32,536 bases of DNA, from positions 1 through 32,536 of the IMG/VR virus record IMGVR_UViG_3300038491_000032; one strand, written 5' to 3'. The notes beneath the pieces were generated by a model. That model was not told where the DNA came from and did no database searches. It saw nothing but the letters and a program-made list of their open reading frames with translations. Source of the DNA: a virus. Shown here piece after piece: positions 1 to 32,536 of the stretch. The position numbers were made by a program, and so were the translations under genes. How positions within the stretch are numbered: the first letter of the stretch is position 1; each line of letters starts with the position of its first letter.

Positions 1-77
1 TGACTTAGCAAATTATCAATCTAAATTGAGTGAATTGGAAGCTGAGGGTTTAACGAAAGAAGAAGCAATAGCGGCTT
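1..77. repeat. Terminal direct repeat, left copy
   Basis: These 77 bases are identical to the last 77 bases of the window. The repeat starts at the first base and ends at the last base of the sequence. This is the usual mark of a circular assembly graph closed with a 77-base overlap, not of a biological terminal repeat. The reading frame of the gene starting at 32254 continues unbroken into this copy, which supports real circularity or circular permutation. Confidence 0.95.
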
Positions 78-214
78 GTTTGAGTGATTTTAATAAATTT
101 AATTCTGAATTAGTAATATATGAACGCATATTTTGCACAAACCAAAGCAATTACGATATTAATAAAGATGGATTTAATTCCAATGAATCAAATAATGATT
201 ACATAATTATATAA
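1..214 (+). CDS. C-terminal part of hypothetical protein crossing the circle join
   Basis: This is the 3' part of the gene that begins at ATG 32254; the codon split at the join is restored when the 77-base overlap is collapsed. The complete product is 139 residues. The part here is acidic and polar, with an Asn-rich C-terminal tail ending in a run of Ile. No family is recognised. The stop codon at 212-214 is one base from the portal start at 216, so the two genes are probably co-translated. The position between the tail-tube pair and the portal suggests a structural or assembly role such as a chaperone or connector, which is inference only. An internal TTG at 26 is not needed as a start. Confidence 0.85.
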   Translation, partial: DLANYQSKLSELEAEGLTKEEAIAACLSDFNKFNSELVIYERIFCTNQSNYDINKDGFNSNESNNDYIII

Positions 215-215
215 A

Positions 216-2003
216 ATGGATGATTTTAACACACATATAATAGAACTTAGTAAATATACAAGTCCTGTTATAATGGAGGAACGAAATAAAGGCTACATTA
301 AGTATGGGGAAGATAATAACTATTTTCAATACTTGATAGATAGGTATACGGGTAGCACAACAAACAACGCTATTATTAACGGAATTATAAAGCAAATCTA
401 CGGAAAAGGTTTAGATGCAACTGATAGTGCTAGAAAACCAATGCAATACGCTCAATTGATTAGCTTATTATCTAAGAAAGATTTAAAAAAGATTATTTCT
501 GATAGGAAGATTATGGGGATGGGTGCTATTCAAGTAACCTACACTAATAATAAAGTTTCTAAGATTACCCACTTCCCAATGCAAACATTAAGGGCGGGAG
601 CAACTAATGAAAAGGGAGAGGTTGTTGATTGGTTGTATAATGCTGATTGGGCAAACGCTCGACCAAGTGAAAAGCATACAGTGATTCCCGCATTTGGGAA
701 CAGCACTAAAGGCAATGAGATATACATTTTAAGAGATTATGTTGCGGGATATCACTATTACTCGCCCGTTGATTATGTTGGTGCATTACCATACGCTTTG
801 TTAGAAGAAGAAATAGCCGATTACCTCATCAATGACACCTTAAATGGGTTTAGTGGTACTAAGGTTGTAAACTTTAACAATGGAGTTCCGGATGGACAGA
901 AGCAGAGGGAGATGAAAAACTCAATGATGCGTAAACTAACGGGCAGCAAAGGTGAAAAAGTGATAGTTTCATTCAATAACAATCAAGAATCTAAAACAAC
1001 TGTAGATGATATCCCTTTAAATGATGCACCTGCACACTATCAATACTTATCTGACGAGTGCCAAAATAAGCTAAGAATTGCCCACAGAGTAACAAGTGGT
1101 AAACTTATCGGAATGGAAAGCGGTGCAAATGGGTTGGGCAATAATGCAGATGAAATTAAAACGGCTCAAACACTCTTTAGCAACATTACTATTAAAGGAT
1201 ATCAAGAGGAAATAGTTGATGCTTTAGATGAAATACTTGCAATTAATGGTGTTAGCTTAAACTTATACTTTAAAACATTAGACCCTTTAGAGTTTACGGA
1301 AGTGGATGATGTAGATGTATCTGATGAGGTTAAAGAAGAGGAAACAGGTGTGAAAATGAGTTCAGATGTTGAAGATGTTTTAACGGCTGAATTAATTGAC
1401 AATGCAGATGAAGATTTAGAGGGGTGGGAAGTTGTAAATGAAGAGGATGATTACAATGAAGCTGATGATGATGAATACCACGAGATTGTTAAAATGATTG
1501 AAGCTGACGAGAATGACGAATTGAATCTGTCAAAAACAAGCCTACTAGATAGGGTAATGAATTTCGTATCTACGGGAACTGCTCGCCCTAACGCTAAATC
1601 TAAACAAGATAAGGAGGTTAGAGGTATTAAATACAAAGTGCGATATAAGTATGTAGGAAATCCAAACCCCGAAAGAGGTTTTTGCAAAAAGATGATGGGT
1701 GCTAATAAACTTTACAGAAAAGAAGATATAATTGCTATGGGTAACAAAGCTGTGAATAAAGGTTTAGGAATGAACGGGGCAGACACTTATAGTATTTGGA
1801 AGTATAAAGGAGGTGCAAGATGCAAACACAAGTGGCAAAGAGTTACTTTTAGGAGTGAAACTAATGTAGATGTAAAATCACCATTAGCACCGAAAATAAG
1901 CACAGGTAAAGCACGAAAAGAGGGGTTCAATCCTGTAAATGAAAAAGAGGTTAGTATGAAGCCAAGCGATATGCCAAACAAAGGATTCGCACCAAAAAAT
2001 TAA
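216..2003 (+). CDS. Portal protein with C-terminal MuF-like segment
   Basis: This 595-residue protein has the pattern of portal proteins of Bacteroidota phages. Portals form the twelve-subunit ring at the capsid vertex through which DNA is packaged and ejected. Residues 1 to about 385 form the portal body, with a segment around 290-325 (HRVTSGKLIG, then a Gly/Asn-rich turn) typical of the family. Residues 386-480 are a very acidic linker. The final part, about 505-565, holds a Cys in RGFCKKMMGANKLYR and a later GGARCKHKW, resembling the Cys/His ending of MuF (SPP1 gp7-like) head-morphogenesis proteins. No separate MuF gene is seen, so this looks like a portal carrying a short MuF-like end. 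The portal call is firm; the MuF relation is inference from the motif pattern. It lies 13 to 14 kb of circle away from the terminase, which is unusual. Confidence 0.88.
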   Translation: MDDFNTHIIELSKYTSPVIMEERNKGYIKYGEDNNYFQYLIDRYTGSTTNNAIINGIIKQIYGKGLDATDSARKPMQYAQLISLLSKKDLKKIISDRKIMGMGAIQVTYTNNKVSKITHFPMQTLRAGATNEKGEVVDWLYNADWANARPSEKHTVIPAFGNSTKGNEIYILRDYVAGYHYYSPVDYVGALPYALLEEEIADYLINDTLNGFSGTKVVNFNNGVPDGQKQREMKNSMMRKLTGSKGEKVIVSFNNNQESKTTVDDIPLNDAPAHYQYLSDECQNKLRIAHRVTSGKLIGMESGANGLGNNADEIKTAQTLFSNITIKGYQEEIVDALDEILAINGVSLNLYFKTLDPLEFTEVDDVDVSDEVKEEETGVKMSSDVEDVLTAELIDNADEDLEGWEVVNEEDDYNEADDDEYHEIVKMIEADENDELNLSKTSLLDRVMNFVSTGTARPNAKSKQDKEVRGIKYKVRYKYVGNPNPERGFCKKMMGANKLYRKEDIIAMGNKAVNKGLGMNGADTYSIWKYKGGARCKHKWQRVTFRSETNVDVKSPLAPKISTGKARKEGFNPVNEKEVSMKPSDMPNKGFAPKN

Positions 2004-2006
2004 GAT

Positions 2007-2507
2007 ATGAAAGCATTATTTATAACAATGAAAGATTTAAAGTCGCACACCTTTTATGATGGTAGTGTCGATGACAATAAGATTGTACAATGGGTAAGTG
2101 TTGCACAAGATACTGAGATAAGAACACTACTAGGAAGTAAGTTGTACAATAAATTGATGAGTGATATTACTAACAATACTTTAGACGGTAAGTACAGAGA
2201 ATTGGTAGTTGATTATATTAAGCCCGCCTTAATTCATTGGTCGGCAGTACATAGTTTACCATTTTTAGCCTACACGGTCGCTAATGGTGGTATTTACAAA
2301 CATACAGCAGAGTCAAGTGAAAGCGTAGATAAAAAAGAGGTTGATTTCTTAATTGAAAAAGAGCGAAATATTGCACAAAATTACAGTAATATATTAGTTG
2401 ACTATTTATGCTACAATTCACAAGACTACCCCGAATATTTAACAAATAGCGGGAACGATATACAACCAAATAGAGAAGATAATTATTTCGGAGGATGGGT
2501 AATATAA
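2007..2507 (+). CDS. Head-tail connector-like protein (DUF6712 type)
   Basis: This 166-residue protein follows the portal by three bases. It matches my memory of the DUF6712 family, found almost only in Bacteroidota phages next to portal or capsid genes. Its features are an N-terminal LFITMKDLKSHT, an alpha-helical core with IKPALIHWSAVHSLPF and AYTVANGGIYKHT, and a C-terminal acidic/aromatic tail ending GGWVI. Size, helical content and position fit a head-completion or adaptor protein (gp6/gp15-like) that docks below the portal. The family relation is recalled, not computed, and the adaptor role is inferred from position. Confidence 0.75.
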   Translation: MKALFITMKDLKSHTFYDGSVDDNKIVQWVSVAQDTEIRTLLGSKLYNKLMSDITNNTLDGKYRELVVDYIKPALIHWSAVHSLPFLAYTVANGGIYKHTAESSESVDKKEVDFLIEKERNIAQNYSNILVDYLCYNSQDYPEYLTNSGNDIQPNREDNYFGGWVI

Positions 2508-2593
2508 AAAAAGGCTATAAGCCAAAAAAGAAAAACATTAAGAAGTTAGAACTGTATTTTAGTAAAACTAAAAATAAAAAAAATGAAAACTAG
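2495..2593 (+). CDS. Possible 32-residue Lys-rich micro-ORF
   Basis: An ATG at 2495 opens a 32-residue frame that begins inside the connector gene and ends 11 bases into the fibre gene in another frame. It is very basic, with about 13 lysines, and starts MGNIKKGYKPKKK. GGAGG lies directly against the ATG, closer than normal for a Shine-Dalgarno sequence. It fills a gap in which the A-rich DNA would favour Lys codons by chance. It could be a small nucleic-acid-binding peptide or simply an A-rich intergenic stretch. Confidence 0.25.
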   Translation: MGNIKKGYKPKKKNIKKLELYFSKTKNKKNEN

Positions 2594-3779
2594 GCCAACA
2601 ATTGCAATGATACCAAGCGGGTACGGAGTGGGTAAATTACATAATATTATACCCGTGGGTGAAAGTTTTACTTGGACAAGAGGTAGTTCAGCAACGAGGG
2701 TAAATAAAGATGGTTTAATAGAATTGGTAGGTAATGATGTGCCAAGATTAGACTATTCAAGTGGTGGTTGTCCTAAGTTGTTATTAGAAAATTCAAGTAC
2801 TAATTATGTTGTACGTAGTGAAGATTTAGCTAATTCTGCTTGGGGTAAAGCAAATACAGATGGTGTTAATGCATCTGTTAGTACCATTTTTAACACTTTA
2901 ACGGGAGAGAACAATGCAAGTTTAATAGAGTTTTCACAATCAGCTAATGAGGTTGATTATAATGTAGTTAGGCAAGATGCAAATATAACTATAAATAATG
3001 GTGAGTTCTTTTCAGCATCTGCTTGGATTAAAGCTGCTGAATCTAACGATGTTGGTAAAAAGATAAATCTATACATATACAATAAGACTAATAGTAGCTA
3101 TGAAGTTGTTAAAGTATTTACAGTAACAAGTGAATGGCAGAGAATAGCTATAAATGAGGAGTTGACTGAGGGGGACGCTGCGTTAATTGAGTTTACTATC
3201 GGTAAGGCAAGAGATTATTTAGGTGGTGTTCCTTTAAATGAATTTACTAACAAGGTTTTAGTGTATGGCTGTCAATTAGAGATTGCCACAAAAGAATCTT
3301 CTTACATACCTACAAGCGGAGCAATAGCTTCAAGAAGTGTAGATAGTGGTAGTTTGGACAACATAAATTCTTTATTAGGCAACAATGCTACTTTGTTTCT
3401 ACAAGGTTCAAGTGATAACGACCAAGGGGGTGGTAGTTTGTACTTTTTAGATATAAATGACACTTTATTAGGTAGGCTTTATTTTAAGCAGGCAAATTTA
3501 GATGACAAATCAAGAATAAGACTTGAAAACCCTTTATATGAATTAAATTCCGATTTTAAAGAAAATGTTAAGCTAGCGTTAAAGAATAAAAACGGAGTTT
3601 ATACTTTATTTATTAATGGACAACAAATCAACAACGCTACTGAACAAACATTATTTGGAATTAATAGAATAGATTTAAGAGGGTTTGCCTTAGTTAAAGG
3701 TGGTCAAACTTTTATTGATAAAATGTTTATCTATGATAAAGAATTAACAGATGAAGAATTAATAAATTTAACGAAGTAA
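2583..3779 (+). CDS. Tail fibre / receptor-binding protein with LamG-like domains
   Basis: This 398-residue protein carries near its N-terminus the motif common in phage adhesins with concanavalin-like folds: SFTWTRGSSATRV, then PRLDYSSGGCPKLLLE, STNYVVRSEDLANSAWGK. The mid part (about 75-235) is beta-rich like a carbohydrate-binding jelly roll. The C-terminal part (about 255-395) resembles a LamG/pentraxin sandwich with LDDKSRIRLEN, NGVYTLFINGQQIN and a final FIYDKELTDEELINL. It most likely forms part of the fibre or tip that touches host surface glycans. There is no intramolecular chaperone or enzymatic motif. It overlaps the next gene by one base. The call rests on motifs; the exact virion position is inferred. 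Confidence 0.75.
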   Translation: MKTRPTIAMIPSGYGVGKLHNIIPVGESFTWTRGSSATRVNKDGLIELVGNDVPRLDYSSGGCPKLLLENSSTNYVVRSEDLANSAWGKANTDGVNASVSTIFNTLTGENNASLIEFSQSANEVDYNVVRQDANITINNGEFFSASAWIKAAESNDVGKKINLYIYNKTNSSYEVVKVFTVTSEWQRIAINEELTEGDAALIEFTIGKARDYLGGVPLNEFTNKVLVYGCQLEIATKESSYIPTSGAIASRSVDSGSLDNINSLLGNNATLFLQGSSDNDQGGGSLYFLDINDTLLGRLYFKQANLDDKSRIRLENPLYELNSDFKENVKLALKNKNGVYTLFINGQQINNATEQTLFGINRIDLRGFALVKGGQTFIDKMFIYDKELTDEELINLTK

Positions 3780-4063
3780 TGATATTAAAGAAATATAATT
3801 TTAAAGATAAAGAACAAGCGGAGGAAAAAATTACTACTTTATACAATGAAGAAAAAGAATTAAAATATAATTGCGATATTTTTAAGTTAGGTAAATTAAT
3901 TGATGTTAAAGGTGAATATGACATTGATGGCAACGTGATTAAAGAGCCAATTTATTTAGATGGATATTCGGTAGATATTTTATTCAGAGATTTAAAAGAG
4001 AGTCCTTACGGATTTAAAACTTACGAGGTAGAACCAAAAAACCCTAAACACAAAATAATATAA
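3779..4063 (+). CDS. Small conserved-type phage protein after the fibre
   Basis: This 94-residue protein starts within the stop of the fibre gene (TAATG) and ends within the start of the next gene, so all three are translationally linked. It is charged, with an N-terminal helix-like part and a C-terminal segment (YSVDILFRDLKESPYGFKTYEVEPKNPKH) of a kind I associate with small genes next to fibre and lysis genes in Bacteroidota phages. No catalytic motif, signal peptide or membrane segment is visible. A fibre accessory or chaperone role is possible; the function is unknown. Confidence 0.75.
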   Translation: MILKKYNFKDKEQAEEKITTLYNEEKELKYNCDIFKLGKLIDVKGEYDIDGNVIKEPIYLDGYSVDILFRDLKESPYGFKTYEVEPKNPKHKII

Positions 4064-4305
4064 TGAAAGATTTTATAAACATATTTAGTAAAGTACCACA
4101 CGATAAATTAGCACACTTCTTTAGCGGGAGTGTGTTATTTGTATTATTAAACTTCTTTTTTATAGATTTAACAAGTGCTGTTTTAGTATTGATTGCAGCA
4201 GTTTCTAAGGAATTAGTTTGGGATGGAATTATGAAACAAGGTACAGTAGATGTGGTTGATGCTTTATTTACATTTATGCCTGTAATATTTTACTTTGTTG
4301 TATGA
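4063..4305 (+). CDS. Small two-helix membrane protein, holin candidate
   Basis: This 80-residue protein has two hydrophobic stretches, about 21-46 (SVLFVLLNFFFIDL and following residues) and 65-80 (ALFTFMPVIFYFVV). A short loop between them holds SKELVWDGIMKQGTVDVVD. The N-terminal VPHDKLAHFFSGS resembles small membrane proteins of phages in which His and acidic residues flank the helices. It lies directly before the PAS-domain membrane protein (four-base overlap) and the endolysin. The endolysin has no export signal, so a pore former is needed and this is one candidate. The membrane topology is visible; the holin function is inferred from context. Confidence 0.7.
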   Translation: MKDFINIFSKVPHDKLAHFFSGSVLFVLLNFFFIDLTSAVLVLIAAVSKELVWDGIMKQGTVDVVDALFTFMPVIFYFVV

Positions 4306-4928
4306 ATGAAATAATCCAAACAGTAGTACCTGCAATAGCTACTCTATTAGGCGGAGGTTTAATTGGTAAATACTTTGCGCACCAACAAGAGAAGAGGAAA
4401 CAAGGCACAAGCGAGTTTAGGGAATTGATGATTGAGCGCAAAAACTACACGACTGAACTATCTGAGCGTATTGATGAGTTAGAAAAGTTGATAGAAACTC
4501 AAACCCAAATAATGAGACAGCAAAGTGAGGAAATAAACAAACTAAGAATGCAGCTAATCACTTTAGAAAATTCTGCTAACGATGCACCTCTGCCTATATG
4601 GTTAAAAGATAATAACGGATATATGATATTCTTAAATAGTTATTATGAAGATATGTTTTTAACCCCCGCAGGAAAAACTATTGATGATTACATAGGTAAA
4701 AGTGATGTTGATGTATGGGGTGAAGAGATTGGTGAAGAGTACAGAGGTAATGATTTAGAGGTACACTATAATAGAAAAGCTATAAGATATGTTGAAAATG
4801 TAAAAGTGAATGGGGTAGAATCAGCTATTGAGGTGTTGAAATACCCAAGATTTTACAAAAATCAAGTAATTGGCATCGGGGGATTAGTATTAAGAACCGC
4901 AGCGAGTAAAGAGGAACTTTGCGGATAA
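4302..4928 (+). CDS. Membrane-anchored coiled-coil PAS-domain protein in lysis cassette
   Basis: Three parts can be read in this 208-residue protein. Residues 4-25 form a hydrophobic, Gly-rich segment (VVPAIATLLGGGLIGKYF) suitable as a membrane anchor. Residues 28-92 are charged and heptad-like, with many Glu/Lys and Leu, so probably a coiled coil. Residues about 95-200 look like a PAS sensor domain: PIWLKDNNGYMIFLNSYYE, then DDYIGKSDVDVWGEEIGEEYRGND, and the closing YKNQVIGIGGLVLRT. PAS domains bind small ligands or cofactors or mediate protein contacts, typically in bacterial signalling proteins. No kinase or cyclase output is present. The gene overlaps the small membrane gene by four bases and is 10 bases from the endolysin, so a role in lysis or its timing is suggested. 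The PAS call is strong; the role is unknown. Confidence 0.78.
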   Translation: MNEIIQTVVPAIATLLGGGLIGKYFAHQQEKRKQGTSEFRELMIERKNYTTELSERIDELEKLIETQTQIMRQQSEEINKLRMQLITLENSANDAPLPIWLKDNNGYMIFLNSYYEDMFLTPAGKTIDDYIGKSDVDVWGEEIGEEYRGNDLEVHYNRKAIRYVENVKVNGVESAIEVLKYPRFYKNQVIGIGGLVLRTAASKEELCG

Positions 4929-4938
4929 AAGTAAGATT

Positions 4939-5325
4939 ATGAAATTAACAGAGAATTTTAGTTTAAGTGAGTTTAAATGTAAGTGCGGGAATTGCACAAT
5001 GGACTCAATAGTGAAATCAAATATCAAGATTTTAGCAAGGGAATTGCAAGTGTTGAGGGAAGCGATACAGAAACCAATATCTATAAATAGCGGTTACAGG
5101 TGTGATGAGCATAACAAAGCAATAGGCGGTGTTAAATACTCTAAGCATTTATTAGGTATGGCTGCAGATATTAGAGTTGATGGAATGAATCCCAAAGAAG
5201 TTGCAGAGGTTGTTGAGCAATTGATTGATGATAATAAGATAATTAACGGAGGGTTAGGTATTTACCCATCTTTTGTACATTTCGATATTTACCAACCAAC
5301 AAAGAAAAGACGTTGGAACTATTAA
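4939..5325 (+). CDS. Endolysin, M15A-type peptidase
   Basis: This 128-residue protein is a single catalytic domain of the zinc D,D-/L,D-peptidase M15 family that cleaves peptidoglycan stem peptides. The fold signatures are visible: SGYRC at 51-55, HN at 58-59, and the zinc-site motif SKHLLGMAAD in which H70 and D77 are the expected ligands. GGLGIYPSFVHFD follows, with H114 as the third ligand. The length is that of a minimal M15 domain. There is no signal peptide, transmembrane segment or wall-binding domain, so it should need a holin to reach the periplasm. It is the last gene of the plus-strand late arc and is followed by a hairpin terminator. Confidence 0.9.
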   Translation: MKLTENFSLSEFKCKCGNCTMDSIVKSNIKILARELQVLREAIQKPISINSGYRCDEHNKAIGGVKYSKHLLGMAADIRVDGMNPKEVAEVVEQLIDDNKIINGGLGIYPSFVHFDIYQPTKKRRWNY

Positions 5326-5330
5326 AAAAG

Positions 5331-5363
5331 AAACCCCAAAGCAATTAAGCCAAGGGGTTTTTA
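5331..5363. terminator. Bidirectional intrinsic terminator between convergent genes
   Basis: AAACCCC (5331-5337) pairs with GGGGTTT (5354-5360) around a 16-base loop. A T-run follows on the plus strand (5358-5363), and an A-run precedes it (5324-5330), which is a T-run on the minus strand. It sits between the endolysin stop at 5325 and the end of the minus-strand lipoprotein gene at 5364, so it can stop transcription from both sides. Confidence 0.85.
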
Positions 5364-5717
5364 TTATAAATCTAACCCAAGTGAGCGTAGCCGGGTGAGT
5401 TCTCTTGTTCTTAAATCTGAAACTCTTATTTTTACTAAAGTTTTGTAAATTTGCCCTCCGTAGCCTACACTTATATATGAATCTACTACCCCGTAATAAT
5501 AGTTTATATTTTCATCAAAAACAATTAAAGGGTGGTGCTCGGGTTTGAATAGGTAAACAGATTGCCCATCTACCTGCCCATCTAAATAATCATCGTAGTT
5601 GAAATACTCTAATTTTGAAGAAAACATAACTACTACAAAATCATCCTCAATTATATCATCATTACTACAACTTGTTAATGATAATATTGCTAATAATACT
5701 AATACTAATTTTTTCAT
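5364..5717 (-). CDS. Surface-type lipoprotein, superinfection-exclusion candidate
   Basis: This 117-residue protein begins with a lipoprotein signal peptide: a basic MKK, a hydrophobic stretch and the lipobox LTSC with the lipidated cysteine at residue 17. SNDDIIEDD follows, close to the Ser/Asp-rich export signal that sends Bacteroidota lipoproteins to the outer leaflet of the outer membrane. The mature part is beta-like, with many Tyr and Val and no known domain. It is the last gene of the minus-strand block. Small phage lipoproteins in such accessory positions often block infection by related phages. The signal and sorting sequence are seen; the exclusion role is inference. Confidence 0.78.
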   Translation of the reverse strand: MKKLVLVLLAILSLTSCSNDDIIEDDFVVVMFSSKLEYFNYDDYLDGQVDGQSVYLFKPEHHPLIVFDENINYYYGVVDSYISVGYGGQIYKTLVKIRVSDLRTRELTRLRSLGLDL

Positions 5718-5733
5718 TTTATTATTTTTTTAA

Positions 5734-6141
5734 TTAATTACTTGTTAAATTATATTCTTTTAATAGTTTGTCTACTAATTTTTCTATTCTCTTAGGGTTT
5801 TCTTTAAATACCATTTCACACTTCATTAAAAACATCATATTGCTGAATCCATTCTTTAAAATAAATTCCATTCCACTCATTAAATTAGAAGATACTTTGT
5901 GCGTAGTTTCCTCATCTGAATCAAAGACTTTATCAAACTCCCTCTCTTCTGCTTTAATTAATTCCTTTTGAAACAAAGAACCGTGCTTCTTCATATTATG
6001 CTTGTAGTATGGGCTTTTTAAGCGCATCAACTCATCTTGGTAATGCAACATTACTTGTGATGCAATTATACTTGATGTGACAGCTTCCAAGTGTCTCTTC
6101 TGATATACTTCGTTTATACTTTTATTCAATTGTTTTATCAT
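5734..6141 (-). CDS. Hypothetical alpha-helical protein
   Basis: This 135-residue protein is highly charged and predicted by eye to be almost all helix, with no Cys-rich site, signal or membrane segment. A Met-rich stretch (NLMSGMEFILKNGFSNMMFLMK) lies around residues 87-108, and the C-terminus is Lys-rich (RIEKLVDKLLKEY). It lies 16 bases upstream of the lipoprotein gene in the same direction, so both could share a transcript. I do not recognise the family. Confidence 0.7.
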   Translation of the reverse strand: MIKQLNKSINEVYQKRHLEAVTSSIIASQVMLHYQDELMRLKSPYYKHNMKKHGSLFQKELIKAEEREFDKVFDSDEETTHKVSSNLMSGMEFILKNGFSNMMFLMKCEMVFKENPKRIEKLVDKLLKEYNLTSN

Positions 6142-6194
6142 CTTCTAAATATTTTACTCTGTTTCTATAAATTAATTTCTGTTATTTAATCTTG

Positions 6195-6256
6195 CAATAC
6201 TTACAACACCTTATAAAGTGCATTAAAACGCACCTTATACAAACCGTTATGATGCA
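6195..6256. repeat. Hairpin-forming intergenic repeat, copy A
   Basis: A 29-base core (6214-6242) is identical to copy B at 7325-7353, with similar flanks on both sides. The core holds the dyad ATAAAGTGC / GCACCTTAT around an 8-base loop. The upstream flank (aatacttacaacacc, 6196-6210) recurs with one partial copy near 7782. It lies between two minus-strand genes and resembles the dispersed palindromic intergenic elements of flavobacterial chromosomes. Confidence 0.75.
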
Positions 6257-6289
6257 ATTAAAAAGGCACATAACAATATATATAAAAAA

Positions 6290-6523
6290 TTAAGGTTTAC
6301 CGTCTTTTTGCCATTGTTCAAACTCTTTAATTTGGTCTGTGCTAAATTTTTCAGCAAGTACGCAAAGCTTATTTAATAAATGGTCTTCATCTTCAGTCCA
6401 CATTTTATTTTCTCTGTAACCTAATTCGCTAATTAAGTTTATAAAAGCCATTTCTGTACTTACTTTTAGTCTTGTTTTTAATGGTATATTTTTAACCATT
6501 TCTGTCATTGCTTTGCTTCTCAT
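6290..6523 (-). CDS. Small hypothetical phage protein
   Basis: This 77-residue protein starts MRSKAMTEMVKNIPLKTRLKV and continues with STEMAFINLISELGYRENKMW and an acidic, helical C-terminal half. The pattern of a short N-terminal helix followed by a conserved-looking FINLISELGYR is one I associate with small early genes of Bacteroidota phages, but no function is known to me. The start could also be Met 6. It lies downstream of the methyltransferase (42 bases) in the same direction and is followed by repeat copy A. Confidence 0.65.
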   Translation of the reverse strand: MRSKAMTEMVKNIPLKTRLKVSTEMAFINLISELGYRENKMWTEDEDHLLNKLCVLAEKFSTDQIKEFEQWQKDGKP

Positions 6524-6564
6524 AATTCCTTAACTTTTCATATATTTTAACGTTAGCTACAATA

Positions 6565-7287
6565 CTATTCTTGTACTCTTTTACAGGCGATGTCATAGTA
6601 TTTAGGGTCTTGCTCCATCATTATATAATTTCGGTTTAGATTTTTTGCTCCAAGTCCAGTTGTGCCACTTCCGCAAGTATTATCAAGTATTAAATCTCCT
6701 TCATTACTGTAAGTTTTTATTAAATACTCCATTAACTCTAAAGGCTTTTCTGTGGGGTGTTGTTTTGCTTTTTGGTTTGCGTTACTTATTTCTATTATAC
6801 TTGTAGGGTAGTATTCATTATTCACTTTTATATCTTCTTTATGGCTTCCGTAAGTGCCTTTATTACCTCCAACATATCCCCCTTTTTTTCGTGGCTTACC
6901 CCTCTTTACTTTTATAGGGTTATATTTAGTTTTACCATTTGCAAACACTAAAATATCTTCGTGTTGTCTTAGTGGCATACGTTTAGCGTTTAAAAATCCT
7001 GTTGTGCTTTTTTTATTCCAAATCAATTTATATTTAAACCATTTCGGGTTGCTCATCATTAAAGCACCTGTAAAAATACCATCAGAAGTTAAAACTATAC
7101 AACCATCATTTTTTAAAACTCTTTTGTATTCGTTCCATAATGGTTCAAATGGTATTATGTTTTTATCCCATTTATTACGAGTGGTTCCGTAAGGTAAATC
7201 GCAAAAAATCATATCAATACTTTTATCTTCTACGTGTTTAGGCATTAACTCTAAGCAATCCCCTAAATATATTTCGTTTATCTTCAT
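6565..7287 (-). CDS. Orphan DNA amino-methyltransferase (beta class)
   Basis: This 240-residue enzyme transfers a methyl group from S-adenosylmethionine to an exocyclic amino group of adenine or cytosine in DNA. The catalytic motif IV reads DLPYG (D30-G34), and the SAM-binding motif I comes late, LDNTCGSGTT (201-210). PTEKPLELM lies just before it. Motif IV before motif I defines the beta class, whose length is typically 220-300 residues. No restriction endonuclease or specificity subunit lies nearby, so it is an orphan enzyme, probably protecting phage DNA from host restriction or marking it. The target site cannot be read from sequence. Codon use and A/T content look like those of its neighbours. 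Confidence 0.92.
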   Translation of the reverse strand: MKINEIYLGDCLELMPKHVEDKSIDMIFCDLPYGTTRNKWDKNIIPFEPLWNEYKRVLKNDGCIVLTSDGIFTGALMMSNPKWFKYKLIWNKKSTTGFLNAKRMPLRQHEDILVFANGKTKYNPIKVKRGKPRKKGGYVGGNKGTYGSHKEDIKVNNEYYPTSIIEISNANQKAKQHPTEKPLELMEYLIKTYSNEGDLILDNTCGSGTTGLGAKNLNRNYIMMEQDPKYYDIACKRVQE

Positions 7288-7315
7288 ATTTTTTTTTTAA
7301 ATCCGTAAAGCAGGT

Positions 7316-7366
7316 AACAACGTGTAAAGTGCATTAAAACGCACCTTATACAACACGTTAGTAGCA
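7316..7366. repeat. Hairpin-forming intergenic repeat, copy B
   Basis: The core at 7325-7353 is identical to copy A over 29 bases. Here an outer dyad is also present, AACGTGT (7319-7325) with ACACGTT (7353-7359), enclosing the inner GTGC/GCAC stem, so the whole can fold as a two-part hairpin. It fills the gap between the methyltransferase start at 7287 and the end of a 47-residue ORF at 7374. Confidence 0.75.
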
Positions 7367-7373
7367 ATAAAAA

Positions 7374-7517
7374 TCACTTTATCTTTTTATAATATTGTAA
7401 CTTAAAGCATAAAATTATTATTGTTCTAATATACCAACTACTGCCATCAGTTTTTATTTGTTCATCAAAGTATCCTAACCCAATTATAGGCACTATAAAT
7501 AAGTCTTTAAATTTCAT
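7374..7517 (-). CDS. Small hypothetical protein, 47 residues
   Basis: The frame runs from ATG at 7517 to TGA at 7374-7376 and encodes MKFKDLFIVPIIGLGYF, a polar middle and TIIILCFKLQYYKKIK. It has a hydrophobic N-terminal third and a second hydrophobic stretch before a basic end, which would suit a small membrane-associated protein. It lies in line with its minus-strand neighbours. Coding is supported by uninterrupted frame, strand agreement and start context only. Confidence 0.45.
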   Translation of the reverse strand: MKFKDLFIVPIIGLGYFDEQIKTDGSSWYIRTIIILCFKLQYYKKIK

Positions 7518-7573
7518 AATCGTAATTTTACTATTCACATTCTAATTCGTTAACTACAACAAGCTACATTTCA

Positions 7574-7708
7574 TCAATTTCTTTCTACTTCTACACAAAC
7601 TACATTTCTAACTTCTTTGTTTAGTGCTTTTTTAATAACTTCTTCTAAGTCTTTAGGTGTGTAGTTAATCCAGTGTGATACGATTTCTACTTTGTAAACT
7701 GTCGCCAT
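7574..7708 (-). CDS. Small hypothetical protein, 44 residues
   Basis: The frame runs from ATG at 7708 to TGA at 7574-7576 and encodes MATVYKVEIVSHWINYTPK followed by a helix (DLEEVIKKALNKEV) and a strand (RNVVCVEVER). The beta-alpha-beta pattern, balanced composition and A-rich leader before the ATG look like a true small phage gene. No function is known to me. It would explain much of the otherwise empty stretch between 7287 and 7814. Confidence 0.6.
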   Translation of the reverse strand: MATVYKVEIVSHWINYTPKDLEEVIKKALNKEVRNVVCVEVERN

Positions 7709-7781
7709 AATTTTTTTGTTTTTGTTTTGTTCATTTTAATTAACTTTAGTTATTTCTATTTTTACACTACTAATCATACGA

Positions 7782-7802
7782 AATACTTACAACACCATAT
7801 AA
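7782..7802. repeat. Partial third copy of the intergenic repeat flank
   Basis: The sequence aatacttacaacacc followed by atataaa matches the left flank of copy A (6196-6217) with one change, after which similarity fades through an A/T-rich stretch. It lies just downstream of the DUF551 gene in the minus direction. The hairpin core is absent, so this looks like a decayed or truncated copy. Confidence 0.5.
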
Positions 7803-7813
7803 AATTAATAAAG

Positions 7814-8014
7814 CTATTGAGGTGCTTTAGGCAAGTGTTGCCAATGGGTTACTTTATAGTTCAGTTCTTTTTTACTATCCCAACCCATAAATTGTTCAGT
7901 TTTTGTATTATAAAGAGCTTCCATAACTACTTTGTTTTCTTTTGCTACCAATACATTTTCAAACCTTAATGGTCTTTTGGTTGGCAACTTGTCTTTTACG
8001 CTAATCCATTTCAT
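7814..8014 (-). CDS. DUF551-family small phage protein
   Basis: This 66-residue protein has the marks of DUF551: an N-terminal WISVKDKLP, a central stretch with Val and Tyr (VLVAKENKVVMEALYN) and the C-terminal VTHWQHLPKAP. The family is widespread in phages and prophages; its function is not established. Length is typical. It lies in the minus-strand accessory block and is followed by the partial intergenic repeat. Confidence 0.85.
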   Translation of the reverse strand: MKWISVKDKLPTKRPLRFENVLVAKENKVVMEALYNTKTEQFMGWDSKKELNYKVTHWQHLPKAPQ

Positions 8015-8077
8015 AATTTAAAGTTTTGTGTTTATTTATACGCTTTACTAATCTTATATTTTACGTTGTAAGTAATA

Positions 8078-8335
8078 TTAATCTTTAATAATTGCTTTAT
8101 ACATTCTTTGTGTTAAGGCTCTGCTGTCTTTCATACTTCTTGCATTTAAACCAAGTGCCTTTTCGTCTAATAAGGTGTCGTGTAATGCTTCTATTGTTAC
8201 GATATCTCTGTCTTTTACCTCAATATTAAAACTACTACCAACACCAAATAAATTTAATAAATGGTTTGCTGTTTCTCCTATGCAGTTTTCCCCTGTTTGC
8301 ATTTTCAGTAATAAATCGTTAATTTGTTTCTTCAT
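8078..8335 (-). CDS. Hypothetical protein
   Basis: This 85-residue protein is mostly helical: MKKQINDLLLKMQTGENCIG, then ETANHLLNLFGVGSS, a short strand region (FNIEVKDRDIVTI) and a basic C-terminus (SRALTQRMYKAII). I do not recognise the family. It starts 22 bases downstream of thyX in the same direction and probably shares its transcript. Confidence 0.68.
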   Translation of the reverse strand: MKKQINDLLLKMQTGENCIGETANHLLNLFGVGSSFNIEVKDRDIVTIEALHDTLLDEKALGLNARSMKDSRALTQRMYKAIIKD

Positions 8336-8356
8336 AATTTCTTTGTTTTCAAACCG

Positions 8357-9034
8357 TTACATAAACATTCCATTCCTCCAATCAATAGAGCCCATAATAT
8401 CGGGTATTTCTTTTTCTATTTCTTCTCCTATAGCTAAAGCTATTTCTTGAACCTCTAATTGTGCGTGTTTATCACACCTTACGTTTAAGAAGCCTAGTAA
8501 ATCTCTTAAAGTTCCTGTTATGTGAATTGTAGTTTTAGTACACAAAGGCAATATATCTCTAGCACATTCTTTAGCGACACCTGCTGACAACAACTCGTTA
8601 TATAAAGTTTCTACTTGATTAAAAAGGCTATCAATCGCATTACTAGCAAATGCATCTCTACCTGCAGCGAAATAATCTTTTAACACAGGGTTGAAGCTAT
8701 CAGTACTACTCTGTCTATTTGTAGGGTGTTCCCTCCTTAAATCAATATCTTCAAACCCTAAAGGCTCTGCGTATCTTAAACTCCATTCTTGACCATTTAA
8801 ACTTCTGTGTCTAAATATCTGAGCCGATATACTTCTTCTTGTCTCTATCTTAAACCCAAAAGATATGTGCTGTAATGGCGACCAATGGGCGTGGTTCATT
8901 AAGTATTTTACTAACTTTCCGTTATCTTCCTTAATTGTTCCGTGTCTAGCAATCGCTGCTATTACTTCTGCGTTAGATAATTCACTATAACTACCTAAAC
9001 CTATTGATTTACTAATTAACTCTACTTTACTCAT
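8357..9034 (-). CDS. thyX: Flavin-dependent thymidylate synthase
   Basis: This 225-residue enzyme makes dTMP from dUMP using methylenetetrahydrofolate, FAD and NADPH, supplying thymidine for phage DNA synthesis, which matters for such an AT-rich genome. The ThyX signature RHRx7S is complete: RHR at 75-77 and S85 in RHRSLNGQEWSLRY. Other family features are the early HAHWSPLQHISFGF and a late TTIHITGTLRDLLGFLNVR segment with the conserved Arg that binds substrate. Length is normal. It lies on the minus strand with the methyltransferase and small genes, a metabolic and modification block. Confidence 0.95.
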   Translation of the reverse strand: MSKVELISKSIGLGSYSELSNAEVIAAIARHGTIKEDNGKLVKYLMNHAHWSPLQHISFGFKIETRRSISAQIFRHRSLNGQEWSLRYAEPLGFEDIDLRREHPTNRQSSTDSFNPVLKDYFAAGRDAFASNAIDSLFNQVETLYNELLSAGVAKECARDILPLCTKTTIHITGTLRDLLGFLNVRCDKHAQLEVQEIALAIGEEIEKEIPDIMGSIDWRNGMFM

Positions 9035-9051
9035 ATCTAAATTTATATTTT

Positions 9052-9264
9052 TTATTGTTCTAATAATTCTTGCTCAATATTCAAAATCACTCTTTTTGAT
9101 AATACATCGAGAATATCCTCACCATTTAGTAAAACTTCTTGTATCTCTAATTCCCCCTGCGATGGCTCATCCCACGTTGCAGACTTATATGGTTCGTAAT
9201 AAAACTCCACCTCTAAAGGAGAATCTAAATCTGCTATTTGAATTGTTTTTGTTTTTACAGGCAT
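9052..9264 (-). CDS. Hypothetical protein upstream of thyX
   Basis: This 70-residue acidic protein starts MPVKTKTIQIADLDSPLEVEF and contains YYEPYKSATWDEPSQGELEI and VLLNGEDILDVL. The aromatic and Pro-containing middle looks like short phage proteins with a small beta fold, but no named domain is certain. It lies 17 bases upstream of thyX in the same direction, so co-transcription is likely. Confidence 0.7.
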   Translation of the reverse strand: MPVKTKTIQIADLDSPLEVEFYYEPYKSATWDEPSQGELEIQEVLLNGEDILDVLSKRVILNIEQELLEQ

Positions 9265-9294
9265 AATATAATACTTTTTCTATTCATAATAAAG

Positions 9295-9315
9295 AAGCAG
9301 TTTTTAAACTTGCTT
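9295..9315 (-). terminator. Weak hairpin after the 9327-9653 gene
   Basis: On the minus strand AAGCAAG pairs imperfectly with CTGCTT over a short A/T loop, followed by ctttatt. It is just downstream of the promoter-proximal gene of the minus block and could be a weak or partial terminator. The stem is short and bulged, so this is tentative. Confidence 0.3.
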
Positions 9316-9326
9316 AGGTTTGTTTA

Positions 9327-9653
9327 TTATTTAGATAAAATATATTCTATTATTTTTTTATCTGATTTAAAAATTTCATTATTATAAACACTATAATAAC
9401 CGGTAATTAAACCACCTTTATTATTGGTTTTATAAGTAACGTGTCTTTCAATATTATAATCTACATTATTAATTGTAAAAACCTCAATAGTTACGTGTTG
9501 TTTGGCTTTTAATCTTTTTGCGGTAGTTACACCTCCTTTAGTTTCAAACATTTTATAAGAAACTTCCTTATTGTAAGTTCTTGAATCATCTATTAAATTC
9601 ATTTCTAAATTTACAAATTGTTTCTTTCCGTTTATATTAATTGATTTTTTCAT
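9327..9653 (-). CDS. Promoter-proximal small hypothetical protein
   Basis: The ATG at 9653 is chosen because an upstream in-frame ATG at 9707 would place the promoter inside the gene. The product is 108 residues, basic and beta-like: MKKSININGKKQFVNLEMN, YNKEVSYKMFETKGGVTTA, KQHVTIEVFTINNVDYNIERHV and a Lys-rich end. No known domain or catalytic motif is visible. It is the first gene of the minus-strand block and has the best promoter in it, with the same leader as the gene at 13686, so early expression is inferred. Confidence 0.75.
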   Translation of the reverse strand: MKKSININGKKQFVNLEMNLIDDSRTYNKEVSYKMFETKGGVTTAKRLKAKQHVTIEVFTINNVDYNIERHVTYKTNNKGGLITGYYSVYNNEIFKSDKKIIEYILSK

Positions 9654-9657
9654 AATG

Positions 9658-9709
9658 TTGTTTTTGTTATTGTTGATGCAAATATACAACCTCTTTTTAC
9701 TTCTCACAA
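9658..9709 (-). promoter_or_regulatory. Bacteroidota-type promoter and leader, minus strand
   Basis: On the minus strand the -33 TTG (9707-9709) lies 20 bases before TATATTTGC (9678-9686), matching the TAnnTTTG consensus. The -7 element and following leader (9658-9686, 29 bases) are identical to those before the gene at 13686. It would drive the minus-strand accessory block. Confidence 0.85.
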
Positions 9710-9765
9710 GTTTTATTTAAAATAATTTTAACTAGATAGATTTTTATTAGTGTATCAAATAAAAA

Positions 9766-10215
9766 ATGAGGTACATTATAATAATACTTTTATTCATTTC
9801 CTGCGGCTCTAAGAGGGTAATTACAGAAAAGGAACGTAGGGTGTCGGAAAAAATAGAACTAAGCACAAAAGAGATTAAAACCACCTCTAATGAATTGATA
9901 GTGGAAAACCTTAGCGAAATAAATATAACTGCAAATGTTTTAGACACCACCAAAGCAATCACTATAATTGATAAAAAAGGTAATAAGACTGTTTTAAGCA
10001 ATGTAAGGGATGTAACTATACAAAGTATACAGAAAGAAAAGAAAGTGGCTAAAAACGAGGTTAAAGAGGTTGAGGAAGTACAAAGAGATAGTCAAACCGA
10101 TGAGGTAATTATTAAAAAGAAAGACAAAAAAGTAGTAAGGCACTATTGGGTGTTGCTAGTTGCATTAATAATAGGAATTATAATTTACGTAAAGGTTACT
10201 AAATGGGGTATTTAA
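9766..10215 (+). CDS. Probable unimolecular spanin (lipoprotein with C-terminal membrane helix)
   Basis: This 149-residue protein has a lipoprotein signal peptide ending in the lipobox LFISC (Cys 13). A charged periplasmic segment of about 105 residues, rich in Lys/Glu/Thr/Val, follows, then one C-terminal transmembrane helix (about 127-146, YWVLLVALIIGIIIYVKV). A lipid anchor in the outer membrane and a helix in the inner membrane in one chain is the design of u-spanins such as phage T1 gp11, which fuse the two membranes as the last step of lysis. Size fits. It is not next to the endolysin but 4.4 kb away, beyond the minus-strand block. The topology is seen; the spanin role is inferred. Confidence 0.75.
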   Translation: MRYIIIILLFISCGSKRVITEKERRVSEKIELSTKEIKTTSNELIVENLSEINITANVLDTTKAITIIDKKGNKTVLSNVRDVTIQSIQKEKKVAKNEVKEVEEVQRDSQTDEVIIKKKDKKVVRHYWVLLVALIIGIIIYVKVTKWGI

Positions 10216-10562
10216 AGATTAAGAAAGCGGGTATTTATAAAATAGAACATAAAAGCGGCTACTATTATATAGGAATGAGTAAAGATATTTTTAACAGGTG
10301 GCAAAGTCATTACACTAATTTTAGGTTAAAGAAGCATAGTTCTACCGAATTTATGGAATTGTGGAATAAGACTGACGCAAGCGAGTGGTCTTTTACAATA
10401 GTTAAGACTCTATCGCAAACTGACTATAAAAGGGAATCTAAATTGAGGGGGAAAGCATTTGACACATATTTTAGGAGATTATTGTTAGATACTGAAAAGG
10501 AAATAATGAGTAGTTACTCAGTCAACTATTCTCTGAATAAAAATAAAAAACATTTCAAATAG
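10203..10562 (+). CDS. GIY-YIG endonuclease
   Basis: This 119-residue protein has the GIY-YIG nuclease core near its start: GIYKIEH at 10-16, then YYYIGMSKDIFNRWQSH with the catalytic-type Tyr and Arg, and a later conserved Glu region around FMELWNK/EKEIMSS. There is no separate DNA-binding domain beyond the basic C-terminus (NKNKKHFK). Such free-standing enzymes are usually homing endonucleases that spread between phage genomes. The gene overlaps the spanin gene by 13 bases, and its stop codon at 10560-10562 lies two bases from the left copy of the long inverted repeat, so a link between enzyme and repeat is possible but unproven. Confidence 0.85.
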   Translation: MGYLKIKKAGIYKIEHKSGYYYIGMSKDIFNRWQSHYTNFRLKKHSSTEFMELWNKTDASEWSFTIVKTLSQTDYKRESKLRGKAFDTYFRRLLLDTEKEIMSSYSVNYSLNKNKKHFK

Positions 10563-10563
10563 C

Positions 10564-10668
10564 GCTGTATGTATATATATAACACCAATCGGCTGTAGCC
10601 CTTGGTACGACTAGGATTTCTTGGTTCAAAAGTGACAATTTTTTAAAAAAATGCACATTTTTACACCA
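10564..10668. repeat. Long inverted repeat, left copy (IR-L)
   Basis: This 105-base segment matches the reverse complement of 27024-27128 at 91 positions with no gaps. Conserved blocks are 10564-10588 (25 bases, starts GCTGTATGTATATATATAAC), 10597-10607 (AGCCCTTGGTA), 10617-10637 (21 bases, starts TTTCTTGGTTCAAAAGTGAC) and 10646-10668 (23 bases, starts AAAAAATGCACATTTTTACA). The mismatches fall in the spacers between these blocks. A dyad ACCAA (10584-10588) / TTGGT (10602-10606) surrounds GGCTGTAGCC. It is noncoding. Confidence 0.95.
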
Positions 10669-10674
10669 TTTTTT

Positions 10675-10720
10675 AGACCTATTTAGGGGGTTTTTCAACC
10701 TCTTTTTTAGGTCTTTTTTT
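10675..10720 (+). terminator. Strong intrinsic terminator after the GIY-YIG gene and IR-L
   Basis: Outer arms AGACCTA (10675-10681) and TAGGTCT (10708-10714) are perfectly complementary. Inner arms GGGGTT (10687-10692) and AACCTC (10697-10702) add a second stem. A T-run follows to 10720. It separates the spanin/GIY-YIG unit from the early plus-strand genes. Confidence 0.85.
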
Positions 10721-10774
10721 CGTGCGTGTAAGTCTTACTATTCTTCTTTTATTTTAAAATAATTTAACAAATAT

Positions 10775-10805
10775 TTTTTTAAGTCACAAAAAAAACTATC
10801 TTTGC
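10775..10805 (+). promoter_or_regulatory. Bacteroidota-type promoter before the helicase operon
   Basis: TATCTTTGC (10797-10805) is a very good match to the Bacteroidota -7 element. A T-run at 10774-10780 lies at the -33 position but TTG is not exact. The first downstream ATG is at 10854. No other promoter is visible before the helicase. Confidence 0.8.
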
Positions 10806-10853
10806 AAAAACAAAACAGTTAGATTTTAACTCGTTAAATAATAAACAAGATAT

Positions 10854-11000
10854 ATGAAATTTAAAACAGAATTATTATTAGTGTTAGTTTACATTCTTAT
10901 AATAGGAATTGTAATAAGTTCCGGAGTGTTGAATATTGTTTCGGCAATTCTATTAGCAATAGGATTTAAAGAGGTTATTTGTATTTATAGAAAATCGTAA
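10854..11000 (+). CDS. Small membrane protein before the helicase
   Basis: The frame runs from ATG at 10854 to TAA at 10998-11000 and encodes 48 residues. After MKFKTE come two hydrophobic stretches: LLLVLVYILIIGIVI and VLNIVSAILLAIGF. A basic end (ICIYRKS) follows. It is the first gene after the promoter at 10797 and lies 17 bases before the helicase start, so it is an early gene. Small early membrane proteins of phages often modify the host envelope or exclude other phages; its function here is unknown. Confidence 0.65.
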   Translation: MKFKTELLLVLVYILIIGIVISSGVLNIVSAILLAIGFKEVICIYRKS

Positions 11001-11017
11001 GAAACAGGAGTAGGCGT

Positions 11018-13327
11018 ATGAAGATAGTAAAGTATAAAGGAAAATATTTAACAAAAGAAATAGTAGAAGATTGTTTTATAGGAGGGCAACATACAATGGT
11101 AGATAAAAACGTTACAGGTAATGGTTTTACTTTTAACTTCTTAAAGATTGCCCCTCGTATGGGAAAATTTAACATAATCATTGCCCCTAACACAAAGGTT
11201 GTAATGGGTAAGCAAGATAACTATATTGCTAATAAAGGCAATAAATTGATTACTAGCTTTATATACGGAGGTGACGGGAGTGATAGACTTGATTTGTATG
11301 GTAGCACGCAGGTTACAATGATTGTTACAGATAGTTTTTATAACCATATAGAAACTTTTAAAACATTTGCGCATAAGATTGATAAGATAATGATTGATGA
11401 AAGCCACAGTTCTTTAATCCAATCATCATTCAGAGAGAAGTTAGTTAAGTTCAAGGAGTTGATTGACGTTAATTTTCCCGATACGGCACGAGTATCAGTC
11501 ACCGCTACGCCAATGCTTTTTCAAAAAGTAGATATAAAACTTTTAGGCGATTCAATAGAACAAAGAGATATATTTGTTTCAGAGAATCAAGAAGATAGCA
11601 TAAAGAGGGCGTTAGACTTATTAGAAGCCGGGGAAAAGGTTTTGGTTGCGCTGCAAGATTCGATAGTAATAAAGAGATTTATTAAGAATGGTGTATTAGA
11701 TGCCAATATAAAAATAGGTGAATCACTATTAGCACGTATAATGGAAATGACAAAATTTGTAAACAATGAAGATAGTAATTTAACTATAATATCATCCGCA
11801 GGTTTTGAGGGTTTTGATTTAGAAGTTGATACTGATGTTAATGTATTTATTTTTGAAGATAGAACGCAGGACTACACAACTTTTTACCCGCAAAATATTG
11901 TGCAAATAATCGGTAGGCCAAGGCAGGGGACGAAGCGAATAGAGTGGTTTAGAAGAGGTGCAGAGGGTTATTTAATGAAAAGTATTAAGGAAATGCAACG
12001 CATTGCTGACAATGAGAATATACCTTTAAAAACAAAATTTAAAGACCCTCGTTACAGTTTTATACCTCGTTTTTTTGATAGAGAGTTTGATGAGTTAGGT
12101 TTAACTGAATCACTTGTAATTGATGAGGTGAAGTACAATTTAGAAAAAGAAATGAATGACGGCAACATAAAGAGTTATATACAAATGTATTATGACTTCT
12201 TTAAGGTTAGAGGATTTACACTAAAAATTATGGATAACGGTAGGCAGGTAATAAAATCCCGGAAACCATCCCCATCACAATCAAGGGCAAACACATTAAC
12301 AAACCACAACGAAATTATGGAACTAAACCCATTTAAAGACACCCAATGCGATTTAAGGTCGCATAAACTAACCCCTAACGGAATGGTTAGAAAAACATTA
12401 AAAGACTTTTTAAAAACTTATGAGGAATATCTAGTGAGAGCCTTTTTTGTTGTAGATGGTAGTATCTTGGATGATGATTTTACACCTGCCGAATGGGATA
12501 ACTATTTGGTGGTAAATAGAGCGTTGAGGGTTTTATCTATTTTACGCAATGAAGATGAGATTGATGCTGCTGTAGATTATATAATAAAAGAATCTTTAAA
12601 ATGGAAAAAAGCAACCTCAACTCGCAGAGAGCAAAAAGGGGCGGAATACCAAGAATGGGTAATAAATCTAAAAAGGAATACAAAGACAAACTACATTTTA
12701 TTGCTTATGGCAGTAGGGCAAAAGAATTTTCAAATACCTCCAAAAATTGTGGGGAGTAGAGATTATAATATATTCACACAAGTATCAATTGATTTAGTGC
12801 AGGCTGTTATGGAGGAGATAGGTGAGTATGACTTTAATGAGGTAGATATTAACACTTGCAATATTAGGATTTTGTATGCCGCTTGCGGATTAGAGCCACC
12901 TAAAGACATATATGGAGATAATAAAAAGAATAAAAAGAAAATTAATTCCTTAATTAATCGCTCTAGCTTAGAGTATGCTGAATCTAAAAAGTTAGACGCA
13001 TCATCATATAAAAAAAATATTATAAGAGATTACAAAAAATACAACATTCATAGGGATGTTATAGATTTTATTATGAGTAACTTTTGGGAACGAACTAACG
13101 ATAGTATGTTTGAGTACTGTAGCAAGGTTGAGCAAGAAGTTTTAAATAAGCTGCAACACGAGTTATTGAACTTAAAAGGAGATAGAGATTTTAAAATGAT
13201 ACGCAGACACGATAGTATAATTACTTTAGGCAATATGCGTGGGTTGGATGATGTTGTAAGGAACTTCACTTTTAAAGACCAAAAGGGTTGGTTCGATGAA
13301 GATTTTGTTTTTCAAGAGTTGGAATAA
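11018..13327 (+). CDS. Superfamily 2 DNA helicase, probable replication protein
   Basis: In this 769-residue protein the N-terminal third carries helicase motifs. Motif II reads IDESH (D127-H130), motif III VTATP (161-165), motif V-like SSAGFEGFDL (259-268) and motif VI QIIGRPRQG (296-304), with the Arg residues expected to contact ATP. Motif I would be TGNGFT at 33-38, where the usual Lys is Phe; PRMGKF at 46-51 is an alternative but off-pattern. The C-terminal half (about 400-769) has no recognised domain and may hold DNA-binding or initiator functions. It is the only replication enzyme in the genome apart from recombination proteins, so it probably opens or remodels DNA for host replication proteins. 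ATPase activity is uncertain because of motif I. Confidence 0.85.
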   Translation: MKIVKYKGKYLTKEIVEDCFIGGQHTMVDKNVTGNGFTFNFLKIAPRMGKFNIIIAPNTKVVMGKQDNYIANKGNKLITSFIYGGDGSDRLDLYGSTQVTMIVTDSFYNHIETFKTFAHKIDKIMIDESHSSLIQSSFREKLVKFKELIDVNFPDTARVSVTATPMLFQKVDIKLLGDSIEQRDIFVSENQEDSIKRALDLLEAGEKVLVALQDSIVIKRFIKNGVLDANIKIGESLLARIMEMTKFVNNEDSNLTIISSAGFEGFDLEVDTDVNVFIFEDRTQDYTTFYPQNIVQIIGRPRQGTKRIEWFRRGAEGYLMKSIKEMQRIADNENIPLKTKFKDPRYSFIPRFFDREFDELGLTESLVIDEVKYNLEKEMNDGNIKSYIQMYYDFFKVRGFTLKIMDNGRQVIKSRKPSPSQSRANTLTNHNEIMELNPFKDTQCDLRSHKLTPNGMVRKTLKDFLKTYEEYLVRAFFVVDGSILDDDFTPAEWDNYLVVNRALRVLSILRNEDEIDAAVDYIIKESLKWKKATSTRREQKGAEYQEWVINLKRNTKTNYILLLMAVGQKNFQIPPKIVGSRDYNIFTQVSIDLVQAVMEEIGEYDFNEVDINTCNIRILYAACGLEPPKDIYGDNKKNKKKINSLINRSSLEYAESKKLDASSYKKNIIRDYKKYNIHRDVIDFIMSNFWERTNDSMFEYCSKVEQEVLNKLQHELLNLKGDRDFKMIRRHDSIITLGNMRGLDDVVRNFTFKDQKGWFDEDFVFQELE

Positions 13328-13331
13328 AAAA

Positions 13332-13362
13332 TTGCACAACTAATAAATTTTATTATATTTGC
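13332..13362 (+). promoter_or_regulatory. Bacteroidota-type promoter
   Basis: TTG at 13332-13334, a 19-base spacer and TATATTTGC at 13354-13362 match the consensus exactly. It begins five bases after the helicase stop and serves the gene at 13384. Confidence 0.88.
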
Positions 13363-13383
13363 ATTAAATTTAAAAATAAAGAT

Positions 13384-13605
13384 ATGTTAAGTAAGGCAGA
13401 AAGGGATTTAATACCCGAAAAAAAAGAAAAGGTAATAGCAGCGTTTAATAGAACTCAACTAAGGTTGATGGAAACAGTTATAGACAATAAGGATACCACC
13501 ATTGCAAGAGAGTTGGGTTACACTGTTGCCTTTGTTGGAAACACTATATCAGAGTACTTAGAGGATAAGATGGAAGCAGTAAATAGAAGAGTAAACGCAA
13601 AATAA
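13384..13605 (+). CDS. Small helical protein, possible DNA-binding
   Basis: This 73-residue protein is basic and helical. The segment NKDTTIARELGYTVAFVGNTISEYLED (about 35-61) reads like a helix-turn-helix: a helix ending ARELG, a turn, then a second helix. That suggests a small regulator such as an early transcription factor, but the match is by eye only. The N-terminal part (LIPEKKEKVIAAFNRTQLRL) is a charged helix. It has its own promoter at 13354 directly after the helicase gene. Confidence 0.7.
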   Translation: MLSKAERDLIPEKKEKVIAAFNRTQLRLMETVIDNKDTTIARELGYTVAFVGNTISEYLEDKMEAVNRRVNAK

Positions 13606-13651
13606 TTTAAAAATAATTCTAAAAAAGTTTTTTTAATCTAATAATCCTTTA

Positions 13652-13680
13652 TATATTTGCATCAACAATAACAAAAACAA
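13652..13680 (+). promoter_or_regulatory. Promoter and leader shared with the minus-strand gene at 9653
   Basis: TATATTTGC (13652-13660) is a good -7 element. The 29 bases 13652-13680 are identical to the -7 element and leader of the divergently placed gene at 9653. The -33 position holds a T-run without a clear TTG. Confidence 0.8.
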
Positions 13681-13685
13681 GAATT

Positions 13686-13874
13686 ATGAGCAACAAAGAA
13701 AAATTTTTAAAAGCATCAAATAGTTTAAAAGAAAAAGCATTAGCTAGAAATGATTTTGAAACTTATGCAGGTTTGGCAGAGTTAGAAACCCTAATGTATG
13801 AGGTGGATTTAGAATCTTATAAAGAGGGTTCTAATAAAACAAAAGAGATTTTAAGAAAAGTAATGAAAATATAA
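13686..13874 (+). CDS. Small helical early protein
   Basis: This 62-residue protein starts MSNKEKFLKASNSLKEKALA and is charged and helical throughout, with an acidic middle (YAGLAELETLMYEVDLESYKEG) and basic end. No domain is recognised. It has its own promoter and a leader copied from another early gene, and its stop overlaps the next ATG (TAATG), so it heads a string of small early genes. Confidence 0.72.
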   Translation: MSNKEKFLKASNSLKEKALARNDFETYAGLAELETLMYEVDLESYKEGSNKTKEILRKVMKI

Positions 13875-13990
13875 TGAGTAACGATACCTACAAGCAAACA
13901 ATCCAATATTTCCACGAGAGGTGCGAAGCATTGCAGAACAAGATAGTAGAATTAGAAACAGAAAATAAACAATTAAGAAATGAACAATAA
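13874..13990 (+). CDS. Leucine-zipper-like micro-protein, 38 residues
   Basis: The ATG at 13874 overlaps the previous stop and the TAA at 13988-13990 overlaps the next start at 13980. This chain of overlaps is typical of real phage operons. The product ends in a heptad-like helix (ALQNKIVELETENKQLRNEQ), so it probably dimerises as a coiled coil. A protein this small could be an inhibitor or adaptor of a host protein; no target can be named. Confidence 0.6.
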   Translation: MSNDTYKQTIQYFHERCEALQNKIVELETENKQLRNEQ

Positions 13991-14249
13991 GCAAAAACAA
14001 ATCAGAAATTTTGAAGCAGTTACAGAGTTAAGAAAAGAATTAGATAATATACACTATTATTTATTTGATAAAAACTCGCAAACACATTCAGTGAATAAGA
14101 ATTTCGATGCACAAAGGGTTGGCGCAGTAGATAGGGTTGCTAAGAAATATAAGATAACTTTTGAATTTTTACGTAAGGTTACAGATTTAGACCCACTATG
14201 TAGGGAACAGAATAGGGACGAATCATCAACTAAGGAGTTTGCCCGTTAG
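13980..14249 (+). CDS. Hypothetical early protein
   Basis: This 89-residue protein is basic and helical, with the segments RNFEAVTELRKELDNIHYYL and RVGAVDRVAKKYKITFEFLRKV. The second could be a helix-turn-helix-like element, but that is weak. No known domain is visible. It overlaps the 38-residue coiled-coil gene by 11 bases and is followed after 33 bases by a DUF3310-like gene. Confidence 0.68.
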   Translation: MNNKQKQIRNFEAVTELRKELDNIHYYLFDKNSQTHSVNKNFDAQRVGAVDRVAKKYKITFEFLRKVTDLDPLCREQNRDESSTKEFAR

Positions 14250-14282
14250 GCAATTCAAATATTAAATAATAATTTTTAAATA

Positions 14283-14582
14283 ATGAATACAAGAGATAAG
14301 ATGGCAGAAATGGAAGAAGAAGCAAGAGACAAGAGAATGAATATAATTGCACAGAATGGCAACGAGGGGCTTAATTACTACACACCTGCCCACTATGACA
14401 ACTCAGAGGGTTCTTTATATAAGATAGCTTTATTGCGTGGATGGAATCCCTATCTGTTCGATATTGTGAAACGTTTGGAGCGTTCGGAAAAAAAAGGCGA
14501 ATTTGTTACAGATTTGAAAAAATCAAAAAAAGTTATAGATTTGTGGTTAAATGAAAATAATAAACATTTTAAATTAAAATAG
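14283..14582 (+). CDS. DUF3310-like nucleotide/kinase-associated phage protein
   Basis: In this 99-residue protein the second half, YYTPAHYDN then SLYKIALLRGWNPYLFDIVKRLERSEKKGEFVTDLKKSKKVIDLWLNE, resembles DUF3310. That family usually reads PxHY, then a helix with KYxxRxxKK, then DLxKAxxYLDxL. The family is common in phages, its function is unclear, and its members are often near nucleotide-metabolism or recombination genes. The N-terminal acidic helix (RDKMAEMEEEARDKRM) is an extension. The family link is moderate. Confidence 0.65.
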   Translation: MNTRDKMAEMEEEARDKRMNIIAQNGNEGLNYYTPAHYDNSEGSLYKIALLRGWNPYLFDIVKRLERSEKKGEFVTDLKKSKKVIDLWLNENNKHFKLK

Positions 14583-14714
14583 ATGGAAGTAGAAGTGCAA
14601 AAAGTTAGTAAAGATAGGTTTAATCTAGTTGTAAACGGAACAGTAGTCCTGCAAGCAATTGAGAGAAGTGAGGTAAGATATATAATCCAAGAGTTAGACA
14701 ATAAAATTAGTTAA
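14583..14714 (+). CDS. Small hypothetical protein, 43 residues
   Basis: The ATG at 14583 follows the preceding stop directly, and the TAA at 14712-14714 is one base before the ERF gene start. The product (MEVEVQKVSKDRFNLVVNGT, then VLQAIERSEVRYIIQELDNKIS) reads as two strands and a helix. Tight packing between two genes of the same direction supports coding. Function is unknown. Confidence 0.6.
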   Translation: MEVEVQKVSKDRFNLVVNGTVVLQAIERSEVRYIIQELDNKIS

Positions 14715-14715
14715 G

Positions 14716-15267
14716 ATGAATACATTAGAAAAATTAGCAGCAATACAAGTAGAATTAAAAGCACCGAAAAACCAATACAATGCTTTCGGTAAATATAAGT
14801 ACAGAAACGCAGAGGGCATCGTTGAAGCCTTAAAACCATTGCAGGTAAAGTATAAAGTCAGCTTTTCCTCATCAGACGAGATAGTATCAATAGGAAATAT
14901 TATTTACATAGATACTACTGCTATTATGGTTGATTGTGAAACTAACGAAACAGTTGAGCGTAAGGGGCAAGCTATTATAGATTTCGATGCAAAAGGTATG
15001 CAGATGCCACAAAGAACAGGAGCAGCGAGTTCTTACAGTAAAAAGTATGCTTACGGTAACTTATTGTTAATTGATGACACTAAAGATAGTGATGCAGTTA
15101 ATGAACACGATAAGACAGCAACAACATCACTACCAACATTAAATAAAAATAGTGAAGCATATAAAAAGGCTGCTGACTACATTAAAAAGGGAGGTTCTAT
15201 TGCCAAGGTTGAGTTGAAATATACTTTAACAAAAGAGGTAAAAGAATTATTAAATACCCTAAAGTAA
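14716..15267 (+). CDS. erf: ERF-family single-strand annealing protein
   Basis: This 183-residue protein has the ERF core: KLAAIQVELKAPKNQYNAFGKYKYRNAEGI near the start (the NxFxxYKYR pattern), a beta-rich middle, and QRTGAASSYSKKYAYGNLLLIDD (about 98-120), the usual end of the core. ERF proteins anneal complementary single strands and act with an exonuclease in phage recombination and recombination-dependent replication. The C-terminal part has a Thr/Asn-rich linker and a small helical end (YIKKGGSIAKVELKYTLTKEV). An exonuclease lies 1.9 kb downstream and an SSB-like gene directly follows, completing a recombination set. Confidence 0.88.
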   Translation: MNTLEKLAAIQVELKAPKNQYNAFGKYKYRNAEGIVEALKPLQVKYKVSFSSSDEIVSIGNIIYIDTTAIMVDCETNETVERKGQAIIDFDAKGMQMPQRTGAASSYSKKYAYGNLLLIDDTKDSDAVNEHDKTATTSLPTLNKNSEAYKKAADYIKKGGSIAKVELKYTLTKEVKELLNTLK

Positions 15268-15281
15268 GAGATAAAAAGAGT

Positions 15282-15290
15282 TATATTTAC
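15282..15290 (+). promoter_or_regulatory. Probable -7 promoter element before the SSB-like gene
   Basis: TATATTTAC at 15282-15290 fits TAnnTTTG except for the last G and precedes the ATG at 15316 by 25 bases. No clear -33 TTG is visible. With the terminator at 15648-15694 it would make the SSB-like gene an independent unit. Confidence 0.55.
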
Positions 15291-15315
15291 ATTAAATTAA
15301 ATTAAATTATAAGAT

Positions 15316-15636
15316 ATGGAGATTACAGGATTAATTAAGGTAATAGGCGAAACGCAGACAGTAGGTTCTAACAACTTTCAAAAACGTGAATTAGTTGTAA
15401 CAACTGAAGATAGGTATCCGCAGGATATACTAATCGAGTTTGCCAAAGACAATTGCGAAAAGCTAAATACTTATAAGGTTGGCGAGAGAGTAAACGTAAG
15501 CATTAATTTAAGAGGTAGGGAATGGATTAACCCCGAGGGTGTTGCAAGATACTTCAACTCTATTCAAGGTTGGAGGATTCAAAAAGCAGAGTTAGCTGAT
15601 TCACCAAAAGCGGAGGTAGAAGATTTACCTTTTTAA
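15316..15636 (+). CDS. SSB-like protein (DUF3127 type)
   Basis: This 106-residue protein has an OB-fold pattern: MEITGLIKVIGETQTVGSNNFQKRELVV, EDRYPQDILIEFAKDNCEKL, YKVGERVNVSINLRGREW and a final NSIQGWRIQK. DUF3127 proteins with this pattern replace SSB in many Bacteroidota phages. The C-terminus ends in EVEDLPF, an acidic tip with a terminal Phe as in classical SSB tails that recruit replication and repair proteins. It binds single-stranded DNA in replication and recombination, inferred from the family. It has its own candidate promoter and terminator, which would allow high expression. Confidence 0.87.
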   Translation: MEITGLIKVIGETQTVGSNNFQKRELVVTTEDRYPQDILIEFAKDNCEKLNTYKVGERVNVSINLRGREWINPEGVARYFNSIQGWRIQKAELADSPKAEVEDLPF

Positions 15637-15647
15637 TAACTAAATCA

Positions 15648-15694
15648 AACATCATTTGCAAAAACTTGGGGGAGGGGCGCAAATGGTGTTTTTT
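15648..15694 (+). terminator. Intrinsic terminator with G-rich loop
   Basis: AACATCATTTGC (15648-15659) pairs with GCAAATGGTGTT (15679-15690) over 12 positions with one G-U pair, followed by T residues to 15694. The loop contains GGGGGAGGGG (15668-15677), a rare G-run in this genome. It lies 11 bases after the SSB-like stop. Confidence 0.8.
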
Positions 15695-15701
15695 ACTTTT
15701 T

Positions 15702-16181
15702 ATGACATTTAAAGAACGTATTTTATTAGAAGAGTTGAGGGTTTTGAGCTTCTTTAACAACATTGAAAATTGCAGTATTTTTGATATGGTTAATGATAGT
15801 TACAAACCTTTTGATGCTTTAGTATTTAAGGATAAAGGAAAGCCTACAGAGGTTAGAATGATTGTTGAAGCTAAGGTTCGAGGGTTTAAAAGCGATAAGT
15901 ATAAAGGCGGTTTATTGCTCGAAAAAAAGAAGCGAGATGCCATCTTAAATGAATTAAAGGAGTTTAGAGCAAGGGGGAAAAATAAGACCTATAAAGCATA
16001 CTATTTAGTTTGCTGCGATGACAAAGATATGTTGTTTAATTTAGAGAGTGATTTTGGCAGCATTATCTATATGAATTGCCCGAAAGCAACAGCAAGCAAC
16101 GGAAACAACGAGATGATTAAAAAGGAATGTTATATGATAGATTTATCTAAGTCTGTAAAAACTATTAAGAATGAATATTGA
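15702..16181 (+). CDS. PD-(D/E)XK nuclease, resolvase-like
   Basis: The ATG at 15702 is preferred because an upstream GTG-type start at 15666 would lie inside the terminator hairpin. The product has 159 residues. The nuclease core is visible: PFDALVF with D38, then RMIVEAKVR with E56 and K58, then a Lys-rich helix (YKGGLLLEKKKRDAILNEL). Proteins like this act as small phage endonucleases or Holliday-junction resolvases, processing branched DNA before packaging. The exact substrate is unknown. Its end overlaps the sigma-factor start by 11 bases. Confidence 0.75.
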   Translation: MTFKERILLEELRVLSFFNNIENCSIFDMVNDSYKPFDALVFKDKGKPTEVRMIVEAKVRGFKSDKYKGGLLLEKKKRDAILNELKEFRARGKNKTYKAYYLVCCDDKDMLFNLESDFGSIIYMNCPKATASNGNNEMIKKECYMIDLSKSVKTIKNEY

Positions 16182-16701
16182 TTTTTTAAGTATGCTAGCC
16201 AAGTACCACGACACTTGGATTTCACACGCAATTTCTTTAGGTGCTAAAAAATCTTTCGCAGAAGATGTTGTTCAAAATACCTATTTAAAGCTGCATAAGT
16301 ACGCCAACTATCATAAGGTTATTGCAGTAAATGGTGAGCCAAATTATGGTTATGTGTATTTAACTATTAGAAGCGAGGTGATGAACCACTACAACAAAAA
16401 GAAGCGAGAAGCAAAAGTTGTTAGCTATGATTTCACTTTTACAGAAGATGAGCCTAATATGGAAAAACACGAAAAGAACCACGAGTTATTCCTAAAGACT
16501 GAACAAATATTAGACAGTTTGGATTGGTACAGTGCAAGCCTATTTAGAATGTACAGAGATACGGGAAAATCTTACAGAGCCATTGGGCGGGAAACGGGTA
16601 TTTGTTATGTATCTATTCATAATACGATAAATCTTGTAAAAGATGCTTTAAAGGAAGAGTTAAGCGATTGGTATAATAAAAACATAAGAGATGACGATTA
16701 A
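16171..16701 (+). CDS. ECF-like sigma factor
   Basis: This 176-residue protein looks like a minimal two-domain sigma-70 factor. The first part has AEDVVQNTYLKLHKY (about 30-44), the core-binding region 2 pattern, followed by YGYVYLTIRSEVMNHYNKKKRE. The C-terminal part has a region-4 helix-turn-helix: YRDTGKSYRAIGRETGICYVSIHNTINLVKDAL. Such proteins direct RNA polymerase to phage-specific promoters and in phages usually control middle or late genes. It overlaps the gene before by 11 bases and the gene after by 11 bases. The promoter it recognises is unknown; the conserved blocks of the long inverted repeats are candidates. Confidence 0.82.
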   Translation: MNIDFLSMLAKYHDTWISHAISLGAKKSFAEDVVQNTYLKLHKYANYHKVIAVNGEPNYGYVYLTIRSEVMNHYNKKKREAKVVSYDFTFTEDEPNMEKHEKNHELFLKTEQILDSLDWYSASLFRMYRDTGKSYRAIGRETGICYVSIHNTINLVKDALKEELSDWYNKNIRDDD

Positions 16702-17143
16702 GGAAATAAAAAAAAGGATTAAAGACTACACAGGGGATAAAAGGAGTTTAGTCTATAGAAGTTTAAAAGAAGAGTTGAAGATTGCAGAAAGTCAGCAAGA
16801 TGGGTTAGGTGATAAGGTTGAAAAGATTACAAAAGCAACGGGAATTAAAAAAGTTGTTGATACAGTTGCAAAAGCTTTAGATGTTGATTGCGGTTGTGAT
16901 GAGCGTAAAGAGAAGTTAAACAGCTATTCAAGAAACAAAGTAGTTGATTGCCCAACGCAGGAGGAATACATTTATTTAGATGACTTCTTTAAAACCTATA
17001 AAGGTAAGGTAAGCGTAGAGCAGCAGAAAGAGTTGCTAACAATCTACAACAGAATCTTTAAACGAAATAAACAGATGACAAGTTGCAACCTATGCTTTAA
17101 GCCTGTTATTAACAATTTAGAAACAATATACAAAAACTATTAA
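16691..17143 (+). CDS. Cys-containing hypothetical phage protein
   Basis: This 150-residue protein has three recognisable parts: a basic N-terminus (MTIKEIKKRIKDYTGDKRS), a central DKVEKITKATGIKKVVD followed by DCGCDERKEKLN, and a C-terminal helical part with SCNLCFKPV. The CGC and CxxC pairs could bind a metal ion together. The DCGCDKRKxxLN pattern recurs in Bacteroidota phage proteins to my memory, usually near terminase genes. Function is unknown. It overlaps the sigma-factor gene by 11 bases and lies directly before the exonuclease. Confidence 0.72.
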   Translation: MTIKEIKKRIKDYTGDKRSLVYRSLKEELKIAESQQDGLGDKVEKITKATGIKKVVDTVAKALDVDCGCDERKEKLNSYSRNKVVDCPTQEEYIYLDDFFKTYKGKVSVEQQKELLTIYNRIFKRNKQMTSCNLCFKPVINNLETIYKNY

Positions 17144-17144
17144 A

Positions 17145-17921
17145 ATGAGATTACTAAACAATATAGAATACAACAAAGATGAATTGATAAAGAAGATGTA
17201 TGATGACTCTTTTTATTATGGATTTTTAGGACAGCACGCTTTAAGTAGTAGTAGCTGCAAACATTTATTAAAAGGGGAATTAGATTACCATAAATCATTA
17301 ACTCAAACACAGCAAAAGATACAAGCTTTTAGAGACGGTGGGTTAATTCATTTAGCAGTGTTAGAACCCGACAAGTTTAATGCGTTGCACGTGGTTAGCG
17401 GAACTAAAGCGGGCAAATCATTTAAAGATGCAGTTGTGGAGTATGGATATGATAATGTATTCACCTCATCAGAAATGGAAAAAGCACAAAGAGTGTCAGA
17501 GAAGTTATTTGATTGTAAAGATATTGCCAACATAATTAATGGTTGTCAAAAAGAGATACCTGCAATAGCAAATATAGGCGGCGTACCGTTTAGGGGTAAA
17601 GCTGATTTATTAGATGGGTTTACAGTTTTAGATTTAAAGACTACGGCAGATTTAAGGAATTTTGAAAGTAGTGCAAGAAATTTTAACTACGATATACAAG
17701 TGGCAATCTATTTAGAGTTGTTTGATGCTATTGATTTTAAATTTATCGCAATTGATAAAAAGACTTTAGATATTGGGTTTTATGAGGTTAGTGAAGATTT
17801 TATAAATACGGGTAAAGCTAAGTTAAATAAGTGTATTACGACATTCAACAACTATAGAGCGAATAAAGAAGAGTTTAGCAAAATTAATACAAAAGATTTA
17901 TATGTCAAGGGAAAGCTATAA
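17145..17921 (+). CDS. RecE/PDDEXK-type exonuclease
   Basis: This 258-residue enzyme fits the exonuclease group of RecE and Bacteroidota phage PDDEXK_1 proteins that resect double-stranded ends for annealing. The motifs are GGLIHLAVLEP with H69, then FRGKADLLDGFTVLDLKTT with D154, D163 and K165 as the expected metal-binding and catalytic residues, then NYDIQVAIYLELF, the Gln/Tyr motif. Length is normal for a stand-alone domain. Together with the ERF annealing protein and the SSB-like protein it gives a phage recombination system. It overlaps the next gene by 20 bases. Confidence 0.87.
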   Translation: MRLLNNIEYNKDELIKKMYDDSFYYGFLGQHALSSSSCKHLLKGELDYHKSLTQTQQKIQAFRDGGLIHLAVLEPDKFNALHVVSGTKAGKSFKDAVVEYGYDNVFTSSEMEKAQRVSEKLFDCKDIANIINGCQKEIPAIANIGGVPFRGKADLLDGFTVLDLKTTADLRNFESSARNFNYDIQVAIYLELFDAIDFKFIAIDKKTLDIGFYEVSEDFINTGKAKLNKCITTFNNYRANKEEFSKINTKDLYVKGKL

Positions 17922-18189
17922 AAGAGATAGGTTGTTTGCATTTTGCGATGCGTTTAGAGATTTTTACGAATATATGTTTCATCACAACGACCACATATCG
18001 CTGTATTTATATGGGCTAATGCTGCAAGATGATATTGATATGTTTGTTGAGGTTGAAAATTACGCTTATGCACACGGCTACTCTTTAGCATTGAAATTAT
18101 TAAAAAGAAATATAGATAGCGGGCGGTGGCAGGATTCAGAAGATTTTGCTGCCGACTTTATAAAAATAGATATATCCTCATTAACTTAA
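17902..18189 (+). CDS. Hypothetical protein before the terminase genes
   Basis: This 95-residue protein is rich in Phe, Tyr and acidic residues: FAFCDAFRDFYEYMFHHNDH, LYLYGLMLQDDIDMFVEVENYAYAHGYSLALKLL. It appears fully helical, has no signal peptide and is not recognised. The start overlaps the exonuclease gene by 20 bases. The unusual aromatic content might reflect a protein-binding surface, for example an inhibitor of a host enzyme, but nothing supports a target. Confidence 0.68.
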   Translation: MSRESYKRDRLFAFCDAFRDFYEYMFHHNDHISLYLYGLMLQDDIDMFVEVENYAYAHGYSLALKLLKRNIDSGRWQDSEDFAADFIKIDISSLT

Positions 18190-18239
18190 TGGGGGTTTCT
18201 TGTTTATATAGTCAATTAGTCAGCTAAATAAAAACTAAA

Positions 18240-18578
18240 ATGAAAGAGCCAAAGAAAACAAAAGACGGCAAAATAGATAAGAGGTCTTTTAACAGAGGTA
18301 AAAAAGGGAACAAAGGAGGTAGACCACACAAAGCGTTGGAACTACAAGCAAGGGAGCAGATAATGAAAGCCTTAAAAACGCTGTACAATACAGAAGTTGA
18401 TGAGGTTGCTAAGACTGAATTAGTAGGGCAACTGCTTGAACATAGTGGAGGGCAATTATTTTTAGGTGGTCACATATTCGGGAAGCCTACTGATAAGCTA
18501 GAATTAGGCGGGGGTGAAGAGCCAATACAAATAAAGTTAGCAGATTTAGTAAGTTTTAAAAAAAATAAGGGTGAGTAA
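18240..18578 (+). CDS. terS: Small terminase subunit (candidate)
   Basis: This 112-residue protein is basic at the start (MKEPKKTKDGKIDKRSFNRG), then GNKGGRPHKALELQAREQIMKALKTLY, then helices with TELVGQLLEHSGGQLFLGG and a tail with EEPIQIKLADLVSFKKNKGE. The GGRPxKA N-terminus followed by short helices is common in small terminase or packaging-associated proteins of Bacteroidota phages. It lies directly before the large terminase, overlapping it by eight bases, the typical position. Small terminases bind the packaging start site; DNA specificity cannot be read here. Confidence 0.7.
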   Translation: MKEPKKTKDGKIDKRSFNRGKKGNKGGRPHKALELQAREQIMKALKTLYNTEVDEVAKTELVGQLLEHSGGQLFLGGHIFGKPTDKLELGGGEEPIQIKLADLVSFKKNKGE

Positions 18579-19788
18579 AATTGAGTTAGTAGATAAATAT
18601 AAACCATTATTCACAACTGCCGATAGATATGTAATTGCAACAGGTGGGCGTGGCTCTTCTAAATCATTCAGTATCACTACCTATTTAGTGTTGCTAAGTA
18701 TGGAGGAAAACCACGTTATACTGTTTACCCGTTACTCTATGACCTCAGCACATATTTCTATTATACCCGAGTTTTTAGAGAAGATTGAACTACTTGGATT
18801 GAGTGATTATTTTACAGTAAATAAGACTGAGATAATAAACAATATTAGCGGCAGTAAAATATTATTTAGAGGTATCAAATCTTCAAGCGGCGACCAAACA
18901 GCAAATTTAAAATCTTTGCAAGGTGTTACTATTTGGGTAATGGATGAAGCAGAAGAGTTAAGAGATGAAAATGTATTTGATAAAATCAATTTATCTGTAA
19001 GAAGTTTAGCGAATCCTAATAAGGTTATTTTAATACTAAACCCTGCAACTAAGGAGCATTGGATTTATAGAAGATTCTTTTTAGAAGAGCAAGTATTGGA
19101 GGGTTCAAATATTAGCCAAAATAATACAACCTATATCCACACTACCTACTTAGATAATAAGGATAATTTATCACCATCTTTTGTGGCAGATGTTGAGAAG
19201 ATGAAGCGTAGAGATTACGAGAAGTATAAGCATCAAATTTTAGGGGGTTGGTTAAACAAAGCCGAGGGGGTTATTTACACCAATTGGGTTAAAGGTAAAG
19301 TTCCAAAAGATGCAAAGTATTTAGGTGCGGGTTTAGATTGGGGTTTTTCGAATGACCCAACAGCAATTGTTAAGGTGTACAGATATGATGGTAAAATATA
19401 TTTAAAGGAGTTTCTTTATGAAAAAGGATTGTTAAATAGTCAGATAGCACAGAAGATTAAAAATGATGCAGAAGCTATGAGCGGTGTGATTGTTTGTGAT
19501 AGTGCAGAACCTAAATCTATTGCAGAACTTAGAGCCTATATGCTGCCCGTTGTACCTATTAGGAACAAAAGTATTAAAGGTGGGATTAATATAGTCAAAG
19601 AGTATGATTTAGTAATTGACGGTGTTAATATTGAGGTTGAACTAAACAACTACGTATGGAAAAAAGATAGGGACGGAAACCCACTAGAAGTGCCGGTAGA
19701 TATGTATAACCACATTTTAGATGCAGTTAGATACTTTTTTGTAGAACAATTGTCACAAGCTAACAACGGAAATTATGCGGTCTATTAA
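18571..19788 (+). CDS. terL: Large terminase subunit (ATPase and nuclease)
   Basis: This 405-residue motor packages DNA into the capsid and cuts the concatemer. It starts with GTG. Walker A is GGRGSSKS (25-32), Walker B IWVMDEAEEL with D125 and E126, and the C-terminal RNase-H-like nuclease domain has D256 (GAGLDWGFSNDPTA), D310 (VIVCDSAEP) and D384 (YNHILDAVRYFF). The pattern is that of PBSX/Terminase_3 proteins. Length is near the lower end for the family, but both domains are complete. It is followed by tail genes and not by the portal, which lies on the other side of the circle's join. Confidence 0.95.
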   Translation: MSKIELVDKYKPLFTTADRYVIATGGRGSSKSFSITTYLVLLSMEENHVILFTRYSMTSAHISIIPEFLEKIELLGLSDYFTVNKTEIINNISGSKILFRGIKSSSGDQTANLKSLQGVTIWVMDEAEELRDENVFDKINLSVRSLANPNKVILILNPATKEHWIYRRFFLEEQVLEGSNISQNNTTYIHTTYLDNKDNLSPSFVADVEKMKRRDYEKYKHQILGGWLNKAEGVIYTNWVKGKVPKDAKYLGAGLDWGFSNDPTAIVKVYRYDGKIYLKEFLYEKGLLNSQIAQKIKNDAEAMSGVIVCDSAEPKSIAELRAYMLPVVPIRNKSIKGGINIVKEYDLVIDGVNIEVELNNYVWKKDRDGNPLEVPVDMYNHILDAVRYFFVEQLSQANNGNYAVY

Positions 19789-19825
19789 AACAATATAACC
19801 TCTTTAATGTTTAAAAATAAAAAGG

Positions 19826-20461
19826 ATGATTAAAATAAAAGTACCAACAGAGTTGAATGATTTAACTTTAGGGCAGTATCAAAAATATATAGCTATTGAA
19901 AACCCTACTGAGGTTGACTTGATTAAGTGTTTTATGGGGTATGATGAAGCAACTATTAATAAAATTGACGCAAAAAGTGTAAAGCTAATCGCAGGGGAGA
20001 TTGCTAATGTGTTGAAAAAGGATGCTAAAGAGTTAGAGATGAAGTGTACAATAGGTGATACCAAGTTAGGAATGATACCCGATTTAGATAGTATTACTTA
20101 TGGCGAAAATAAAGACTTAGTACAACTATTAGACGGGTGGGAAAATATGCACTTAGCAATGGCTGTATTATATAGGCCAATAAAGCACGAGATTTTAGGT
20201 AGGTACACAATTGACCCCTACGAAAGTTTAGCCGGAGCAGAAGCAATGAAACAGATGCCTTTAGGTACAGTATTTAGTGCTATGGTTTTTTTTTGGAGTT
20301 TAACGAAAGAATTACTGAGAGTTACCCCGAAATATTTAGAAAAGCAGATGGGGACGGACTTAGCAGTTCAAACCAATTCAGCAGCAAGTGGAACAGTCAT
20401 CAAGAGCTTGTTGCACTTGCTAACGGAGACCTTACAAAAGTTAGAGAAGTTACTAAACTAA
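19826..20461 (+). CDS. Tail assembly chaperone gpG-like, zero-frame product
   Basis: The 211-residue zero-frame product starts MIKIKVPTELNDLTLGQYQKY and has a middle part (YESLAGAEAMKQMPLGTVFSAMVFFWSLTKEL) of the type seen in Bacteroidota tail assembly chaperones. At 20286-20294 a run of nine T residues (codons GTT TTT TTT TGG) is a clear -1 slippery site leading into the frame of the gene at 20293. This is the gpG/gpGT arrangement, in which both the short and the fused protein coat the tape-measure protein before tube assembly. The zero frame itself runs on for 55 residues after the site, so both frames are coding. Confidence 0.82.
   Translation: MIKIKVPTELNDLTLGQYQKYIAIENPTEVDLIKCFMGYDEATINKIDAKSVKLIAGEIANVLKKDAKELEMKCTIGDTKLGMIPDLDSITYGENKDLVQLLDGWENMHLAMAVLYRPIKHEILGRYTIDPYESLAGAEAMKQMPLGTVFSAMVFFWSLTKELLRVTPKYLEKQMGTDLAVQTNSAASGTVIKSLLHLLTETLQKLEKLLN
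20286..20294 (+). other. Programmed -1 ribosomal frameshift site
   Basis: Nine T residues read in the zero frame as GTT TTT TTT TGG and contain the ideal slippery heptamer T TTT TTT (20287-20293). A slip by one base lets ribosomes continue from TTG at 20293 into the second chaperone frame, which is open to 20544. The fused product would be 239 residues. A downstream stimulatory hairpin was not identified by eye. Confidence 0.8.
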
Positions 20462-20544
20462 GTATGCACTTATGCTTTACACATTTAGCCTATTTGGCAG
20501 ATAAGGCAGAATATGATGCAGCACAAATAAAAAAGAAATTTTAA
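20293..20544 (+). CDS. Tail assembly chaperone gpT-like domain, expressed by -1 frameshift
   Basis: The frame has no ATG or good ribosome site at its start and lies 156 codons into the zero-frame gene, so it is best read as the C-terminal extension of a gpGT fusion and not as a separate gene. Its 83 residues include SKWNSHQELVALANGDLTKVREVTKL and THLAYLADKAEYDAAQIKKK. That is the W, LAxGDxxKxxEVTK and coiled helix pattern of the T domain in Bacteroidota phages. In lambda the T part binds the major tail protein while the G part binds the tape measure. The same roles are inferred here. Confidence 0.8.
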   Translation: MEFNERITESYPEIFRKADGDGLSSSNQFSSKWNSHQELVALANGDLTKVREVTKLSMHLCFTHLAYLADKAEYDAAQIKKKF

Positions 20545-20545
20545 G

Positions 20546-21001
20546 ATGAGTAATTTTATAAAAGTAGTTAAATCAATAAAAGGGGAATTGGAATCGAGTC
20601 CATTTATAAACACCATTAGCTATGGTAGTCTATTTGATGTTGATTTGAAGAAGCAAACAATATTTCCTTTAGGGCATTTATCAGTAGATAACGTACAATA
20701 TGGGGAGCAAGTAATTACCTACACTTTTAGCATTTTATGTATGGATTTAGTAGATATTAATAAAGATAGTAATGTGGATGAGGTTATGGGAAATGATAAT
20801 ACAATGTATATTTGGAACACTCAGCAAGCAGTAATAACTAAACTATTAAACACTTTAAAGAATGGTGATATATTAGAAGACGGATTCCAACTGTTAGGAA
20901 ACCCAAACTTAGAACCATTTAAAGAGAGGTTTGGAAACTTGTTAGCAGGTTGGGCTGTAACTTTTGAAATTGAAGTAGCTAACACTATTGACCTATGCTA
21001 A
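20546..21001 (+). CDS. Tail terminator/completion protein candidate
   Basis: This 151-residue protein has a mixed alpha/beta pattern: VVKSIKGELESSPFINTISYG, SLFDVDLKKQTIFPLGHLSV, YTFSILCMDLVDINKDS and ERFGNLLAGWAVTFEIEVANTIDLC. The pairing of IFPLxHxxV and ILCMDxxD is, to my memory, typical of a tail-terminator-like family in Bacteroidota phages. It would cap the tail tube or join it to the head. The order after the chaperone genes and before an HK97 gp10-like gene supports this. The seven-base overlap with the next gene indicates coupled translation. Confidence 0.65.
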   Translation: MSNFIKVVKSIKGELESSPFINTISYGSLFDVDLKKQTIFPLGHLSVDNVQYGEQVITYTFSILCMDLVDINKDSNVDEVMGNDNTMYIWNTQQAVITKLLNTLKNGDILEDGFQLLGNPNLEPFKERFGNLLAGWAVTFEIEVANTIDLC

Positions 21002-21495
21002 GCAACTTAGAAAAAGCTTTAAATAAAGAAGCTAAAAATGTTGTAACGCAAGCGAGAGCAAATCTAACTAGAAAAGATAAGAATGTTACAAGCGAATTAT
21101 ATAAAAGTTTAGATTATAAAATTGACACCAACAATGATAAAGCTGTTATTGAATTTTTAATGGCTGAACACGGAGAGTATCAAGATAAAGGAGTTAGTGG
21201 TATTTTAAAAAAGTTCCAAACACCATACAGTTTTAAGCCTAATAAATTTCCTAATATGAAAAGAATTGAGCAATGGGTTAAAGCTAGAGGGTTAAAGTTT
21301 AGAGATTCAAAAGGGAAGTTTAAAAAAGGTGGAATTAAGACACTAACATATTTAATTGCTCGCAGTATTCATAGGAAAGGAATAAAGCCAAGCCTATTTT
21401 TTACAAAGCCTTATGAGAGGTTGATGGTTAAGCTTGATGATGTTATATTAGACGCACTTATACTAGATATTGAACAAGGAATAATAAAAGAATAA
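20995..21495 (+). CDS. HK97 gp10-like head-tail joining/tail completion protein
   Basis: The order of parts in this 166-residue protein matches gp10-like proteins. An N-terminal helix (LEKALNKEAKNVVTQARANL) comes first, then LYKSLDYKI and a strand with AVIEFLMAEHGEYQDKGV (the GxYxxxG surface loop). A basic region (FKPNKFPNMKRIEQWVKARGLK) and a C-terminal helix with SLFFTKPYERLM close it. Proteins of this type complete the neck between head and tail. It overlaps the previous gene by seven bases. The family assignment is by pattern and position. Confidence 0.7.
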   Translation: MLSNLEKALNKEAKNVVTQARANLTRKDKNVTSELYKSLDYKIDTNNDKAVIEFLMAEHGEYQDKGVSGILKKFQTPYSFKPNKFPNMKRIEQWVKARGLKFRDSKGKFKKGGIKTLTYLIARSIHRKGIKPSLFFTKPYERLMVKLDDVILDALILDIEQGIIKE

Positions 21496-21497
21496 TT

Positions 21498-22607
21498 ATG
21501 ATGAATACGAGAAGTCCATATTTTGTGACTATAAACGAAAGTAATTTAGAATCAAGTGTATTGAGATTGTACATCTACAAGGGGACTAAAGTAACTGATA
21601 GAGGTGACGTGCAGTTCGTGCTTAATTCAACAGCAGTAAGCAATATCATAACTTTTGAGATTAGTGAGCTTGTTGATGATTATGTTACTAATGAGTTTAA
21701 CGGAGATTATGCAACTGAGCCATTATGGGTAGAATACACCATTCAGAACACTATTAATGGAAGTGAGCAAGCTGTTAGTGGTTTTATAATTAACCAAGCT
21801 GTTAGTGGTTATTCTTTATTTGAAGAGGGTGCAAATAAGCTAATAGAACAATCTTTATTGATTAATAATAATGTTATAGTAAAGTATGATGATGATGCTT
21901 TAAACATACCTATAAACGTAAATAAGACCAATTCTGTAAGTATGTTATATAGAAGTGAAGAGGTTGCAACAGAAAATTATACAAATACTGATGAATCTGA
22001 TTTAAGTATAAAGTATTTAAGTAATGCGGGAGTTGATGCTAACAGTTATAAGGATTATGTTATTAAGTTGGGTGATGATTTTGAGGATTCTCAATGTTTG
22101 AGAGATTTTGAAAGGGAGTACCCAATATTTCCTATAGATAAAATTATAATTGATGGTGATGATGGCGTGCGAGTTGTTAAGGTTAGAGATAACGGAGAGT
22201 GTTTATATGAAGTTAAGAAACTTACTTTTATCAATAAGAATGGAGTGTTGCAGGATATTTGGTGCTTTCAATCAAGTGTAAAAAAGTTAGCCTTAAAAGA
22301 GGAAAAGTACAACGCTAATATTGTAAGCAATGGTAGCTTTAAAACTTGCAACCACCAATCAAAAATACTTACAAAGACGGGACAAAGAAGCGTAACACTA
22401 AACACGGGGTTTGTTCCCGGAAGTTATAACGCTGTAATTGAGGAACTTATGCTATCAAGGCAAGTTTGGCTAACAGAAGATAATGTAGTTAGACCTGTAA
22501 ATGTGGCTGATAGTAGCTTTACTTTTAAAAATAAAATTGATGATAGATTGATTAATTACAAATTCAACATCAACTATGCTACCCAAGCAGTAAACAATGT
22601 GAGATAG
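21498..22607 (+). CDS. Tail structural protein, distal tail region
   Basis: This 369-residue protein starts MNTRSPYFVTINESNLESSVLRLYIYKG (an alternative Met precedes by one codon), the opening of a conserved Bacteroidota phage tail family. The body is beta-rich, and a Cys-containing loop (SQCLRDFEREYPIFP, GECLYEVKKLTF) lies near the middle. No enzymatic motif is visible. It lies two bases after the gp10-like gene and directly before another large tail protein. A tip or distal-tail role is likely because both precede the tape measure; exact placement is unknown. Confidence 0.65.
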   Translation: MMNTRSPYFVTINESNLESSVLRLYIYKGTKVTDRGDVQFVLNSTAVSNIITFEISELVDDYVTNEFNGDYATEPLWVEYTIQNTINGSEQAVSGFIINQAVSGYSLFEEGANKLIEQSLLINNNVIVKYDDDALNIPINVNKTNSVSMLYRSEEVATENYTNTDESDLSIKYLSNAGVDANSYKDYVIKLGDDFEDSQCLRDFEREYPIFPIDKIIIDGDDGVRVVKVRDNGECLYEVKKLTFINKNGVLQDIWCFQSSVKKLALKEEKYNANIVSNGSFKTCNHQSKILTKTGQRSVTLNTGFVPGSYNAVIEELMLSRQVWLTEDNVVRPVNVADSSFTFKNKIDDRLINYKFNINYATQAVNNVR

Positions 22608-24698
22608 ATGAAAGTACAATTATATATTAATGGGATTGAAGCGGAATTATTTAGAGATGAGGTAATTTCGCTAACATCTTCTATACAAAAAATAAAGGAC
22701 ATAGGTAAAATATTTACCGATTTTAGCAAAGGTTTAACACTTCCTGCAAGTCCATCAACAAATAAAATATTTAAACACTTTCATAGGTCGGACATTTCTA
22801 ACAGTTATGATGCAAGGTTTAGAACTGATGCCGTAATTAAATTAAACGGGGTTGATTTTAAGGAGGGTACTATTAAATTGGATAATGTAGTTTTAAAAGA
22901 CAATAAGCCTTTTAGCTACAATATTACATTTTTTGGTAAAACTGTTTTATTAAAAGATTTATTTGGTGAAGATGAGTTAAGTGACTTGCCTTTGTCTGTG
23001 TTTAACCATAATTACACGTCTAACTTTATAAAAGCTGCTCTAACTAATGGCTATGTTGTAAATGAAGTAAACCAAACCTTAAACCAAAACACGGGGGATG
23101 ATGCAGGTGATTTAATATACCCATTCATAAGTTCTGATAAAAAATATTACTATTCTACAGATATTGATACAAATAACAAACCACCTAACAACATTTATAA
23201 AGCTGATGAGGTTTATGATGAAAACTATGGTATTGACTACAAAAGTTTAAAGCCTGCTATAAGGGTGCTGCGCATAATTGAAGCTATAGAAAATAAATAT
23301 AATTTAGAATTTAGTACAGATTTCTTTAACTATTCTAATGAAGCTATAAAGGATTTAATGTTGTGGTTGCATCGCGATAAGGGTACGATATTTGGCGGCA
23401 AGATTGATAAGTCGGTTAAATTTAACCTTAATGAGTTTGCTATTGATGGGGCAGATGAGGTGCGGGAAGCTGATAAAAACCTTTTAAAAACTTTAGCTGA
23501 TAAAGACTTTCTAATAACTTATGATGTTTCATCCAACGCCTATAAGGGTAATAAATTTATAGTTATTGATGATTTAACACAAGAAACTTTAGCCGAGATA
23601 GACAAAGTAAACGGAGGTGGTACTATTAATGTGATTATAAAAAGGGATGCAGCACAGCCTTTAATTAAGCCTATTTTATATGTTGAGGGTGAAGAGGTTA
23701 ATGTGATTACAGCTACTGTAACAATTAAAGAAGGGACGTTCAACTTTAACGCGGATGGTATTACGCTAAGTCCATCAAACATTACAACACGTACATTCAC
23801 TTTTGATAATGAAACAAACACGGCGTCTCTTGCAAAAGAATTAACTGTAAATAGTCAGATGCCAAAAATGAAAGTAATGGATTTTTTAACTACTATTTTT
23901 AAATTGTTTAATCTAACGGCATACTATGAAGATAGCACTGTAATAGTAAAAACATTGGATGATTACTATTCTGATAGAAATGAGTATGATATAACGCAAT
24001 ATGTAGATGCATCAACAACTAAGGTTGAGAAGTCAATCATTTATTCAAACATAGAATTTAAGTTTAAAGACCCTAAAACATTTTTAACATTAAATAGAAG
24101 TAGAATAATTGGTGCAGATTATGGTAGTCTATTGTATGAAGCAGAAGATGGAACGTTTGATGGCTCTGCTTATAAGATTGAGGTAGGTTTTGAAAAGATG
24201 TTATTCGAGCGAATGAGCGACCAATTTACAAGAGATTTAACAACTATGGGTTGGGGATGGATGGCTAACGAAAATGAAGAGCCTACAATCGGTGCGCCTT
24301 TATTGTTTTATGCAGTTAAAGAAGATGCAAGTAATGGGGTGATGTTTAATAAAAGTGATATTTCTGACCTACAAACATTAACTAGTTATATAAGACCATC
24401 CAACTCTACAGGGGACAGATTACACACATTGAATTTTGGTAGTGAAATTGATGAGTTTGATTTACAAATCAATGCGAATAGTTTATATAAAAATTATTAT
24501 AATAATACCATAACAGAAATATATGAAAAGAACGCGAGAGTTTTAAATATTACAGCTTATTTGCCTTTTAGTCTATTGTATAAATACAAATTAAATGATA
24601 CAATGATACTCAGAGGGGTTAAATATAAGATAGATACTATAAAAACAAATCTAACTAATGGAAAGAGTGAATTAAAACTATTTACTCAGTTCTATTAA
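22608..24698 (+). CDS. Large tail hub/tip protein candidate
   Basis: This 696-residue protein starts MKVQLYINGIEAELFRDE and has IGKIFTDFSKGLTLPASPSTN, then KIFKHFHRSDI, an N-terminal signature I associate with a conserved tail protein of Bacteroidota phages. The rest is beta-rich with repeated strand-turn patterns (VVLKDNKPFSYNITFFGKTV, TFNFNADGITLSPSNITTRTF, NITAYLPFSLLYKYKLNDTM). Length and order suggest the hub that opens the tail tip or carries fibres. There is no visible peptidase or glycosidase motif. The gene starts right at the previous stop, so both are translated together. Confidence 0.65.
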   Translation: MKVQLYINGIEAELFRDEVISLTSSIQKIKDIGKIFTDFSKGLTLPASPSTNKIFKHFHRSDISNSYDARFRTDAVIKLNGVDFKEGTIKLDNVVLKDNKPFSYNITFFGKTVLLKDLFGEDELSDLPLSVFNHNYTSNFIKAALTNGYVVNEVNQTLNQNTGDDAGDLIYPFISSDKKYYYSTDIDTNNKPPNNIYKADEVYDENYGIDYKSLKPAIRVLRIIEAIENKYNLEFSTDFFNYSNEAIKDLMLWLHRDKGTIFGGKIDKSVKFNLNEFAIDGADEVREADKNLLKTLADKDFLITYDVSSNAYKGNKFIVIDDLTQETLAEIDKVNGGGTINVIIKRDAAQPLIKPILYVEGEEVNVITATVTIKEGTFNFNADGITLSPSNITTRTFTFDNETNTASLAKELTVNSQMPKMKVMDFLTTIFKLFNLTAYYEDSTVIVKTLDDYYSDRNEYDITQYVDASTTKVEKSIIYSNIEFKFKDPKTFLTLNRSRIIGADYGSLLYEAEDGTFDGSAYKIEVGFEKMLFERMSDQFTRDLTTMGWGWMANENEEPTIGAPLLFYAVKEDASNGVMFNKSDISDLQTLTSYIRPSNSTGDRLHTLNFGSEIDEFDLQINANSLYKNYYNNTITEIYEKNARVLNITAYLPFSLLYKYKLNDTMILRGVKYKIDTIKTNLTNGKSELKLFTQFY

Positions 24699-24736
24699 GT
24701 AACGCAATTATATTATATTGTTTATAAATTAAAAAA

Positions 24737-24886
24737 ATGATTTTAGAATTGTTGCATATAGGTAAGTTTTACGGGGAATCAGAAATAATTGAGATAGCTA
24801 AAGGTAAGTATAAACTGCCTTTAACTATTTCAGAGGGATTGGAACAAATTAAACGCTTAAAAAAAATGAAGAATGAAAGAGGTTAA
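24737..24886 (+). CDS. Small hypothetical protein before the tape measure
   Basis: The ATG at 24737 follows an A-rich leader; TAA at 24884-24886 overlaps the tape-measure start by 14 bases. The 49 residues read MILELLHIGKFYGESEIIEI, AKGKYKLPLTISEGLEQIKR and LKKMKNERG, a small mixed fold with a basic helix at the end. In the same direction and within the tail operon it is likely to be real. It could be a further tail assembly factor; function is unknown. Confidence 0.6.
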   Translation: MILELLHIGKFYGESEIIEIAKGKYKLPLTISEGLEQIKRLKKMKNERG

Positions 24887-26951
24887 TGTTAAAATTGATA
24901 TCAATACAGGGGATGCTATAAAAGAAATTAAAGGTGTTGAGCAAGCGATTAAAAGCGTTGAAGAGGAATCTGATAAGGCAGGTAAAAATGCAGGTAAAAA
25001 CATTAAAAAAGTAGGTGATACTTCTAAAAAAGCATCCAAGGGGGTTGGTAAAATATCAGCAGCATTTAAAACTTTAGGTGCAACAATGAAAGCGGCGGGT
25101 ATTGGGTTGATAGTAGCGGGAGTACTTGCTCTAACAAAGGCTTTTACCCAAAACCAAAAGATAATGGATAAGGTTAATATTGTTTTCGAAACAATTAGCG
25201 GGGTATTTAATCAAATAGTTACAGCTTTAGTAGATACTTATGATGCAGTAAGCAATGCTACAAATGGTTTTGAATCCATAAAAACTGTAATGAGCAGCCT
25301 ATTAACTGTAGCTGTAACACCTCTAAAACTTGCTTTCTTTGGAATTAAATTAGGAGTACAAGAAGCGCAGCTAGCTTGGGAACAATCATTTTTTGGGGGT
25401 AAAGATGCCGAAACAATGAAGCAGTTACAGTTAGATATAATTGCAACAAAAGAAGCTATCTTTGAAACAGGAGAGGAAGCAATACAAGCGGGCAAAGATT
25501 ATGTAACCAATATAGGTGGCGTAATTACTGAGTTAAGTGAAATAGCTACAACTGCAACCGGTAAATTATCAGAGGTTAGTGTTAAGGCTGCAAACGAGCA
25601 AGCCAAAAACTTGGTAAACATTCGTAATGCGGCTCAATTAGCTGCAGCGGAGCAAGCAAAGTTGGCCGCTAAGTATGAAACAGAAGCGGAACTATTAAGG
25701 CAGATTAGGGATGATACTACAAAGAGTTTTAAAGAGCGTAGCAAAGCATCTAAAGATTTAGAAAAAGTTTTAAAGAAGCAAAATAAAGCACTTAAAGCGC
25801 AGGCAGATTTACAAGTAGAAGCAGCGAAACAAGAGTTGGCTAAAAACAAAACCATTGAGAATCAAGTTGCATTAACAGAAGCACTAACCAATGCACAATC
25901 AGTACAAGCTGATGTAACCGGCAAACTATCTGAACAGAAAACAAGTGATGTTGCATTAACTAAAGAGCAAACGGATGCGTACAATGCCCAATCAGAATCA
26001 CTAAATCAAAATAGTATTGAAGCTAAAAGGTTTAATGCGGAACTGATAGAAGATAAGGTTGAAAGTCTAGAAGCTTTAAGAGTTGTATTTGAAGAGGAAA
26101 AGCAAATAGAATTAGAGCGACTGCAAGGTATTATTGATAGAGCTAATGCAGATACACAAGCTAAGATTGATGCCGAAACCGCTTTAAGGGAAAAGAAAGA
26201 GGAATTTAGACAACAAGATAAGGAACTTGAAGAACAAACATCAGAGGCTAAATCAGAAGCAGAACTCAAAAAGACAGAAGATGAAGAGATAGGTTTTGAA
26301 TTAGAGCGTGAACGTTTAAACGAAAGACGTAACACCATTTTAAATGATGAAACACTAAGTGCCGAAAAAAGAATGGCTCTACTTAAAACAGTAAATGATG
26401 CTGAAAAGAAACTAGATAGGGAGCGTTTAGAAAGTAAGCGTCAAACATTGAACGGAATACTTACTTTATTTGGAGCAGAAACGGCAGCAGGTAAAGCGGC
26501 GTTAGTAGCCAAGCAATTATTAAATGCACAGGAACTTTTACAAGATATTAAAAAGATAAATTGGAAAGCGACTAAAACAGTGGCGGAAGCTAGTATGGAT
26601 AATGCAGCGGGTTTAGCTAAAACAGCGGCTGTTGGATTTCCTCAAAATATACCTTTATTGATTGGTTATGCAGCACAAGCGGTGGGGATATTTAGTGCAA
26701 TTAAAGGTGCAGTTAGTAGTGCAAAAGCTACCGGGGCAAATGTATCAGCACCATCAGCACCTCCGTCAGTAGCAGCACCAAAAGCTACTGCATCAAGTTT
26801 TAATATAGTTGGGCAAAGTGAAACAAATCAATTAGCAGATGCCATTGGGGGACAAACACAAAAACCAATTAAAACTTATGTATTGAGTAGTGATGTTGAA
26901 ACTGCAACCGCATTTGATAGAAGTGTTGAAAGTACGAGTTCAATCGGTTAA
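24873..26951 (+). CDS. Tape-measure protein
   Basis: This 692-residue protein has the usual tape-measure order. An N-terminal helix rich in Gly/Lys (GKNIKKVGDTSKKASKGVGK) comes first, then hydrophobic segments (about 75-90, TMKAAGIGLIVAGVLALTKAF, and 130-160), then a long charged coiled coil from about 250 to 560 with Glu/Lys/Gln/Ala heptads. An Ala/Gly/Pro-rich tail (ATGANVSAPSAPPSVAAP) follows. It sets tail length and helps DNA entry; at about 1.5 angstrom per residue, tail length would be near 100 nm. No lytic domain is visible. It is the last gene before the right inverted repeat. Confidence 0.92.
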   Translation: MKEVNVKIDINTGDAIKEIKGVEQAIKSVEEESDKAGKNAGKNIKKVGDTSKKASKGVGKISAAFKTLGATMKAAGIGLIVAGVLALTKAFTQNQKIMDKVNIVFETISGVFNQIVTALVDTYDAVSNATNGFESIKTVMSSLLTVAVTPLKLAFFGIKLGVQEAQLAWEQSFFGGKDAETMKQLQLDIIATKEAIFETGEEAIQAGKDYVTNIGGVITELSEIATTATGKLSEVSVKAANEQAKNLVNIRNAAQLAAAEQAKLAAKYETEAELLRQIRDDTTKSFKERSKASKDLEKVLKKQNKALKAQADLQVEAAKQELAKNKTIENQVALTEALTNAQSVQADVTGKLSEQKTSDVALTKEQTDAYNAQSESLNQNSIEAKRFNAELIEDKVESLEALRVVFEEEKQIELERLQGIIDRANADTQAKIDAETALREKKEEFRQQDKELEEQTSEAKSEAELKKTEDEEIGFELERERLNERRNTILNDETLSAEKRMALLKTVNDAEKKLDRERLESKRQTLNGILTLFGAETAAGKAALVAKQLLNAQELLQDIKKINWKATKTVAEASMDNAAGLAKTAAVGFPQNIPLLIGYAAQAVGIFSAIKGAVSSAKATGANVSAPSAPPSVAAPKATASSFNIVGQSETNQLADAIGGQTQKPIKTYVLSSDVETATAFDRSVESTSSIG

Positions 26952-26965
26952 ATTAACTTAAATAG

Positions 26966-26998
26966 TTGAGGTTGTTTATCTGTAAAAATATACCTCAA
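26966..26998 (+). terminator. Hairpin after the tape-measure gene
   Basis: TTGAGGT (26966-26972) and ACCTCAA (26992-26998) are perfect complements around a 19-base A/T-rich loop. No T-run follows, so termination may be weak. It lies 25 bases before IR-R on the block-4 side, just as the terminator at 10675 lies on the block-4 side of IR-L. Confidence 0.5.
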
Positions 26999-27023
26999 TT
27001 AGCCGAATGTAAACGCTTAAAAT

Positions 27024-27128
27024 TGGTGTAAAAATGTGCATTTTTTCGAAAATATGTCACTTTTGAACCAAGAAAACTCAATGATACCAAGGGCTGCAGC
27101 GAGTTGGTGTTATATATATACATACAGC
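27024..27128. repeat. Long inverted repeat, right copy (IR-R)
   Basis: This 105-base segment is the inverted counterpart of 10564-10668, with the same four blocks: 27024-27046, 27055-27075, 27085-27095 and 27104-27128. The central dyad is ACCAA (27086-27090) and TTGGT (27104-27108) around GCTGCAGC, a perfect palindrome where IR-L has GGCTGTAGCC. It ends 41 bases before the protease start at 27170 and could carry the late promoter. CACTTTTG (27058-27065) in block 3 resembles a -7 element. Confidence 0.95.
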
Positions 27129-27169
27129 ACATAAATATAAAAATAGTCTTAACTATAATAATTGAAATA

Positions 27170-27742
27170 ATGAATTTAGAAACAATCGAATTAGAATTGG
27201 ATGAAGAGAATGGTGGAGTTCACACAATTAGTTTTGTGGAGTTCCCTGCAATGGAAAGTAATTTTTATGCGTTCAATGAACACAAAGTAGAGTTTAAATC
27301 AATTGACGATGATAAAAGAATTGTTGTTGGTGTTGCACTTATTCCCGATAAAGAAATTCCAAGAAACGGAAAAGACGGAATGTACAACGTAATTATGTCA
27401 AAAGAAACTGTAAAGCGTGCTAGTGAGTTTTATCTACAAAACCACAATCAGCATAGTGCAAACCTTGACCATAATAAGCACAAAACAGTGGACGGGTGCT
27501 GCGTTGTTGAATCTTGGATAGTAGAGGATACCAAGTTCGATAAAAGTGCCTTATATGGCTTAGATGCGCCTTTAGGTAGTTGGGTAGTTAGTTACAAAAT
27601 TGACAATGATGATGTTTGGGCAGATGTGAAAGAGGGCAAATACCTTGGATTTAGCATTGAGGGGTTCTTAAAACCAAAGGAGGCAGAACCAATAAGTGAG
27701 GAAGATGAAATAATAGCTAAATTAATTAAACTTTTAGAATAA
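27170..27742 (+). CDS. Prohead protease, XkdF/S78_2 type
   Basis: The ATG at 27170 is chosen because an in-frame upstream start at 27104 would lie in the inverted repeat. The product has 190 residues. The segments KRIVVGVALIPDKEIPR, then SANLDHNKHKTVDGCCVVESW with H101, and KYLGFSIEGFLKPK with S162 fit XkdF-like putative serine proteases. These cleave the scaffold and perhaps capsid proteins during head maturation. The His and Ser are the likely catalytic pair, by family analogy. It is the first gene of the capsid operon and overlaps the next by one base. Confidence 0.82.
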   Translation: MNLETIELELDEENGGVHTISFVEFPAMESNFYAFNEHKVEFKSIDDDKRIVVGVALIPDKEIPRNGKDGMYNVIMSKETVKRASEFYLQNHNQHSANLDHNKHKTVDGCCVVESWIVEDTKFDKSALYGLDAPLGSWVVSYKIDNDDVWADVKEGKYLGFSIEGFLKPKEAEPISEEDEIIAKLIKLLE

Positions 27743-28629
27743 TGGAAAGCTGTAAGGATACAACGTATAGAGTAAGGGTTGATAAGGTTGATAGTGATAG
27801 ACACAACTTTATAAACATAGAAGATGGTTCAATGCACTATGTTGCAGAGGGATCGAATAAGGGTTTATGGTTCGCTGAGGGTGGTGAATGGAAGTTGATT
27901 AGTGTAGGTGTTTCGCCAAGTGGTGCAGTACAATCTGATTTAGCAGAAACAGATAACACAGCAGATAGTTTTGTATTTAATAAGGTTGCAGATAATATAG
28001 GTTTTAATCCAAGTTCTAACGACTTTACAGCTACCAATGTTCAAGATTTAGGTGATGAGATAAGTGTAACTATCGGATTAGTAAACCAATCTATTACTGA
28101 TAATGAAAATAGAATAACAGCCTTAGAGGGAAAAAGTATTGATTTATTAGGGTGGGAATCTTACGCTGATACGCTTTATACAGAAAATAACCCTTTTGTA
28201 GTTGCAGAAGATACAACTGTAACTTTAGACAATAGAGGGCAGCTAATTATAAACAATCACAAACCAAGCAATAGTAATGGTTTATACAATATTGCACAAA
28301 GACGAATAGAGCCAATTAAACAGGGGGACTATATGATACATTCAATAAGGTTTAAAGCTAAAACAACCGTTAAAGAATCTTATATGGAGTATTCGCTAGA
28401 TATTGGGCAGGCAATATTACCAAACTTCCCCGATGGTTTAATATTTCCCGATACAGTTTCATTTCCTAAAGGGGCAAACGTTGAACACCCGTTCAATATA
28501 ATTTCTACCGGTTATGCCGGAACAGAATACACAGCTAATGGAGGTGTTCCAAAAGTAACTGCTAAAGGCGGAGATGTAGAAATTTATAACATAGAATATC
28601 AAATATCAATAGTAAGTAAAGGTAAGTAA
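27742..28629 (+). CDS. Putative head fibre / virion surface protein
   Basis: This 295-residue protein has an N-terminal domain with LWFAEGGEWKLISVGVSPSG and AVQSDLAETDNTADSFVFNK, the XQSDWxETDxxxxSFxxNK-type repeat seen in head fibres and other phage fibres. A short helical linker (ENRITALEGK) follows, then a beta-rich C-terminal half with many Gly, Asn and Thr residues (NRGQLIINNHKPSNSNG). No enzymatic motif is visible. Because it sits between the protease and scaffold genes, a fibre or decoration on the head is more likely than a tail fibre. The role is inference. Confidence 0.6.
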   Translation: MESCKDTTYRVRVDKVDSDRHNFINIEDGSMHYVAEGSNKGLWFAEGGEWKLISVGVSPSGAVQSDLAETDNTADSFVFNKVADNIGFNPSSNDFTATNVQDLGDEISVTIGLVNQSITDNENRITALEGKSIDLLGWESYADTLYTENNPFVVAEDTTVTLDNRGQLIINNHKPSNSNGLYNIAQRRIEPIKQGDYMIHSIRFKAKTTVKESYMEYSLDIGQAILPNFPDGLIFPDTVSFPKGANVEHPFNIISTGYAGTEYTANGGVPKVTAKGGDVEIYNIEYQISIVSKGK

Positions 28630-28630
28630 T

Positions 28631-29107
28631 ATGAAAGTATATTTTGATGAAGATAAGGGAAACGTGGTGATAGAGGGATTATCTCGTTTTTTTAATAGTA
28701 ATAGCTTAGAAGCGATACAAGTTGGCTCTAAAGTAGGTATAAGGTACGTAGGCACGGATATTTACCAAGTGTTTAACGAACATTCTAATTATAAGGATAA
28801 AGACGGCAATCCCACAGGAGCAACTGCATCTGATACTGCCCAATATATGAACAATGAATTTGCTAAGGGTGAAGAGGTTGAGGGAGATAGTAGTTTTACT
28901 AATGTTAGTCCTACTGTAGCTGTAACTGACAACAGATTAAGTGATGGGGATATAATTTACATAGTCCCTACTGTTAATGTGATAAATGAGATTTACTTTC
29001 CAACTATAGTTCAAAACAACAGCTTTACTGTAAATAGAATTGTTATAAATGCTGTAAATGGATTGACTGTCAACTTGCCTTTTAGGTGGAAAAAGTTAAG
29101 GAGATAA
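28631..29107 (+). CDS. Hypothetical virion protein, possible head decoration
   Basis: This 158-residue protein starts MKVYFDEDKGNVVIEGLSRFF and contains a Gly/Asp/Thr-rich middle (DKDGNPTGATASDTAQYM) and a beta-rich end with SFTVNRIVINAVNGLTVNLP. The protein appears beta-structured, without signal or membrane segments. It lies one base after the head-fibre candidate, and the pair may form one surface feature of the virion. I do not recognise the family, so the role is a guess from context. Confidence 0.6.
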   Translation: MKVYFDEDKGNVVIEGLSRFFNSNSLEAIQVGSKVGIRYVGTDIYQVFNEHSNYKDKDGNPTGATASDTAQYMNNEFAKGEEVEGDSSFTNVSPTVAVTDNRLSDGDIIYIVPTVNVINEIYFPTIVQNNSFTVNRIVINAVNGLTVNLPFRWKKLRR

Positions 29108-29221
29108 AAAAACCGCACTAAATTAATAGCACGGCTAAACAATAAACAATCTATTATGAATAGAAAAACAGTATAAAACATTAACGCTACAAATATAATT
29201 ATAATTTACATTACATAAGGG

Positions 29222-29437
29222 ATGAAAGCAAAATATAATAAGAAAAAAAACAAGTACACAACAGAACCTTTTGAGGGTGATGAAAAAGCACAGGGAGTTG
29301 GAAGTTTAAAAGGGCAATCAGAAACCGCTATAACTAAAATAAGCACCTCTAAGCAACTTTCTAACGAATCTGATACAATCACACCGCAAGGGGTTACAAA
29401 TATCATTAGAGTCAATACAAGCAGGGTTATTACCTAA
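29222..29437 (+). CDS. Small hypothetical protein before the scaffold gene
   Basis: This 71-residue protein has a Lys-rich start (MKAKYNKKKNKYTTEPFEGD), then a Thr/Ser-rich part (GQSETAITKISTSKQLSNESDT) and VTNIIRVNTSRVIT. It is polar throughout and probably partly disordered. No known domain is visible. It lies within the capsid operon, 115 bases after the previous gene, and could be a minor virion protein. The frame agrees with neighbours, and the ATG follows an A/T-rich leader with TATAATTTAC, a weak promoter-like match. Confidence 0.55.
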   Translation: MKAKYNKKKNKYTTEPFEGDEKAQGVGSLKGQSETAITKISTSKQLSNESDTITPQGVTNIIRVNTSRVIT

Positions 29438-29504
29438 ATCTTAACATTTAAAAGATTGTTTGTTTACTATAGTAAGTCTTAGGGCGTAATTAAAATATAA
29501 AAAT

Positions 29505-30107
29505 ATGAGTTCAAAAAGTAAAATTGACACCATTAAAGAGATTTTAGGTTTAAAGGTTGAGGTTTCATTTGCTAAACAAAAATTAGACGATGGTACACAA
29601 TTGGAAGCTGAAAGTTTTGAAGAGGGTAAAGATGTTTTTATACTTACTGAGGATGGTGCTAAAGTTGCACTACCTATTGGGGAGTATGATTATGAGGGTA
29701 AAGTTTTATCAATTAAAGAGGAGGGTGTTATTGCATCAATTTCAGAAAAGACTGAGGAAGCTGAGCCAAAAGAAGCAGAACTTGAACAGGAGGTGTTAGA
29801 CGAATCCAAAGAGCAGGAAGAAGAGCAATTGGAGGATGATTTAAAGCCTATGATTGAAGCAATGGATGCACGTATTTCTGCGCTAGAATCAATGCTGCAA
29901 GAATTTTCTGCACAAAAAGAAACCAACGAGCGAGATATTTCGTTGGTTGAATCTAAAGAAGTAAAAGAGGAGGAGGTTAAAATGGCTATTGAAACAGAGC
30001 CAATTGTACACAATCCAATTAAAAAAGAGAGTAATGAACAACATTTCAGTTTAAAAAACTTAACAATAGCTGAAAGAGTTAATTTAATGATTAAAAATAA
30101 GAAGTAA
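29505..30107 (+). CDS. Capsid scaffolding protein
   Basis: This 200-residue protein has the pattern of scaffolds. A short N-terminal domain comes first, then a very acidic stretch with repeated Glu (about 85-118, EAEPKEAELEQEVLDESKEQ and following), a helix with PMIEAMDARISALESMLQEFS, and a basic C-terminus (HFSLKNLTIAERVNLMIKNK) that would contact the major capsid protein. It stands directly before the capsid gene (two bases). Scaffolds guide procapsid size and are removed by the prohead protease at 27170. Confidence 0.78.
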   Translation: MSSKSKIDTIKEILGLKVEVSFAKQKLDDGTQLEAESFEEGKDVFILTEDGAKVALPIGEYDYEGKVLSIKEEGVIASISEKTEEAEPKEAELEQEVLDESKEQEEEQLEDDLKPMIEAMDARISALESMLQEFSAQKETNERDISLVESKEVKEEEVKMAIETEPIVHNPIKKESNEQHFSLKNLTIAERVNLMIKNKK

Positions 30108-30109
30108 TT

Positions 30110-31045
30110 ATGGCAACTACAACAACAATCACAAGTACTTACGCAGGGGAATTTGCAAACAAGTATATTTCACCTGCTTTATTAGGGGGTAGAACATTAG
30201 GTAATGACTTAATCGCAAAGAATGAGGGTGTAATCTTTAAAGAAGTATTACAAAGAGTTGATTTAGATAGTATTTTAAAAGACGCAACTTGCGATTTTGA
30301 TGCTACCTCTACATTAACAATGACTGAGCGTGTATTAACAGTTAAAGATTTAAATGTAAACTTACAGTTTTGTAAATCTAAATTTGTAAAATCTTGGCAA
30401 GCTATTGAAGCTAACCCATCTGCGCATAGAGATATGCCTGCAACATTTCAAGATTATTTATTAGGCTATGTAGGGGCAAAAGTTGCTGCTAAGATTGAAA
30501 AAAACGTTTGGCAAGGGGTTGTAACTAATTCGGGTGAGTTTGACGGGTTTACTACTTTAGCTAAAGCTGACGGGAATACAATTAAGGTGGCGGGTGCTGC
30601 TATTACTTCTGCAAATGTTATTGCTGAATTAGAAAAAGCAGTTGCAGCTATTCCTAACGCATTATATGGAGGTGAGGATTTAACAATTTACGCATCACAG
30701 AATGTTGTAAGGTCTTATATCGCTGCATTAGGTGGTTTTGGAGCAGCAGGTTTAGGTGCTAACGGTGTTAATGGTTTAGGAACTAACCAAGTAATTGATG
30801 TATTACACTTTGGTAATATCAAAATGGTTCAAGCTGATGGATTAAAGGATAACGATATTTTTATTTCTGAAAAAGAAAATTTAGTATTCGGTGCATCTTT
30901 AATGTCTGATTTAATGGAGGTTAAAGTCTTAGATATGTCTGAATTAGATGGTTCTGATAACATTAGAGTAATTATGAAAATGGCTGCAGCTGTTCAATAT
31001 GGTATCTCAGAAGATGTAATTATCTACTCTACAGATATAGTATAA
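30110..31045 (+). CDS. Major capsid protein (HK97-like fold)
   Basis: This 311-residue protein fits a major capsid protein by several marks. It follows the scaffold. It starts MATTTTITSTYAGEFANKYI with typical N-arm residues, has E-loop-like and P-domain-like segments (VWQGVVTNSGEFDGFTTL, VIAELEKAVAAIPNALYGG), a Gly-rich loop (AALGGFGAAGLGANGVNGLG) and a final strand with VIMKMAAAVQYGISEDVIIY. The HK97 fold is inferred from family resemblance, not from structure. A strong intrinsic terminator directly follows, as expected for a highly expressed gene. Cys residues are few. No cleavage site was identified. Confidence 0.88.
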   Translation: MATTTTITSTYAGEFANKYISPALLGGRTLGNDLIAKNEGVIFKEVLQRVDLDSILKDATCDFDATSTLTMTERVLTVKDLNVNLQFCKSKFVKSWQAIEANPSAHRDMPATFQDYLLGYVGAKVAAKIEKNVWQGVVTNSGEFDGFTTLAKADGNTIKVAGAAITSANVIAELEKAVAAIPNALYGGEDLTIYASQNVVRSYIAALGGFGAAGLGANGVNGLGTNQVIDVLHFGNIKMVQADGLKDNDIFISEKENLVFGASLMSDLMEVKVLDMSELDGSDNIRVIMKMAAAVQYGISEDVIIYSTDIV

Positions 31046-31062
31046 TACTAACATTTAAAGGA

Positions 31063-31097
31063 GGGGGTATACTTATAAGTGTATTCCCTTTTTTTTT
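31063..31097 (+). terminator. Intrinsic terminator after the capsid gene
   Basis: GGGGTATACT and AGTGTATTCCC pair around a TATA loop, with one G-U pair and one bulge. A run of nine T residues follows (31089-31097). It lies 18 bases after the capsid stop and partly separates capsid from tail-tube expression. Confidence 0.85.
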
Positions 31098-31110
31098 AAA
31101 ATATAAAAAT

Positions 31111-31641
31111 ATGAGTTGTTTAATAAATAAGGGTAGAACCCTACCTTGCAAAAGTCAAGGGGGAGTAAAAAACATTTACTTTTTCAACAATAAAGAAACT
31201 CTTATAGATGATTTAACTGTAGTTGATGGTATTATAACCGCAACGGGTGGTAAAATTGATGTTTATAAGTTTGCTGTTAGAAATGGGCAAGTGAATTATG
31301 ATGAAGCCAATGAGATTGGTGACGGTGGTGCATTTTGGACGGGTACACTTAATGTGGTACTACACAAACAAGATGCTGCAACGCAAAATGTATTAAAATT
31401 ATTAGCTTACGGGCGGCCACACGCAATAATTGAAACAAGTAACGGGGATTTTAGACTGATTGGGGCAGAATTTGGAACAGATACAACTGTATCAAGTGCA
31501 ACGGGATTAGCCTTAGGGGATGCTAATAGCTATACTGTAGTGTCTACCTCAACGGAAAAAGAGCCTGCGTTTTATATAAATGAATCACTGATAGATAGTC
31601 CAACAGGATTTGATGTATCAGCTAACTTTGTAAATGCGTAA
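31111..31641 (+). CDS. Major tail tube protein, paralogue 1
   Basis: This 176-residue protein starts MSCLINKGRTLPCKSQGGVKNIYF and resembles, in its MSCLxxxGRxLxCK start and its length, a Bacteroidota phage protein placed where tail-tube proteins occur. The middle has VYKFAVRNGQVNYDEANEIG and WTGTLNVVLHKQDAATQN, and the C-terminus ends with STEKEPAFYINESLI. The next gene is its paralogue. Proteins of this size that follow the capsid and are abundantly expressed usually build the tail tube by hexamer stacking. The A-rich leader (AAAATATAAAAATATG) is shared with the scaffold gene. Confidence 0.72.
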   Translation: MSCLINKGRTLPCKSQGGVKNIYFFNNKETLIDDLTVVDGIITATGGKIDVYKFAVRNGQVNYDEANEIGDGGAFWTGTLNVVLHKQDAATQNVLKLLAYGRPHAIIETSNGDFRLIGAEFGTDTTVSSATGLALGDANSYTVVSTSTEKEPAFYINESLIDSPTGFDVSANFVNA

Positions 31642-31644
31642 TAT

Positions 31645-32181
31645 ATGAGTTGTTTAACAGGAATAGGTAGAAAATTAGCTTGTAAGAGTAATTGGGGAGG
31701 TGTAAAAGAGTTTTATATCTTAGAATACGTTGAGGGTTTATTAGGGCTTGCAACTATTTCAAATGATGAGATTACCGCACTATCGGCATCGCAAGATGTA
31801 TGGAAGTTTGAAGTGAGAGGGGCGGTTATATTAGATGAAGCACAAGAGGTGAGCAGAGAGAATAACACAACATTCTACACGCAAACCTTTACAGCACCAT
31901 TAATGAAGCAAGATAAGGCATCGCGCTCTTTATTTGCGGGGCTTTCTAAATCTAATGCACATATTATTGTAAAAGATAATAACGGGGCTTATAGATTATT
32001 GGGGGCTGTTGATGGATTGGATATTGCAGTAAATACAAGTACGGGAGATAGTCTTGGAGCTGCTAATGGTTATATTTTAACAGCTACGGGAGTCGAAAAA
32101 GAATCTGCACCATATATTGCTGCATCTGCTATTGGAGTTGCACAAGATTTTGATGTACAATCGACAACTATCGAACCATAG
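31645..32181 (+). CDS. Major tail tube protein, paralogue 2
   Basis: This 178-residue protein lies three bases after its paralogue. They share the order MSCL..GR.L.CKS..GGVK..Y, then VWKFEVRGAVILDEAQEV, TFTAPLMKQDKASRS and ANGYILTATGVEKESAPYI. The match is clear by eye but identity is low (about 25-30 per cent, not computed). Two such genes may make a mixed tube, or one could form the tube terminator or initiator. A strong terminator follows at 32203. Confidence 0.7.
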   Translation: MSCLTGIGRKLACKSNWGGVKEFYILEYVEGLLGLATISNDEITALSASQDVWKFEVRGAVILDEAQEVSRENNTTFYTQTFTAPLMKQDKASRSLFAGLSKSNAHIIVKDNNGAYRLLGAVDGLDIAVNTSTGDSLGAANGYILTATGVEKESAPYIAASAIGVAQDFDVQSTTIEP

Positions 32182-32202
32182 TATTAATTAATCTTTAAAA
32201 GG

Positions 32203-32234
32203 GGGTGGCTGTTTTAACATAGCTACCCTTTTTT
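32203..32234 (+). terminator. Intrinsic terminator after the tail-tube pair
   Basis: GGGTGGCT (32203-32210) pairs with AGCTACCC (32221-32228) with one G-U pair around a 10-base loop. TTTTTT follows (32229-32234). Each of the two likely most abundant transcripts (capsid, tail-tube pair) thus has its own terminator. Confidence 0.85.
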
Positions 32235-32253
32235 GTTTATATAAAAAATTAAG

Positions 32254-32536
32254 ATGATAGTATTAAAAGAAACAGAAGCGGAACAAGAAATAAGATTGTT
32301 GCCCGTTGAGGGTTTAACTCTTTTGGTATTGGTTAATGAAGCTGATAATAGTATCGCTGATATTGATATAACAATGTCAATTGAAGATTATTATTTAATG
32401 GGTAGGGGTGTGTTTGATTTAAAAGAGGATAATTTTTATACATTAAAAGGGTATAATACTGACTTAGCAAATTATCAATCTAAATTGAGTGAATTGGAAG
32501 CTGAGGGTTTAACGAAAGAAGAAGCAATAGCGGCTT
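32254..32536 (+). CDS. N-terminal part of hypothetical protein crossing the circle join
   Basis: The ATG at 32254 starts 19 bases after the terminator, with a usual A-rich leader. The first 94 codons lie here, and 45 more lie at 1-214 once the overlap is removed, giving 139 residues. The N-terminal half has MIVLKETEAEQEIRLLPVEG, LLVLVNEADNSIADIDITMS and YYLMGRGVFDLKEDNFYTLKG; a helical stretch (YQSKLSELEAEGLTKEEAIA) crosses the join. I do not recognise the family. It stands directly before the portal gene. Confidence 0.85.
   Translation, partial: MIVLKETEAEQEIRLLPVEGLTLLVLVNEADNSIADIDITMSIEDYYLMGRGVFDLKEDNFYTLKGYNTDLANYQSKLSELEAEGLTKEEAIAA
32460..32536. repeat. Terminal direct repeat, right copy
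   Basis: Identical to 1-77. Removing one copy joins the gene at 32254 to its continuation at 1-214 in frame and gives a circle of 32,459 bp. Confidence 0.95.

Follow-up and report, generated by a model that had tools for sequence, protein, structure and literature searches.

Can a phage decide when to lyse its host from something that it senses within the cell? The question is raised by an open reading frame that encodes a membrane-anchored PAS domain immediately upstream of an endolysin gene. It lies in an IMG/VR virus record, 32,536 bp long, which is the whole stretch of DNA analysed here and is referred to as the window. The window carries a 77-bp direct terminal repeat at 1-77 and 32460-32536, which indicates a complete genome that was assembled as a circle. 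The gene order, with a portal gene (216-2003) followed by genes for a DUF6712 protein and a tail protein and then by a lysis block (4063-5325), is that of a tailed phage, and its host is probably a marine member of the Bacteroidota.

Organisation of the lysis block

The features discussed below are as follows, with the evidence for each in brackets.

4063..4305, plus strand: small hydrophobic protein of 80 aa with about 2-3 TM segments, holin candidate (ORF, hydropathy)
4302..4928, plus strand: TM-helix-PAS protein of 208 aa, hereafter the PAS protein (ORF, Pfam, AlphaFold2, Foldseek, second aligner)
4311..4367, plus strand: codons of its single, glycine-rich TM segment, residues 4-22, IIQTVVPAIATLLGGGLIG (hydropathy)
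4407..4580, plus strand: codons of its long helix, residues 36-93, a probable coiled coil (AlphaFold2 secondary structure; weak coiled-coil-type profile matches)
4584..4889, plus strand: its PAS domain (Pfam PAS_4), residues 95-196 (Pfam, predicted structure)
4939..5325, plus strand: M15 endolysin (Peptidase_M15_3) of 128 aa (Pfam and PHROG profiles)
9766..10215, plus strand: unimolecular-spanin-like protein with an N-terminal lipobox-like ISC and a C-terminal TM segment (sequence; counterpart in L005/L006)

An earlier note on this DNA had placed the PAS gene between a holin candidate and the endolysin. The arrangement itself stands, as the stop of the upstream gene and the start of the PAS gene share the four bases ATGA (4302-4305), and the endolysin gene (Peptidase_M15_3 / PHROG 894 endolysin, E 5e-39) starts 10 bases 3' of the PAS stop codon. 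The holin identity of the 80 aa protein, on the other hand, is plausible and that of a candidate only. Profile searches returned no match to a holin or other family model apart from a weak one to PHROG 35767, to which no function is assigned, and the protein has no relatives among annotated phages. A gene for a protein of this type also precedes the PAS gene in L005/L006. The u-spanin-like gene (u-spanin as defined in PMC6139136) is located about 4.4 kb from the endolysin gene, with a run of genes on the minus strand (about 5364-9707) in between; the counterpart in L005/L006 follows the endolysin directly.

Domain architecture and topology of the PAS protein

The earlier note described a typical PAS segment preceded by a short membrane segment and a coiled coil, with no output enzyme domain, and this description is borne out. 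Pfam PAS_4 (PF08448) scores 26.1 bits over residues 95-196 (cut-off 23.1, E 1e-5), and the peptides that had been quoted in support, IWLKDNNGYMIFLNSYYE, IGKSDVDVWGEEIG and VIGIGGLVL, are present at residues 99-116, 131-144 and 189-197. An AlphaFold2 model built with ten phage sequences reaches a block pLDDT of about 86-94 across residues 101-200. Its best PDB matches in Foldseek are the PAS domains of BvgS, VqmA, Aer and NifL (probability 1.0), and a second aligner gives Z scores of 13.3 for the PAS/HD-GYP protein DvhD and 12.3-12.4 for VqmA, over 95-105 residues with an rmsd of 2.1-2.8. A profile score above the cut-off and a predicted fold that resembles solved PAS domains (Foldseek/VIA) together confirm the domain. 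The N-terminal part is modelled less surely (block pLDDT about 47-81) as two helices at residues 2-31 and 36-93.

A single hydrophobic segment at residues 4-22 is followed by a K/R-rich stretch and then by the helix of about 58 residues (36-93), for which a coiled coil is probable. The segment is flanked by no K or R residues before it and four after it, so that hydropathy and charge predict an N-out/C-in orientation with the PAS part in the cytoplasm. Positive-inside counts give the same prediction for each of the 14 window-type members examined, namely the window protein and 13 close relatives. The K+R counts of the divergent members from Cellulophaga phages are ambiguous or opposite, and a single cytoplasmic-sensor model may therefore not fit the entire family.

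The protein stops 12 residues past the PAS match and has no output domain. PHROG matches of the N-terminal TM-helix part ('hol-like chemotaxis', 18-30 bits) possibly reflect coiled-coil composition and are not relied on; the same part used alone as a query retrieved nothing from the annotated phages. The alignment of the PAS family has no conserved cysteine and no heme or flavin motif was seen by eye, and redox sensing thus has no sequence support, while binding of a flavin or quinone by the domain is possible. Six residues are near-invariant (W100, N112, Y115, D135, D151 and K180), which suggests, from conservation, that they form a functional core.

Homologues in other phages

Beyond the window phage, at least five phage lineages share the TM-helix-PAS plan, mostly beside a lysin gene. 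Homologues are encoded by the Crassvirales phage phi14:2, by the Cellulophaga phages phi18:3, phi3:1 and Ingeline, by Chryseobacterium jumbo phages and by marine contigs. Searches with tblastn matched phi14:2 (38%) and the Chryseobacterium phages MA9V-1/2 (31%). Thirteen IMG/VR records other than phi14:2 came from scans with profiles and motifs, one of which, with a degenerate DNA pattern, matched 14 places and thereby brought in three new ones. An HMM of the family, made from 16 sequences, detects divergent members that Pfam misses, phi18:3 gp090 (34 bits), Ingeline_1 gp36 (27 bits) and phi3:1 gp11 (26 bits), and weakly matches phi19:1 gp108 (15 bits). The phi18:3 and phi19:1 proteins were first found by a structure search of viral proteins, and the phi18:3-type protein is present in 24 Cellulophaga records. 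GTDB contigs scanned with the family profile and one stringent motif yielded six pattern matches and no relatives; scanned with the M15 endolysin, they yielded two distant matches only.

The plan is kept in homologues at 23-45% identity, and the motif PxPxWxKD...NxxY...DYxGxxDxxW...D...K is nearly invariant across the family. In three close pairs dN/dS is about 0.04 (L005/L006), 0.11 (L009/L012) and 0.05 (MA9V-2/1), ratios that indicate strong purifying selection on the PAS gene. Together these observations indicate that the reading frame is more than a chance one.

The Brevundimonas phages Kabachok and Kikimora (L064:3845-4775 and L065:3953-4868) encode a soluble protein of the same PAS subfamily, and an overlapping gene that follows it encodes a coiled-coil protein with a C-terminal TM segment, so that the TM-coil-PAS plan is here split over two genes. 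No lysin was recognised near the soluble PAS gene in these phages.

Lysin neighbours of the PAS gene

PAS domains in phage lysis genes had been called unusual in the earlier note; the survey extends this picture, as the slot recurs beside M15, GH19, GH108 and DUF5675 lysins and is not rare. The pairing of a TM-coil-PAS gene with an M15 endolysin, for which the same note suggested a survey of Bacteroidota phages, does exist, but is not specific to M15. An M15 gene is adjacent to the PAS gene or within two genes of it in the window, L005, L006, phi3:1 and L034, where it is cut by the contig end. In phi14:2 the neighbour is a GH19 enzyme, and a GH108 gene is found near the PAS gene in L015, phi18:3 and MA9V-1/2, in the last of these two genes away and as the sole GH108 of the genome. 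L008, L011 and Ingeline_1 have a DUF5675 gene, which is not a proven lysin and is counted as one by position. DUF5675 holds the lysin slot in L008, L011 and L074 and may be an uncharacterised endolysin family. As the neighbouring lysins are non-homologous, the constant part of the arrangement is the PAS protein and not the enzyme.

The start of the lysin gene overlaps the PAS gene in phi14:2, L005, L006, L011, L034 and phi3:1, and a gene for a small multi-TM protein lies 5' of the PAS gene in the window, L005/L006, phi18:3, Ingeline_1 and phi3:1. Several cassettes continue with spanin-like genes, which in L005/L006, L014 and MA9V encode a lipoprotein with a C-terminal TM segment and in phi3:1 a TM protein and a lipoprotein in overlapping frames. 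The PAS gene is one to two genes from a lysin gene in six annotated genomes; the naive Fisher P of 2e-5 is an indication only, as these genomes are partly related and were partly picked after a lysin had been seen nearby. The short or partial contigs L009/L010/L012, L028 and L032 contain no recognisable lysin near the PAS gene, which in L009/L010/L012 and L032 lies among structural genes, and the weak member of phi19:1 is five genes from a lysozyme. Overall, it is well supported that the PAS protein belongs to the lysis cassette. In L014 a TM-PAS gene (L014:2386-3485) is directly followed by a u-spanin-like lipoprotein gene and then by an integrase-like gene.

GAF proteins in a similar slot

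Like PAS, GAF is a small fold that bacterial sensors commonly use to bind ligands, and both folds dimerise. BS-TP1 (gp129, PHROG 38864) and the gut phages L051-L063 encode TM-GAF proteins that are like the PAS protein in size, in the N-out/C-in N-terminal TM segment and in the slot near the lysin, but whose C-terminal sensor-type domain is GAF and not PAS; no homology is claimed. The genes of the human-gut-type phages L053-L063 are located directly 5' of a GH108 lysin, whereas in L051, L052 and BS-TP1 the lysin is an amidase encoded three genes further on. For the L063 protein AlphaFold2 predicts a GAF fold (pLDDT 85), with a Z score of 17.7 over 150 residues. In Nonlabens phage P12024S, whose M15 endolysin is 52% identical to that of the window, the TM protein encoded just before the endolysin contains a GAF-like domain that scores 17 bits and falls short of the Pfam cut-off; the TM-GAF proteins of the human-gut-type phages are its homologues. 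A small multi-TM protein is also encoded in the cassettes of the TM-GAF phages L024 and P12024S. PAS and GAF have thus been used independently on one type of membrane anchor next to lysins. This is the best pointer, though short of proof, to selection for sensing and not just for dimerisation.

Further TM-GAF proteins occur elsewhere. The cyanophage-like ones (L023:4878-5477, L040-L048) have PhoH and capsid or tail genes as neighbours and not lysins, as seen in L023 and L046. Another group (L039, L043 and L044) is followed by genes for a zinc-ribbon-like protein and a sigma-factor-like protein and not by a recognised lysin.

Possible role in lysis

We consider the PAS protein to be an accessory, holin-like lysis protein with a single N-out/C-in TMD that carries a cytoplasmic helical stalk and a PAS sensor domain, and put the probability of this reading at about one half. 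It is proposed that the protein would dimerise via its glycine-rich TM helix, its stalk and its PAS domain, and that it may associate with the small multi-TM product of the adjacent upstream gene. It would hold back or license the permeabilisation of the membrane until a cytosolic cue, such as a small metabolite or an energy-state signal, is detected by the PAS domain, upon which the M15 endolysin would be released and the u-spanin-like protein would complete lysis. We infer both that the domain binds a ligand and that the protein affects the time of lysis; the domain may also be a pure scaffold. Among the observations that count against this reading are the contigs L009/L010/L012, L028 and L032 with no recognisable lysin next to the PAS gene, the ambiguous or opposite topology of the divergent Cellulophaga members, the position of the cyanophage TM-GAF proteins among capsid and tail genes and the soluble PAS protein of the Brevundimonas phages, which is accompanied by a separate coil-TM gene and no recognised lysin.

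The usual picture of holin timing is that of an internal clock set by holin accumulation, and to our knowledge there are few cases of direct external control of the lysis machinery, the classic one being T4 lysis inhibition. A wider and more tentative proposal, which we hold to be somewhat less probable than the role of the window protein itself, is that membrane-anchored PAS or GAF proteins beside interchangeable endolysins are a shared 'sensory lysis' device of phages mostly of Bacteroidota, in which a host metabolite or energy ligand gates the holin and lysis time is set post-translationally and not only by holin accumulation. The recurrence of PAS and GAF beside unrelated lysis enzymes suggests that in these phages the time of host lysis may depend on something sensed within the cell. 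If true, it would give phages, crAss-like and human-gut phages included, a ligand-controlled lysis step. The Cellulophaga phages phi14:2, phi18:3 and phi3:1 have cultured hosts, which makes the idea directly testable by gene deletion. Searches of the open-access literature on PAS or GAF together with holins, endolysins or phage lysis turned up no account of such a class of membrane-anchored proteins in lysis cassettes.

The best-placed alternative is that the TM-helix-PAS protein is itself the holin and that its PAS domain only drives dimerisation or oligomerisation as a scaffold, without sensing a ligand. PAS domains often dimerise, in phi14:2, L011 and L015 the PAS protein is the only membrane protein that directly touches the endolysin upstream, and the single-TMD N-out/C-in protein LysF1b has holin-like activity (PMC13056207). 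We nevertheless regard this as unlikely, because a separate small multi-TM protein is present in the cassettes of the window, phi18:3, Ingeline_1 and phi3:1 as well as in those of the TM-GAF phages named above, and because conservation is centred on the PAS core, beyond what a mere dimer scaffold needs. The use of either PAS or GAF also points to a property that the two share, which includes ligand binding as well as dimerisation.

It is a good deal less probable that the protein acts on host signalling, for example by sequestering or heterodimerising with host PAS sensor kinases, and that its proximity to lysis genes merely reflects a shared late transcript. The missing output domain would suit such a role, as would the weak similarity of the window protein to the linker-PAS segment of ArcB (17.5 bits, far below the cut-off), which at the sequence level might be a weak lead toward energy or redox state. 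The late position is wrong for host takeover, and placement is conserved with non-homologous lysins, the lysin start frequently overlapping the PAS stop. The least probable reading makes the protein a minor component of the virion or tail, encoded where the tail module ends, for although the cassette comes after the tail genes and the PAS gene lies among structural genes in L009/L010/L012 and L032, the protein has a TM segment and adjoins a lysin, and the phi14:2 and phi18:3 records, which list virion proteins detected by MS/MS, do not mark it as one.

Comparison with known systems

A PAS protein beside an endolysin is already contained in the record of phi14:2 (Crassvirales, Steigviridae), whose g078, a 'PAS fold protein' annotated by similarity only, is given no function there. 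It has the TM-helix-PAS plan of the window protein (38% identity over 88% of the length), and like it is encoded directly before the endolysin, which is a GH19 and not an M15 enzyme.

With the accessory, holin-like reading in mind, the best-characterised likeness of plan is to LysF1b of the F1-cluster mycobacteriophages, which has a single N-terminal TMD in N-out/C-in orientation, whose gene overlaps that of a small 2-TMD protein by ATGA, and whose loss alters lysis timing; energy poisons trigger it in a holin-like manner (PMC13056207). The window protein shares with LysF1b, and with Ms6 gp5, the single N-terminal TMD, the predicted orientation, the ATGA overlap with an upstream multi-TM gene in the lysis cassette and a charged helical cytoplasmic part (PMC13056207). 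LysF1b is from phages of Gram-positive hosts and no PAS or GAF domain is described in it (PMC13056207). The likeness is one of plan alone, and membership in the LysF1b-like proteins is therefore not claimed.

The TM segment and the adjacent lysin make the window protein a membrane protein encoded in a lysis cassette, as holins are. Like the class III holin T of T4, it combines a single TMD with a globular domain, but T has an N-in/C-out topology (PMC3556154, PMC13056207), whereas K+R counts predict the opposite for the window protein and its 13 close relatives, and the assignment to class III was rejected. An i-spanin of the Rz type was rejected as well, given the opposite predicted topology, the globular PAS domain at the C terminus and a match to an Rz-like LysB model of 13.6 bits against a cut-off of 92.75. 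So was an anti-phage defence protein, for which PADLOC matches are weak (about 15 bits) and confined to the helical part.

VqmA of Vibrio and its counterpart in phage VP882 (gp56, and not gp59) are nearest to the PAS family among PDB sequences, VqmA being the sole match of the family profile there (E 3e-5), in addition to the fold similarity (Z 12.3-12.4). The residues of VqmA that are critical for DPO are F67, F99 and K101 (PMC10426928). In the alignment K101 corresponds to the invariant K180, F67 to Y147 (F in most members) and F99 to V178. PAS_4 proteins in general often carry residues of this kind, so that DPO sensing is not claimed even though two of the three are kept. The C-terminal LuxR-type DNA-binding domain of VqmA is absent, the window protein ending after its PAS domain. 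VqmA of VP882 is a PAS protein through which a phage proceeds to lysis once the autoinducer DPO is detected (PMC12802170). It is a transcription factor, soluble and equipped with a DNA-binding domain, and governs the lytic switch, whereas the window protein is a membrane protein encoded within the lysis cassette itself.

Follow-up and report, generated by a model that had tools for sequence, protein, structure and literature searches.

What do two inverted copies of a noncoding element do on nearly opposite sides of a circular phage genome? The window, by which we mean the whole stretch of DNA analysed (a record of 32,536 bp), has a GC content of 32.7% and carries an exact 77-bp end repeat, which closes it to the circle of 32,459 bp proposed earlier. 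It is a circular tailed phage, a virus of Bacteroidota bacteria, and its recognised genes are those for portal, terminase, head protease, endolysin, methyltransferase, ThyX, Erf, SSB, exonuclease and a sigma-like factor. The nearest named relatives of the terminase belong to the Nonlabens (Persicivirga) phages P12024L and P12024S (50% amino acid identity), and many IMG/VR contigs match the terminase and major capsid proteins at 50–57%. The gene order sigma, exonuclease, terminase, tail, tape measure, protease, capsid, portal and lysis is largely common to the window and these relatives. The features that bear on the question are collected in Table 1; the tape-measure-like gene is without a PHROG match.

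Table 1. Positions of the two element copies and of the features around them in the window
Feature	Position	Strand	Setting or evidence
GIY-YIG homing-endonuclease-like gene	10203–10562	+	Pfam PF01541, E 4e-6; PHROG 7168 homing endonuclease, E 7e-6
Copy 1 of the 105-bp element	10564–10668	+	After the GIY-YIG gene, ahead of the replication module
Nested stem-loop with T-run, intrinsic-terminator-like	10674–10714	+	Directly after copy 1; scan
Bacteroidota-type promoter-like sequence TATCTTTG	10796–10815	+	Upstream of the helicase gene; direct reading of 10563–11017
769-aa ResIII-type helicase	11018–13327	+	Pfam PF04851, E 1.5e-5
Erf-like single-strand annealing protein	14716–15267	+	PHROG 155, E 5e-35
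Single-strand DNA-binding protein (SSB)	15316–15636	+	PHROG 4932, E 2.5e-37
Sigma-70-like factor	16171–16701	+	PHROG 1740, E 2e-11; PF04542 weak, under the cut-off
Exonuclease VIII-like recombination exonuclease	17145–17921	+	PHROG 412, E 2e-29
Tape-measure-like gene	24873–26951	+	Size and position; C-terminal part similar to the counterpart gene in relatives
Copy 2 of the 105-bp element, inverted	27024–27128	-	Between the tape-measure and head-protease genes
Head maturation protease	27173–27742	+	PHROGs 24921, 3017 and others

Copy 1 matches the reverse complement of copy 2 at 91 of 105 positions (87%) without a gap, as the preliminary description had reported, and a looser extension reaches 113 bp at 86% (10564–10676 and 27016–27128). 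The pair is found by self-BLAST with an E value of 6.5e-30, and comparison of copy 1 with the rest of the genome gives an inverted score of 141 versus 27.8 ± 2.2 (maximum 32) for shuffled sequences. The element pair is genuine, unusual and well defined. The perfect runs shared by the copies measure 25, 4, 11, 21, 4 and 23 bp, in agreement with the four conserved blocks of 25, 11, 21 and 23 bases first noticed, and the mismatches (element positions 26–28, 33, 45, 46, 48, 50, 51, 53, 75, 76, 81 and 82) do cluster in the spacers, which vary between the copies without insertions or deletions. With p values of 0.027, or 0.011 when the ends are held fixed, this clustering in two sequences is modest evidence for selection on the blocks. 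When up to three mismatches are allowed, no single block is found elsewhere in the window beyond chance. Exact repeats of TTGGT, a motif picked post hoc, occur three times in copy 1 and four times in copy 2 and form the densest such cluster in the window. AT-rich DNA of low stability adjoins each copy, but on different sides of the two. The arcs between the copy centres are 16,460 and 15,999 bp, again as first described, and this near-even split (p = 0.014 under uniform placement; 1/45 gene junctions) was tested post hoc. We give it little weight, since the observation preceded the test and spacing is uneven in the parallel cases from relatives; an equal division of the circle is probably not essential.

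Both copies are intergenic, which upholds the earlier statement that they are noncoding. Copy 1 begins 2 bp past the last base of the GIY-YIG gene and is followed in order by the terminator-like hairpin (the region 10669–10740 folds with −18.4 kcal/mol), by the promoter-like sequence, which is of the TAnnTTTG type that is the consensus of Bacteroidota promoters, and by the ResIII-type helicase gene that opens the replication/recombination module. This helicase gene is the first large gene of the replication module; its product is without a relative in PHROG, NCBIfam, PDB, IMG/VR, phages and sampled Flavobacteriales genomes, and its single-sequence fold (pLDDT 34) is uninformative. Copy 2 lies 72 bp after the stop of the tape-measure-like gene and ends 45 bp ahead of the likely ATG of the protease gene (27173), and only a longer, TTG-start form of the protease reading frame (27104) would overlap it, by 25 bp. 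The two copies face opposite ways relative to their downstream genes, which are both on the + strand. The gap between the tape-measure and protease genes is 218–221 bp in the window, compared with −4 to 43 bp in most relatives with a readable junction and 59–89 bp in a few. Five IMG/VR contigs have junction gaps of 197–215 bp with a different noncoding insertion; these insertions are about 150 bp long, unrelated in sequence and absent from close siblings. The junction insertion in a 23-kb contig (L110) and others was considered as a possible counterpart of copy 2. The L110 contig is without a second copy, but as it shows no replication module either, this does not speak against a counterpart.

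The preliminary description had suggested a search of related phages for the element and its block pattern. No homologue was found, and the relatives offer only partial parallels of unrelated sequence. Searches of IMG/VR for exact blocks gave a single 20-mer, a chance match in unrelated surroundings; in IMG/VR and 85,000 genomes, two-block patterns gave hits whose flanks fail to match (at most 54 of 105 positions), and neither BLAST of the element against phages and plasmids nor nhmmer on 2.2 Mb of loci detected a homologue. About 790 sampled Bacteroidota genomes were likewise without it; the sampled searches, three of about 395 genomes each, all came back empty and carried no positive control. 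In the collections searched, which may lack records very close to the window, the element thus appears to be an orphan sequence.

For comparison, 20 near-complete IMG/VR relatives were examined together with P12024S and P12024L. The two P12024 phages carry an inverted noncoding pair in which each site consists of two TGTAATAAT repeats and an AT-rich block; the repeat occurs exactly four times in the genome, two per site, and the AT-rich block once per site. One site follows a VapE/PriCT-type primase and the other is upstream of the head protease, at the same junction as copy 2. The best partner genome-wide scores 53 versus 33.1 ± 3.1 for shuffles, and in P12024S the arcs are approximately 16.2 and 19.5 kb. 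On the primase side, S and L hardly differ before the gene start at which their gene content parts ways; what few changes there are cluster between the AT block and the first repeat. The P12024 phages are like the window in overall gene order, in the inverted orientation with about 16 kb on one arc, and in having one copy upstream of the head protease and the other in the replication module. They differ in that their pair is unrelated in sequence and more divergent, with two 9-bp repeats and a 24-bp AT-rich block at variable spacing, and in that each copy faces a host-type promoter. In the relative IMGVR_UViG_3300017781_000056 (G015), an inverted pair taken initially as a single block turned out to be palindromic arrays: 11 of its 13 ACTTAGTA-type palindromic sites lie in two arrays, of 5 and 6, one beside a Toprim/DnaB_C (primase-helicase) gene and the other in the late region, with arcs of approximately 22.9 and 11.6 kb. 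This genome therefore resembles the window in having two noncoding repeat clusters, by a primase-helicase gene and in the late region, but the clusters are made up of short palindromic sites unrelated in sequence to the element, with no 105-bp block. Two further relatives (G001 and G002) have an array of eight GTGACAAC sites, flanked by a BT4734-type primase gene and a gene whose product weakly resembles the DnaA C-terminus; in another (G006), TGTTACA repeats form an array next to a prim-pol/DUF3987 gene. These arrays look like single origins beside a replication gene.

Taken together, the copies are probably docking sites for protein and perhaps two replication origins. Of the functions first suggested for blocks in fixed spacing, protein binding, with origins among the options, fits best, given the conserved blocks, the spacers free of insertions and deletions and the two-place elements of relatives, whereas the promoter and recombination options fare less well. 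A model is offered by Bacillus phage SPP1, whose two origins are organised alike: oriL lies within a replication gene, and oriR breaks up the run of late genes. With the origin-binding protein on oriR, the fork is proposed to stall and recombination-dependent concatemer synthesis to begin, using the phage exonuclease, annealing protein and SSB (PMC6316719, PMC3485210). By analogy, we tentatively propose that the copies are matched cis-acting binding regions for a phage DNA-binding protein, most likely a replication initiator or organiser, that work like oriL and oriR, a proposal to which we assign somewhat less than an even chance. The primary origin-type site would be copy 1, where the replication module begins, and the second site would be copy 2, within the late gene cluster, where bound protein could provide an alternative start point or block the fork; the annealing protein, exonuclease and SSB of the phage would then switch theta replication to concatemer formation. 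In favour of paired origins are the gapless match with kept blocks and variable spacers, the TTGGT repeats in each copy, the restriction of the blocks to the two copies, the position of copy 1 and the presence of the Erf, exonuclease and SSB genes that the SPP1 switch model requires, as well as the arrays adjoining primase genes in relatives (G001/G002, G006 and G015) and the inverted P12024 pair at the primase side and the head-protease junction. Against them, the window has no recognised initiator or primase, and the helicase, itself without a characterised relative, is the only candidate replication protein; the element has no classical iteron array (no 8-mer cluster), GC skew, one of the checks proposed earlier for origins, tracks gene direction only, and the searches supplied no homologue by which conservation could be judged. 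In P12024 a host-type promoter directed at its own gene lies downstream of each copy, so that the copies could be paired operators, and since other relatives contain repeated noncoding pairs resembling promoters or leaders, the P12024 parallel is not exclusive.

The main rival to paired origins is a regulatory reading, in which a phage transcription regulator would use the copies as operators or upstream activator sites, in either orientation, ahead of the helicase and head operons. Copy 1 is about 130 bp upstream of the promoter-like sequence before the helicase gene, and copy 2 immediately precedes the head operon. A sigma-like factor is among the phage's genes, and duplicated promoters or leaders make up other noncoding repeats in this phage and in its relatives. 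However, the promoter-type repeats elsewhere in the window (9650–9731/13607–13689 and 6172–6263/7283–7373) have a constant orientation with respect to the gene that follows them, whereas the two copies are opposed relative to theirs. A terminator-like hairpin sits between copy 1 and its promoter, no host-type promoter was found between copy 2 and the protease gene, single blocks are absent upstream of other genes, and 105 bp is long for an operator; we regard operators as the less likely reading. The lack of recurring blocks in the window also means that the element does not belong to a recurring phage-sigma promoter family and, with the opposed orientation, disfavours the phage-sigma promoter raised in the preliminary description. 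A role at the RNA level, in which the copies encode a small structured RNA or their transcripts pair in trans (the 3' UTR of an early mRNA with the leader of the head mRNA), could draw on the hairpin that follows both copies on the element strand and on the complementarity of the copies over 91 of 105 nucleotides on the genome + strand. Rfam has no match to either copy, single-sequence folds are no better than shuffles (z −0.3 to −1.0), and the two-sequence consensus fold is not significant against column shuffles (p = 0.18 and 0.08 on the two strands), which renders such a role improbable.

It is also conceivable, if unlikely, that the element arose by recent duplication of a mobile or hitch-hiking sequence, whether MITE-like or tied to the GIY-YIG gene, with no phage function of its own. 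Its orphan sequence and fairly sharp borders would be consistent with such an origin, as would the homing-endonuclease-like gene that stops immediately before copy 1 and the unrelated insertions at the tape-measure/protease junction in five relatives. Direct reading of the flanks gave no target-site duplication and no convincing terminal inverted repeats, and no further copies were found in the collections searched, so that the element does not qualify as a MITE or insertion sequence; moreover, its mismatches are clustered rather than uniform. The inversion of one genome arc by site-specific recombination between the copies, raised at the outset only as an analogy with the yeast 2-micron plasmid, would suit their opposed orientation and their location at module borders. 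Yet the copies have neither the identical crossover core nor, among the annotated genes searched by family, the recombinase that a 2-micron FRT-like or invertase system would have; the differing spacers would block crossover in a tyrosine-type core, and 14 mismatches speak against frequent exchange, leaving inversion highly improbable.

Returning to paired origins, the comparative hints yield a specific, testable hypothesis for a pair in an uncultivated phage. A broader form of it, which we regard as unlikely, is that a lineage of Bacteroidota siphophages has two inverted, phage-specific origins, at the replication genes and at the tail/head border, whose sequence would turn over completely while the two-place layout persists, and in which the switch to concatemers would be set off by the inverted second site, acting as a counter-origin or as a fork barrier that depends on direction. 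Replication control in Bacteroidota phages is, to our knowledge, almost unstudied, and although paired origins are well documented in SPP1 we know of none described in Bacteroidota phages. If the proposal is true, the role of a second origin in the theta-to-concatemer switch could be studied tractably in P12024S and P12024L, whose host is in culture, and origins in uncultivated phages could be located by a simple signature, the two-place layout. Should it fail, the pair would still be a clear, unexplained regulatory element.

In SPP1, oriL and oriR are bound by gp38 (G38P), whereas no homologue of gp38, gp39 or gp40 was recognised in the window, and a relation in sequence between the two systems would not be expected. 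Since searches of the annotated genes against PHROGs, Pfam and NCBIfam recognised no gp38-like initiator, helicase loader or DnaB-type helicase, we do not file the window as an SPP1-like member. The spacing also differs, oriL and oriR being 12–13 kb apart in a 44-kb genome and the copies in the window being near-identical, inverted and on opposite sides of the circle. What the window shares with SPP1 is the character of a lytic siphophage and a pair of regions that lie far apart and are built alike, the first among the replication genes and the second breaking into the late gene cluster, together with a phage-encoded annealing protein, exonuclease and SSB.

Two genes of the window match different parts of phrog_24921, which suggests that a single head protease-scaffold protein has been divided between them. 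The ~1.8 kb between them would correspond to inserted genes.

Matches of window genes to phrog_24921
Feature	Window coordinates	phrog positions (of 349)
phrog_24921 match	27173-27742	10-175
phrog_24921 match	29505-30107	220-322

A noncoding insertion of ~150 bp is present at the tape-measure/protease junction of five IMG/VR contigs (L093, L110, L150, L153, and L162), with 77-91% likeness across phage groups, and close siblings of these contigs are without it. The core TGCnTTAAAACGCA of a noncoding 92-bp direct repeat in the window (6172-6263 and 7283-7373, 73% alike) is found elsewhere, among the loci compared, only in the insertions of L093 and L110. This repeat is positioned upstream of two minus strand genes and contains the minus strand dyad TATAAGGTGC-GTTTTAAT-GCACTTTATA. 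The window also holds a noncoding 83-bp inverted pair (9650-9731 and 13607-13689, 75% alike), in which both copies contain TAnnTTTG-type promoters with similar leaders, each oriented toward its own gene. Two paralogous genes, both phrog_19091, are arranged in tandem at 31111-31641 and 31645-32181.

Repeat arrays are observed in near-complete relatives of the phage. In G015 (IMGVR_UViG_3300017781_000056), two arrays of ACTTAGTA-type palindromes (2469-2564 and 25377-25498) account for 11 of the 13 such sites in the genome. The relatives G001 (6999-7183) and G002 (5162-5346) share an array of eight GTGACAAC sites, which is probably an origin. On one side of it lies the gene for a BT4734-type primase, and on the other a gene that weakly matches a DnaA C-terminal-like HTH.
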